Source: Amphibalanus amphitrite (taxonomy: Eukaryota > Arthropoda > Thecostraca > Balanomorpha > Balanidae). Taken from it: a stretch of 64,000 nucleotides of DNA. Shown here piece after piece: positions 1-64,000 of this stretch. The DNA lies in the NCBI RefSeq assembly GCF_019059575.1, contig NW_024881708.1:248001-312000 (forward strand). The letters run 5' to 3'. Below the pieces are notes generated by a model that made no database searches, was not told the DNA's origin, and saw only the letters and a program-made list of their open reading frames with translations. Every line of letters begins with the position of its first letter. Position 1 is the first letter of the stretch. The position numbers and the translations under genes were made by a program.

Positions 1-1249
1 CTTTACGATGTAATTCGTATTGCCACCATCCAGCACGTATTGTATTGCGTGTTGTATGGCCACCATCTAGCTCTACTGCTTTCCGTTTTCTATTCTCGCT
101 TGCATAGATTTGCACAAATTTACTACGTTTTGGTGAGTCTAATTTAATACTATGCATTATGCAATTCGTTAGAAGAATCGTACACACATTGCGAGTCCCT
201 CTTTGTTACCGTCGTTGCGTTTCCGTCGACCTCAGCTCTTTTCCAGCTTGTGTGCTAGATCCGCTTTGCCCGGGTCAAACACGGCCTGCGGTCTGGTATT
301 TGTCGAACAGCTGGTGCACATTCAGCAGTCATGCTTTCTGCAACCGCCGCGGATTTAGACCAAATCAATTCACCCGAGTAGAAAAGAACCGAAACACATG
401 CACGCACCCTCACCTGGCCGCGAAAACGGTTCTCACGCTCAACTTCCGTTTGTGGTTATCTAGGCTAATATCGTGAGGCTGAGAGTGCGTTAATAATGCT
501 CCATAATTCGTCTTCACACAGTTGAGCCGTCAGTGGTCGCCGTTCTGAGCGCTCCTATTACCACCGCTGGTTTTTGCCGAGCTCATCAGGCGGACGTCGG
601 CTCCCAGCGCGGCGGAGTCTCCAAATGGGCAAATGGCTTCCCGTGATGGACCACCCGGTCCCGGGCCTGGCGGCCGCTCCCACCGGTCCAGCCGGGCGGG
701 GTGGGGTGGTGTCTGTACCGGGACTGACAGCAGACCAGGAGTTACCACCGCAGCTGGCCAGACCACTGACCAGGCGCGGCCGGAAGGGCGTGTGAGCCGC
801 CGTCGCCGCAGCCTCCCAATCGGTCCATTTGTTGACACTTTATGGACGGAGCTCGGCGGTAGAGGAAGTGGTGGTGGCAGCGGTGGCGTCTGTGGTTCCC
901 CGGCTATACGCTCTGCTCATCGCTGGTGGTGCGGCTGACCACAGCGGTTTAGGTCTGAGGCATTTTCTCCCAGCTCTGCCGGCTGTGTTGAACACCGGCT
1001 GAACAGACGTCTGTGCTTTATGATTTTCATTGTACGGTGTGGCTAGGTGCGCTCATGCATAGCAGTGACCTTGATGGCCATCGCAACTGCATGTTAGTAT
1101 TTCATATGTTCTTTCTTGCAATAGCACTGCAATTTCATCTGTAAGTGCTGCAATCCTGCATTGTCACATCCCCCTGTTGCGTCCCTGGCCATTGTCGGTA
1201 TCCGCTTATCTATATCTGTGTGTAACCGGACTGTATCTCTGTGTCGGCA
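1..1249. other. Upstream flank of the galactosyltransferase gene, no gene seen
   Basis: No reading frame here looks coding. The stretch from about 560 to 960 is GC- and CpG-rich and could be a promoter or 5' exon region. The pyrimidine-rich sequence ending in CAG at 1249-1250 is a plausible 3' splice site, which would place a 5' untranslated exon start about 90 bases before the start codon. This is inference only. Confidence 0.4.
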
Positions 1250-1342
1250 GGTGTAACCAGTCCGCGACTGTGAGCAGACCTCGGCGTGCTATGCGGTCCA
1301 GCCGCCTCTCACCGCACGTCTGACCGTCTTTCCTGCCCCACC

Positions 1343-2521
1343 ATGACTCTGAAGCTGGTGCGGACGGCTCCGGCCCGGATCGAGCGGCGGCGCGTACCCG
1401 GCCCTCCGGCGGCCGTTTGTGTGCCCCTGCTCTGCCTGCTGGCGCTCAGCTCGCTGGCAGTGATGGTCACCCTCAGTCGGCATCAGGAGGGCCCGGCCGC
1501 GCCGCCGCCGCCGCCGCTGCCGGCCGGCCGCAGCCGCCTCTACCCCCGCAACGGCTCGCTGCCCGGGCTGGGGACGTTCCACTACGTCATCAACACAGAC
1601 GCATGCACCGCGGACGAGGAGGTGACCATGCTGATCGTGGTGACCTCTCACGAGGGTAACCAGCGGCTGCGGTCGGCCTGGCGACGTCTGCTGCCTACCG
1701 AGGAGCTGGGGAGACTCGGCGCGCGGCGTGTGTTCCTGCTCGGCCGGCCGTCTCAGCAGGAGGGCTACACGAGCGTCAACGAGAGTCTGGTGGAGTTGGA
1801 GAGCAGCCAGCACGGTGACATCGTGCAGGGAGACTTCAGCGAGAGCTACCGAAACCTGACGCTCAAGCACCTGATGGGCCTGCGCTGGGCGGCCGACTAC
1901 TGTCCGCAGGCGCGCTATGTGGTCAAAATGGACGATGATATCGCCGTGGATGTGTATCAGCTGCACGATAAACTAACCGAGCGCTATGCGCCGCGCGACC
2001 TGCTGCTCGGTCTCATTCACTACGACATGCAGCCAGTGCGCGACCCGGCCAGCAAGTGGTACGTGCCGACGGCCGAGTACCCGGGAGAGTTCTACCGGCC
2101 GTTCCTCTCCGGGTGGATGTACGTCGTCTCCCAGGATGTGATCACTCGCCTACTGGCCGCCGCTGAGCGCCGAACAAACTTCTGGATCGACGATGTGCAT
2201 GTGACGGGCACGCTGGCGAGTGATGCGGGTGTGAGGCTGAGCAGTCTCAACGCGTACTACACACCTCACGCGACGCATCTCGAGTGTTGCGCTCGTACGG
2301 AGGACCTCCTGTGTGACTACCTGGTGGGTCCGGCCGGTGGTGACGAGGCGCTGTTGTCGGACTTTCTGAGCCAGGCGCGCGGCTGCTGGCGGGCCGGCTG
2401 TATGCGCAGGAAGCCGGAGGTGTCTGTGGCTCGGACCTGTGTGGGCACGGACAAGTACCGGCACCGAGAGCTGGGCCAAGGCACGGCAGAGGTGGTGGCC
2501 GTGAGCTGGGGTGCCAGCTGA
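1343..2521 (+). CDS. Beta-1,3-galactosyltransferase-like protein (GT31 family), 392 aa, single coding exon
   Basis: A Golgi type II membrane glycosyltransferase that would transfer a hexose, probably galactose, from a UDP-sugar in beta-1,3 linkage to a glycan. Residues 22-43 form the single membrane anchor after a short basic cytosolic tail, followed by a Pro-rich stem (51-60). The catalytic domain begins near residue 95. It carries the GT31 landmarks: LIVVTSHEGNQRLRSAWRR (97-115), FSESYRNLTLKHLMGLRWA (165-183), the metal-binding DDD at 197-199 in VVKMDDDIAVDV, FLSGWMYVVS (254-263), and IDDVHVTG (282-289) where family members have (E/D)DV-x-x-G. Asn sites for glycosylation are at 70, 146 and 171. 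I start at 1343 because it is the first in-frame ATG and has a strong context (CCCACCATGA); the upstream frame opens only with GTG. Length fits the family. The exact acceptor cannot be told from sequence. Confidence 0.9.
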   Translation: MTLKLVRTAPARIERRRVPGPPAAVCVPLLCLLALSSLAVMVTLSRHQEGPAAPPPPPLPAGRSRLYPRNGSLPGLGTFHYVINTDACTADEEVTMLIVVTSHEGNQRLRSAWRRLLPTEELGRLGARRVFLLGRPSQQEGYTSVNESLVELESSQHGDIVQGDFSESYRNLTLKHLMGLRWAADYCPQARYVVKMDDDIAVDVYQLHDKLTERYAPRDLLLGLIHYDMQPVRDPASKWYVPTAEYPGEFYRPFLSGWMYVVSQDVITRLLAAAERRTNFWIDDVHVTGTLASDAGVRLSSLNAYYTPHATHLECCARTEDLLCDYLVGPAGGDEALLSDFLSQARGCWRAGCMRRKPEVSVARTCVGTDKYRHRELGQGTAEVVAVSWGAS

Positions 2522-4860
2522 CCGCTGGGTGGACGGCGGAGGGGCAGGGGCGGGGGACAGTGCGTGGTGAGAGGAGAACTCAGTGGGTGAGTGGACTGCA
2601 GGACTGAGCTCTGAGCGGCGATGGCCGTGGCGTGAATTAGTGAAGAACTGGTGAAAGACGTCAGTCAGAAGAATCAGTAAGATCGTGATCGGTGGCTGAT
2701 GCAGGCAGCAGAGTGGCTTATATTCAGCTACAGTGCTACACCTTTGACTCGTCGCTTCTACGCACGGCTCGTTTTGCTGATGGATTGCTGACTACCAGGG
2801 ATGGTTCAAGATTGCCATATGCACATCAGCTCTTTCATTGTGATCATAGGGTTATGTCGCTTATTAATATTATTTGCAAATTATCATGATCATTTAACTG
2901 CAGCTGTATATTACTTACTCGACTCTTGTAGATATTACGTTTATTCGGGCAGTGGGCCGCCTGTGCCGCCCTCTATGCTCGCACTGTGTTTCGCCGTTTC
3001 TCCGTCGGGTGATCGCACCATGGTTCGCTGTAACCGCCCGAGCTCGTGTTGGCGGCTCTCATGTGATTGGCGTCTAGTCGGACGGGATCTGGCGCGTCTG
3101 TGTTCGTTTGCCATTGGCTTATGGCCGAAATAAGACGCCAATACACGTTCTCTACGTTCTACCTAATGTATTTTTGAATAATGGTGAATAGGGACAAGTG
3201 GGTAGGTAATGGTATACGGCAAAGGAAAAACTAAATTGGGTTCGCTGCAGATACAGGTACTACCTATACGGCGAAATGTACGCGGCATTTCACTGCAAAG
3301 TGTATAAAAAAGTGCAAAAGATATGTGAGAGTTCAATAACGGCATGCCTTTACCTCAGCGTTCGACGCTCACGCTAGCAAGGCGACGCTAGGCCCTAGAG
3401 GGCCCGGCTGGTGCCAGCGCACCTGAACCTGAGCGCCATCTGTGAACGGTGTAAGCTCACGTCTGTCGTTCAGCCGCCAGATGGCAGACGGCAGCAGGCT
3501 CGAACAGGCCATCCAGGGCTGTGTGTTGACTGGAAGCAGCCCAGTCGACGTGGTAACTGTACCTCACCGATCTCTATACTGCGGTCGATCACGGTTGTGA
3601 GTTCTCGTTTGCATTTTTGTTTTATTCTTATATGTCCTACCGGTCTAATAAATCCATTGCAGTACTCCAGGATGATATATTCAGTAGGAAGGAGGAACAT
3701 TGGGGTGACTGAACCACCGACTTGTGTGCCGTAAAGTGGCTGATCTCATCCAGCTGAGATGGGAGTGTCCCGATGGGATGGGCCCGTCCAGACACTCAAA
3801 CGGTCACCTCGAAGTGGTGTGTGGTGTGTGTTCTTGTTGAGGTTGTCCTAACAATCGGCTGTCTAATTCGACGTTTTTTTTTTTTATTCGACGTTTGTCT
3901 GATTCGACGGTTTTTCATTCGACGGTTGGCTGATTCGACATTTGTCTTTATATCCATGGATTCGACGCTTCTGGACTTGACAAATGCAATAGTATCGAGG
4001 CTTTCTTCTCTGCGACACTCAACCTTTGAGTTTTTGCCTAAGCTTAAAGGCCACCGGTTGATCTGAAACTAAAAAAAATCCAATAGACAATTACTTCGTC
4101 TTCGACATGGAGCGGCTCAGCCTCATATGATTATGATCAGCACCATTTTGTCCGCATATAGCTCTAAGTAGATCAAAAATATACGGACGAAACGACGAAG
4201 GGACCGTAGTGCCCTACTATTATAATGAAAAGCAATGGAGTTTGTTCGAAATGGATCGCATTTGAAAAGAACGCCGCGGCACCGTTTGCTGTTGGTGCAT
4301 ATAAACAGGCCGGTCAAGAAGAAAAACACTACACACTCCACCTCTACTTGACTGTCGTCTATTGACGAATGAAGAATCAAGTAAAAACACACATGCAAAT
4401 GAGAAGAGGAACAAAAGTCACCCAAGCTGTACGCAGCAGCCAGGAAGGATTGAGTATCCACCCTCCGGCTCCCAGCCCATGGTCGTTATTTATGAGCTCT
4501 GGGTTCAAGAGCGAGGTTCGATGACCACCTACTCTCGGCGGCTCGTGTGGCAGGCAGGTATAATCGCCATTCACCAAGGTCACGGGCGCAGACGGTGAAC
4601 GGCTCACAACAGCTGTTCGCCGAAAAGATTGATTGGCTCGGTTTCCCGAGAACGTTGAACCCGGGCAGGCACTTCGCACGTCGAAACGGATGGGGTAGTT
4701 TTCCAGCAGCCAGTCACGGAAGTGCGAATCCAATCCATGTGACGAACAGATAGAGCTACCTGCCACCACGGAGCTATCAAATTTGGCCCTTCCCTGGTTA
4801 CGGAGCGAGCGAAGCGAGCGAAGTCTTTCCTTAGATTAACGGAAATTTCTGAGTATGAGC
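2522..4860. other. Intergenic stretch, no gene seen
   Basis: It probably starts with the 3' untranslated region of the galactosyltransferase; an AATAAA lies at 3647-3652, but this is far downstream and I cannot confirm it is used. There are two opposed CTCF-like words near 3432-3486 and a degenerate ATTCGAC repeat near 3864-3950. Open frames here are short and lack recognisable domains. Confidence 0.4.
3864..3950 (+). repeat. Degenerate ATTCGACG(T)n tandem repeat
   Basis: The word ATTCGACGTTT or ATTCGACGGTT recurs about six times at short spacing with T-run expansion between copies. Confidence 0.6.
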
Positions 4861-4892
4861 GGCCGGCCGGCCGGCCGGCCGGCCGGCCGGCC
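4861..4892. repeat. (GGCC)8 microsatellite
   Basis: Eight uninterrupted GGCC units. They sit immediately before the 130-bp tandem repeat and are self-complementary on either strand. Confidence 0.95.
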
Positions 4893-4910
4893 GTGCGGAC
4901 GCTTTTGCGA

Positions 4911-5460
4911 GGCTTATATCTCAGCAACCACTTGACCGATTTACACGCGGTAATTTTTGTAGGGTAGCTTCATTCCTTCTACCAAGTGTTGGACTATTCC
5001 CGATGCATATAGGTGACCCCTTATGCACGTGCCACGTGCAAAACGAAGAGGTGTCAGTTTTGTAATTGTTGCAATATCTCGGTAACTACTTGGCCGATTG
5101 CGCTGAAAGTTGGCATGTAGGTAGGCACCCACTAGGCACTGCATATCCATGTGCCAGAATTGGGGTGCTGCTGCACGTGCGCACGTGCAGGGGTCGTTTC
5201 CAGATCTCGAGAACGGCTGGACCGATGGCGCTCAAATTTGGTACACGGTTAGGGACCAGTTAGTAGGGTGCCGTGCACAAGTCACTTGGGACCCATTTTG
5301 CACGTGCGCACGTGCAGGGTGCCGCTCCCAGATCTCGAGAACGGCTGGGCCGATTGTGCTCAAATTTGGCACATCGCTAGAAACCGGTCAGTAGGGTGCC
5401 GTGCACAAGTCAGTTGGAGGTACCCCCTCGAAATTTCGCACGTGCAAGACTCACCCCCTC
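4911..5460 (+). repeat. Degenerate tandem repeat, about 130-bp unit, four copies
   Basis: Each unit holds an ATCTCGAGAACGGCTGG-CCGAT-like word followed by CTCAAATTTGG and a CACGTGC word. Unit starts are near 4920, 5073, 5202 and 5330, so the last two are 128 bases apart and the oldest is most diverged. Two units contain CACGTGCGCACGTG (5174-5187 and 5301-5314). The ATCTCGAGAACC...CCGAT word is shared with the 5' module of the TTAA elements further right, which suggests common ancestry. Confidence 0.75.
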
Positions 5461-5701
5461 GCTCGCTCCGTTAGTCGCCCCAAAAGGCGCTATACTGGTT
5501 TAGCGTCTTTATGAGTATTCTGAGGAAGGGGCCTTTTTTGAACAGGAAGGCACCATAGCACATTTTCCTATGGCTGTGACATAAAGGCATCTCATACTAA
5601 TTATTTTGATGAAAGGCAACTGAAGGGCAAGTTGGAACGCTGGAGACTGCAATCGGGCACATAAACGTAACTGGAAGGTTAAATGCACGGACATTTTTCA
5701 A
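5461..5701. other. Short spacer, nothing recognised
   Basis: No gene or repeat boundary is visible before the TTAA at 5702. Confidence 0.4.
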
Positions 5702-6899
5702 TTAACCTTCCAGGCGGTGGGGGGGGGGGCATTTTTTTGCCCCCCCCCCTTTTAGTTTTTTCGATATATCTCGAGAACCACTGCGCCGATCGTCACCAAA
5801 CTTTCAGTACCCTCCCGGGAGCAGCTAGCGCACATGGTGACCAAAAATTTTTCCAAAGGCTATGATAGGTTGGCCGCTAATGACGTCAGAGTGACGTCAT
5901 TTTTGCCATTTTCGACCCAAAAAAAGGTTTCGCGGGAAGAGCTGTCAGGCCTACAGCTTTAGAGATACAGAAAAATGTTCTAGATATAAAAGGTGTGGAA
6001 TCAAAAGGGCTACAAAACTGCAATTTCGGTTTTTCGAATTTTTTGGATTTTAACCCCTAAAAATCAAAAAATAGATTTTTTGAATACAATAGCCAAAAAA
6101 TCCAAAAAGTTTTTTGAATTTCGAAAAACCGGAATATATGTGATAGTCCCTACCGTCTTCTATCTACATACCAAATTTGAGATCGATACCTCTTTTTTTG
6201 GCCAAGTTATAGCGAAAAAACTGTTCAAAATTGATAACGTCAAATTTTCAAACTCAATTTTTAGCAATTCCAGACCTCGTAGCGCAAAACAAAGACCACC
6301 ATTAGACTCCCCGTGACGATCTGCATCGAATCAATGCCCATTTTATGCAAAAATATCAACTTTGAAATTTGACCTTTTTTGACCTGACCTTGACCTGACC
6401 TCCACCAGAAAGTGACCTCAACCGTACCTGATGGTCTTATAACCAACACCATTGAGTTGGAAATGAAAAACTGGCCATAAAACATGCATCACATAACCTT
6501 AGTAAAGTTGGGCTCATGTGGTGACCCTTGGTGACCTTTGGTGACCTGACCTGTGACCTGACCTGGTATGACCAGTGACCTCTAATAGCAACATATGTAC
6601 TAGACAACTGACGCCTTATCGCTGATTTTCGACAAAATGCGTTTTACTCGATGTTATAGCGCTTTCCCTAGAAGCCCCGTGAACGGTGAAACATTTTATC
6701 TTTGACCTGACCTGTGACGTCATCGGTGACCCCGAGGTCAATGAAATTTAGTTTCTTTCGACAAATTTGACAGGGCTATCGAACGCCGTTTGAATTTTTC
6801 GGATCCGTCCAGTAGTTTCGGAGATACGGGGGGGGGGCAAAAAAATGCCCCCCCCACCGCGCGGAAGGTGGCTGGTAGGCCCACCGCCTGCCGGGTTAA
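5702..6899 (+). mobile_element. TTAA element, family A
   Basis: The left end TTAACCTTCCAGGCGGTGGG mirrors the right end, which reads TTAACCCGGCAGGCGGTGGG on the other strand. Both ends have TTAA and a subterminal G-run/C-run hairpin. The interior has two TGACGTCA palindromes (5881-5888, 5892-5899) and many TGACCT half-sites. From about 6050 to 6500 it matches the reversed interior of family F while the terminal repeats differ, so A and F share an ancestor. No coding capacity. Confidence 0.85.
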
Positions 6900-6926
6900 A
6901 GACGGTGGGTGTATGTATGTAACCTT

Positions 6927-9061
6927 TTAACCCGCGCGTGACTGGGGTATTCTCCATAACGCGATTTGCTGAGGGTGGGGGGCTCTCCAGAGCCCCCTCC
7001 TATCTCCGAAACTACTGGGCCGATCGTCAAAATTCAAACGGCGTCTGATAGCCCTGGAAAAACTGTTGAGCGGCGAAACCTATTTTTATTGACCTCGAGG
7101 TCACCGATGACGTCACAGCCCATAGGTCAGGTCAAATTCAAAATTATGAGTATTTTTGCTTGTTCACAATTTAGGCTCTGACCGCCGGCTGACAAGTCCG
7201 ATCAGACTCATTTTGTTTTACGCACTCTTTGATATAGCAGCCTTAGATACCCTGAGGGTACCGAACTTTTACTTCGAATTTTTCAGGTCAAGGCCAGGTC
7301 ATCCTAGGTCACGAAAATTGTATATCATGTATCGGTCACGCGACGCATGATTTATGGTCCATTTTACTGGTAGATTTCGAGAAATTGTCGTCTGTGTCAT
7401 TTGAGGTCATTTTCAGCTGAATTTACCGGAGGTCAGGTCACTTTCAGGTCAGAAAAGGTCAAATTTTGAAAATGAATTTTTTTCAACAAAAAAAGGTGCC
7501 TATCAGATGCAGTTTGAGCTCAGGAGCACGATGGTGCCATTTATGTTGCCTTGCGATGTTAAAAACGTACTGGAAAATGTCTTTGAAAAATACATAATTG
7601 TAAAATTTTGACAGTAATGCAAATAACATGGCTATTTTTTAACCCTCGCCCGCACATGCCATTTTCCCATCCTAGAACGCACATGGGGGGGGGGTGGTTG
7701 CCACCCCCCCCCCCCGCGCCATTTCGTTCCTGTTGGAGATAGAGCTTAGCAGTAAAGACCAAAAAGATTCTTTGGGAAGAGACGAATCCAATGATACCCA
7801 GTTTTACCTTCTCAGGTCAGTCATTGACCTTCCAGGTCAGGTCAAACTAAAAAATGTTGCTGTTTTGGGTCACCGTTGGATATCAAGTGTGCTGCTTATC
7901 AAATACCGATGACGATGCTGTTTTCTGGTGCCAAGCCAGCTAGAACCTCTTTGTCACACTACCCGACCAGAACTTTGCTGCTGAGGTCATTTCAGGTCAA
8001 GTTAGGTCAAGGTCAATTATATGTGTTTGTATGTCTGTGTGTGTCTGTGTGTATACTGATGTGTGCACCGATTGTTTTTGGGTCCATATTACATGAAATC
8101 ATGATCTGAGAAGCTTTTACCAAAAATGCAGTCAAAAAACTTCAAAAAAAGTAAATTCAGCTAGCCTAAAACGCAATTATCTTAGATGACCTAGGTTGAC
8201 ATTGACCCTGACCTTGACCCCTGTACATCGTCGAGCAACATGTTCCATGATAGGTGGGAGGTAAGACTGGCAAGAAAGGCCGAAATCAGGGTGTCAAAAG
8301 CTCATAAGGCCCATGGCAAACGCAAGATGTTGAGAATTGGCCATTTGGGTCATGACATGACCTGAAAAACAAGGTCATATCTCCGAAACCAAAAATCACA
8401 GAAACTTGAAATTTTCAGTGGACATCAAGAAAGGATAGAGGAGCAGCTATACGAAAAATCAGCCTTCTAGCTCTAAAAATGTTGAGTGCAGAGCAGAAAG
8501 ACTACCTGGGGGGGTGGCAACCACCCCCCCCCCCATGTGCGGGCGAGGGTTAAGATATTGGACTAAAACTTGCTAGAATAGGTAATGAGCGTGTGTTCTA
8601 TTACATATGATCCGGTTTTTGAGAAAAATCAAAAGCTTTTTGAAAAAATAAAAACAAATATATTTTTTCTGTAATAGTAAATAACTATTTTTCATAATTT
8701 TTGATTTTTTTAATTCGAGACAGTAGTTCGATACCTACGTGCATGTAGTCCACTGATGCAAAGAAATTGGATCTAGCTCTAAAACTGAGCTCTTGAGAGC
8801 GTTTGACGTAATTCAACATCTTGCTTCAAAATCGGCCGACATGTCATGACATGTCACTCTGACGTCATTTCCGGCCAAACTATAGTAGCTAAAAAGCTGA
8901 AATTTTAACACAAGGTGTCAAATTAAGACCGCTGAGGGTACAGCAAGTTTCGTGTTGATTCGTTGAACGGTTTAGAAAATATTGCCGAAAACGGGAGGGG
9001 TCTCTGTAGAGACGCCCCCTAACCCGCGCATGCCCCCCCCCCCCCGGCATGCGCGGGTTAA
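6927..9061 (+). mobile_element. TTAA element, family B, interrupted by a family C copy
   Basis: The left end starts TTAACCCGCGCGTG; the right end, on the other strand, starts TTAACCCGCGCATG. Between them lie the 5' module (ATCTCCGAAACTACTGGGCCGAT), TGACCTCGAGGTCA (7090-7103), TGACGTCA (7108-7115) and the usual 3' module. A complete C element (7639-8553) splits it. Without that insert B would be about 1.2 kb. The left and right terminal repeats agree only over the outer 14 bases or so, so the pairing is likely rather than certain. Confidence 0.7.
7639..8553 (+). mobile_element. TTAA element, family C, copy 1 (nested in B)
   Basis: It begins TTAACCCTCGCCCGCACATG and ends with the exact reverse complement of the shorter CCCTCGCCCGCACATG, with TTAA on both sides. 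G-run/C-run tracts lie just inside both ends. AGGTCAGGTCA, TTAGGTCAAGGTCA and reverse copies are present, along with a GT-rich stretch near 8025-8055. About 90 percent or more identical by eye to copies at 33195 and 47709. Confidence 0.9.
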
Positions 9062-9955
9062 CCCTATTAGTGGCAGGCTCCTGGCTACCCCTATTAGTGG
9101 CAGGGGGGGCTGTTTACGACCCCCCCTGATATCTCGAGATCTAACGGGCCGATTTTCAAAATTCAAACGGCATTCGATTTCGCTCAACGTGATCTACATT
9201 TCTAAAAAAAAATAAAAATTAAAAAATGTCAATAGGGGGGTAGAGGGGGGTAAAAACGGGCAAATTGCAGATACATTTTAGACTGTTTATCACGGCCAGG
9301 TTTCTGAACCAATCTTAACGCAACTTTTGCCGATCGATAGAGAATGAACCAGGAATTCACATGGATCCTAAAAATATGCATTTTCAAAAATCATAGGCGG
9401 ATACAGATGTAATTACTAATTATTCCCCAATATTCAGCACCTGGACGCGCCTATGATTTTAGGGGAAAACATCGCTTGTAATTGTTCACAAATACATGGT
9501 ATGGTGCATTTGATCGCTTTCTGGCAATGTAACTACTACGAAACCGCTCATCAAATGGTACTGTACATTTCAGTATGAACCCCCCTTTTTTGGACGCCTG
9601 GATCCGCCTATTATAGCAAAAACGTGTCAAAAGAGGATGCACAATAACTTTGTATATGTTATCACATGATACCTTTCATTCACTGTTCGTAAAACTGGTG
9701 CATACAGTTATAATATATCAGCATCGTGATCTTCGCCCAAATGACTCGCTTCACGAATAGGACCCCCCAATTCCCAGTGCTCTGGAGCCGCCCCTGGTAA
9801 AGTTATGAACTTGAAATTTTCAGGGAATGTGCCCAATTTAGTTTTAGGAAAAGTCAGAAAGTTTCAGCATCGTAGCTTTAGCGGTTCGGAGATATTCCCG
9901 AAAAACCTGAGGGGTGGATGAAAACAACCCTCCCCCCTGCCACTAATAGGGTTAA
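9058..9955 (+). mobile_element. TTAA element, family D, copy 1
   Basis: Left end TTAACCCTATTAGTGGCAGG; right end its reverse complement. It shares its left TTAA with the right end of B. A second copy lies at 30804-31702. The flanks of the two copies are nearly identical, but about 170 bases in the middle are unrelated. It has fewer AGGTCA sites than the other families. Confidence 0.9.
9393..9611 (+). repeat. Inner inverted-repeat segment within the D element
   Basis: ATAGGCGGATACAG (9393-9406) faces CTGGATCCGCCTAT (9598-9611). The interior 9409-9578 does not match the equivalent interior in the copy at 30804. This may be a small element nested inside D. Confidence 0.6.
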
Positions 9956-11489
9956 GGAAAGATAATTGGCTATGTAGCTTGGCCCCTTGCTTATGTCCCT
10001 GTTTCCTGCCCAAGTGCCCAGTGCGCAATGGCTCAGGAATAATTAGATGCATGTATGTATAATGCGTATATCTCTTTCGGCTATATGTCAGGACGAGCAC
10101 GTGGCGCCGTGACGGACCGCTCGTCACCGTTCCCGGTCGGATCGTGAGTCGTGACCGCGATTCGCGACTGGCTGGGTCACGGTGAGCCCGTGTGAAGCGG
10201 GAAGCCGCCCTCACGTGGGAGAGTCGAGTGTGGGTTTTGCCGAGCTGGCAGTTTCTGACCGCTTTCGGTTACCCGTTACCGTTGGCTCGTGTCCAGCGTG
10301 ATGTGTGGTTGGGTGATGCCTCCGTTAAATCGGAATTCCCCGCAGAACGAAACGTTATACGGTGAATTAGAATCCGCAGCATTCAGCGTTGACACTCACA
10401 CTGACACAGGTATGTTTATTGATATAGATAACACTAAACATGCACAGAGCAGCAGACATAATGCCATACATTGTGACTTTGATTGGCAATAAGAAATGCC
10501 CCACGCGTTTACGTCTAGGCTCAATGATCTGATTCATCATTACCTTATATACCTCCACATGGATATCATCTAAAAGTAAGCGCGAGATTTGCAAGGAAAT
10601 GCCGGCATCCTAGATGAGCACACAATACATTCGGACACTTTTCGACATATCCATAGACCAAGCACCCATCACTTCGTTTGTGCCTCGGCCGCTATCTGGC
10701 CTCTTATAAACTAGACGTTCACGCATAGTCTCATGTAAAACAATCGGCATTATATCACCCAACACATAACACATATCCTTCTGAGAAAACATAGTAGGCA
10801 TCGTATTACTAAAACAACATCAACTTAACGTCTGTGCACCCATATGTTCGTGCTTTTTTATTTTTATCAGCTAGTTTTTCCTCCGTATAGGCGGGGTACA
10901 CACATATAACTGAGGTATGGATGATAAAAAAAACGCAAGCGTCCGTTTAAAGCTAGACACCTGCCGTCAGAGCTATCACATGATTCAGTGATAGATCCAA
11001 GGGCTTCCTGACACACAGAGGCGGGAAGTGAAGACCAAACGAACTAGCATTATTGTCTGCATTTAAATATGCTCTCATCTTAGCCCCTGCATGTCAGAGA
11101 CATGAATCGTCGGCTAGCAGCCATCCTAAAGTGCCTTGCCTGATATCAAAGCTGGAAGCATTAATTTGAAAATCAGCCATTACCAATTAAATAACTGCTG
11201 CTGAGACTTAGGCAAGCTATGTAAAAACAAAAAACACAGAAATAAAAATATGCTGCCTAACGCCAAGCCTAGCAATTTGTGTCGGTTACATCAACTCGCT
11301 CTCAGAGTAAAGTAGGCTTCCGTCGTCTTTGACGACAAATCCCTGTAAGCGATTACGAAAGGAATGCCTTTCCCTCGACTGCGACTGGACTGCGAGTTAA
11401 GTGTGGGGATCCCCCATCCCCAGGCTACAACCAGTTGTTTTTTGACTGGCCCCAGCTATCGAGCTCATATATCAGCTCCATCCGGCCGT
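9956..11489. other. Intergenic, no gene seen; probable 3' flank of the next gene
   Basis: A GTGACG/GTCACG-rich tract lies at about 10095-10190. The rest is AT-rich with no coding signal. TTTATT words (AATAAA on the minus strand) occur at 10415-10420 and 10857-10862, but I cannot tell whether either serves the minus-strand gene ending at 11490. Confidence 0.4.
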
Positions 11490-12719
11490 TCATCCAGCCA
11501 TTCTCTCTAGAGCGAACATCAGCAGCGTTCGCAGCATCTTCATCCTGAAGAAGCCTCCGAGCACGGCCTCTACGGCCCTGCCGAGCAGCAGGCCCGCCTC
11601 TGGAGCGGGGCCCTCCGTATCGAACAGGGAGCGCGCCAACGCCCCGGCACCCAGCAGCGCCCCGTACAGCGACACGGCCACCAGGAGAGCCACCGGCACC
11701 CCCAGCAGCAGGTGCGCGGTCAGCAGCGTCAGAGGGACGACCGTCACCACGGCGGCGGCGCCGAACGCGAATGGAGCTGAAGAACCGAGCGTGCGCAGCG
11801 CCTGCGTTAGAAGCTCCGACTGTGGGGACAGCAGGGAGGCGGGGCTGGGGGACGGGGAGGGCTGCTCCTCGGTGGAGTTGGGGGAAGAAGAAGGCTGCTC
11901 CCGGGACGGTGAGGCGCTGTTTTCACCGGGAGAGTCTGCGTCTGCCACAGAAGACGAGTTAGAGCTGACGGGTGAGTCTGAGGCGAGTGAGTCGTTACCC
12001 ACCGAGGAGTTGCTGGTTTTCCGGAGGAGAGGGGCGGCCGCCCACTCCATCTGCCGCGCCGCTCCGGAGGTGAGCACCACCAGCTCCGTGACGGCCGAGG
12101 CCAGCGTCCTCACCAGTCCTCCGTCGCGCTGCAGGAGGCGCTCCGGGCCGCCGCTGCCGGTCACCTCGCGCAGCGCCGCCAGCACGGCCGGCTGGCTCTC
12201 GGTCCTCAGCTTCTTCAGCAGCGCCCAGAGCGCGGCCGGAGGCACCTCCCCGCCCAGCCGGGCGCTGAACCTCACCAGCGGCCGCACCAGCACGGCCGAC
12301 ACCCGGCTCTGGAATCGGCGCTCGGCGGCAGTCATGTTGGACACCCACCAGTCCCAGCGCCAGCCGGCCGGACGGGCGCCGCTGGTTACCTTCATGGCGG
12401 GCCGCGCGCCGTCCGTGGACGGGCCGGGGACGGTGCCGTTGCCCCTGCCGGCCACCTGCAGCCAGGCGGCCAGGCTGGCGCCGCTCGTGCCGTTACCGCC
12501 ATAACCGAGATCGTGTCCGAAGAGGAGGCCGGTCTTCTCGTGGTCGGAGAGCCAGCGGTCGCCGAGACCACAGCTCCGTTGGCGACCCAGTGCGAATGCG
12601 TCTGGCTCAGGGACCAGCAGGGGTCGCTGAGCGGCGCAGAAACCAGCGGCGAACTCAGTAGAGGCCGGACGAACCACCAACACGGCAGCAGTGCCGGCCA
12701 GAATCAGCTGCAGCAACAT
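11490..12719 (-). CDS. Unrecognised secreted or membrane-type protein, Ser-rich with C-terminal hydrophobic hairpin, 409 aa
   Basis: I do not recognise the family. Residues 1-20 look like a signal peptide (MLLQLILAGTAAVLVVRP). The mature part starts with two cysteines (28 and 50) and has Asn-glycosylation sites near 76, 94 and 128. Residues 130-235 are probably helical. Residues 236-300 are a Ser/Pro/Asn-rich linker likely to be glycosylated. Residues 315-363 are strongly hydrophobic with a GVP turn at 340-342, suggesting two closely spaced membrane passes. A basic-hydrophobic tail follows (380-409). The frame is open upstream to a GTG, but 12719 is the ATG with a fair context (GAGATG) and the signal peptide. 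The same layout recurs in the next two minus-strand genes. An upstream intron is possible. Function unknown. Confidence 0.7.
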   Translation of the reverse strand: MLLQLILAGTAAVLVVRPASTEFAAGFCAAQRPLLVPEPDAFALGRQRSCGLGDRWLSDHEKTGLLFGHDLGYGGNGTSGASLAAWLQVAGRGNGTVPGPSTDGARPAMKVTSGARPAGWRWDWWVSNMTAAERRFQSRVSAVLVRPLVRFSARLGGEVPPAALWALLKKLRTESQPAVLAALREVTGSGGPERLLQRDGGLVRTLASAVTELVVLTSGAARQMEWAAAPLLRKTSNSSVGNDSLASDSPVSSNSSSVADADSPGENSASPSREQPSSSPNSTEEQPSPSPSPASLLSPQSELLTQALRTLGSSAPFAFGAAAVVTVVPLTLLTAHLLLGVPVALLVAVSLYGALLGAGALARSLFDTEGPAPEAGLLLGRAVEAVLGGFFRMKMLRTLLMFALERMAG

Positions 12720-13014
12720 CTCGAAGAGACGGGCTTTGGGTCCGATCAACAATCCAGCCAAGCAGTGCGGAGGCCACCAAAAGCCGTCGATCGTATCAGA
12801 GTCTGGCGATGCGCTTAGAGCGGTCCGCTCGAGTTGCCGCCGCGGCGCGCTGAGGAGAACTGCCGACCGGTGGCGCGGCGCGCGGCTCCTCGACGTTCGC
12901 CGCCGACACGGGCGACGGGCGCCGTGTCGTCGTCCCGGTGACCGACGCACGCAGCGGCACCGGGGCCCCGCCGATAACGGGCCGCCGCCGCCGCCGCCGC
13001 CCGGCCGCGGCCCG

Positions 13015-13135
13015 CCGGCTGACGGTACGGCCGGTGACCGTCACGGACCGACGGCCGTCGCCGGTCACGGTGTTACTGGGGCCGCCCAGCTGCTGCCGTC
13101 TTGTCACGGAACGTGACGCCGTTCGTGACGGGTGA
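13015..13135. promoter_or_regulatory. GTCACGG/GTGACGG-rich tract upstream of the minus-strand gene
   Basis: At least seven GTCAC or GTGAC words within 120 bases, several as CCGTCACGG or ACGTGACG, about 300-400 bases upstream of the start codon at 12719. Similar tracts lie at 10095-10190 and 25810-25960. Regulatory function is inferred. Confidence 0.3.
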
Positions 13136-13270
13136 TGCGCCGACAGGAACGGTCAGAACGGTCGACTCGAGGTACTGGGAGGCCAACATGGTGGGACATG
13201 GGTGTGGTGGTGTCCTCTACATGTGAGATATTTATCATACATTCCTCGGCGACTTTGATGCGAATCCAAA

Positions 13271-13316
13271 ATGAATGAATGAATGAATGAATGAATGAAT
13301 GAATGAATGAATGAAT
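13271..13316. repeat. (ATGA)n microsatellite
   Basis: Eleven or so uninterrupted ATGA units. Confidence 0.95.
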
Positions 13317-13943
13317 CAAATTTCATCCGTAAAAAATAAGTCAAATTCGTCGACTGGATTAGAACGGGGTTAACTGTTGAGTGCTCACGTTTCGTTATAA
13401 CGGCAAATAGCTAAGTGTTGATTGCAGTTCGAAACTTAGCACTAGGAATAGATAAATATCTTCTACTTATGCTTAAAACTATAGCTAACTTCTAGTTCTA
13501 GTTGGAAGTTCTATCGTCTAGCGAATAATACATGACACTATACAGTGTACCTACAATGTACATAACCAAGCGCAAAATACCTATTAGGTAACCCTGTTTC
13601 ACCCTGTATAGCTTCAATACTGCTGACTGATAAGTCGCATTCACTTCCATATCTCTATCGGGTACCTAACTAGCACTACGCAACATTTGATGTATAAAAT
13701 GCCAATGTATAATGCCAATGGAGCATCGCTAATCTATAATACTAAAATATCCAATGTCAGTTCGCGCGATAGATAGGTACGGTGTCTGCACTTATCTACG
13801 CACTCTGGCGTTCTTTATGTGGTTGAGCACGGGTCAACATTCACTCCAGTTGCAACTCTAAATATATCCCACACTTTATCACCGTTCATCGCTCTGATTT
13901 CTCGCCATCTGATAGATAGCTGTTTCCGGCTCTGCTCTCATAT

Positions 13944-15808
13944 CTACGCCGCTGTTACGAGTGCACCCCTTCTGCCACGCCGGATCGCCTCCTGCACGCT
14001 TCGCTGTACATCTCCGAGAGTGATATCGTCCAGCATCTCTACCCATCCTGCTGTCCCGGTCCCTCTACCTGTCGCTCTGCTCCCCTCTCCGGCCGCTCTG
14101 CCGGCCGCGCGCGCCACCGCCGCCGCTGGGTTCGAATACAGCAGCAGAGAGGCGACCGGCAGCGCCAGCGCCAACGCCAACAGCACACCCAGCGGTGCTC
14201 CGACCAGCAGCAGCGCCAGCAGGAACAGCGGCGTGGCGGCGGCCAGCGACACTAGCAGCGGACTGGGCGGACCGGACGCCTGCAGCGCGGCCACCTCCTT
14301 CAGCTCGTTGAGCGATTCGTGGAGCCCGTCCCGGGTGATTCGAATGAAAGGGGGCTGGAGGTCAGCCTCGCCGAACATGGCGTCGATCATCCGGACTATG
14401 TAGGGGGCTGGTGTGGTGGTGAAGAGTAGTGGAGAGGGGGTTACCATAGACGGATTGGGTGACGGAACTGGAGAGAGCCAGCTGGGCGGGAGAGCGGGAG
14501 GAGCCACCGAGCTGGGAGGGGCAGAGGGAGGGGTAGACAAACTGACCGAGGCGGGGGGCGGAGCCGCAGCGCTGGCTATCGGCAGCGTATTAGCCGCCGG
14601 TACTAAATCCAAGTCCTCGTAGTCGTACTCGATGAAGTTTTCGGCTGTCGAGCTGTTGGCCAGGGAGCTGTATAGCTGCAGCAGGTGCTCTATCGTAAAC
14701 ACACCTGCCGCTTCAGGCGGGCTCTGTTCCGCCGGTGATGAACTGTTGGTCACGACCGGCGCGCCCGACCGGGGCTTGTAAAGCAGGAACAGTGGCGTCT
14801 GACGGGTGTTGGAAAAGCCGAACGGCAGTTGGTTGTGGACCGCTGCTGGCGCTGCTGGCGCTGTGGTGGTGGCGGCGGCGGTGGTTGTAGTTGTTGTGGT
14901 TGTCGTTGTGGTCGTTGTGGTGGTGGTGGTGGTGGTGGTGGTGGTAGGAGTGGTAGTGGTAGTGGTGGTTGTACTTGTTGTTGTAGCCGGCTCGGTGACC
15001 CGTCTCAGCTTCAGCGGGCGGAACGGTCTTGCAGGGCCGTCTCGTCGCGCCGTCTTCCTTCGGTGAAGCTGCAGCAGCTGCTCGATCGGTACCCGCAGCA
15101 GCAGCGGCGGCAGCGGCGCCTCCGTCACCGCCAACGGCCTGGACTGGGTCGTCGCCGCTGTCAACGCCTCTGCCGCCACCTCCGTCACCGCATCTGCTGT
15201 CTTCTCTGTCTCTGTCTCTATCTCCGTCTTCGTCTCTGCCCCCGTCTCCGTCTGTGCCGTCTCCGTCTCCGTCTCCGTTTGTACCGCCGCCTTCTCCGTC
15301 TCCGTCTCCGTCTTTCCGTCCAGCATTGGAAGCGTATCTGACACAGCTTCAGTGGGCATCTCTCCGTGCAGAATTCTGAGCAGCTCCCGGCGCACTGCCT
15401 CCAGCTGTGAAGGCGCTGTGTCTCTGTAGTGCGTACTCAGATCGGCCAGAGAGGCGTAAATCTGCTCCAGAGGAGAGCCCTCCACCGATACGGCTCCCAG
15501 CGTGGACTGCGGTGTTGTTCCGCTACTAGCTGGGGCTGGTGTCTGCTCGGTAGAAGTGATGGGATTTTGTGATGATGGTGGACCTTGGGGTGTCGCAGGT
15601 GGCTGTTGTCTCTTAGTGGGTATGACCAGCTCGGCGAGGTCCGGGTCGATCGAGCCGTCCTCTGCATTGAGTAGACTGAGGAGAGGGCGCTTCTGGTAGC
15701 TCTCGGAGTTGGCAGGTGACAGCACCATCGCCTCTGTGTGGTCGACGGACGGCTGAGCTGGCTCGGCAGTGCTGAGATCGATGGTGTGACTCGATACGGC
15801 TGGAACAC
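13944..15808 (-). CDS. Last coding exon of an unrecognised Thr-rich, mucin-like protein with C-terminal hydrophobic hairpin
   Basis: Family not recognised. The exon continues upstream of the first ATG (15728): the frame is open to 15808, just inside a good acceptor (TTCTATTTACAG on the minus strand), so at least one 5' exon, presumably with the signal peptide, lies to the right. From the ATG it encodes 594 residues: an acidic Glu/Thr repeat region (on DNA about 15190-15310), a poly-Thr tract (about 14880-14985), two PIEQLLQLH / TIEHLLQLY motifs, a Pro/Ser/Ala-rich stretch, then a hydrophobic region (residues 489-531) broken by GAP (510-512) and a charged tail. The Thr-rich part is a likely O-glycosylation target. 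Layout matches the genes at 11490 and 26538. The upstream exon was not found. Confidence 0.7.
14880..14985 (-). repeat. Coding microsatellite encoding poly-Thr
   Basis: GGT/TGT/GTT triplets on the plus strand give a run of more than 30 Thr broken by single Ser, Pro and Ala codons. Triplet structure keeps the frame; length is likely polymorphic. Confidence 0.85.
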
Positions 15809-16102
15809 CTGTAAATAGAAGATCCTTATCAGAAGGGGGCCAGAAATGCAGGGATTGAAGGCAGCAGAGCGAAATAAATTTGCGTGTGATATCTACACGA
15901 TGGTGAACAGCGACGGTCGTTATTTCAGGTCAACCGTCAGCGGGCTAAGGCTCGTATCGTGCTTGTCGAGCTCCCGCGGTCCTACGTCGGTGGCTGCCTC
16001 AAATTCACAGCTCTGTGTTTCACAGCTCCGTTGTTTGAGACCCATGTGAATGGCATATGTTGGAGGGTATGAATAATGCATAGGTATGCCTAATAAACCT
16101 AT
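15809..16102 (-). other. Probable intron sequence upstream of the Thr-rich protein exon
   Basis: Begins with the 3' splice signal CTATTTACAG on the minus strand (15809-15818). No exon is recognisable before the element at 16103. Confidence 0.45.
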
Positions 16103-17273
16103 CTAACCCGCGCCCCGTTGGGCTCTGCCGAGCAACGCACCCCGTTGGGGGGGGCCATTTTGCCCCCCCCCCCTAAGATCTCGAGAACCACGCAACCTAG
16201 CGACAAGCGGCAAACGGTGTTGGATAGCCCTATCAGGGAACTACCTTGTGACCCAATTTTATTGACCTAGGTCAAACTGATGACGTCACAGGTCAGGTCA
16301 AATGTCCAATTTTCACCGTTTACAGGCATTTCAAGGAATGCGTTGTAAAATCGAGTAAAATGCATTTCATTGAAAATCATCGATGGGGAAATGTTCTTCA
16401 AACACATATTTTGCTATTTGAGGTCACTGATACCAGGTCAGGTCACAGAGGTCAGGTCACGGGGGGGTCACAATATGAAAGTGTCGTGTGATGCATGTTT
16501 TATGGTCCATTTTACATGACAAATGCGATTATGTGGGTCAGGCAGCCTTTGGGGCCAGCTTAGGTCACGTTTTGGTCAAGGTCAGGTCAAGGTCAGGTCA
16601 AATTAGGTCAAATTTCAAAGTTAATATTTTTGCATAAAATGGGTATCGAATCGATGCAGCTCGTCATGGGGAGTTCAATGGTGGTCTTTGTTTTGCCGTA
16701 CGTGGTCTAGAATCGCTAAAAATTGAGTTCAAAAATTTGACGTCATCATTTTTGAACAGTTTTTTCGCTATAACTTGGCCAAAAAACGAGATATCGATCT
16801 GAAATTTGGTATGTATATAGGAAAACTCAGGAACTATCACATATTTTCCGGTTTTTTTCGAAATTCGGAAAAATTTTGGATTTTTTTTTAGTTTTTCCAA
16901 AAAAATCGATTTTTTGAATTTTTTGGGGTCAAAATCCCAAAATTTTGAAAATCAGAGATAGCAGTTTTGTAGCGCCGCTTTTTGTCTACTAGACCATATA
17001 AAGAACTTTGAAATTGCTTGATAACTGTAGATTTGGTGAGCGTTTCAAGATTGCATGTTTTTTGCTCATTTTTGCTCGAACATGACCTCAGTTTGACCTC
17101 AATAACTCCTGACCTAAGGTGACCTAAGACTTGAAATTTGGTGTGAAGGTGTCAAATTGATGACCGGGAAGGTACTGAAAATTTGGCGGCGCTGCGCGCC
17201 GCCGTTTTCATGCTATTCAGGAAAAACCACAGGGGGGCCCAAAATGCCCCCCCCCCAACGGGGCGAGGGTTAA
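16103..17273 (+). mobile_element. TTAA element, family F, copy 1
   Basis: The left end CTAACCCGCGCCCCGTTGGG pairs with the right end (CCCTCGCCCCGTTGGG on the other strand) and TTAA; the left TTAA has decayed to CTAA. The 5' module is ATCTCGAGAACCACG. TTGACCTAGGTCAA is at 16262-16275 and TGACGTCA at 16281-16288. A half-site cluster at 16561-16610 includes two perfect TCAAGGTCA sites (16576-16584, 16587-16595). The 3' module and second C-run end the element. Other copies: 51031, 54358, 61594. Confidence 0.9.
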
Positions 17274-17963
17274 TCTAGCTTCAATAGATACGTCACCGTC
17301 AAATTACGTAAACAGGTAAGTTCCAAGGTGTTCGGTAATCCGTCCTCCTCCTTCGAGAGAAAAAATTGTCTCATGCGGATTGTATTTGCCTGGCAAATTA
17401 GCAGCAGTTGTTGGTGCGACTGCGTGCTCTGTAACTCAATTCGCTCCATAAATCAGCGGGCTGTTCAGCTCTGGCGGGATCATTGCGCCACACGATGGGC
17501 TGAACCGGCTTCCCGGACATTGCTGCACGCTGCAGTGGTGTTTTGGCCAGTCGCCGGCGTCCGACTGTTGTCGGAGGCGGGTCGGTGACCCTGGAATATC
17601 ACCCCCCCCCCCCGTACACAGAACAGTTACACTAAAATGGTGAGGACCCCATCGGCAGCCCATTCAGCTCATCGACTCCCAAATAGCGTCAATAGACAAA
17701 TCAGAGTCAGCAATCAGTCCATTCAGCAGGAAATGACGACGGTTGAAGGTTTATGGAATTCACCACGTTCACATTGGTCTACCGTGTTTCATACGCAACC
17801 TAACCGAGTAAAAATTGGCACGCCGAGGATAAATCGTTTCCTTTTCACATAAATATGCATGTTTCCTTTATACCGGCGAGTTGTGATGGTGATGACTAAA
17901 ATGTTTCAAAGTCTAGTGTTCGGTTATAACACAAGGTTTGGCAAACAGGGGCATGTTGATTGC
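17274..17963. other. Spacer, no gene seen
   Basis: Mixed sequence with a C-run at about 17600-17611. It could be intron of the Thr-rich gene, but no exon is visible. Confidence 0.4.
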
Positions 17964-19187
17964 TTAACCCGGCACCGCCTGGGCTATTTCCGTACCCACG
18001 ACAGCCTGGGGGGGGGGGGTCGGATCCGACCCCCCCTGTTATCTCGAGAACCAATGGTCGTATCGAGCCCCGCGAGGCGGCGTTCAAAAGGTCTCTACGA
18101 GACCTTCCCATAGCACTCTTAAGATTTTAAGATTGAGGTCAACTTTCGGGTCAAGGTCAGGTCAAAGGTCAAATTCAGGGGTTTTGCATGATTAGGCTTA
18201 CGGACAGCGGAATCGATAGCTGCTGCTCGAAACTCACCACAAATGACCTCAAAGACCTAGTGAAGGTACCATGTGCGTATAGTGGTCATACTAAGTACGG
18301 GTCAAGGTCAGGTCAGGTCACGAAAGGTCACGGTTTTCACTTTCTGCTACATGGGCGTGCGACACATGTTTTATGGCTTATTTTTCACGCCAAATCCGAT
18401 GGTAATGGTTATATGTGACCCCAAGTCACTGTGCTGGTGATAAGTGTGCATTGAAAGCATAAAAAATCGTTTATACCATACATAACTAAACGAGGGCTAA
18501 GAAAAAAAGACAATTTTTCAACTTTTTATTTTTGACAAAAAAATGCACTTTTCTAGACGAACTTTGTCCCAGGAATCTAGTGGTGCCATTTGTTTTCACA
18601 TGCAATGTTCAGAAGTGCCTCTAATTCGCGAAAATGCTTATGACGTCACCATGCCCTATGCATGTTGGAGCTATTTTTTTACAATTTGGGGTCAAAAATC
18701 AAGATAGAAAGTTGAAATTTTGGACATCTAATGTTCCAATAGAGCTTTATAACATATATTCCGGTTCTTTGGAAATTCTCAAAATTTTCGATTTTATCAG
18801 CTGTTTTCCAAAAAATATAGTTTTTTGAATTTTTAGGGGTGAAAAACGCATTTTATGGAAAATCCGAGATAGCCATTTTAAAGAACTCGTTGAGCTGCGT
18901 CTTTTCAAGTCCTTAATTTGCAATTTTCCTAACACCTTGATTTTTGGCGATTTTTTAAACATTTACCATTTTTTGACTGAAAACGCCATGTAGTTACATC
19001 ACTAAAATCGATATATCTCAAAAATGTTTGAAAATTTTTTCTTAAAAATTGCACAGGAGACGTCAAATTGATGGGGAAGAAGGTATGCCAAGTTTCAAGT
19101 TGATAGCGCAAGCGGTTCATGAGTTATTCAAGAAAAACGGAGGGGGGGTCGGATCCGACCCCCCCCCCCCAGGCGGTTGCGGGTTAA
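17964..19187 (+). mobile_element. TTAA element, family I
   Basis: Left end TTAACCCGGCACCGCCTGG; right end on the other strand TTAACCCGCAACCGCCTGG. Both subterminal hairpins carry the palindrome GGGTCGGATCCGACCC (near 18017-18034 and 19146-19163). The body has AGGTCAGGTCA runs (18150-18170, 18305-18330). The 3' module resembles that of F and B. Only one copy in the window. Confidence 0.85.
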
Positions 19188-19589
19188 TGCTTAGGCACTG
19201 AAGCACAATAGAAGCTGCAAATGCAGCCGTCTAAATCTGTAACTATATAATTCATTCATCACGCTTCCCTGCACACCAGCAGGTACAATGAGACAGTGAT
19301 CAGTAGTGCATGAGTCAGGTATTACATCCACCCTGGATAACCAAGCATTTTTCCCAGCCATTCAATAACCGGAATAAGGCCAGGCCAGACTCAGGGGGTG
19401 TGAGCAAGGCTATATTTGTGCAACACCAACCCACGAGAACAATGCTACTGATTGCTGTGATCGAGATGCTGCGATCTTATGCTACTTATTATTTGCAAAC
19501 TCGAGTGCTGCCCGCAATCAGGTGGGCTGGACTCTCAAGAGACTCGGGAAACAGGAGAGCTACAGCGTAGCGGCAAAACGCATTTGATA
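19188..19589. other. Spacer, no gene seen
   Basis: No coding or repeat signal recognised. Confidence 0.4.
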
Positions 19590-20377
19590 ACCCTTTTAAC
19601 GCTCTTTCTGTAAACCGTCAATTTGTCAACGGTTTAACCTCCATAGGGCTAAAACTCGAAAAATAACCGTTTTCACGAAACATGTTTTTCGGTAATAACT
19701 TTTGAGTAAAAAAGGCACAATATTTATTTTGCCAGAATCGTGTTCCTCTCGTCGGGACGCGTCGAATAAACTTCAATTTGACCTCAAAGATAATTTTGAA
19801 AATTTTACCTCAGCTCAAGGTATACCTCACCTGACAAAGGTAAAAAGGTCATGTAGCATGTCAATGGTTCAAGGTGATTTCATTGCTCCAGCATGTCTAG
19901 CATGCTGTCATGTCAGCATATCAACAGTTATTGCCAAAAACCGCTGGCCGCTGGGCTGGGGACCTTTCATGACCTGAGGTGACCTTAGGGACATACAAAG
20001 GGGTCATGGATGCAAGTTTCCGATTCAGTGTGTCAAGTTTACCTGTAAACTGATGTTTGAAGGCGTTTAGAATGACAGTTGTCCAAAAGAGACGCCTTTC
20101 AGCTTTCTTCTACTGACTAAGACTGGGGTGGGTGCAAAATTAACCTGACCTTTGGTCACCGATATCGAAATTCCGAAATACACATTTCGTACATACCTAT
20201 TATCAGTATCATCAATATCGCTGAAAGTTTCAAGGCGATCGGTAAGTCGGTGTATAGCTACGACGAGCATTCTAACCTTTTCTGAAGTGAGGTGAGGTCA
20301 CTTGAAATTACCTGGTGACATGTTCCGAAATTTTCACAACATGTGCGGAAAATATGCACGAACTGGTACTTTTGAGA
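19590..20377 (+). repeat. Decayed element remnant (family L), copy 1
   Basis: It aligns by eye with 60960-61540: the shared words include CATGACCTGAGGTGACC, AAAGGGGTCA, CGATATC-AAATT and ATTTTCACAACATGTG. TGACCT half-sites are present. Terminal repeats are not clear. The right side is interrupted at 20378 by a TA-flanked element. Confidence 0.6.
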
Positions 20378-20379
20378 TA

Positions 20380-21657
20380 TCGTAAACGGGGGTGACTTTG
20401 CCTTGCTGGGTGACTTTGCCATGCTTCTCAAAAAATGTTTTAGGGTGATCTCCAGTGATATTTTACGAAGAATGTAATAATATTTTATGCACAAATGACA
20501 GATAATTGATGGGCCTTCCAACATAACCAACACTGAGAGATAAGTTACCACTAAATACCTAACTGGGCTCCATTTTATTGGAGTCATTGAAATGGTCGAA
20601 TTTGAAGAGGTCCGAACTTTTTATTATCTAACCATGTTCTAGACCAACTGCGATGCTGAAACTTGGTATGGTTGATCATGACAAGGCTGTTAAGTTAGCA
20701 TATGCAACAAAACTGGCATTTGTCACTTCATTTAGCTAAAATTTTTGGTGGCGATTCTTCCAAGTGAATTGCAGGCCACAAGTGAATTGCAGGACTTTGC
20801 CACCATGTTATTAATGCAAAAATGAAATACTTATCCGATGCAATTCAAAATAAGTTTTAAATCTAGCATCATTTTGATCTTCAAACTGGTTTTTAACAAG
20901 TAAAAGTTTAAATGTTGAAAAACACAGCAATGCACAGTGGGAGTATAGAAAGGCAAAAATTACCAAAAACAAAAAATGGATGAAGCTGGGCCCAACTTTT
21001 CAGCACAGCCATGATCATCTACAACTCCTAAGTTTGCCAGTAAGACTGGTTGAAGAAATCTGCATCATTTTATAGATCAAAACGCTGATAATAAGGGTGT
21101 CGGTAGCTTCCCGCAAGAACGTCCTCTTTCTATTCCTCTTAATGCCGCTGGAAAAAAGCGGGAAGGTCCTAGAGTACCGATACAATAATATCTGATTATT
21201 TATCTATTCTGAACCATTTTTCAATTTCTATTTACCATTAAATCTCAATTATTTTCAACAGATATAATGTATTATAAAAAGTAAGGTATCTCTCCTTTTT
21301 TGTGCATCGTTTAAGAGCAAAAAACCTCGAATTGCTTTTTCCTTTCCTATTAAACAGTTAAGGATGGTTGCCCTTCGCCATACAATGGAACAAAAATGCT
21401 TGAAAAGTATTTGTTAGCGTTAAAAAAACATTATTTGGCATAGTGGCAAAGTCACCCCTTTTACAGTTGAACTTTGCCACGACTCATTTTCCTTAAAAAA
21501 TTATATTTTTAATCAAGATATAAATACGATAGTAGCAAAACCCAAAGAGCTAATCTTCATCCGTGTTTTGAACATAGAGTCATCCCAATAAGTTAACAAG
21601 TTTAAAGAATACAAGCGTCTAAAGTTGAAAACATGGCAAAGTCACCCCCGTTTACGG
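20380..21657 (+). mobile_element. Non-coding inverted-repeat element flanked by TA
   Basis: CGTAAACGGGGGTGACTTTG starts at 20381 and its inverse ends at 21656; TA lies just outside both ends (20378-20379, 21658-21659), as for Tc1/mariner-type insertions. The word ACTTTGCCA or its inverse recurs inside the element (about 20410, 20795, 21445, 21470). There is no transposase frame. It sits inside the L remnant. Confidence 0.7.
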
Positions 21658-21659
21658 TA

Positions 21660-22216
21660 TTTGCAAAAAAAAAAACTCCAGGAGATCCGAACACCCTCCT
21701 GCACCCGCCCCCCGACGCGGGGTAGGTGGGCTCCAAACACTTCCGGGCCCGGCGAAGGTTGCGCTGAGCACCGGTCCCAGAGCGGATCAATTTTGCATCA
21801 TCGTACTGTAATTATATGCTCACGACTTCAAAAATAATTTGAGGTTAATTGGACATAGGTAAGTGCATTCCCCACGTTTCGGACTTAGTGACGCACCTAT
21901 GACGTCACTTCTGAGTCACATTCCGGGGGATGTCGGCTGTATGACTCAGCGGAAGATCTAGCGCTCTCACTGTATGGGAGGTGATGACGTCATTAGTGCC
22001 GCACGAACGTGACGCAGGCTCGAGTCACGCGGAACTCTTGCGGCAGTTTTGATATATCGTTATACAATTTCCGACACACATATACGCTGCGGCCCCGGAT
22101 CATAAATGGATGAGTCAGCCTGTTACAAAACTACTGGGTGGTGATCATGAGGCTGACCAGGAACCGTGTCAAACGCAGTTCGAGTCACCGAGTTTGACGA
22201 AATCAGACCTCATCAT
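21660..22216. other. Spacer with a bZIP-site cluster
   Basis: No gene seen. Five CRE/AP-1-type words lie within 220 bases; see the regulatory entry. Confidence 0.4.
21900..22117. promoter_or_regulatory. Cluster of CRE and AP-1/MARE-like sites
   Basis: TGACGTCA at 21900-21907 and 21985-21992; TGAGTCA at 21912-21918 and 22111-22117; TGACTCA at 21942-21948. Two of the AP-1 words are followed by GC, as in Maf/CNC half-sites. The cluster is outside any recognised element. Enhancer function is inferred. Confidence 0.35.
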
Positions 22217-22442
22217 CAGAGGCCTCTTGCACCAAAATCCTCTTGCACCAATGCTTGGATTATTTTGCATCGTATACCCAATCCAAGACTCATATGTGAC
22301 AATTTGCGTGTATAATTTACCAAGCACCTGTAGGATTATGTATTGGGCTATTGCAAACAAGTTTACCACCGTTTGATTAGCTTATTCTCAAACCGGTTTT
22401 TCGATTTTACCTAGCTAGGTAGTTTGGTGCAAGAGGCCTCTG
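22217..22442. mobile_element. Small MITE, 226 bp, class unassigned
   Basis: Perfect 20-base terminal inverted repeats: CAGAGGCCTCTTGCACCAAA at 22217-22236 and its reverse complement at 22423-22442. A partial second copy of the end (CCTCTTGCACCA) follows the left repeat. I see no clear target-site duplication. Confidence 0.75.
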
Positions 22443-25400
22443 GTCTGTTTTCGGTCAACCTACTTACGCAATCCAAAAATACCTATGTTGGAGTAATTAA
22501 TGGTAGCAGTTGAAGTAGAAGGCAGAGTTTATTGGCAATAAGATGACGCCCATTGTATTGATGTAACATTTATCGTAGTTCAGAAATAAGTCAGGCATAG
22601 GTACCTACTTATGTATGTAGCCTGCAGGCAAGGTACTCTTACCATTCTTCTAAGAAAGCTAGAACAAAAAAAAATGTCGCAGATTATTCATACCGTGTAA
22701 GTTTGCTTGTCAATTGCCTTCACATACTATTGTTGTCATTGTCCATATCGAAATGTTACCACAACATTGGCCCCGCGACGTTGAGGAATTGATTGCCACC
22801 GTGAAAGAGAAACAATGTCTTTTGGCGATATTTGCTATATCAACGGTTGGATTTCCGATGCCGAGTAGCGTTACCACATCCAGGTCAACATACAGACATG
22901 TAGGCACAGAGTGCAGAGCCCTTCTGTTTTTTCATTTTTCATTAGCGGGAGACAGCTCTGCTGAAACACCTACTTTATAGTGGCTAGGAACTATCGTTCC
23001 TTGAGTCATGTAGATGAACTATTATTGAAACGAAGTAAATTGCATCAACGTCCACAAAGTACTACACCAATGCTTACGCTCTCCGCTAATTGAGAGCGTC
23101 GTTATATCAAATAGCTAAAATATGAATATGCATATGAAAACGGATGGCTTTACGATAGCTTTATAGTAAAGACATTATTCTTGGATTTGCACATTCATCC
23201 TTATGTAACAACTTGCAGTGAAACTCTGCGGAAAATGTGAAGCTAGAGCAGCGATACCATCACGCGGTAGCGGTCCCGGCTAAATACAGCCATGGCGTGA
23301 GCCTGTGACGTCATTAAGCCTGTGACGCCATTGACGAGAATGTCCGGGAAAGCTGCGGGGCCAGTGGGAGCCACTGAGGCGGGTGCCAAACCGCGCCAGC
23401 CAGTCAGTGCCTCTGCGGCCCTACATAGTCTCGGTGCGGTGCTGAGACCCACGCCGTGCAGCGGCCGGAAGAACGGAGAAAATTCCCCGACCGCTGCTCG
23501 CGATGTCTTATCACAGGGAATTCATCGGTGACTCGTCAGCCTATGTAGAGTCAGTAGAGCTGTGCGGATGAGCATGGGGTAAGGTGAGGCACTGTTTGTG
23601 CTCTGGTAAACTGATGAAATAGCTGCGATGGAATTAGGATAACTGACCGAGCTATTTTCAATATTTAGATTAGGCTCGTGCAGTCGTGTGCACGCCGCTG
23701 CTTGAGCTGGGTGCGCCACTGCAGCTGACCTCAGCCGGGCCACATTCCCTGGGGCAGAAAATGGCGATGAAGCCTGATGGAACTTTGAATTATGTTAGAC
23801 CAAGTTCGAAACGTTTGGATCGTTCGTTAAGTATCCTAAGCTTAGCGAATGTTACTACAGGACAAAACAGTCAGCATTGCCGAGAACATAGTTCTAACGT
23901 TAAGCGGCTCTTTTAGCAACACCATTGTAAACGTAGTAGGTATTTGACTAGTGATGGTAACCATTGTGAAGGCTCAAAATATTCCTCAGTTGACCTAGAT
24001 AATAAATATTGCATGACTTCACTCGTCACTCGCGTCGCTTTACTTGTTACTCAAATATACATTGGAGATGGTTTATTGTGGAGAGGTAGCAGTGAAATCA
24101 CCTCCTAGCCAGAACCCCCGCAGGAGTTGCAAAAACAACAAAGCCAAGGCAATGTAGGACACGTCATCCTTCATGCATAGGCATGGTTGATAACCCAAAG
24201 TCCCCCGGGTATTTTTCAACGATGCGTCATCAAAAGGTGTCAGCAACCTGACACTTTTGTTTAGGTCAACAATCACGTCAGCGTTGAATCAGTGTGCCAG
24301 CTAACAAGGGGACTCCCTAGTCTTCTGGAACACACTGTAGAGATATCCACAGTGTATACTTTCTACCGAGATGTATACATCTGGGCCACGACTGGCGTTG
24401 TTTTGGTTGGCCGGCGCGGTGGGCGGCTCACGGCCAGCAGGCCCGCCTTGTTGATCGTTGCAGCAGCTGTTGCAAGACCCCACCACCCCGAGGCCCTCCC
24501 CCCTAACCGGCCAATGCGCTGACGGACGGTACTGACTACTGCGTCGCTTGCAACTGGCCTTGAACTCACAGCGGGCGCCCTGCACGCTAGCGGCGTCTGC
24601 TGGGAAGGACAGCCAGTGCACGAACAGGATGAACTGCGCTGCACGGACAGGATGAACTGCGGGGCACGGCGCGCGGCGCCTGTGCACTGCGCAGTTTAAC
24701 ATAGAGCGTATAGATGTAGTTCGGAATACGTTTGAAAGAAAACGGAGAAAAGCGAAGGCATATCGTATGGGTGAGGAGTTTGTAGGATGCGTACGAGAGT
24801 AGTATGATGACTATTGAAAAGCTCGACAGCCTTAGAATAAAATGCACAGTGGGCCATTGGGAGACTTTTTGCTTCAAACCCCTCCAAGGACCCTACATTT
24901 GATAACTTTGTTAGCATAAACCTACATTTAAGCATTGGTATTATCTTTACAGGAAAAAAACGCATAAGAAATTTTGTTTTCATGTTAAGTGTGCATATTC
25001 ATAACGACCGAGTACCATGTTTGGGCTCCTCGAAAAAGTTTCGAGGTACACAGTCCCGACGACACAAATAGTTATTCGTAGCTACATATACCCAGCGCCG
25101 GTGAATCGGCGACCATTGCGGCTATCGTCAGCCGTCACCCGCCCGCCCCCCTGCCCGCGCCCCTGCAGCGGTATGTACCCCATGGCGGTCGTCGGCTACT
25201 CTGTGCCCGCCCCTGTCTGCGCCCTGCGGCCACGTGATACTGTGCCGCTGTGCAGTGTGCCGGCGAGTTGTAGTTGGTTGCGGTAATGCTAAGTGCAAAT
25301 TTGGACTGGGTTCCATACAATTCAATTATTTTGTTTAGTCCCTTCCAAATCAAAATTATATGTTAAAAAGTTCGGTAAATTATGGATGGTGGATCATTTC

Positions 25401-26537
25401 TCTTTTTGCCTTATAACCGTAAACGACAACACACCCATAGGCCTAACTGCTAATTCACAGAAAGTGCTTCAGAACCACACAACCTCAAAAGCTCCAAAGT
25501 GGCATCTAAATCTTCTTATATTCGGCGCAGTGGCGTTGAGCACAGCATCAGCTAATTGTTGAGAAAGGCGGAAAAAGGATCCATATAGGTTACAACCACA
25601 TTGCAATGATCGAACCGCACTGCTATGGAACCCACACACCGCGTTCTTGTATAACTTTCCAGTGAAAGTATCACCACTGTCTGCCGTTCAGCAATGGTCC
25701 AGTAACTCAACCTCAGTAACTCCTCCAAACAGTCCCAGACTCATACCGATTTCAGCAATTCTACACCGCCTCCGTGACCCGATACCTCAGTCGCCGTTCT
25801 CCGTATGGCCGGTGTCAGGTCACCGATCGTCACCGTTCCAGTGACCGTCACCGCTGCGTCACTGCTGTGTCACGTCATTCGTCACGGTCCGGTGACTCTC
25901 TGAGCGGGGGTGAGTGCGGAGCGTGACCCGACATCGGGCGGACAATCGTCACGTCCGAGCCGCGTACATGGCGTGACTGGGTGATACCAGAGGCGCAGGA
26001 CCCGTGTCGGAATCGGATGGAATGCCGTCGTCACTGTTCGCTGAAGTGTCTGTGCTGAGAGGGCAGACTGACAAAGTGGGTTCCATCAAACTTCCTGCTG
26101 GTAATAGGGGGGAGAGAAACATGTTCTATTACGTGATTATAATAGCACCTATACGCCCACGATTGGAAATGACAACGCACGGGGTCCTTCTGACCATTTG
26201 TATGCGACTGGGTTATGTGTAGCAGGTGAATCGTGAAGATCATCACGCTTCAAAGCTTGGCGTCACAACACTATAATCGCCCATCTAATGTTGTAACGCC
26301 ATCACGACTGGCGTCACACTTAGTCATATATTACGTGTTTCAAGGCCAAAGACTGTTAATACGGCATGATGTACCGCTTATGACCAGTGAAACGGCAGTG
26401 GTCTCATCTCCGAGCTTGCATGACTCATGCCTGTGCTCATGGCTGTGATCTCTAAACGGTACGTCCTACCCAACAAAAGAAAACGATTCTTTTGTGTAAA
26501 TCAACGCTTAAAACCCTTGTCCAGTTGAAACGCCGCT
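22443..26537. other. Long gene-free stretch, little repeat content
   Basis: No TTAA elements. A GTCAC-rich tract lies at 25810-25960 and a short tandem (CAGGATGAACTGCG twice) at about 24625-24665. GC-rich islands at 23300-23480, 24400-24680 and 25130-25260 have open frames, but these lack recognisable domains. The end is probably the 3' flank of the minus-strand gene at 26538. Confidence 0.4.
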
Positions 26538-29042
26538 TCAAGCTCTTGCTGCTGCAACTGCAGTCCATCTCAGTTCCCGCCGCCGCCGCCGCCGTCCCTG
26601 CTGCAGCTGCAGCTGCTGACCGGCCAGGAACCTCCGGAGCACCATCCTCAGGGTGCCCTCGCCGGTGGCCGGAGGCGTCGAGCCGGGCGGTCGCGCCCTG
26701 GCGAACGCCGCCAACACGTAGCCGGGGATGACCGCTGCCAGGGGCGCCACCAGAGCTGGACTGGTGCCGAGGGCTGCCATGAGCGCCACGCCCAGCGGCA
26801 GACCGACGGTCAGACCGGCTAGGCCCTGACGGCGCAGGTCGGCACCACCGGCACCCCGCAGCCGCTGCAGCAGCGAGGAGATCCGCGTCGGCCGCCGGGT
26901 GGTGACGGGACGGCCGCCTGAGCTGGTGGGAGGACTCGGCGAAGGTGCAGCGGGCAGTGGGGATGGCGCTACCGGCGGAGTCTGTAGCGGCAGTGAGGCC
27001 AGCAGGGCGTTGAGAGCAGAACAGGCGGCACCGGAGCAGTGCTGTGGACTCGGTCGAACCGGCAACTGCGCCAGAGGGTTCGAAGAGCCAGGGACCTCCG
27101 TCAGAACTTCAGAGCCTTCAGAGGTCTCAGAGACATCGTATGTTGCAGAGGAGTCTGGTAGCTCCGGGTCATTGTACTGTCCCGAGGTGGAATCTTCGTA
27201 AATGTCCGGCATCGTGGGGTGGTAAACATGCGCTCCCGACCCGTGCATAAACTGAGTGGCAGGCTGTCCAGAGAAACCACCCAAAGCTGCTTGGCTATAA
27301 ATTGCAGGACGTGCCACTGGTTTGTGGCTCTGAGGAGCATGGTAAAACGATGCACTTTGGGCTGGGACGGGGACGGAGATGAACCCACCTGCTGTCGAAC
27401 CGGACGTTGAGGTTGGAGTCGGAGCTGCCGTCGGCGCTGTTGCAGACTCGGTGCGGTTCAGGTACTGGAGCAGCGCTTGCAGGACCTGCTTCAGGTCTCT
27501 GTCGTCAGAGATGGCCGCTGATGGAGTCTGTGATGGCGACGTCGTAGGCAATGCCGAAGGACGAGTCTCTGCTGTGACTGAGGTATCCGTAGAGACGATG
27601 GAGATGTTTGGTGTTGAAGTTGAGCTTGCTTTCGTTGAATCCATCTGTACTGGAGTTGGAGTTTCATCCGGCGAGCAGTCTCCTTCACTGTTGCAAATGC
27701 TATTGATGTCGTTTTCGTCACCATCATCAGATGTTATGAGATCGTGAAGATCACTGGCGTGCTGCTCACCAAGATTGGAAGTTCCTTCTTGTGATTCGTC
27801 AGGGGGTGCAAAGCTTCCTCCGGAGGCTGGCACAGTCTCTACAGCGACGGGCTCTGGTCTCACCAGGCTGGGACGCCGATATGGATAGGGATAACTGTGG
27901 TACTGTGCGTACGGAGCGTAGTACGGGTGAATCGGTGCAACAACGGACTGAGAGAGTGAGTCCGGACCTGCAGCTGGCGAGGCCGGTTGTAGATGCACGC
28001 TCTGGGGAAACGCTGGACGGGGAGGCTGAGGAAAAATGTGGCCTTCTTGGTTCGGCAAGGATTGGAAGCCATTGAGCTCATTAGTCAGCGTTTGATCATT
28101 GTTTTCAGGAGATGACTGTGCTTTTGGTACCTGACTGACGTTCACGTTTTGATTGCTTTTCGTGATACCTTCCGAAAGCGTTCCGAGAATCAGACTGATT
28201 GGTCGTGCGTTACCCAGACCAGTCTGCATGTCTGACTCAGGTTCACTGCTGTCACCATGTTCATCTTCCTTCTGTTCTGGAGTGCCGAATTCGACGCTAT
28301 TTACTAGCGCTTCCAATCCCTCGCCTTCCGTGGGCGCCGGCTCGCGTTTTGTTTCAGTCGTTGCCGCTGCTGCTCCTCCCACGGCTCCCTCCGGCGAGGG
28401 AGGCGGGGTGGCGATGACGGCGCGCGTGGTGCCTTGGAAGGACACCAGCAGCTCGGAGAGGTTCAGCGGCAGTGGCGGGTCCGGCCTCCTCGTGGTGAAC
28501 ACGTACGGGCGTCTGGGTCCGATGGCACCATCTGGTTGATCAAGAAATGGAGACTGCAGATACGGAGACCGCAAGTTACCGTCAGTCGCAAGGGATATTT
28601 GCAACGACTCTGGCGATACTGCAGCGGGCAAGGCTTCCAGCGTTGGGGAATCCTCTGAAGTCGTCAGTCTCACTGGCAAAGAGTGAAGAGACAGACCTGG
28701 CCTTGACGTGGTGGTCCCCTGCAGCAGAAGGTCCGATGGTTTGACCGGACTTGGAGCGGCGATAACAGGGGACGGAGGAAGACCTGGCGCTGCTGGCCTA
28801 CCGCCGGACAGGACCAGGTCCTCGGGCTGCACCGGAGGAGGGTGTGCGAGGTCAGGGGTCTCTCCGGAGTCCTCCAGACGTGATCGGCGCCGCGAGAGGT
28901 GCTGGTACTTTCCGACACGGCCCCCCGTGGTGTAGCGCCGCACCCCGGGTAGACGAGCGCCTGAGAAGGCCGATGAGGAGCTAAGGAAGGTGATTAGCAG
29001 TGCGGCCACCAATGCATAGTGATATAGCGCCACTGGCTGCAT
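26538..29042 (-). CDS. Unrecognised secreted or membrane-type Pro/Ser/Thr-rich protein with C-terminal hydrophobic hairpin, 834 aa
   Basis: Complete single-exon frame; family not recognised. It has a clear signal peptide (residues 1-25, LVAALLITFLSSSSA then FSG) and a good start context (AAAATGC). A basic stretch follows (33-55). Then come degenerate short motifs QPEDLVLSG (72-80), KPSDLLLQG (101-109), SPESLQISL (143-151) and NLSELLVSFQG (194-204). The middle is Pro/Ser/Thr-rich with a Tyr-rich patch (YYAPYAQYHSYPYPYRR), acidic segments, and two-Cys pairs CNSEGDC and CSGAAC. Near the C-terminus residues 740-781 are hydrophobic and Gly/Pro-broken, then a basic tail with RRRRRR. The same order of parts is seen in the genes at 11490 and 13944, suggesting a diverged local family. 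Function unknown; a cuticle, secretory or cell-surface role is only a guess. Confidence 0.75.
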   Translation of the reverse strand: MQPVALYHYALVAALLITFLSSSSAFSGARLPGVRRYTTGGRVGKYQHLSRRRSRLEDSGETPDLAHPPPVQPEDLVLSGGRPAAPGLPPSPVIAAPSPVKPSDLLLQGTTTSRPGLSLHSLPVRLTTSEDSPTLEALPAAVSPESLQISLATDGNLRSPYLQSPFLDQPDGAIGPRRPYVFTTRRPDPPLPLNLSELLVSFQGTTRAVIATPPPSPEGAVGGAAAATTETKREPAPTEGEGLEALVNSVEFGTPEQKEDEHGDSSEPESDMQTGLGNARPISLILGTLSEGITKSNQNVNVSQVPKAQSSPENNDQTLTNELNGFQSLPNQEGHIFPQPPRPAFPQSVHLQPASPAAGPDSLSQSVVAPIHPYYAPYAQYHSYPYPYRRPSLVRPEPVAVETVPASGGSFAPPDESQEGTSNLGEQHASDLHDLITSDDGDENDINSICNSEGDCSPDETPTPVQMDSTKASSTSTPNISIVSTDTSVTAETRPSALPTTSPSQTPSAAISDDRDLKQVLQALLQYLNRTESATAPTAAPTPTSTSGSTAGGFISVPVPAQSASFYHAPQSHKPVARPAIYSQAALGGFSGQPATQFMHGSGAHVYHPTMPDIYEDSTSGQYNDPELPDSSATYDVSETSEGSEVLTEVPGSSNPLAQLPVRPSPQHCSGAACSALNALLASLPLQTPPVAPSPLPAAPSPSPPTSSGGRPVTTRRPTRISSLLQRLRGAGGADLRRQGLAGLTVGLPLGVALMAALGTSPALVAPLAAVIPGYVLAAFARARPPGSTPPATGEGTLRMVLRRFLAGQQLQLQQGRRRRRRELRWTAVAAARA

Positions 29043-30803
29043 TTTTACAGGCTATCGGTTGCTATGAAACGCACGCGTAGTTCCTCACTTGATTGAAACA
29101 ATCAGGCAGTCACAGGCATCGTCTCAGAGTTCATGAATCAACCGAAACACGTCAATCGTCGATTGTCCTAGAGTCCGTCCACAGAGTCCCTTGTAATCAC
29201 TAAAAGTTTGTCACAAAGCACAGAGTCCGTCTCGGAATCTCACAACGTCACACCAAAGTCTCACGTCACCAGTATCACCACGCCGGCTCTGTTAGTGTCC
29301 TCCTGTCGCACTGTCGGTCGGTGAGTCTAACAGTCCTGCTGCTGGTCCTTCTACTGTCACGTCCTTCGGCCCGTCTGCGGGCACGTGTGTCCTCTCCGCC
29401 GGCCGGCGCGTCACTGCTCCTCCGCCGGGTCCTCGCCGTCCTGGGCACCACGTGTCCTCGTTCCTGGCAAAGTTCGGCGCGGCGTGCGACGCCGGGCAGG
29501 CTGACCGATCGACTGAGACCTGACGGTCATCTCGACACCCGTGCCGACACCGTTACCGGCGGCGCCGCGCCCCGGCGGGCGTCGAATTCGGCGCAGCTGC
29601 CGCGCCGCGCGCCACCGTTACTGCACGCGCCGCCAGCCGCGCCGCATTGCGCCATTATTGTCGGCAGTGGGTTAGCGCGACTGAATGTAGAGCAGTGCCC
29701 ACAGGGTTAGCCTCAGGCGTAGAATAAGCACTAGGCAGGTTGAGTGATGCAGCGAGCTGGTGGCTGTCTAGACCGGATTCGGTAACAGAATCGGGCACCG
29801 GAAGGGGAGATGCGACAATGACGCGCTTCAAGATGACCAGTCGTCGTCCAGCCCCCGCCCATGCAGAGAATCACACTACCCTGTGTACACAACAGTCGTG
29901 CTACTTAAGCGGCCCGAGAGCCAGCGGCATGGAACTCTCCCTCGGTTCGTGACTGCACATATTCTCATTCTCACCTGACTCATTACCTCACTGCACTGAC
30001 CTGATTCCGTGCCGCAGTAACTCAAAACTATTCAGCTTGAGCTCACAGCACCTGCTCAAGTGCGCTCTCAAGATTGATGAAGTTGACTTTAAACAGAGCT
30101 CATGATAGAATAAACACCTGCCGGATGAGCCAGCTCTGCGAACGCGTGGGAAAGATGAACACAGCGTGACATTAAATCTCAAAGACTTCTCTCGTACACC
30201 GGTTCCAGATAATGGACTCTCAGATCTATCTGGACTCTCCGGACACTCTGCACTCGAAGTATTCGGACGGCTACAATTACCGGTGTTGGTAATTACAGAC
30301 TGAGACCAATTACAGCCTATGGACGGGCGGAATGACCTGATGACAACGATCTGAGAACTTCAGTGGTGCCTGCTTTATCTCATGGATAACGGATCGCTGA
30401 TGGGAAAGTTGGATGTGTGGTGCTTTGAGTGAAGTATATGGGCTAGATGTACATGTGCATGTGTACATGCAGATGTCAACGTGGAAGCATCTGCGGGCTT
30501 GGTACCTCGATTGTGTTTGAAGGGCGCATCTTCATGCCAAGTATTTTCTGGTGGTGAGAGCTTCACGAAGAGACGATGCTTTTGACTTGCAGAACTGCAG
30601 AGGCCCACGGATGACGGATGTCAGTGTCCGAGTTGATATCAAGATTCAAGTGTCGTTATTTTCAAAGGTCCAGTTGAATCAAAGGTAAATAAACAAGACA
30701 AACCAACCCTTTACCTTGACCGCCGAAACTCGAGAGCATGGGCGACTGGCGACTGAGGGCTCTGTTGAAAAAAAAATACATAAAAAATAAAAACTTTTTT
30801 ACT
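29043..30803. other. 5' flank of the 834-aa gene and spacer, no gene seen
   Basis: From 29100 to 29300 the words GAGTCCGT and GTCAC recur. From 29300 to 29660 the sequence is GC- and CpG-rich. The remainder to 30803 shows nothing I recognise. Confidence 0.4.
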
Positions 30804-31702
30804 TTAACCCTTTTAGTGGCAGCGGCAGGCTCCTGGCTACCCCAATTAGTGGCAGGGGGGGGGCTGTTCACGACCCCCCCCCCCTGATATCTCGAGATCT
30901 AACGGGCCGATTTTCAAAATTCAAACGGCATTCGATTTCGCTCAACGTGATCTACATTTCTAAAAAATAAAAATTAAAAAATGTCAATAGGGGGGGGGGG
31001 GTAGAGGGGGGTAGAAACGGGCAAATTGCAGATACATTTTAGATTGTTTATCACGGCCAGGTTTCTTAACCAATCTTAACGCAACTTTTGCCGATCGATA
31101 GAGAATGAACCAGGAATTCCCATGGATCCTAAAAATATGCATTTTCAAAAATCATAGGCGGATACAGATCATTGAGATTGGGGGTACACAAAAAGTATAG
31201 TAAATAAGGTTTTTGTTGGTACTGTTTCTAAAAAGGGTGGTAATGGTCTTGTTATGTTACAATTTTCTTATGAGAGAACGACTACAATTGTATTGGTCAT
31301 GCATAGGCGGTGTTAGGGCACCTATGTTGGGAGGTAAAACATAACCCCCCTTTTTGGACGCCTGGATCCGCCTATTATAGCAAAAACGTGTCAAAAGAGG
31401 ATGCACAATAACTTTGCATATGTTATCACATGATATCTTTCATTCACTGTTCGTAAAACTGGTGCAGCATCGTGATCTTCGCCCAAATGACTCGCTTCAC
31501 GAATAGGACCCCCAATTCCCAGTGCTCTGGAGCCGCCCCTGGTAAAGTTATGAACTTGAAATTTTCAGGGAATGTGCCCAATTTAGTTTTAGGAAAAGTC
31601 AGAAAATTTCAGCATCGTAGCTTCAGCGGTTTCGGAGATATTCCCGAAAAACCTGAGGGGTGGATGAAAACACCCCCCCCCCCCTGCCACTAATAGGGTT
31701 AA
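30804..31702 (+). mobile_element. TTAA element, family D/E, copy 2
   Basis: Left end TTAACCCTTTTAGTGGCAG; right end CTGCCACTAATAGGGTTAA. Nearly identical to 9058-9955 on both sides of a central segment (31170-31343) that is unrelated to the equivalent segment there. The inner inverted repeat ATAGGCGGATACAG / CTGGATCCGCCTAT is kept (31154-31167, 31362-31375). Confidence 0.9.
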
Positions 31703-33194
31703 CAGCAGGCGATCTGGTCGTGTGCCTGCTGATGTGGGTGCCGGAGAATTTCGGGTGCGCTGTCGCTCCCAGTCTAGTCGGTGAATGACATCACCGGTGG
31801 GTGGTTCATGGATGACCTCACTGGGTGACGTCATGCGTGGGTGCAGGGCCGGCTCCGCGCTGCAGGTCGTCGACGAGGAGTCTGGAGGGACCCGCCTTGA
31901 CGAGGTGGACTCCGTGGGGGCCTGCCCCCGCCCCCGTCGTGGAGAGCGGCGGGGGGCTACGGAACGGGTCCCAGTCCGCCCTCTCGGGGCTGGACGCCGG
32001 TGGCCGACGCGCCACCACGTCGTCGTCTTTCGCGTTTTGTGAAATAAGGGAAGTTCCGAAAATTGACTAACTGATGGCTGTGATAGGTATTGGTTGTGTT
32101 ATTCGAATGTGTTAACTACATGCTATTGACATGTTCAATGAAAGCATACCAGTTTAGTCTAATTAAATGGACCACTAACGTTTCATTTTTGCAAAGCAAA
32201 ATTAGTGAATTGCAAAAATTCGACAGCGTCGACGTTTCCATTAAAAGTCCAATTATCTTTTTCAACTTTACCAAATGTTGCATATGAGCTTCTGCAGTCA
32301 ATACGTGCACATCATATTTTATCCTGAGAAATCATACACCCGCACCCAGCGTCCGGACCTCATCAAACACACACACACACCTCATCAAAACTAAGTCGGT
32401 CGGCGGGCCGCGATAACTTGGCCACGGGTGCCAATCCACCCGGAGTCCATTCAGTCCGCGCAGCATATGTCGCGCCTAACGGACTCAGTCTGCCCACATT
32501 CACTTCATTAGTGGATGGCGACTATTGAAAGGCGGCCAGCCAGTCGGTGTGTCGGCCGGTCGACTCCGCTCTATTGGAGGCCGTCGGTGTGGCGTTTGAC
32601 ACAGGAGGAGGCGGCGTGGGACCCGCGCGGGCCATATGGCGCCGCTGGAGTCGTGCTGGGTCGGCCTGGGACTGACCCAGTCTCTCGCGATCGGCGCGGT
32701 CCTATCCTGAACAGAGGGTGACGCCATAGCTGTCCTATATCTCCGGGAATAGAGCGCCATGCCAGATGTGCCGTGAACAAAAGTGGGTGACGGGTCAACG
32801 CGGTACGATGAGAATTATGTGACATGACCTAAAATGAATACATGCGACACATTTCATGGGTGTGTACTTTTTGCGATTCAAGTCTGCCTGAAGGCTAAAA
32901 ATAAATACGACGATTCCATTTGAAATAAATGCTTGAAGAAAACCATGGCCATTCCCACCTTGTAACATGTTCTATGTAGAGAAGCACAATAAAAAAGATT
33001 AATATTTGCTGTTGCAATAAATTATTGACAAAAATCATCTCCTTAGCTTTATAATCTTTTGATAACGTATAACGACTTATCTCACCGGTGGATCCAAAGG
33101 GAGGGGGCAATTTGGACACTAGCCCTTCCCACAGTGCCAAATCTTGACGAAACTTTATGTTGTTTTCCCACATAGAAAGAGCGCAGAGTAGCTT
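31703..33194. other. Spacer, no gene seen
   Basis: GC-rich at 31830-32030 and 32400-32710. A short CA repeat is at 32367-32380. No recognisable protein. Confidence 0.4.
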
Positions 33195-34101
33195 TTAACC
33201 CTCGCCCGCACATGCCATTTTCCCATCCTAGAACGCACATGGGGGGGGGGGGTTGCCACCCCCCCCCCGCCATTTCGTTCTTGTTGGAGATAGAGCTTAG
33301 CGGTAAGGACCAAAAAGATTCTTTGGGAAGAGACGAATCCAATGGTACCCAGTTTTACCTTCTCAGGTCAGTCATTGACCTTCCAGGTCAGGTCAAACTA
33401 AAAATATTGCTGTTTTGGGTCACCGTTGATATCAATTGCGCTGCTTATCATATACCGATGACGATGCCGTTTTCTGGTGCCAAGCCAGCTAGAGCCTCTT
33501 TGTCACACTACCCGACCAGGTTTTTGCTGCTGAGGTCATTTCAGGTCAAGTTAGGTCAAGGTCAATGATATGTGTTTGTATGTCCGTGTGTGTCTGTGTG
33601 TATACTGATGTGTGCAACGGTTGTTTATGTGTCCATATTACATGAAATCATGATCTGAGAAGCTTTTACCAAAAATGCAGCCCAAAAAACTTCACAAAAA
33701 GTAAATTCAGCTTGCCTAAAACGCAATTATCTTAGATGACCTAGGTTGACCTTGACCCTGACCTTGACATCTGTACATCGTCGAACAACATGTTCCATGA
33801 TAGGTGGGAGGTAAGACTGGTAAACAAGGCCGAAATCAGGGTGTCAAAAGCTCACAAGGCCCATAGCCAACGCAAAATGTTGAGAATTGGCCATTTGGGT
33901 CATGACATGACCTGAAAAACAAGTTCATATCTCCGAAACCAAAAATCACAGAAACTTGAAATTTTCAGTGGACATCGAGAAAGGATAGAGGAGCAGCTAT
34001 ACGAAAAATCAGCCTTCTAGCTTTAAAAATGTTGAGTGCAGAGCAGAAAGACTACCTGGGGGGGTGGCAACCCCCCCCCCCCATGTGCGGGCGAGGGTTA
34101 A
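33195..34101 (+). mobile_element. TTAA element, family C, copy 2
   Basis: TTAACCCTCGCCCGCACATG to its inverse, TTAA on both sides. It matches 7639-8553 almost base for base outside the homopolymer runs. It contains AGGTCAGTCATTGACCT, AGGTCAGGTCA and TTAGGTCAAGGTCA. Confidence 0.92.
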
Positions 34102-35479
34102 TAGACTGAAAAGTGGTGTCCAAAACTAAAAAGTCCAATTGTGCGAAGGTCAAATGCAACCAGTCACGTAGTGGTGGTTCAGTTGCATCTACATATGTAT
34201 TACTAAAGGTGTTACGGGTATGTACCTATGAAACATTGATAAGTCCATTAAAACGTGACGCACGACGGAATTTGATGATATCGGCCTTTGTATGCAATGT
34301 ATTGAACGTGCTATGGTGTTGAACGATCATAAATAATTACACGTGAATGCTAGCGACCAGCGAAATGTAACAATAAACAAACCTGAAATTGCATCACACA
34401 AAGACACAGCTTATGAATTTTTCGGGACAATTGTCGATCAAATGTTTACTTCCGTAGGAGCGACACCGTGCTAGAAAGACAGTGGACACCACACGGCACT
34501 TTGTCGTAACTTTGAAAGTCCATCGTCTAGCGAAGTGTTAAAACATCAACCATGTCACGCGAGGACAGCCTTGCAACGACGTGGCGTAATAATACATGGC
34601 GCTGGACCTTTTCTATGACGCGGAACACCGGCACACCGTCTCTTTTCCTTCTTAGATTTTCAGAGATTGGTGTACGACTGGTCGCTTCATAACCGGACTC
34701 AAGGCCACTACACTATGAGGACATGTAAATCCGTCTTCACTCGTCGCCAAGGATCTCGACAATTCTACGTGCGTCCGGTGTAAGCACGAATTTAGCCTTG
34801 AGTCACCGGCTCAATAGGAAAACTCATGCCCCAGCACAAAGTGACTAAGACGTTGTCGTGGGCGACGTGCCTACTGTCTAATGTCTTACGTGGGTTGTAA
34901 GCTCGCACCAGCAGTTTCCGTGCCGGATATGTCCGGGCGTTATGCTGGACGGAAACGGCGGCCTTTGGTCTTATGACGTCACTACAGCCGGTCACGCAGA
35001 GCAGCCCAGAAGGAACCGGAAGAGGCTCTTGACGTCAATGATCACTGAAGCGAGCTCGCCAGTCTTGCTGGCAGCTATGTGCTTCGGCACGAAAGCCGCA
35101 GTGGGTGACTCATGCCGCTGCCGGGAGCGCATCAATTGAATTTTTAACGAAAGCGCTATCTTAAACTTTCGACAAAATACTATATACCTGCTAAGCTGAA
35201 GAAAAATGACACACACAAAAATTTATAAGTGAATGACGCGCGTGTTGCACAATGATTTCGCACTTGCTTGATGGTGTGAGAAAAATTTGTAAGCTTCCGT
35301 GTTGTTTTGAAATAAATGCGTCACCATAGACCCTACGCAAGAGTTCACTTGGCGTCCGTTACCTGTTGCACTCGGTGCACATAAGGCCATACCGGAGAGT
35401 GTGTTTGGCCGCCGTACGTGTACATGTGTTTGACACCGGAATTTAACAGCTCGTTGGCAGTCTGAAATTCGGCACCGCT
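34102..35479. other. Spacer, no gene seen
   Basis: AT-rich and unremarkable. No domain-bearing frame. Confidence 0.4.
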
Positions 35480-35758
35480 GTGACCTGTTGACATTTGCCA
35501 GCTCTGTGACCGGCCGCCGATCGGCGGACTGCTGCCGACCCTGGTCAGAAGGTGATGTGACCGTTTTTGGTCAGGTGACCGACTTGAGGCGGTATTTGGT
35601 CAGATGGGGATGGAATGTGACAGATGTTGGTCAGAAGGTGACCGACTGTGACAGCGTTTAGTCAGAAAGTGATCGACTGTGGTCGTTTTTGGTCAGCCGG
35701 TGACGGAAAGTGACGGTCGAATTCAAAAGGTGACTTCTTTGACTGTTATTGGACTTGG
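35480..35758 (+). repeat. Degenerate GTGACC/TGGTCAG minisatellite, left part
   Basis: Words such as TGGTCAGAAGGTGACCGACTG recur irregularly every 25-40 bases. The array resumes after the H element that interrupts it. Confidence 0.6.
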
Positions 35759-36798
35759 TTAACCCTCGCCGGACCTATTGGTTTTCTACATACGCGCCGG
35801 CCGAGGGGGGGGGGGCGGGTACGACCCCACCTCGCTGTTTCGCCCCTGGTGGAGCTAGCGCGTCGCGGAAAAAACGAGCGTGTGCGCCGATACCAGACGC
35901 AGAGATTGGTACCCGATTTTAAGGTCCTAGGTCAACCGGTGACCTCTGAGGTCAGGTCAAGTGCCCCAAGGCACGGTTCAATTTTTGGTGAATAACTTCG
36001 CAAAAAACGTTCGCAGAGCTGCGATTTTGGCAGCATCGTGTTCGCCTTGCTCAGGCGCTTCGAATGATATACTTTTTGTTTTGGTTAGGTCAACTTAGCG
36101 TGTTGACCTCAGGTTACGGTCAGGTCATCGCCCCCAGGTCACGAAGTTGGTCGAAAGAGGTCATGTTGCATATTATTCGATTTGACAGGTCTTCCTGAGT
36201 CCATTGGTGGCTTTCCCGACTCGCTAGCTCAATGTGGTCGGGAGTTATTGATGAAAAACTAATATGACCTTGATGACGTCATAAATGACGTCACGCAAGG
36301 TCAACATTGCAAAAGTGACGCATCTAACCTTGCAAGGAGTGCATCAAATCACGATTTTGTGTGCTTGAGATAGTTGGAGATCGTTCCCGGCGCCAGAATA
36401 GCAATTTTCATTTTTCCCCATTGACTTATAATTTGGTGACCTGTCACGAAAATGACCTGACCTCATATGACCTTTAGGAAAAATCCGAGAAATTCAAGTT
36501 GTGAGACTCGTAATGGATACTAGATCCTGCAAGTTTCATTTCCCTGTGAAAGCTCCTCTGGCAGTGAGGGCGTTGCGAAGTTGCGACATCTAAAGACCGT
36601 GCAGAGGTTCACTTATGACGTCATAGGTCAGTGACCTGACCTGACCTGAAAATGCGGCTGGTTTAAAAAGATTCAGCTTGAATCAAAGGTCAGGTATGCC
36701 AAGTTTCAGCTCTCTAGCACCAGCGTGTTCGAAGCTATCGCGAAAAACCCTGTGGGGGGGGGGCGGCACCCGCTCCCCCCTCGGCCGGCGAGGGTTAA
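35759..36798 (+). mobile_element. TTAA element, family H, copy 1
   Basis: Left TTAACCCTCGCCGG, right CCGGCGAGGGTTAA. The left end has an extra segment of about 30 bases between two CGCCGG words that the right end lacks. The 5' module is GGTGGAGCTAGCGCGTCGCGG. CTAGGTCA, GAGGTCAGGTCA and two TGACGTCA palindromes 12 bases apart (36274-36281, 36286-36293) lie in the body. G/C hairpins are at both ends. Other copies: 38998, 48642, 53700. Confidence 0.92.
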
Positions 36799-37120
36799 AA
36801 GATAATTAATAACAGCGGTTGTCGGGCAGAACTTGATGGACTGCGTAAGTTTTTTTTTACAGATGTGAAGAAGTGTGAAGGTTTATTGGTGCGAACGAAG
36901 GTCACCGGCTAGGACGGTCTCTGGTCAGAAGGTGATCGGGTATATCACAAGCCGTGGTCAAAATTTGACACAGGGTGTGACGGTTAATGTGACGGAGCGT
37001 GACGGACTGACGTTTTATGATGGAAATGTGACGAGGTGTGACGGTTTATGGTGAAAATGGGACAATAACAGCCTCTCTGTTCTGTCGTCAGAGTTTAGTC
37101 AACTGTTTTATCGGAGCCTT
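36799..37120 (+). repeat. Degenerate GTGACGG minisatellite, right part
   Basis: GGTCAGAAGGTGATCGGG, TGTGACGG and similar words recur, continuing the array left of H copy 1. Confidence 0.55.
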
Positions 37121-38699
37121 GACACGTTAGTCAACAGTGACCAACCATGTATAAAACTGCTTTATAGGTATAAATCATTTTTAGAGGGAAAAATCGGAGC
37201 GAGATGTGTGTACATGCTCATAAAATACTTATCGCAAAACAAGCATGTTTATAGCATTAATAAAACACAAGTTTAACAAGAACTATTCCTCAGCTCCTTC
37301 TTCTTTTCTCCGTTATGATAATGTAGGTGTGTATGTATGCTAGTAAGTATGTATAATATGTATGCATACTAGTTATGTATACTATGTACGTCTCACGACA
37401 AAATGTTCTAAGAAGATAGCAAAAGGACTTCAAAATTTTAGAGCATACTCGCAAGTAGCAGGCTCGTCATTTCTCACCATTCTTGTTCCTGGTACGCAAT
37501 AGTACGGTGAACTGTCCAGGAAAACCGAGGCCGCTATTTTTACTTTTATGTAGACCGGTTTTATACAACTGCAGATGTGCGCGCTGCATGAAAATGGCGT
37601 CGCTGGAACCAATCTACATTCTACAACCACTGTGGTGAGTGCTAATAAAGAGTCGTGCTTCATACTGAGTGCGCTGGGCAGCGGCGTATTTAGAAAATCG
37701 CGAAGGGGGGGGGGGCAAGGGTTTGGAGGGCGCCACCTCACCCCAGGAGGGCGCCATACGGTCGCGAGATAAAATCCGCTCAGCGGGGGGGTGGGGGGTG
37801 GAGGCGTTTTTTTTACAACGCCACCAGTTTTTTTTGCGTGACTTGGTATATAGGTTATGCTGCATTGATTTGGCATCGTGTGTATTTTGTTTTTACTCCA
37901 GGTCAAAAAAGGTCAAGTCACCCGCTCAGCTTAAGTGACAATGCTTAAAACTTTTTTAAAGTTAGATCACTTGACATGACCTGATGACCTTGCTTTTATC
38001 GACTATGGTTTGCATTTTTAGAGCACGTGTAAGAGCAATGTACCAAAAGGTGTGCCCCTCCCGCTCACCCACTTCCCTCTCTCCCCCAGGAAAAAAAACG
38101 GAAGCTCGTAACGTAGTGGCACCTTTTTCGGATCTTTTTAACCGCATGTCTGAAGAAACCTCCTGGCGCGGGTTCATCTCACACGTGACAAAAAGGTTGC
38201 AAGTTATTGGCATAGGTACTAAGTTCCTAGTAAAGAAGAGTTTGTGAAATGCTGCGCCGAAGGCGCGCGAAATTTTTGAAAACAACCTTTTCCTCCGCTT
38301 TTTAGGCACATCTTTTGCGTGCTCACTGTTCAAAGCTCTTCCCGCTCTTTTACCAAATTTGAAGGTGTAAAAAATACGTAAGGTTTGGTGGGGCCGGTGC
38401 CACACAAGCTGTATAGAAAACTTCGCCCATGGGTGACGATGTAGAAAAGTTTATTGGCGGTGGCATACACACCAGATCACCATATCGGATTGATACCGGA
38501 GCGCGAGGTGCGTAAACACAAGCGCACAACGAGAAGGCGGCAACAACAGAAAGAGAAACCATAACAGGGCTGTTCCTCATGAGATCGATTACGGATTAGC
38601 CTTCTCGGGCTTCTCATCCAAATTACCTCGACCAGCCCTCATGACCTTCTCACAGATGCATACAGTGTTGAGCACCTTCAATCACCGAAACTTGGACGC
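37121..38699. other. Spacer, no gene seen
   Basis: A G-run-rich segment at about 37670-37830 with GGGCGCC words may be a small repeat. No gene is recognisable. Confidence 0.4.
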
Positions 38700-38997
38700 C
38701 AATGGGTAGAAGGGCGGCGATCAAAAGGGGGGCGCCAATAGGTAAGAAGGTTCCGATCAACAATCAACAGGAGGGTGCCACCATGGGTGAGAGGGCGGCA
38801 AGGAACAGGAGAGCACCAATAGATAGGAAGGTGGCGATCAACAAGAGGTCGCCAATGGGTAGCAGGGCGGTCATCAACAGGAAGTCGCCAATGAGTGGAA
38901 GGTTGACGATTAACAGGAGGGTGGCAATGGTGAGGAGGGCGCCTTTGCCCAAGAGGATGACATTGAACAGGAGGGCGTCTGTGAGGAGGGCGCCGAT
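38700..38997 (+). repeat. Minisatellite of about 30-36 bp units, left part
   Basis: Units approximate GGCGCCAATAGGTAGGAGGG followed by CGGCGATCAACAGGA. Unit lengths near multiples of three keep a frame open and give a peptide-like repeat (RRAPIGRRAAINR), which I take as an artefact. Interrupted by H copy 2. Confidence 0.8.
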
Positions 38998-40035
38998 TTA
39001 ACCCTCGCCGGACCTATTGGTTTTCTACATACGCGCCGGCCGAGGGGGGGGGGCGGGTACGACCCCCCTCGCCGTTTCGCCCCTGGTGGAGCTAGCGCGT
39101 CGCGGAAAAAACGAGCGTGTGCGCCGTTACGAGACGCAGAGATTGGTACCCGATTTTAAGGTCCTAGGTCAACCGGTGACCTCTGAGGTCAGGTCAAGTG
39201 CCCCAAGGTACGGTTCAGTTTTTGGTGAATAACTTCGCAAAAAACGGCCGCAGAGCGCCGATTTTGGCAGCATCGTGTTCGCCTCGCTCAGGCGCGTCGA
39301 ACGATATACTTTTTGTCCGGGTCAGGTCAACTTGGGGTGTTGACCTCAGGTCAAGGTCAGGTCAGCACCCCCAGGTCACGAAGTTTGTCGAAAGAGGTCA
39401 TGTCGCATATCATTCGATTCGGCAGGTCTTCCTGAGTCCATTGGTGGCTTTTCCGACTCGCTAGCTCAATTTGATCAAGAGTTATTGACGAAAAACTAAT
39501 ATGACCTTGATGACGTCATAAATGACGTCACGCAAGGTCAACATTGCAAAAGTGACGCATCTAACCTTGCAAGGAGTGCATCAAATCACGATTCTGTGTG
39601 CTTGAGATAGTTGGAGATCGTTCCCGGCGCCAGAATAGCAGTTTGAATTTTTCCCCATTGACTTATAATGGTGAGGTCACGAAAATGACCTGACCTCATA
39701 TGACCTTTAGGAAAAATCCGAGATATACAAGTTGTGAGACTCATAATGGATACTAGATCCTGCAAGTTTCATTTCCCTGTGACATCTCCTCTGGCAGTGA
39801 GGGCGTTGTGAAGTTGCGACATCTGAAGACCGTGCAGAGGTTCACTTATGACGTCATAGGTCAGTGACCTGACCTGACCCAAAAATGCGGTTGGTGTCAA
39901 AAGATCCGGCTTGAATCAAAGGTCAGGTATGCCAAGTTTCAGCTATCTATCGCCAGCGTGCTCGGAGCTATCGCGAAAAAAACCCTATGGGGGGGGGGGC
40001 GGCACCCGCCCCCCCCCTCGGCCGGCGAGGGTTAA
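38998..40035 (+). mobile_element. TTAA element, family H, copy 2
   Basis: Nearly identical to 35759-36798, with the same terminal repeats, paired TGACGTCA and half-sites. It sits inside a minisatellite; joining the two flanks at one TTAA gives GGCGCCGATTTAACAGGAAGG-like sequence that matches the array unit, so this is a clean insertion with TTAA duplication. Confidence 0.95.
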
Positions 40036-40425
40036 CAGGAAGGTGCCAGTGGATAGGATGGCGGCGATCAACACGAGGGCGCCAATAGGTAGAAGGGCCC
40101 CGATTAGCATTCAACAGGAGGGACTAGGAAACCGATAGGTAAGAGGGCGCCAATGGCTAGAAGGGCGGCACTCAACAAGAGGGTGCCAAAAGGGAGGAGG
40201 GCGGCCATCAAAATTTCACATGAGGGCGCAATAGATAGGAGGGCGCCAATAATTATGAGGGCGCCGACCAGCAGAAGGGTAGCAATGTGTAGCAGGGTGG
40301 CGACCTACAGGAGGGCGCCTTCGGGACTCGGGTGAGAGGGCGCCTATTTACAGGAGAGCACCAATAGGTAGGAGTACACCGATCAAATGAGGGCACCAGT
40401 GGGCAGGAAGGCAGCGATCCTATAG
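40036..40425 (+). repeat. Minisatellite of about 30-36 bp units, right part
   Basis: Same units as 38700-38997, more diverged to the right. Confidence 0.8.
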
Positions 40426-42629
40426 GCTTACGTATCCAGTCGCGATTGTTTTTCGATTCGATTCTATCACAATTGCATTTGCGATTGGAGGGCGCCGAAG
40501 GGGGGGGAGCATGGCCCAGTGCCCCCCCCCCCTGCCTACGCCCCTGGCGCCGGGTCTCGCACTGACCCGCTGTGTCCTATTTACCGTCCTCTGGTCACGG
40601 GCCACTGAGCAGTGTCCTGCGCAGTGTCCGTCACCTCACCTGTCGCATATTTATGTGATTGTAACTACCAGGTGGTGCACCGATGACTAGGCACGTGCAC
40701 AGGGTCACCATCTGTAACGGCGTGTGAAACAGGACGGCAAAATCACCAATGCGGGTCCAGAGCTGCATAATTTACAACTGACTTGTTTTGTGATTCGGGT
40801 CATTTGATAAACATCGATTTAGTTGTTGATACCAGTGTTGAGGAACATTCGACGAACTACGTCATAGCGCACAATTGTGCTTTCATCCATTGCAGGTAGG
40901 GCAATGACATTGATTCCGACCCGCATCACATTATATGCGTATCTGATTTTGCACACAATTACCCACATGTGCCACAGCATAATCAGTGACCGTGCCAGTG
41001 AAACAAGACCGACAACAAAATACCATGGCAAAGTCGCTGGTAAATACGCAGCGCTTGCCTGGATACCTCGAATGTTCAGTTCAAGCGCAGTGCGCAGCTT
41101 CTATAGCCCGACCTCAAGCACCAGCTGGTACTGTTTCTTATGTCTTGAAACTCTGGAAATCGGCACAGGACGGTCTCAAACTACCTTTGACGTAGTACAC
41201 CTTTGTCCTTTACTGTTCATGGTAGGACAGAGCCGAAGGATCACACGTCAGCTTTGTTATGGTTAGGGGTTGTGTAAAGTTGTTATGATTACCTATAAGT
41301 AGTACGGTCAAAGACCTCTCAGGCACGTCAATATTTAGTCGTATCGAGAACGTTTGCCACCTAAGCTTGCTGCTGTGGTGGTTGGCCACCCACTGATCTA
41401 TATCTTCTTAAGAACATGTCCTTATTGTATTAAGTATTGGTAACAGACGTCAGTACTGTCTACTAGCAGATCTAGAAAGGAGGCAATGATCATTGCAGGG
41501 GGTACATACTTCCGTAAATATTTCCCAGATTTCCAATAACTTCACAGATTTGCTTCCTTATTTGTTACTTTGAAGAAATTTGCAGACTTTTTTATGAATC
41601 TTTCATTAATCTTTCAATTACATGAACCATTTTCAATTATAAAGTTTATTGTTTCTGAGATACAGTGATGCCTTTAAAAATGTTGTACTAAATACCGTCT
41701 GTTTTTTTTTCGGGTTCCCAAACTCATCGACGTCCATATAAGAAGCCCTAAAACTATATTAGGAGCATCCTTATTTATTGACACAAATCACATCGGTATG
41801 TGCATACATTCATGTCCTGCAATTATGTAGACATAGTGAATATATGCAATCAAACACACCAATCACAACTTGCGCATTCATGACATGCGGACATTTGTTG
41901 TGATATATCAATGTGCATAAAGATAAAGTGATGACGTTAGCTTCAGATCCAGGGCACAGCTTTTCTACTGCACTTAAAAATATAGTGATCCAGATTTGCA
42001 TGTCGAATTTGAACCAAATATCACCAATGTGGTATTTTCAGTGGAAGATACACACTAGAAATACACAACACTATCTAGCACTTCCTATACGACAAAAATG
42101 TACAATATCGTAAAGGCGATTGATGGGATAAACACTCTCTCCTATAGACCGAGTGCTAACCAAAACTCACACACTGTCCCAGGGCACTCAGATCCAACAT
42201 TGAGATTATCATGCCTGCACTGCGATCAGGTTGTCTGGGCTATGGGTATAAAAGTTTTATCCCTGAGCCAGACCGTCGCTATTTGTCGAAACGGTAATCC
42301 CAAATCCCAATGTTATATTCTGTACCCTTCAAAGTTACAAAAAAAAAATATGTTTCGTTATCGTCCGGCTGAATTTTATACCGAAAATCTATCAGGTAAC
42401 TTTCGGCATCTTTTCAGATCTCTATCAGATCAGATGACATAAAAAATATGTCAAAAAAGAATGCCAGAATTAGAGAAGTAAGGCACGTATAGCATCGGTT
42501 AATTGTCTCAGACAGGCTATTGTCTGGAGCCACCGTTAGCACCAGCAAACCACTTTCAAAAGGCACCATCGGCTTCAACAGTTCACTTGTTCACTCCATC
42601 GCCCACTGGAAAATAACTTTTAAAACAGT
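40426..42629. other. Spacer, no gene seen; 3' flank of the tetraspanin gene
   Basis: A G-run/C-run pair at 40500-40550. Otherwise AT-rich from 41270 to 42470. No convincing poly(A) site for the minus-strand gene could be fixed. Confidence 0.4.
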
Positions 42630-42899
42630 CTAGAAGATTGACTTCATGATCACGCACGCCACGATCATTGACAGTAGCAGGAAGACCGCCACGGCGATCG
42701 CGATCGCGCCGAACAGCTTGCTGTTGCCCTTGACGAAGTCCTCGAGCTTTTCGACGCAGCCGTCGTCATAGGAGTTGCTGTCGGCGCTGCAGGCGCCCGG
42801 GTTACCCTCGCGGTCCTTGTGACAGCAGGAGCGAGGCACGTTGTCGGGCCCCAGCACGAGCGCCCAGTCGGACGGTCCGTCCACGCCGCAGCACTCAAA
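42630..42899 (-). CDS. Tetraspanin exon 3 (CCG motif, end of large loop, last membrane pass, stop)
   Basis: Acceptor CCGCTCCGTTCCAG precedes TTTGAGTGCTGCGGC. The exon ends in KSIF and a stop at 42630. Confidence 0.92.
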   Translation of the reverse strand, partial: FECCGVDGPSDWALVLGPDNVPRSCCHKDREGNPGACSADSNSYDDGCVEKLEDFVKGNSKLFGAIAIAVAVFLLLSMIVACVIMKSIF

Positions 42900-44941
42900 C
42901 TGGAACGGAGCGGGTCAAATGTCAGCACAATGTGGGTCAAATGTCAGCACAACGTGGGTCATATGGCTGTGCAGAGCACGCGTCAAATGCCAGTGCAATG
43001 TGAGTGGCATGCCAGTGCATATTGGGTATGATGCCTAATGCCTGTGCTTCCTTGGCTAAGCATTTACCTGATACCGCTGAATAGCGATCTAGCGATGATC
43101 GATACTAAGATTAAGCTTTCGTTCTGACTTCTAGGCTTTTTTGGGAGCACTGTCCATTCCAATATCAGTTTCTGGAACCTCGATGCCGATATTACAAACG
43201 GTGATTGACATTTTTTGTGAGGTTGTTGCATTGATTGACACCCAAGTTCTAGCATCGATACCCCAAATCCAATGCAATCACTCACGTTCTCCTGAAGGAA
43301 GTTCCAGGACTGCTGGACGGAGTCCTTCTCGTTGTAATCGTTCATTGACTTTTGCAGACCAGTTTTAATTTGCTCCAGGATAGAGTCGCTTCCCATCACG
43401 AAGCCGGCAATTGCTCCAGCTCCGACCACGATAAACAGAATGAGCACCAGGCAGAAGAAAGTGCCGAGTAGACATTTGCTCTCCTGAAACAAAGAGAAAC
43501 GGATGGTCAGGTGGGTGCCGCTGAAAAGGGGTAACTAGAGGGCAGCACTGATGTCGATTGCAGGTGGCCTCGAGCAGAACAGGCGCTGTGTCTGAATCGA
43601 AAGAGGCGCCAGCCACACAAAGATACAACCTTTGTATGTACATTTGTACCGTTCCGCAAAGTACTTCCGCCAGGCGCTCGTTTGTATTACGAGCCCTCGC
43701 ATTCCCCAATTTATCCTATCATAAAAAGACAACTCAGCACTGGCATGTTGGAGTGGACTCCATATTCTCTGTGACGTCAGTTGTCCTTGGATTTAACGTT
43801 TTCCTCTGTTATCGGCAGCGCGTTATACACGCAACAGGTAAATGGTTTTCATCGCTCGGTGATTGGCACCTGGAAGCCCCAACTGTTCTATACGTGAGCG
43901 TAATGGAAGCCCGGTGAGGATGAGGGGGGGGGGGGGGTTGTTTGGCACCAGGCATCACAAAGGATATTATGATTACCCACGGCGCGTGCAGGCTTCAGAA
44001 TCCATTCGATCCAGTGTTCGACCCGTGTATAAGTAGATTGAGCCCAGCGGCGGCGCAGTGAACGCTAACGGTGTCGCGTTACCGACTGCTGGTCGAGTTT
44101 CCTCATGTAACCGGCGCCACATGAGAGTCGAGGCCAGTCTAGCCGCCTCTGCGAGGCCACACAAAGCCACATTCAGGCCTCCATTCGAGCCGCACCGACT
44201 CAATCGAGGCCATAGGCGCCCGGGTGAGACCGGGCGAGCGCTCGACCTCGGGCGGGCGCACTGCACTGTGGAAGGCCGCCGCTGCCGGGCCCGCCGAGTG
44301 TTTTCGTGGGCCCGCCGAGCCAGTACACGGTGTCCCGGCGATCCGTGAAGGGCACGGACAGCCGGCCGGATGGAAATGGCGGGAAAAATGGCGCCCTTCA
44401 CACGGTGCAGCCACGCCGCTCGGTGGACTGCTGCTGCAGGTGGTCTGACACTGCCTTTTTTGCCGCCAGCCTTCAGTATGACGAGGAGCGAACTACGTTT
44501 CGTTTGCCGACTGGTTTGGGGTACACGGCTTATCTTGTATTATGCTTGTATCTTCTCCCTACGGCGTAGAAAATAAGGTCCCCATAATGTCAAGCTTGCC
44601 AACGTGGGTTTTTCAGTGACGTTAGCGGCATTCAGCAACCGGGTCGCGCCAACTGCGCCGCCTTTGTCACATATGAATCAGCTTATTCCCGTCATGCTGA
44701 CTCATACCAGGATTCGACCCAGCAAGTGACCTTAACGTGACCTTACTGAGACCATTTGAGTAGCCCCAGGGGTACCGGATGCACCCGGTCCCACGATAGC
44801 AGATTTCGCCAGCTGGAAGGACAGAGCCTCTGACATGAAGTAGGCTTCCTGGAGGAAGGAAGGACGCTACTTCTATCACGTCTTGCCCCGCAGCTGTGTG
44901 GAGGAAGCGGGGCCGCACGTCCTGTCGACGGTGGTGGGCGC

Positions 44942-45017
<76 letters not shown>

Positions 45018-46499
45018 GAGAAAGTGGAGGGTAGAGGGAGAGGGATGGGTGAACACGAGAGGACACGGGAGACCGGGAGAGCAAAACAGAGAGACTGAGC
45101 GAGAGGGAGAGAGCGGGAGGGGAGACAGGGAGAGAGAGGGATTGGGGGAGGGGAGAGAGAGGGAGTGACAGAGCAGGGGGCGGGTGCCGGGGGCGGGCGC
45201 CGGGGGCGGGGCGGGGGCGCTCTGAGTCTGACACATGTGGTGAGCAGCTGCCAATCCGACCTCGGCGGGCTGCCAGCGTGTGAGCAACACAGCTGTTCCT
45301 GTGGCGGCCGGGACCGAGCCAACTGTGGCTGGCCCTGGCCAGATCGGCAGCCTGCGGTCCGCAACACGCCACCTCAAACCAATGCCGAGGGAAGGGGAGA
45401 AATCAGGCGGAGGTCTAGCTATGTGACGATGCTAGTTACTGGCATGGGTAATACGTGGCCTCTTCGAAAGACTATAACAGGTTCATTTAGGGTAAGAAAC
45501 CTAAAAAGGGGCATTAAAATTGTTTATTGTCGCTCGAGACAATTGTTCCGTCTAAAGAAAAGGCAGCTTGTATACGATCAAAAGTTGCTTCGTTTTTCAT
45601 ACATAAGTGAAAGAATTTAGCAAATACTTGAGATGGATTAAGTTTTTGAGACGTTAGCACTGGCAAGGGGCCAGGCCAGTCTTCCTCCTGTGCCAGAGGT
45701 CATCGTAGCACAGCCTGAGCCGGCACACCAACAAAGAGTAAAAGGTCAAACTCCAAATCATCTTTTACTTTTGGTTTCTACGTTCATCATCAACGTCATG
45801 CACCTAGCACCATGACCAATGACCACGAACCATTGGTCGTTCACAATGCTTTCCTATACATTGACATAGGGACGACAATAATAAAAACTCTTACAAACAT
45901 AGGCGCGGGAGCCGGGGGGGCAGTGGGGGTAGCTTGCCCCCCCCCCCCCCCAACTCTGGGGCCGTGGGGGCGGTGCCCCCACAGCTTTGAGACGGAATAC
46001 CACACTTTTTTTGCAAATGTTTTCTTTTTTGTTGAAAAAGCCAAGGGATGAAAAACAAGTGGCCTAAAACCGGTGGGAAAACTAGATTTGGGGGTACCCT
46101 AGGTTGATCTCTATTATGGTGTGCCCCCCCCCCCCCAGTCGGAAAGTAGTTCCCGCGCCCCTGCTTACAGATCCAAGTTCCAGTTAAATTTGTGGCGTCA
46201 GAGTAAAGCTGATCCTGTTTTACCAGTAGGTATGCATTTAAAAGCCTGCTTATTACTGGCCATTATTGCTCGAAACATGACTACTTCGCCTGTAGTTCAG
46301 CAACTGGATGTCACAGAATGCCTTACACATCCCATTCCCTACCAATCATTCCCATTCTCCCCACCCAAACAACACACCAGCGTCTGGCAGCCCTGAAGCA
46401 TCTGGCAGCGCCACTCCGACCATATAACATCATCAACATCAGCGCTTCCCGCCCTGCAGCAGCGGGTAGCACCTGCCGTCGTTGTTGCTGAAACTCTCG

Positions 46500-46554
<55 letters not shown>

Positions 46555-46809
46555 CTCTCTCTAACTCACCTGGAACGCTCCACAGCAGCCGAGGAAGCTG
46601 ATAAGCACGATCAGACCGCCGGCCACTGTGATGACGATGGCCACTCCCGTGTACAGGTTGGTGTCCAGAAGCTCGTTCAGCTGGGCACTATCGCCTACCA
46701 GCGCTGTGATGCCCACGCCCAGTAGCACACCACCGCAGATGAGAATCACCAGGTTCACAAACCCGAAGGTGTATTTGAGACAATTACTACAACCGTCCGT
46801 CATAGCCAT
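42630..46809 (-). CDS. Tetraspanin, three coding exons, 235 aa
   Basis: A four-pass membrane scaffold protein that organises receptors and adhesion proteins in membrane microdomains. Exons (minus strand) are 46809-46570, 43483-43286 and 42899-42630, 80, 66 and 89 codons, all in phase 0. They join as GCCGAFQ + ESKCLLGTFF and WNFLQEN + FECCGVDG. Landmarks: membrane pass 1 (12-37), small loop, pass 2 (53-73), GCCGA (74-78), pass 3 (85-108), large loop with CCG (149-151), SCC (170-172), Cys 183 and GC (193-194), pass 4 (205-232). Six loop cysteines are the common tetraspanin pattern. I start at 46809 (AAGATGG context, first in-frame ATG); another ATG two codons later is possible. It resembles CD63/CD9-type members, but I cannot assign the subfamily. 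Confidence 0.93.
42912..43023 (-). repeat. 22-bp tandem repeat in tetraspanin intron 2
   Basis: About five units of GGGTCAAATGTCAGCACAAT plus two bases; the first two differ at one base, the others are diverged. The array starts about a dozen bases upstream of the exon 3 acceptor. Confidence 0.8.
43286..43483 (-). CDS. Tetraspanin exon 2 (third membrane pass and start of large loop)
   Basis: Acceptor CTCTTTGTTTCAG before GAGAGCAAATGT; donor GAGAAC then GTGAGT. Confidence 0.92.
44945..45010 (-). repeat. (GA)n microsatellite in tetraspanin intron 1, (CU)n in the transcript
   Basis: About 33 uninterrupted GA units on the plus strand, followed by a purine-rich tract to about 45175. It is complementary to the (CT)n at 46496-46560 in the same intron. 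Confidence 0.95.
45899..46165. mobile_element. Small palindromic MITE-like element in tetraspanin intron 1
   Basis: ATAGGCGCGGGAGC near 45899 faces GTTCCCGCGCCCCTGC near 46150-46165. G-runs and C-runs lie inside both ends. Insertion duplication not clear. Confidence 0.4.
46496..46560 (-). repeat. (CT)n microsatellite next to the exon 1 donor, (GA)n in the transcript
   Basis: About 30 CT units on the plus strand. In the transcript a GA repeat begins roughly ten bases after the GTGAGT donor. Confidence 0.95.
46570..46809 (-). CDS. Tetraspanin exon 1 (first two membrane passes)
   Basis: Starts at ATG 46809 (MAMTDGCSNCLKYTFGF) and ends at the donor CCAG then GTGAGT at 46569. Confidence 0.92.
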
Positions 46810-47708
46810 CTTGACTGTGTGTGCTGGATCGGCGCTGAGAGAGAACTGCGTCCGTACGCGGCTCAACGCGAGGGAAAGCTGGGAGAAAGTCGCGCGCTGA
46901 CGAACGCCTACCGAGGTGCGGCCGACCGGCTGGCTGGCTGGTGCTCAACTGTGGCTCGACGGACAGCCCCGGCTGCGGGCAGAGTTGGCAGCGTAAATAC
47001 GTGCTACGTCACGGCGCCCCCCCCCCCCCTAACGCCCCCCCCCCCCCAGATCCGGCTAGCCTTGGAAGGTGAGGTTTCAATGCGCGTTCCAGGCAGTCCA
47101 GGTTCCCAGGGTGAGTCAGGATCAGGTCTCGCACATTCCGGAGGAGGAACGATGAGAGCAACGCATTTCAATCTATCGCATATAAATGGACCCACGGGAA
47201 TCGTTTCGTTAATCTGCGGTCTGCTGGGGGTCCTGGATTTCCACGCCCTGCTAGGGGAAGGGGTTCCCCCTAATGGCCGCCTCACACTGGACCTCGCATG
47301 CGGGTTGCGAATTTACGGGTTTTGAGTTTGCGGGCATAATACTAATTCATAGAGTGATTAGACCGTTCCCTTATGATAACTTCATGAATGAATGCAGTGA
47401 AGCCGGTACACCTTCAGAAAAGTACCTACATATAGTCGCAATACCAGCGCAACGAACCAAAATTCGACTTTAACGAAAAACCCGCAAACCTCGCAGAACT
47501 CGCAGACCTCGCAGCGAGGAAAATCGAAAGTTTACTCAAAATCAACTTTTGGGATGCGATGCAAGGTCGCTCGCAAGCTAGAAACATGCAGACTCGCTTG
47601 TTAGATGGTAGTGTGGGTCACTCAGCTTCGATTGTATTATTTGATTTTGAAGAAACCCGAAAACCTAAAAACTCGCAACCAGCATGCGAGTTCCAGTGTG
47701 GGGCGGCC
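46810..47708. other. 5' flank of the tetraspanin gene, no other gene seen
   Basis: Probable 5' untranslated region and promoter from 46810 to about 47010, without an obvious TATA box. Two C-runs lie at 47016-47048. Beyond that nothing recognised. Confidence 0.4.
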
Positions 47709-48645
47709 TTAACCCTCGCCCGCACATGGGGGGGGGGGGGTGGTTGGCACCCCCCAGGTAGTTTTTTTGCTCTGCACTCAACATTTTTAGAGATAGAAGC
47801 CTGATTTTTCGTATAGCTGCTCCTCCATCCTTTTTTGATGTCCACTGAAAATTTCAAGTTTCTGTGAATTTTGGTTTCGGAGATATGACCTTGTTTTTTC
47901 AGGTCATGTCATGACCCAAATGACAAATCCTCAACATCTTGCGTGGGCCTTGTGAGCTTTTGACACCTTGATTTCGGCCTTTTTTGCCAGTCTTACCTCC
48001 AACCTATCATGGAACATGTTGTTCGACCATGTACAGAGGTCAAGGTCAGGATCAAGGTCAACCCAGGTCAGCTAAAATAATTGCGTTTTAGGCAAGCTGA
48101 ATTTACTTTTCGTGAAGTTTTTTGACTGCATTTTTGGTAAAAGCTTCTCAGATCGTGATTTCATGTAATATGGACACATAAACACTTGGTAGGTACACAC
48201 TACACACATAAGTACGAGTAAACACACAGACACACACAGACATACAAATATCACTGACCTTGAACTAACTTGACCTGAAATGACCTCAGCAGCAAAAATC
48301 TGGTCGGGTAGTGTGACAAAGAGGTTCTAGCTGGCTTGGCACCAGAAAACGGCATCGTCATCGGTATATGATAAACAGGCAACAGCGCACTTGATATCCA
48401 ACGGTGACTCAAAACAGCAACATTTTTTAGTTTGACCTGACCTGGAAGGTCAATGACTGGCCTGAGAAGGTAAAACTGGGTATCATTGGATTCGTCTCTT
48501 CCCAAAGAATCTTTTTGGTCTTTACCGCTAAGCTCTATCTCCAACAGGAACGAAATGGCGCGGGGGAGGGGGGGGGGGTGGCAACCACCCCTCCCCCCTT
48601 GTGCGTTCTTAGGATGGGAAAATGGCATGTGCGGGCGAGGGTTAA
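47709..48645 (-). mobile_element. TTAA element, family C, copy 3 (reversed)
   Basis: TTAACCCTCGCCCGCACATG at 47709 and its inverse at 48645, body in reverse orientation compared with 7639 and 33195. Shares its right TTAA with the H copy that follows. Confidence 0.9.
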
Positions 48646-49683
48646 CCCTCGCCGGCCGAGGGGGGGGGGGGCGGGTGCCGCCCCCCCCCCATAGGGTTTT
48701 TTCGCGATAGCTCCGAACGCGCTGGCGATAGAGAGCTGAAACTTGACATACCTGACCTTTGATCCAAGCCGCATCTTTTGATACCAACCGCATTTTTGGT
48801 TCAGGTCAGGTCACTGACCTATGACGTCATAAGTGAACCTCTGCACGGTCTTCAGATGTCGCAACTTCGCAACGCGCTCACTGCCAGAGGCGATGTCACA
48901 GGGAAATGAAACTTGCAGGATCTAGTATCCATTATGAGTCTCACAACTTGTATATCTCGGATTTTTCCTAAAGGTCATATGAGGTCAGGTCATTTTCGTG
49001 ACCTCACCATTATAAGTCAATGGGGAAAAATGAAAACTGCTATTCTGGCGCCGGGAACGATCTCCAACTATCTCAAGCACACAGAATCGTGATTTGGTGC
49101 ACTCCTTGCAAGGTTAGATGCCTCACTTTTGCAATGTTGACCTTGCGTGACGTCATTTATGACGTCATCAAGGTCATATTAGTTTTTCGTCAATAACTCC
49201 CGATCAAATTGAGCTAGCGAGTCGAGAAAGCCACCAATGGACTCGGGAAGACCTGCCGAATCGAATGATATGCAACATGACCTCTTTCTACAAACTTCGT
49301 GACCTAGGGGTGCTGACCTGACCTTGACCTGAGGTCAACACCCTAAGTTGACCTGACCCGGACAAAAAGTATATCATTCGACGCGCCTGAGCGAGGCGAA
49401 CACGATGCTGCCAAAATCGCGGCTCTGCGGCCGTTTTTTGCAAAGTTATTCACCAAAAACTGAACCGTACCTTGGGGCACTTGACCTGACCTCAGAGGTC
49501 ACCGGTTGACCTAGGACCTTAAAATCGGGTACCAATCTCTGCGTCTCGTAACGGCGCACACGCTCGTTTTTTCCGCGACGCGCTAGCTCCACCAGGGGCG
49601 AAACGGAGAGGGGGGGGGTCGTACCCGCCCCCCCCCCTCGGCCGGCGCGTATGTAGAAAACCAATAGGTCCGGCGAGGGTTAA
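48642..49683 (-). mobile_element. TTAA element, family H, copy 3 (reversed)
   Basis: Reverse orientation copy of 35759-36798, including both TGACGTCA sites (around 49148-49167). TTAA on both sides, the left one shared with C copy 3. Confidence 0.92.
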
Positions 49684-50127
49684 GTCGGCTCCTGAGCCAC
49701 GTAGCGACACGTGGTACCTAAGCGGCGTTCAAAGAAGCGTCCAAAACAATGACGTAATTACTTTGTTCATTTTTTTAGGGTAGGTCACACTCACAGGTCA
49801 AGTCATCAGAGGTCAGTAAAGATCAAATTTCGCCTTTTTCTGACAAGGCGGCGCATAGCTCAGAAACAGATAGAGCCATGTACAGCGCCACGAAAAACAA
49901 AAACGAATTCGATGGCTCTATTATCTCTCTTTCTGTACATTGTTCTTAGCTTTGACCTAACGTCAACTGCTTCACTTAGCATCCAGAGGGCAAAAACTGT
50001 CAACGTAGACGCTTTTTAAGGAAACGGTTTTTCTGCAATAACTTTTGACACAAAACTTCCTAGAGCTTACTTTTAACGGCATCGTGTTCCTCTCGTCGAA
50101 ACTCGTCGGGTTAGCTATAATTCACCC
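49684..50127. repeat. Decayed remnant related to J and L elements
   Basis: CATCGTGTTCCTCTCGTCG and GCAATAACTTTTGA-like words also occur at 19690-19760 and, reversed, at 60290-60350. No terminal repeats left. Confidence 0.5.
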
Positions 50128-51034
50128 TTAACCCTCGCATGTGTGCGGCGTTTGCCAGCTTCTAATGTGTAGGGGGGGGGGGGGTCGGTTGGACCCCCCC
50201 CCTTGCCGTTTGGCCCCTGATCGAGCTAGAGCTTCGCGGAAAAAACGAGCGTGTTGCCCGTGACGAGAGGAAGCCGATGATACCCAATTTTAAGGTCCTA
50301 GGTCATTGGTTGACCTTCCAGGTCAGGTCAATGACCCAAAGTCGGGAAAATCGGGACCTGTTAGAAAGTCGTAAAGTGTGGCTGTTAAGGGGTTTTTCGG
50401 GGTGCTGATCACGAATATCGTGTTAGTTTTGATCACAGATGATGTCTTTAAGCATTTAGACCAGGTCGGGTCAGGTCAGGTCAGGTCAACCAGTAGGCGT
50501 CGTGACGGGTATTCGTAGTACGTGTCAACCGCCTCTGACAGCTTCGTAACATGTTACGAAGGCACCAAAACTACTTCGTAAATGTTCAAATGGTTGCTAA
50601 ATTCGAATTCAGCTCAAAAAACTAGCCTAGAAACATGTACAGCTCGAAAAAGTGAACCGAGGTCACCCGAGGTCACCAAAGGTCAATGACCTGACCTGAC
50701 CTTCAGGTGACCTTGACACCCACCCTAATGCATGGAAGCAACATCAAATCACATGTTTGAACGTTTGAAACCACGAAAAGCTTGCAAACGCGCGGCTAAT
50801 GCGAGCCGACATACGCAGAATCGCGATTCCGGCCAAACATGGTCTCGGAAAAGAGGTCACATGTCAAAGGTCATTTGGGTCAGGGTCATGAAATTTTCAG
50901 GGTAGGTGTAAAATTGATCAATGTGAGGGTACTGAAAGTTTCGTCGCGATCGGCCGCTTTTTACGCGAGTTATTCGCGAAAAACCATGGGGGGGTCCATC
51001 CGACCCCCCCCCCCCCTACACATGCGAGGGTTAA
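50128..51034 (+). mobile_element. TTAA element, family G, copy 1
   Basis: TTAACCCTCGCATGTGTGCG at the left; CTACACATGCGAGGGTTAA at the right. The 5' module (GATCGAGCTAGAGCTTCGCGG...ACGAGCG) is a relative of that in H. A tight AGGTCGGGTCAGGTCAGGTCAGGTCA-type cluster is at about 50464-50488. The right TTAA is shared with F copy 2. Confidence 0.88.
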
Positions 51035-52184
51035 CCCGCGCACCGTTGGGGTCTGCCGAACAACGCGCCCTGCTGGGGGGGGGCAATTTGCCCCCCCCCT
51101 AAGATCTCGAGAACCACGCAACATAGCGACAAGCGGCAAACGGTGTTGGTTAGCCTCAACAGGGAACTAACTACCTTGTGTCCCAATTTCATTGACCTAG
51201 GTCAAACCGATGACGTCACAGGTCAGGTCAAATGTCGAATTTTCACCGTTTACAGGCAAGAAATGCGTTGTAAAATCGAGTGAAATGCATTTCAATGAAA
51301 ATCATCGATGGGGAAATGTTCGTCAAACACATATTTTGCTATTTGAGGTCACTGATACCAGGTCAGGTCACATAGGTCAGGTCGCTGAGGGTCACAATAT
51401 GAAAATATCATGTGATGTATGTTTTAAAGCCCATTTTATATGCCAAATGCGATTATGTGGGTCAGGCAGCCTTTGGGGTCAGTCTAGATTATGTTCTGGT
51501 GAAGGTCAGGTCAAGGTCAGGTCAAATTAGGTCAAATTTTAAAGTTGATATTTTTCCATAAAATGTGTATCGATTCGATGCAGCTCGTCACGGGGAGTTC
51601 TATTGTGGTCTTTGTTTTGCGCTACGTGGTCTAGAATTGCTGAAATTGAGTTCAAAAATTTGACGTCATTAATTTTGAACAGTTTTCTCGCTATAACTTG
51701 GTCAACAAATGAGGTATCAATTTCAAATTCGGTATGCATATAGAAGAGCGCAGGGCCTATCACATATACCTATTCGATTCGTTTTTTTTTTAATTCGGAA
51801 AAATGGGATTTTTTTACGTTTTTTTTAAATTTTAGTGGGTCTAAATCCCAAAATTTTGAAAATCCGAGATAGCAGTTTTGTAGCGCCGCTTTTTGGCTAC
51901 ATGACCACCATATACCTAAAGAACTTTGAAATTGCTTGGTAACTGTAGCTTTTGTAAGCGTTTCAAGATTTCATGTTTTTTGCTCATTTTTGCTCGAACA
52001 TGACCTCAGTTTGACCTCAATAACTCCTGACCTAAGGCGAACTAAGACTCGTAATTTTGTGTGAAGCCAGGTGTCAAATTGATGCCCGGGAAGGTACTGA
52101 AAATTTGGCGGCGGCCGTTTTCTTGCTATTCAGAAAAAACACGGGGGCCAAATTGCCCCCCCCCCCCAGCGGGGCGAGGGTTGA
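51031..52184 (+). mobile_element. TTAA element, family F, copy 2
   Basis: Left TTAACCCGCGCACCGTTGGG; right end ...GGGGCGAGGG then TTGA (decayed TTAA). Body aligns with 16103-17273 throughout, including TTGACCTAGGTCAA and TGACGTCA near 51193-51219. Confidence 0.9.
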
Positions 52185-52740
52185 CCCTCTCGGGCCCGGG
52201 GCTGTTCCTCCCCCTGGCGAATATAGGCGATAGTTTCCAGCGAAACTTTCAGTACCTTTTCCCCCATCAATTTTACATCATGTTAAGAAAAAATGGGACC
52301 TAGCCTGACGGTGACGTCACTGGGTCGATTTTTCTAGACCCCTGGACGACTAACTTCGGCGTCACAGACGTGAACTTCAAATAGCTGCCAAAAATCGAGG
52401 TTAATTAATAGATAAACACAAATTATGAGAACGGTTGTGTAACGTTTCACCTAGGGAAAATAGAGAAGTAGGTGACCTGAGGTCAGAGGTCAGGTCAACG
52501 ACCCCGAGCTGGTTAGTTTTTCGCAAATCAACAAAATATGGTCATAGAGCTACGGCAGTGGTATCAACTCATTCGTCTTGCCAAACCACGTCGAATGACT
52601 ATATTTTGTTTGGAAAAAAAATCAAGTCTATGTTGACCTCATATGACCTAGAATGATTTGGTTGACCCATAGACCTCTGTACGGTTCTCCAGTAAAAGTC
52701 TTGTTGGTTTTGCTTTTTCGGACATATCTGGTCCTATATA
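52181..52740 (-). repeat. Decayed TTAA-type element remnant (reversed)
   Basis: It abuts F copy 2 and starts TTGACCCTCTCGGGCCCGGG. The CGAAACTTTCAGTACC-TTTTCCCCCATCAATTTTACA word is the reversed 3' module seen in F and G. AGGTCAGAGGTCAGGTCA is at about 52480-52497. The right end was not found. Confidence 0.5.
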
Positions 52741-53394
52741 ATGTTCAAATGCATAAGTATCAACCCGAATTATGTGTATGCACATTTACCACGAGACTGT
52801 GAAATTGCATCGTTGTATGCCAAATACTTTCCGAGGTATTCACCAAAAACCTCATTTTCTGCCGTTTGGGGTATTCTGGCCGCAATCTTCCTGGGAGTGG
52901 GATCGCCTATGGCATCAGTAGAGCCATCTAACGAGAGGAACGAGGAAACACAGAATCATGAATGAATCGAGCGCGTAGTAAACGGTGTATGAAAGGGAGA
53001 CTCGGCAGAGGCTATCCGGGTGGCCGGCGCGCGGCGCGCCCTTAGGCATCGGCCGACCCTTCGGACCACGTGGGGTCAAAGGTCGCTCTCGGGAAGTCTC
53101 GGCTCTGGGTTTTAGCGCTGTGCAGTCATGAAGGGAGGATAGGATAGCGCTAGCCCGACTGACTAGTATCTCGGCTGATTCGTGTGGGGTGGAAGGGAGC
53201 ACAGAACGGGATGGCGGTTAGTGGTGGATGGTGGGATGGTGGTTAGGTTAGTGCGTACTGCGTAGAACGTAGCTGAACATGCATTGTTTTTTTTCATGGC
53301 AAACAACATGCAGCATAATGTGCGGGATCAGCCAGAACTCATACAAAAAGGAAATAATAATTCGGCCGAGGGAGTGGATGAGTGCCGTGACAAA
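52741..53394. other. Spacer, no gene seen
   Basis: No recognisable protein or complete repeat. Confidence 0.4.
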
Positions 53395-53530
53395 GCATGA
53401 CGATGCTGCCAAAATCGGGATGCTTTTTTGCCCCCATTTTTTTTTTACCCCTAACATGCAGCGCTTTATCCGAACTTAGAGGTCCACGACTGTCCTTAGA
53501 CCTTAAAATCGCACCCGTCCGGTGCGCCAC
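53395..53530 (-). repeat. Fragment of a reversed H element
   Basis: GACGATGCTGCCAAAATCGG followed about 100 bases later by GACCTTAAAATCG matches the reversed H body (49402-49530). Ends lost. Confidence 0.5.
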
Positions 53531-54357
53531 CTTTTCTTCAGGGGCGCTCTTCTTGGCTGTATCTGTTCTTACCAATAACTAAAGCAAATCGAATGTATAA
53601 CAAAAAAGGCATACCTCAAACACAGTTTTATTCACATCCGCTCATGTGCATACTTTTTTGACCTATACCTTCTCGCATCATAATATATCACTTCAGTGCT
53701 TAACCTTCAACGGAATTTTGGGTTTTCTGCATATACCCCGGCCGAGAGGGGGGCGATTACGACCCCTCTCCGTCTTTTTGTCCCTAATTGAGCTAGCGCC
53801 TTGCGGATAAAACTGAGCGCGTGCGTCGTATGAGATGCAGCAACTGGTACCCGAGTTGAATGTCTCAGGTCAACTGATAAACTCTGAGGTCAGTATAAGT
53901 GCTCCAATTCGCGGGATCGGTTTTTGGTAAGCAACTTCACCATAAGTGGTTACAGAGCCAAGATAATGGCACCATCGAGTTTTGCATGCTCAAGCGCGTC
54001 GAATAGTATACGCTTTGTTTTTGTTGAGGCCAATTTAAGGTGTTCACTTCAGGTCATGTCAGGGCAGAGCCACTCAGGCCACGAGGCTGGCTCAAGGAGG
54101 TCATATCGCTTATTCGATTCGGTAAGTCCTCACAAGTCCACTGTGGCTTCCCGACACGCCAGCTCAATTTGATCGGGACTTTTTGGTGAAAACTCCTGTG
54201 ACCTTAGTGACGTCATAAATGAAGTCGCCTAACTTTAAGAATGGAAAAGTGAATGCTGGGGCTTGCAAAGATTGTATGAAGTCGCGAATTAATGCGCTTG
54301 AGACAGCTTTAGATGGCTCCCGGCGCCAAAATAACAGCTTTCATATTTCCCAATTGA

Positions 54358-55541
54358 TTAACCCGCGCCCCGTTGGGCTCTGCCGAGCAACGCGCCCCGT
54401 TGGGGGGGGGGGCATTTTGCCCCCCCCCCCTAAGATCTCGAGAACCACGCAACCTAGCGACAAGCGGCAAACGGTGTTGGATAGCCCTATCAGGGAACTA
54501 CCTTGTGACCCAATTTTATTGACCTAGGTCAAACCGATGACGTCACAGGTCAGGTCAAAGGTCCAATTTTCACCGTTTACAGGCATTTCAAGAAATGCGT
54601 TGTAAAATCAAGTAAAATGCATTTCATTGAAAATCATCGATGGGGAAATGTTCTTCAAACACATATTTTGCTATTTGAGGTCACTGATACCAGGTCAGGT
54701 CACAGAGGTCAGGTCACTGGGGGGTCACAATATGAAAATGTCGTGTGATACATGTTTTATGGCCCATTTTACATGACAAATGCGATTATGTGGGTCAGGC
54801 AGCCTTTGGGGCCAGCTTAGGTCACGTTTTGGTCAATGTCAGGTCAAGGTCAGGTCAAGGTCAGGTCAAATTAGGTCAAATTTCAAAGTTAATATTTTTG
54901 CATAAAATGGGTATCGAATCGATGCAGCTCGTCACGGGGAATTCAATGGTGGTCTTTGTTTTGCCGTACGTGGTCTAGAATCGCTCAAAATTGAGTTCAA
55001 AAATTTGACGTCATCATTTTTGAACAGTTTTTTTCGCTATAACTTGACCAAAAAACGAGATATCGATCTGAAATTTGGTATGTATATAGAAGAGCGCAGG
55101 GACTATCACATATATTCCGTTTTTTTCGAAATTCGGAAAAATTTTGGATTTTTTAAAGTTTTTCTAAAAAAATCAATTTTTTGAATTTTTTGGGGTCAAA
55201 AACCCAAAATTTTGAAAATCCGAGATAGCAGTTTTGTAGCGCCGCTTTTTGTCTACTAGACCATATAAAGAACTTTGAAATTGCTTGATTACTGTAGATT
55301 TGGTGAGCGTTTCAAGGTTGCATGTTTTTTGCTCATTTTTGCTCGAACATGACCTCAGTTTGACCTCAATAACTCCTGACCTAAGGTGACCTAAGACTTG
55401 AAATTTGGTGTGAAGGTGTCAAATTGATGCCCGGGAAGGTACTGAAAATTTGGCGGCGCTGCGCGCCGCCGTTTTCTTGCTATTTAGGAAAAACCACAGG
55501 GGGGGCAAAATGGCCCCCCCCCCCAACGGGGCGAGGGTTAA
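54358..55541 (+). mobile_element. TTAA element, family F, copy 3 (nested in H copy 4)
   Basis: Intact terminal repeats with TTAA on both sides. Very close to copy 1 at 16103. TTGACCTAGGTCAA and TGACGTCA near 54520-54546; several TCAAGGTCA sites at 54836-54870. Confidence 0.92.
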
Positions 55542-55759
55542 TAATCATGAGGTTGCGTGACCGACCTGACTTCAGGTGACTCTTAAGAAAAATACGAGAT
55601 AGCTACATACAATTTGTGAGGCCTCTGGGAGATAGTACTAGATCATATAAGCTTCATTCCCCGTTGAAAAGTCCCCTGGCACGAAGGGTGCTGCGACGTC
55701 GCGACATTTTGGGACCTTACAGAGGTTCACTTTTGACGTCATTGGTTAACGGCCTGACC

Positions 55760-56587
55760 TTAACCTTCGCACTAATGATGTTCGACACTGAGAGGGTGTC
55801 GAACAGACCTCCTACCCTCAGTTTTTCGCAAATAACTCTCGCAAAAAGCGGCTGATTACGACGAAACTTTCAGTACCCTCGAGTTAATCAATATTACGCC
55901 TACCCTATAATTTGTATGACCTTGACTAAAAAAAAACCTTTGACTTGTGACCTGTTTTCCGAGACCATGTTTGGCCGGAATGGCGTTTTGGAGTATTTTG
56001 AGTAGAGCGCTTTTATTGTCTTTTTGTGACTTTAAGCGATCAAACATGTGAAAGGATGTTGATCCCATGGATTCTAGTGGGTATCAAGGTCACGTGAAGG
56101 TCAGTCAGGTCACTGACCTTTGATGAACTTCGTTCACTCTTTCGAGTTTTACATGTTTCTAGGGTAGATTTTGGAGTTGATTTCGCATTTAGAAACCGTT
56201 TGAACATTTAAGAAGTAGTTTTGGTTCCCTCGTAACATGTGACCTGACCTGACATGACCCGACATGGCCTAAATGCACGAAAACATCATCTGTGATCAAA
56301 ACTAACTTGAATTTCGTGATCAGCACCCCGCAAAACCCTATAACAGCTTCACTTTACGAAGCTCTAACAGGTCCCGATTCCCCGACTTTTGAGCTATATT
56401 GACCTGTCAACCAATGACCTAGGACCTTAAAATTGGGTGTCATCGGCCTCCTCTCGTCACGGGCAACACGCTCTTTTTCCGCGAAGCTCTATAGCTCGAT
56501 CAGGGCTGAACGGCAAAGGGGTCCAACGGACCCTTCTTCCCCCTTTACGATAGACGCTGGCAAAACACCAATGTGGGCGAGGGTGAA
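55760..56587 (-). mobile_element. TTAA element, family G, copy 2 (reversed, decayed, nested in H copy 4)
   Basis: TTAACCTTCGC at the left; GGCGAGGGTGAA at the right. The body is the reverse of 50128-51034 (for example GAAACTTTCAGTACCCTC and ACCATGTTTGGCCGGAATGGC). Internal deletions and many substitutions. Confidence 0.75.
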
Positions 56588-56755
56588 AATACAGCTGCTG
56601 TCATAAAAATTCAGCTTGAATCAAAGGTAAGGCTTGCCAAATTTCAGCTCTTGCAGCTATCAACAAAAATAAATATGTGGAGGCGGCACCCGCCTCCCCG
56701 CCGCCCCCCCCCCCCCCACCCCCTCTCCTCTCGGCCACTGCCAGCGAGGTTTTAA

Positions 56756-57280
56756 GCGTATCATACACGTTACAAAGCATCATATCAAGAGGACACGCCC
56801 CAGCAGTCATATGCACTGAACACAAACTTATTACCCACGCTAGTGTATCAGCACCATAGCACATGGTCGAGACTGTCGTCAGCCACGGACTCGCACTCAA
56901 CCAACCTCTGAGCCCGTTGACTGCGGGTGACCTTGACATGTCAAGCCTGATCGGCGGCCGGCCGCTGTCGTGCGGTCGTTACACACGGAGGGGAGGGAGA
57001 CACAAAGCTCTACGTTATAGCTGACCTCTGACCTTTCCCTGCGCCCTGGCCACTGACCCCGCTCCATGTCGCTGGGCGGTGGCATGGCGGTGGAAACCGT
57101 TTCTAGTCTCTACCCATGCCACCATTCTAACCCTCCCCTCCCCACGCTACTACGCGGCGTGGAGTACGCTCGTGCGTAACTGGGCAGAGCAAGGGATCAC
57201 GCGATACAGGGGCGGAACTGGTTGCCCTCCCGCTCGCCGAGCGACCAACGACTAATACCCTGGGGAACCGTACATATACA
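56756..57280. other. Spacer, no gene seen
   Basis: Mixed GC-rich sequence without recognised features. Confidence 0.4.
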
Positions 57281-57880
57281 GAGGTCTATGGTTGACCTTG
57301 ACACGTGAAAGGTCGCATATGATAGATTTGTGACAGATGATCACGAATCTGGCATTCTATTTTGCGCTATGAGCATTCGTTTAGAGCCTCAGGATGGCAA
57401 AATTGTCTCAACTATTATGACTGACTTGAATCAGTGAAATAGTTTCAAGCAAGGATACTCTTCCGTGACCTTGATCTTGGGCAGCCTTGTATCGTAAGAA
57501 CCACAAATAGGGCCCTGATAATCCTCAAAACACTTAAAGACATCTGGGAAATTAGTAAACAAGGTATGCGAAAAATTGCAAAGTTTGAGGTCAATTATGT
57601 AAATGACCTTGACCTTGACCTTGAATATTGAGCACAGCATCGGAATCCTCACGTTCTCTTCTTTCGTGCAACATCCAATTTAGCCGGTTTTACGCATCCT
57701 GCCGTCCTCTAGAACACTTACGCTGAGATCGCTACACATGTGCCGGTTTTTGCCTTTGACCTTGACCTCTGACCTTGAAAATCGACCTGAGGTCAAAAAT
57801 GTTAGGTGTCTTAGAATAGACCGGGGGCAAAAAACGCCGCCGCCCCCCCCCCCCCCCCCGGGCTGTGGCGGTTAGGATTA
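57281..57880. repeat. Decayed half-site-rich element remnant
   Basis: TGACCTTGACCTTGACCTTG at 57604-57623 and two further TGACCT clusters (57749-57800) precede a G-run/C-run hairpin and CGGTTAGG at 57829-57877, which resembles a TTAA element right end with decayed TTAA. The left end is not clear. Confidence 0.5.
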
Positions 57881-59584
57881 TCCCCGGGCCCGGCCGGGAT
57901 ATGATTACCTTGATAGAGCAATTTCAAAATTTGAAAAAAAGAAAAGTCATGGCATAAATCAAGAAAGTCACGTTGCATCCAGACCCATGCCACTCCACTT
58001 TTGATGGCATCCCAAGAGGGCCTCAGGACAATTGCTCCAGAATTGCGGAGAAAGTCAAACGCACTCTATGTCTATTCATGTTCGCGACCTTTCATATAAC
58101 ATCTTTTTTTATTTTTATCAATCGCAAATGTTCGGAGATGTGACCAAAACAAATGATAACGCTACTTTTGGAACACAGGGTATTCACTTCAGCAGCGTCC
58201 GAAGTATGTACAATGTAACTTCTATGTTTGCATGTATGTGTGCATTTACAATCATTAGCGATACACAGCTGGCGTGGCGATAAATGCTCAAAGGGAGACA
58301 GCTGGCAGGCAATTTGTTCATACCTCCGCTCCCAGTCACGTGGAAGGGAGCCGCGACCATATAAGTAGGGGGAGGGGGCGTCAGGAGCGGCTGGCGGCCT
58401 GGGAACTGGCCTTGTGGCCTGTGAGCGGAAGTCGGCCTGGCCGCGGCAGTGGCGTCTCACGGCCGGCTGCCACGCGTACAGCGTACAGTGCCGGGCGTAA
58501 CCGATTCAAAGGCGGAAGACCCCCCCCCCCCGTCAACACCGCAGCTGTGGGGTGAAGGCTGTGAGGCGGAGCACCCGAGAGGCCACTTCCTTCCGTATGT
58601 CGGCTGGCATGCACAGTGCACAGTACAGTGCCCCTTAGCTGTGCAAGGGGGGTTTTTGGGCGCCCGGACTAAAGTGGTCTTCGGCGTTGCTGTGCAAGGG
58701 TGTGGGGTCAATAGACATCTGTTTTCTTATTATTTCTCTGAAAGGGACCGACAGTCAACAAAGTACAGCCCTGACAGCTGATTTGCAAAACCACACAGTT
58801 ACATCTCAATTGCACTGAAGGCTTCGGCTGACTTGGTGACCTAGCCTGATCTAGTCCAGATTGATTAGGTACTTACTTACCATTGTCATTCAGGGGTGTC
58901 AGATTGTTCCTCTGGCCGATAACACCGTGATGGCTACGCTGATTCCCTTGAAGCTTGGCCTAACGATGGCCACTGACCAAGGGCCATTCATCGGGCCATA
59001 CCTATATTTTTATCAATCCCAGCTGTGGTGCTACGCTACTGCACGTGGGCACGTGCATCTATTCTCATCTCATCTCATCTCAAGGACGGCGGAGCTAAAA
59101 AGGAAAACCAGCGCTTGAAATAGGTACGCTGCTATAGAGACCAACTTACTGGGTAAGGTGCTCAACCCACTATTGCGCTCAATCATTTTTCATCCAAAAG
59201 CACGTTTCCTTTGTTATTTATTTTTAACCTTCATGGATGCTTGTGCAAGACCTCACTGAAATTATAAAAACGCAACCATGAAAGAAGCATGAGATAATTG
59301 CACTCATGGTGGTAGAGTGACAAGATCAAAGTTATGGGGACCGTACCTAACGGTCATATGTATTTGCAAGTAAAGTTGTATGTTACTACATAGTTATGAA
59401 TTATCCGTTATTGGATCATTTCTCACCTATTTCAACGCCTGGCAAAACAGTAATGTTTCACTGCGTCAAGTAGGTATGATCTCTAGAGTGGCCACCCACC
59501 TTGCTGTGTGAAGGGCGCAACGATCGTTTTTTGCTGTGGCTGATGGCTCACCCTGACACCTTGCGAAGGGATGTTTCTTTTTTG
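57881..59584. other. Spacer, no gene seen
   Basis: A TATA-like word with an E-box just upstream lies near 58337-58367, but no gene follows that I can recognise. AT-rich after 58860. Confidence 0.4.
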
Positions 59585-60750
59585 TTAACCTTCGCCCCAG
59601 TGCAGTGGGGGAGGGCATATGTTACCATCCTGTCGCGTTTTTTTGCGTGCGAATAAAAAACCGCGGCGCTACCCGCTTGGAGTAGCTTTCTGTACATCAA
59701 TTTTGGACAATGTGTGAAATTTTTACCTCAGGTTATGTCAGGTCAGGTCACCAGGTCAAATTAACTGACCAAGCCTAAAAAAGTTTGCAATCATACCCAG
59801 CCTGCAGTGTTTGTCAGAGAGGTTTTAAACTTGGTGGGTTGCATGATGTTATGGGCGCCTATAATTTGTATATCTCGGATTTTTTATATCCGTGACCTAA
59901 GGTCAGGCCAGTAGCGTGACCTTTCCCCTATAAGTCAATGGAGAAAAACGAAAATGCCTCTAGATCCGTGTGTACGCGTAGGAACAGTCCAAATATTTCA
60001 GAATCACAATGATTTGGACCACCCGTGACCACCAAGGTGTCTTTTTGCTGATAGCCTCTAGAAAGGTCATCCGAGGTCATTGGAGGCTACAATCAGAGAG
60101 TTATTTTTGCCAATAACTCTCGATTGGAAAGAGATAGAACGCTGGGGATGGCCTCATTGTGTTTGTCTTGCCGAGACGCATCGACTGATATGCAACATGA
60201 CCTTTTACGGTGAGGTCATGACCTTGACCTGAGGTCAAATTTTCAAGTTGACCTTTCAAGGTCATATTATAGTTCATTCGACGCGTCTCGGCGAGAGGAA
60301 CACGATTCTGGCAATAGAAATGTCATGGCTTTCCTAAGTCAAAAGTTATTGTCGAAAAACACTTTTCGTAAAAACAGTTATTTTTTATGTTTTTGCCCTC
60401 TGGAGGCTAAACCATTGACCTGAGGTCATTTTTGATGATAACCTTAAAACAAAAGAAGACTTCAAAAGCTATCGATTGCTTTTCTCAGCATTTTTGTAGC
60501 TATCATAGTTCCTGAGATAATGGCATGTTTTCTGAAAAATATAATGACAATTCGCAAATTTTGACCTTTGATGACCTCTGGTGACCCCAATATTGCTCTA
60601 AGATGAAAAAAATGACAGAAATACTTTCAAACTTACGCATCGAACGCTATCGACTGCTTTTTACTGCGTCTTTTTAGCCCTCTTAGTTTTTGAGTTAGAG
60701 GTGGGTGGTAACATATGCCCCCCCCCCCCCCCTCACTAGGGCGAAGTTGG
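59585..60750 (+). mobile_element. TTAA element, family J
   Basis: Left TTAACCTTCGCCCCAGTG; the right end on the other strand reads CCAACTTCGCCCTAGTG, so the right TTAA has decayed to TTGG. AGGTCAGGTCA is at about 59738-59749, with many TGACCT words in the right half. C-run hairpin at the right. One copy here; parts occur at 49684 and 19690. Confidence 0.8.
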
Positions 60751-61593
60751 CTGAGACCGCCACTGGTGACTGGGGAGCGGGTTTACCTGCATATGCTCGC
60801 ATGTTTTTAGTTGAGGTGCTTCGACCTGATAACTAAACAGTGTTGTGCATATATTTACACGGGTTTTTAGGTTGCAAAAGACACCATATGCAAGTGTCGA
60901 AAGGCCAACCCTCGCCAGGCCAAGGGGTTGATACAAACCTCCTAAGGTTATAGCGTAAGAACCTAAGGTAAAGATCAAACCTGACCGGAAAAGGTCATGT
61001 TGGATGTCAGTCGATTCGAATGGTCGACCTGAACACATCTAAGGTGCTTTCATCGCTCTAGTCTGCCTCTATCAAAAGAGATTACCAAACAACTGCTGAG
61101 AACCTTTTATGACCTGAGGTGACCTCAGGGACATGAGAAGGGGTCACGGATCCTTGTTTCCGCTACAGTATGTCATTTTTACTTGTAAGTCGGTGTTGAG
61201 AGTGAATTTACAGTGGCGATCGTCCAAAATACACGCCTTTCAATTTTCTCCCAATGACTTATACCTAAAAGAGTGCGTGCAAAATTGGTGTGATGTTAGG
61301 TCTCCGATATCAAAATTTCGAGATATACATTTTTTACATACTGTTATACCCTTATCGATCTCTGAAAGTTTCAAAGCGATTGTTCAGCCACTGTAGCTCT
61401 GAGTAGCATTCCAACTTTTTTCTGAGTTAAGGTCACTTGACGTGACCTGGTGACCTGACCATAAGCGACCTAGGTCTGAAATTTTCACAACATGTGGGGA
61501 AAAGATGTATGAACATATGTGCCACAAACGGCGGTGCTTTTATTGATCTAATGGAGCACAATATTCTCACAAGGATGAGTTATCAGTTATGTT
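60751..61593 (+). repeat. Decayed element remnant (family L), copy 2, with spacer
   Basis: AACCCTCGCCAGGCCAAGGGG near 60907 may be its left end. From 60960 to 61540 it aligns with 19590-20370. The right end is lost before the F element. Confidence 0.55.
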
Positions 61594-62778
61594 ATAACCC
61601 TCGCCCCGCTGGGGGGGCCAATTTGGCCCCCTGTGGTTTTTCCTGAATAGCAAGAAAACGGCGGCGCGCAGCGACGCCAATCTTTCAGTACCTTACCGGG
61701 CATCAATTTGACACCTCCACACAAAATTTCAAGTCTTAGCTCACATTAGGTCAGGAATTATTGAGGTCAAACTGAGGTCATGTTCGAGCAAAAATGAGCA
61801 AAAAACATGAAATTTTGAAACGCTCACCAAAGCTACAGTTAGGTACTTAGCAATTTCAAAGTTTTTTATATGGTCATGTAGAGGAAAGACGGCGCTACAA
61901 AACTGCTCTCACGGATTTTCAAATTTTTTGGATTTTGACCCCCAAAAATTCAAAAAGTTGATTAAACGCAAAACAAAATCCAAAAGTTTTTTTGAATTTC
62001 TAGAAAAACCGGAATATATGTGACAGTTCCTGCGCTCTTCTATCTACATACCAATTTTTAGATCGATACCTCTTTTTTGGCCCAGTTATAGCGAAAAAAA
62101 AACTTCAAAATTGATGACCTCAAATTTTTGAACTCAATTTTTGGCAATTCTAGAGCCCGTAGCGCAAAACAAATACCACCATTGAACTCCCCGTGACGAG
62201 CGGCATCGAATCAGTACCCATTTTATGCAAAAATATCAACTTTGAAAATTGACCTAATTTGACCTTACCTTGACCTGACCTTGACCTAACCTTCACCAGA
62301 ATATATTCTAAACTGACCCCAAAGGCTACCTGACCCACATAATCGCATTTGACATATAAAATGGACCATAAAACATGTATCACATGATATTTTCATATTG
62401 TGACCCTCAGTGACCTGACCTCTGTGACCTGACCTGGTATCAGTGACCTCAAATAGCAAAATATGTGTTTGGCGAACAATACCTACCCCATCGATGATTT
62501 TCAATGAAATGCATTTTACTCGATTTTACAACGCATTTCTTGAAATGCCTGTAAACGGTGAAAATTCGACATTTGACCTGACCTGTGACGTCATCGGTTT
62601 GACCTAGGTCAATGAAATTGGGTCACAAGGTAGTTCCCTGTTGGGGCTATCCAACGCCGTTTGCCGCTTGTCGCTATGTTGCGTGGTTCTCGAGATCTTA
62701 GGGGGGCCAAATTGCCCCTCCCTCCCCCCCCCCCAGCAGGGCGCGTTGCTCGGCAGACCCCAACGGGGCGCGAGATAA
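61594..62778 (-). mobile_element. TTAA-type element, family F, copy 4 (reversed), flanked by ATAA
   Basis: The ends read ATAACCCTCGCCCCGCTGGG and, on the far side, CCCCAACGGGGCGCGAGATAA. Body is the reverse of the other F copies with TTGACCTAGGTCAA and TGACGTCA near 62586-62612. Both flanks are ATAA instead of TTAA. Confidence 0.88.
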
Positions 62779-62849
62779 CCTGCAGCTTACGAAATACGTC
62801 GTCACCGTTCCGTGCTTCTATCCTCAGGATACTGAAATCCTTCTCCTCC

Positions 62850-63135
62850 ACGCTGCAGCCCCCCTCCGGGCTGGACAGGCAATTTTATCTCATGCGGGCT
62901 GCTCCCTTGGAGCGGCACCGCTGCTCCCGAGGGAGCGCACCCCGTAGCCGGGTGCAGTGAGTGCCTTGGGGCTGGATGGCCTGTCCTCTGGACGGGCTCA
63001 GCCCCGGCGACTCACTAGGGTGCCTGCCCAGACCAATGTCTCCCCCTACATCCTACCATCCTCCCGGCTCTGAAATGGTCTTACTGGACCGAAAGGGCCT
63101 AACCCAACAAAAAAAAACAAAACAAAAAAAAAAAA
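62850..63135 (+). mobile_element. Retroposon-like 3' end with A-rich tail
   Basis: GC-rich sequence ends in a CAAAAAAAAACAAAACAAAAA-type tail (63105-63135). About 80 bases before the tail are shared with 63730-63812 (ACCAATGTCTCCCCT...CCGGCTCTG.AA.GGTCT). 5' end and class unknown. Confidence 0.5.
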
Positions 63136-63600
63136 CGTCGTCTCCCGGAGCTGCACGGTCAGGGTGAAATCTGCCATCGGCATCACTACTAGAACTCTGA
63201 TGACTCCTGCTAGATGTCGCTGCAGTCAGTGCAGAATTGACCGTGGCTCCGCCAGACTGACCCAAGCTTCGGCTAACCACCGCTGTACGGCGCCACTCGT
63301 GCCATTTCAGCTCAGCCATTGGTATTTGTTCATGCCGAGGGGTCTTCTTCGGTCTGAAAATGTCATTGCAGGGTTTTGGAATGAGACGATAGAGCGTAAC
63401 ATCGGGCTGGGCGGACCACCGACGACCGACTGAGTTCCTTAGTAGCAGAGACCGTCCCGGCGAGACGGAAGTGTTTCATGGTAAAAATAAAGCATCTGAT
63501 GATCTGACTAGCGCCATTAACTTCACATCGCTCTATCATTTCCATCCTTGGAATATTCACATTCCTTTCCTCCATGCCCACTGCCCCATATTCCAAGCTG
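63136..63600. other. Spacer, no gene seen
   Basis: No recognisable feature. Confidence 0.35.
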
Positions 63601-63815
63601 GACCGTTTCCTCGATCCGACATGGCAGGGTCCTCACGGGACCAGGCCATGCGGCTTGTGGGGTGACCGCGAGCGGGGCTGAGCAGCCAGTCCATATATGT
63701 AGAGACGGGCTCGGACCCTTCGCCGACTTGACCAATGTCTCCCCTGATTTCTTTCATCCCTCCGGCTCTGCAACGGTCTCGCCAGACCAAAAGAGCCTAA
63801 ATCAACAAAACTAAG
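63601..63815 (+). mobile_element. Second copy of the retroposon-like 3' end
   Basis: Shares GACCAATGTCTCCCCT, CTCCGGCTCTGCAACGGTCT and GAGCCTAAATCAACAAAACT with the copy ending at 63135; the tail is short. About 80 percent similar by eye over the last 80 bases. Confidence 0.5.
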
Positions 63816-64000
63816 CAAAAATGACTTACCTATAATGCGTAGGTCAAGACATCAATCTGACATTACGTCATCAGTCATCAATAAGAAAAATCGGAGATCC
63901 ACAGCATGCAGATACTTATTTACTGGTACAAAATGCAAGTTTCTACAGTATCGGCCTTGCACCGTAGTTGCCGAAGAATGGACTGAGACTGATTGTCCAA

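Follow-up and report, generated by a model that had tools for sequence, protein, structure and literature searches.

Gene-less piggyBac elements with arms rich in nuclear-receptor-type half-sites in the barnacle Amphibalanus amphitrite

Introduction

In the piggyBac element of T. ni, paired cysteine-rich domains bind the palindrome of the element ends, and the asymmetry of these ends has been called enigmatic (PMC7351741). The 3' internal domain of the same element acts in an enhancer-like manner (PMC1783651). For A. amphitrite, intact piggyBacs of 2,708-4,732 bp with transposases of 506-645 aa have been described (PMC10813416), and judging by these sizes, they may include two of the lineages treated below (P1 and P2).

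Here, we analysed a 64,000-nucleotide stretch of A. amphitrite DNA (the window), for which an original prediction had proposed non-coding TTAA elements carrying nuclear-receptor-type half-sites. Overall, that reading is partly supported, with its transposon half being the supported one.

Elements in the window and their ends

The window contains 19 element copies (Table 1), with both ends found for 15 of them (A, B, G, and I once, D/E twice, and C, F, and H three times each), a decayed end in one, and partial copies in three (G at 55760, H at 53700, and J at 59585). All 19 of the starts originally proposed, as at least 19 full or nearly full copies in nine families, proved to be element ends or remnants, and they are a mixture of left ends (LE; 5702, 47709, 48642, 55760, 59585, and 61594) and right ends (RE; the other 13). 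By simple arithmetic, the elements together cover about 20 kb of the 64-kb window, as had been estimated. While the CCY tips stand, the TTAA predicted before every start is replaced by CTAA at 16103 and by ATAA at 61594. Neighbouring elements have one common TTAA at 9058-9061, 48642-48645, and 51031-51034. A second family I copy, interrupted by another piggyBac, was seen in L014.

Table 1. Element copies in the window. Strand follows the LE to RE direction, which is the transposase direction in autonomous relatives.
Element	Position	Strand	Ends and context	Half-sites
Family A, full	5702..6899	+	LE at 5702, RE with 27-bp insert at 6899	15, and 3 TGACGTCA
Family B, full	6927..9061	-	RE 6927, LE 9061; split by nested C copy 1	12
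Family C copy 1	7639..8553	-	both ends with TTAA; inside B at a TTAA	12
Family C copy 2	33195..34101	-	both ends with TTAA	12
Family C copy 3	47709..48645	+	adjoins H copy 3; one TTAA (48642-48645) common to both	
Family D/E copy 1	9058..9955	-	ends of same kind; adjoins B (common TTAA)	0
Family D/E copy 2	30804..31702	-		0
Family F copy 1	16103..17273	-	RE flank CTAA	19
Family F copy 2	51031..52184	-	LE decayed; adjoins G copy 1 (common TTAA)	16
Family F copy 3	54358..55541	-	arms match autonomous P4	
Family F copy 4	61594..62778	+	RE degraded, LE flank ATAA	18
Family G copy 1	50128..51034	-	main blocks 90-95% identical to P3 arms	16
Family G copy 2, degraded	55760..56600	+	end approximate, by eye	
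Family H copy 1	35759..36798	-		20
Family H copy 2	38998..40035	-	between stretches of ~36-bp tandem repeat	21
Family H copy 3	48642..49683	+		21
Family H copy 4, RE side only	53700..54357	-	cut off at F copy 3	
Family I, full	17964..19187	-		9
Family J, left part	59585..60700	+	right limit not set	

The inverted ends with TTAA-CCY tips place these elements in the piggyBac superfamily. A hairpin of G and C had been foreseen inside the ends, and a G/C palindrome is indeed found at both, beginning 13-15 bp inside the left tip and about 27 bp deeper on the right, since the right end carries an insert of about 27 bp that repeats the inner end motif. This combination of insertion, duplication, and palindromic internal repeat is the asymmetry of the T. 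ni type. Of 15 families, 12 have a shift of 27 bp, G has one of 26 bp, and H and M have one of 28 bp. The left and right copies of the inner motif have an identity of 0.83 within families but 0.34 between them; the two motifs of P1 itself agree in just five of seven bases. Among 80 ends chosen by the end rule, none has a G-run starting between positions 17 and 37; TTAA is present at 74 of 80 ends chosen by the NTAACCY rule, which itself fixes TAA. Moreover, the insert-bearing end lies 3' of the transposase frame in all four autonomous lineages. Duplication of TTAA rests on one empty site for a G/C-palindrome element, a paralogous one of the kind the original prediction had called for, in which M1 (L016) has a single TTAA where L019 has K2 between two.

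Autonomous relatives and abundance

A full-length relative with a piggyBac transposase and the same ends had been anticipated, and we found four transposase-coding lineages with matching ends. The P1 frames lie inside such elements in L023, L025, L026, L027, and L028, the P2 frame in L036, the P3 frame in L019, where it is broken across two frames, and P4 at C702:33509-39481, being the parent of window family F. All four match PF13843 (DDE_Tnp_1_7), P1 with an E-value of 2.2e-69. Over residues 90-639, P1 aligns with T. ni piggyBac (6x67; E 2e-78), including the catalytic D positions and C-terminal Cys/His residues (the DDD triad was read from the alignment for P1 only), whereas the alignment with piggyBat is limited to residues 94-539. 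A C-terminal cysteine-rich domain is present in the tails of P1, P2, P3, and P4, though it is lost in the P1 copies of L023 and L026.

The proposal that the gene-less elements are MITE-like piggyBac passengers is thereby sustained, and F copy 3 is a deletion derivative of P4. Here, bp 1-1024 match ~1,010 bp of the left arm of P4 (89% over 1,031 aligned bp), and the last 131 bp match with 92% identity over 133 aligned bp. Likewise, the main blocks of M, N, and G are 88-96% identical to P3. Families F, G, M, and N consist of the arms of elements of the P4 and P3 types, with the gene missing; being short, non-coding, high in copy number, and provided with an autonomous parent (P4 for F, and P3 for M, N, and G), they classify as non-autonomous MITEs. 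The segment L025:1271-2218 is likewise a deletion derivative, in this case of P1 (90-91% over 392 and 317 bp), with about 245 bp of other sequence in between. In pairwise comparison (E up to 1e-3; J left out), P1 or P2 matches seven of eight window families (A, C, D, F, G, H, and I, the D match being mostly G/C run), and B has no match to either. For A, B, C, D, H, I, and J, no autonomous parent turned up.

Genome-wide, the plus strand has 23,595 RE-type ends against five for the reversed pattern, and there are 4,075 family F left ends when up to two mismatches are allowed. Extrapolating from these single-strand RE-type ends gives about 47,000 elements, which at ~1 kb each would amount to some 6% of the genome.

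Half-sites in the element arms

The bodies of the elements had been described as AGGTCA-rich and bearing TGACGTCA. The former is true of all 24 non-D elements, which have 6-21 AGGTCA each, while shuffled controls, as originally suggested, average 0.32-0.63 (highest single shuffle, 4); D/E has no AGGTCA half-site in three copies, despite ends of the same kind. TGACGTCA is present in 16 of 27 elements counted and absent from C, D, G, M, N, and R. The enriched unit is RGGTCA, a nuclear-receptor half-site, in all but D/E. In window DNA outside the masked elements (43.7 kb), there are 61 AGGTCA versus 22.5 expected, a density about tenfold below that of the elements. Half-sites number 6.7-14.7 per kb in the arms (some with nested copies) and 0-0.5 per kb in the transposase frames.

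We also compared the divergence of half-sites with that of neighbouring positions. Half-sites diverge less in the F copies (0.025 versus 0.072 in the surroundings, as low a value arising in 5 of 897 mask shifts), in G/M/N (0.006 versus 0.067; 0 of 633), and between C and G (0.141 versus 0.520; 0 of 641), and in C and H, 24 of 641 and 18 of 766 shifts were as low. No extra conservation was seen in the O-Q pair (identity 0.888 versus 0.898), and the mask-shift test was not significant for the I and K copies (100 of 950 and 197 of 650). Isolated half-sites taken alone were underpowered or negative (F, 0.125 versus 0.065; F-B, 0.750 versus 0.463; H-G, 0.500 versus 0.503). Since half-sites diverge less than their neighbours in most comparisons, the excess is not merely inherited. 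From the sequences, we read the arms as a conserved regulatory array that is possibly nucleosome-phased.

Spacing of half-site clusters

The half-site clusters recur with a best period of 175 bp, a strength that none of 5,000 random placements matched. Measured from the RE tip, the last cluster lies at 186±4.6 bp in all 15 families examined; measured from the LE tip, the first cluster falls at 148-197 bp in 14 of these 15. At further ends tested, 9 of 10 fit, or 4 of 5 counting new families only. Moreover, nine pooled arm sets, chosen after the pattern was noticed, have an AT-dinucleotide periodicity in the DNA between clusters, with its peak at 10.0 bp and a band z of 5.6 (0 of 100 shuffles), and the pooled hold-outs T, J, and S give z 2.6 (0 of 100). 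Both this rhythm and the ~175-bp recurrence are new here.

The regular spacing might be a mere relic of tandem duplication of a cluster-bearing arm unit of ~170-187 bp, without chromatin function, a serious possibility that we nonetheless lean slightly against. Units match outside the motifs in P1 (z up to 107), the P2 right arm (24.6), and some H (7), and modules recur weakly within P1, P2, and H2. In contrast, units in the P2 left arm (best z 2.5) and the F copy 3 interior (best 3.5) are hardly alike while being spaced just as regularly, and the lower divergence of half-sites calls for more than duplication.

Possible, if doubtful, is that the clusters are phased to nucleosomes, with the arm alternating between nucleosome-favouring DNA and exposed linkers bearing half-sites; each new copy would then bring its own chromatin layout. 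Consistent with this are the spacing, the fixed distances from both tips, and the AT rhythm, a 10-bp WW pattern being a nucleosomal signal (PMC6735720). The rhythm is missing from window DNA outside the elements (z -1.1) and from the P1 and P2 frames (-0.2 and 0.0). However, the P1 spacing is plainly a tandem duplication of a ~187-bp unit, and single sets were not significant for the P1 left arm (-1.3), J (0.0), R (0.6), the P3 left arm (1.0), T (1.4), K (1.5), and the P2 right arm (1.6). A similar tendency is seen in D (z 1.2 and 2.0) and in the arms of other piggyBacs (1.6), so the AT signal is not exclusive.

That the half-sites bind the transposase itself, like the repeated subterminal GCGGGA motifs of piggyBat (PMC11707139), is highly improbable: each of the four autonomous lineages does have them in its arms, but their clusters span whole bodies rather than just the regions near the ends, and D/E moved with none, for which reason half-sites seem dispensable for movement. 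As for the pairs, the counts are 57 for DR(-1), 39 for DR4 (inflated by chains of three), 20 for DR5, 13 for DR0, 7 for DR1, 2 for DR2, and 1 for DR3, the commonest spacing being an overlapping 5-bp repeat and not a classical receptor dimer site. We give little credence to a simple (GACCT)n or TCAGG telomere-like pentamer repeat in place of receptor-type sites, for although overlapping repeats top the spacings, 45 chains have two to five units, and chain words are conserved best, AGGTCA occurs 135 times outside chains versus counts of 6-36 among nine one-base neighbours (GGGTCA being highest with 36, as RGGTCA predicts) and 13-35 for the four other rotations.

Discussion

We consider it probable that these are non-autonomous piggyBacs, with ends paired as in T. 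ni and arms serving as cis-regulatory arrays, and that transposases of full-length barnacle elements of the P1-P4 kinds spread them. By analogy with T. ni piggyBac, a transposase dimer would bind the tips and its paired cysteine-rich domains the palindrome, the asymmetric spacing would let one left end pair with one right end, and excision and insertion at TTAA would come after this pairing. In the putative arrays, host proteins may bind the conserved RGGTCA/TGACGTCA clusters ~175 bp apart, which could boost expression of the transposase or maintain the element in an accessible state; for movement itself, such binding seems unneeded, since D/E lacks the sites. A bolder proposal, tentative and on the whole unlikely, is that a large clade of barnacle piggyBacs encodes its own chromatin layout, with nucleosome-favouring DNA alternating with linkers bearing selected RGGTCA/TGACGTCA clusters and the phase set from both tips, so that tens of thousands of copies would plant hormone-receptor-type regulatory modules, ready for use, genome-wide.

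With many families, differing tips, and a constant end geometry, these elements form a natural mutagenesis series for piggyBac end asymmetry. Should the arms turn out to bind receptors or to order nucleosomes, they would exemplify how a selfish element selects for, and then spreads, regulatory sequence. The barnacle, in which settlement and moulting are under hormonal control, is a major fouling organism, and the regulatory reading would be testable in it.

Comparison with known systems

The survey of piggyBacs in the same species left out MITEs, and the words "hairpin" and "sub-terminal" are absent from its main text (PMC10813416). Coral CMITEs (PMC2872659) are likewise piggyBac MITE families with differing TIRs, common internal sequence, and tandem arrays, though they are ~100 bp long, differ in internal sequence, and lack half-site arrays in the parts of that report covered. 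The Alu DR2 retinoic-acid elements (PMC1785376) are also a case of a transposable element multiplying nuclear-receptor-type half-sites, but with Alu repeats and classical DR2 sites instead of clustered piggyBac arms. The piggyBac 3' internal-domain activator (PMC1783651) resembles the barnacle arms as a subterminal arm with enhancer-like action, while being 172 bp and 83% AT, with RGGTCA unmentioned in the passages covered. Unlike in T. ni piggyBac, the barnacle palindrome is a G-run/C-run of varying length, the shift is ~27 bp rather than 28, the arms are RGGTCA-rich, the Cys-rich tail is longer, and many families occur in a single genome. Alike in both (6x67/6x68; PMC7351741) are the TTAA, the DDD transposase with its C-terminal Cys-rich domain, the LE35/RE63 asymmetry through insertion and duplication, and the palindromic internal repeat beside the tip.

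Transposase-coding relatives and parentage of the non-coding elements

It had been proposed that the TTAA elements of the window are passengers of a piggyBac transposase encoded elsewhere in the genome, and we did recover full-length relatives that combine the same ends with a transposase gene. These came from a genome search with PF13843 (116 scored matches among 232 candidates, the surroundings being read for some) and fall into four lineages, P1 to P4 (see table). The P1 alignment with T. ni piggyBac (E 2e-78) spans the catalytic triad as well as the cysteine-rich domain, and in all four lineages the insert-bearing end, taken as the right end (RE), lies 3' of the transposase frame. In a tree of T. 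ni and the 11 proteins that passed a motif filter (from 38 loci), the P1–P4-type lineages group with a support of 1.0, separate from T. ni and three proteins of another local type, the clade limits being provisional because most other piggyBacs of the genome are absent from this tree. Protein relatives (P0003–P0006) have identities of 57–80%. Other piggyBacs in the genome (L001–L003, L005–L009, and L013–L015) have CCCATTA-type tips with no G/C palindrome at those tips, and AGGTCA occurs 0, 1, 4, and 2 times in L001, L002, L007, and L014, respectively, against 1.2–1.9 expected.

Parentage is directly supported for four families. The element F3 is 89% identical to the P4 left arm over bases 1–1024 and 92% identical to the P4 right end over its final 131 bp, and the main blocks of M, N, and G match the P3 arms at 88–96%. 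Judging by these alignments, the non-coding elements, at least in F, G, M, and N, are arms without the gene. Pairwise matches to P1 or P2 were found in seven of the eight window families entered (B gave none, that of D was mostly the G/C run, and J was left out), and one locus holds P1 with its middle exchanged (see table). No parent turned up among these relatives for families A, B, C, D, H, I, or J.

Locations of the elements and neighboring features
Feature	Location	Remarks
Window	G000:C211:248001-312000	Assembly size 807.6 Mb
P1	L025:2215-6185	3,971 bp; frame 3550-5571
P2	L036:533-5255	Frame of 659 aa
P3	L019:1625-8200	Coding part split over two frames, 123 + 504 aa
P4	C702:33509-39481	Open frame of 683 aa
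P1 with exchanged middle	L025:1271-2218	~245 bp of other sequence
Single TTAA common to two neighbors	Window 9058-9061, 48642-48645, 51031-51034	Three pairs
Abutting elements with one common TTAA	L025:2215-2218, L027:6128-6131	Outside the window
Nest of four elements	L027:1896-9273	R-family element containing side-by-side P1 and F copies, plus a Q copy
Imperfect repeats of a ATCTCGAGAACGGCTGGACCGAT-like phrase	Window 4900-5440	By eye similar to the RE module
~36-bp imperfect tandem repeat	Window 38698-38928, 40045-40226	Flanks H copy 2 on both sides
Putative beta-1,3-galactosyltransferase-type open frame	Window 1343-2521	Resemblance judged by eye
Ends TTAACCATTA... or TTAACCTGG..., then TGATGACGTCATCA	L017:8959, L027:329, L002:258

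Architecture of the ends

At the left end (LE), TTAA-CCY is followed by a short family-specific motif and then, from base 13–15, by a G-run/C-run palindrome. The RE begins in the same way, continues with an insert that ends in a second copy of the family motif, and only then reaches the palindrome. Among 15 families (B, whose LE is odd, was left out), the RE palindrome is shifted relative to that of the LE by 27 bp in 12, by 26 bp in G, and by 28 bp in H and M, a spacing of ~27 bp that is established on sampled ends rather than genome-wide. Moreover, the LE motif and its second copy in the RE agree at 0.83 within families (n=15) versus 0.34 between them (n=210). The same geometry is seen directly in 80 ends picked from the window and loci by an end-finding rule, a few duplicates or odd cases included: the G-run starts at 13–15 in 35 of 36 LEs and at 40–42 in 34 of 44 REs, and at 17–37 in none. 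LE modules could be aligned over 15 families and RE modules over 16, and their profiles find all 16 families, partly by construction, since the profiles were made from those same sequences (only the LE of D was left out of its profile).

By eye, G-run and C-run lengths differ among copies of one family (~6–16 bases in sampled elements of the window and loci), as expected from slippage, and the loop between the runs stays family-specific. The TTAACCATTA/TTAACCTGG ends are perhaps another TTAA family, built around a TGACGTCA palindrome.

Copies in the window and in the genome

All 19 copies listed in the original prediction are present, 15 with both ends, one (of F) with a decayed LE, and three partial; one C copy is nested within B. 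Where neighbors abut, it looks as if new copies had inserted into the TTAA of resident ones, and coral CMITEs are likewise described as arranged in tandem arrays (PMC2872659). TTAA duplication was also borne out, as M1 has one TTAA where the L019 copy carries K2 between two, and it was seen again for a piggyBac of another type sitting in I copy 2. The ~36-bp repeat around H copy 2 is a candidate local record of an empty site. For the ATCTCGAGAACGGCTGGACCGAT-like repeats at 4900-5440, an end scan found no surrounding element end.

Copy number was counted directly. With up to two mismatches, F left ends occur 2,035 times on one strand and 2,040 times on the other, and not once on either strand in the reversed control. 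RE-type ends of any family number 23,595 on the + strand, against 5 in the reversed control; if both strands carry similar numbers, as holds for F, the overall figure is ~47,000. The reverse-strand RE figure of 103,676 was set aside, being taken as inflated by overlapping variable-gap matches. More than 20 end types can be told apart by eye among 100 RE-type places listed.

Content and conservation of the half-sites

Half-sites are in excess over shuffled sequence in every non-D element (6–21 AGGTCA in 24/24; shuffle means ~0.5), but not in family D (D/E), with zero in 3/3. Seven local piggyBacs of other types have 0–4 AGGTCA in 2.7–3.3 kb versus 1.2–2.0 expected. In the 43.7 kb of the window that lie outside the masked elements, 61 were counted versus 22.5 expected, so that the background is elevated as well, but to a much smaller degree. 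In P1–P4, the half-sites are located in the arms (6.7–14.7 AGGTCA per kb, two arm sets containing nested copies) and not the frames (0–0.5). The companion motif TGACGTCA was found in 16 of 27 elements and is absent from C, D, G, M, N, and R.

Outside pentamer chains, AGGTCA occurs 135 times versus 6–36 for nine neighbor words, the highest of which is GGGTCA, matching the prediction from the receptor consensus RGGTCA. Since overlapping 5-bp repeats dominate half-site spacing, followed by 10–11 bp, the arrays do not seem to consist chiefly of classical receptor dimer sites. That the half-sites are transposase-binding sites was rejected as a general rule, D/E being without any, and a telomere-like TCAGG repeat is disfavored by the enrichment of single AGGTCA outside chains.

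Conservation was assessed by sliding the half-site mask along each element and counting the positions with divergence as low. Lower divergence of half-sites is observed directly within F (0.025 versus 0.072 elsewhere; 5/897 positions), C (0.014 versus 0.049; 24/641), H (0.024 versus 0.073; 18/766), and G/M/N (0.006 versus 0.067; 0/633), and between C and G (0.141 versus 0.520; 0/641) and F and A (0.094 versus 0.295; 0/910). Comparisons of F with B (2/910), F with O (0/910), and H with G (3/764) likewise gave few or no such positions. Divergence was not significantly lower in the I and K copies (100/950 and 197/650), half-site conservation between O and Q was no different from the surroundings, and isolated half-sites mostly showed no clear difference in the mask test. 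Alignment slippage within tandem chains could favor chains in this test. On balance, the sequence comparisons indicate that half-site clusters were under selection in the source elements.

Spacing of the clusters

When seven arm sets representing six lineages, picked after the pattern was noticed, are taken together, 175 bp is the period that best fits the clusters of half-sites and TGACGTCA; none of 5,000 random placements equaled it. Measured from the RE tip, the last cluster lies at 186±4.6 bp in 15/15, and measured from the LE tip, the first lies at 148–197 bp in 14/15, I being the exception. Ten previously unused ends fit the spacing in nine cases; five of the ten are from new families, and four of these fit. 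Mere shared ancestry as the source of this spacing is made less likely by the use of one representative per lineage, although P2 supplied two arm sets. Units are visibly duplicated in P1 and the P2 right arm, and hardly so in the P2 left arm (best z 2.5) or the F interior (best 3.5).

Between clusters, AT dinucleotides have a sole periodicity peak, at 10.0 bp, in the range of 5–30 (band z 5.6 for nine sets pooled; 0/100 shuffles), and the pooled hold-outs T, J, and S gave 2.6 (0/100 shuffles). Singly, z was 4.1 in F, 3.3 in G, 2.5 in P2 left, 2.4 in H, and 2.0 in I, and lower in P2 right (1.6), K (1.5), R (0.6), and P1 left (-1.3). Hold-outs ranged over S (3.9), G copy 2 (2.0), T (1.4), P3 left (1.0), and J (0.0). 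Control values were -1.1 for DNA outside elements, -0.2 and 0.0 for the P1 and P2 frames, 1.6 for other piggyBac arms, and 1.2 and 2.0 for D. Together with the cluster spacing, this periodicity is compatible with phased nucleosomes, short of proof.

Possible mechanism and comparison with known systems

P-type transposases would move the elements by cut-and-paste, with the palindrome as a likely site for the cysteine-rich domain. By analogy with T. ni, in which a piggyBac arm is described as acting as an enhancer (PMC1783651), the arms may act as enhancers. D/E appears to have moved without half-sites, and their contribution would therefore not go beyond aiding expression or access.

Among the open-licence papers listed by the literature searches, none described half-site piggyBac elements. 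There are separate precedents for piggyBac MITEs, for receptor half-sites carried by mobile elements, and for piggyBacs of A. amphitrite. What is new is their combination in a high-copy group with G/C palindromes, an asymmetry of ~27 bp across many tip sequences, and even, conserved RGGTCA arrays. In layout, though not in sequence, the barnacle elements are the same as T. ni piggyBac as described in PMC7351741: an LE35 versus an RE63, the latter with an insertion plus a duplication, and, at bp 17–33, a palindromic internal repeat bound by paired cysteine-rich domains.
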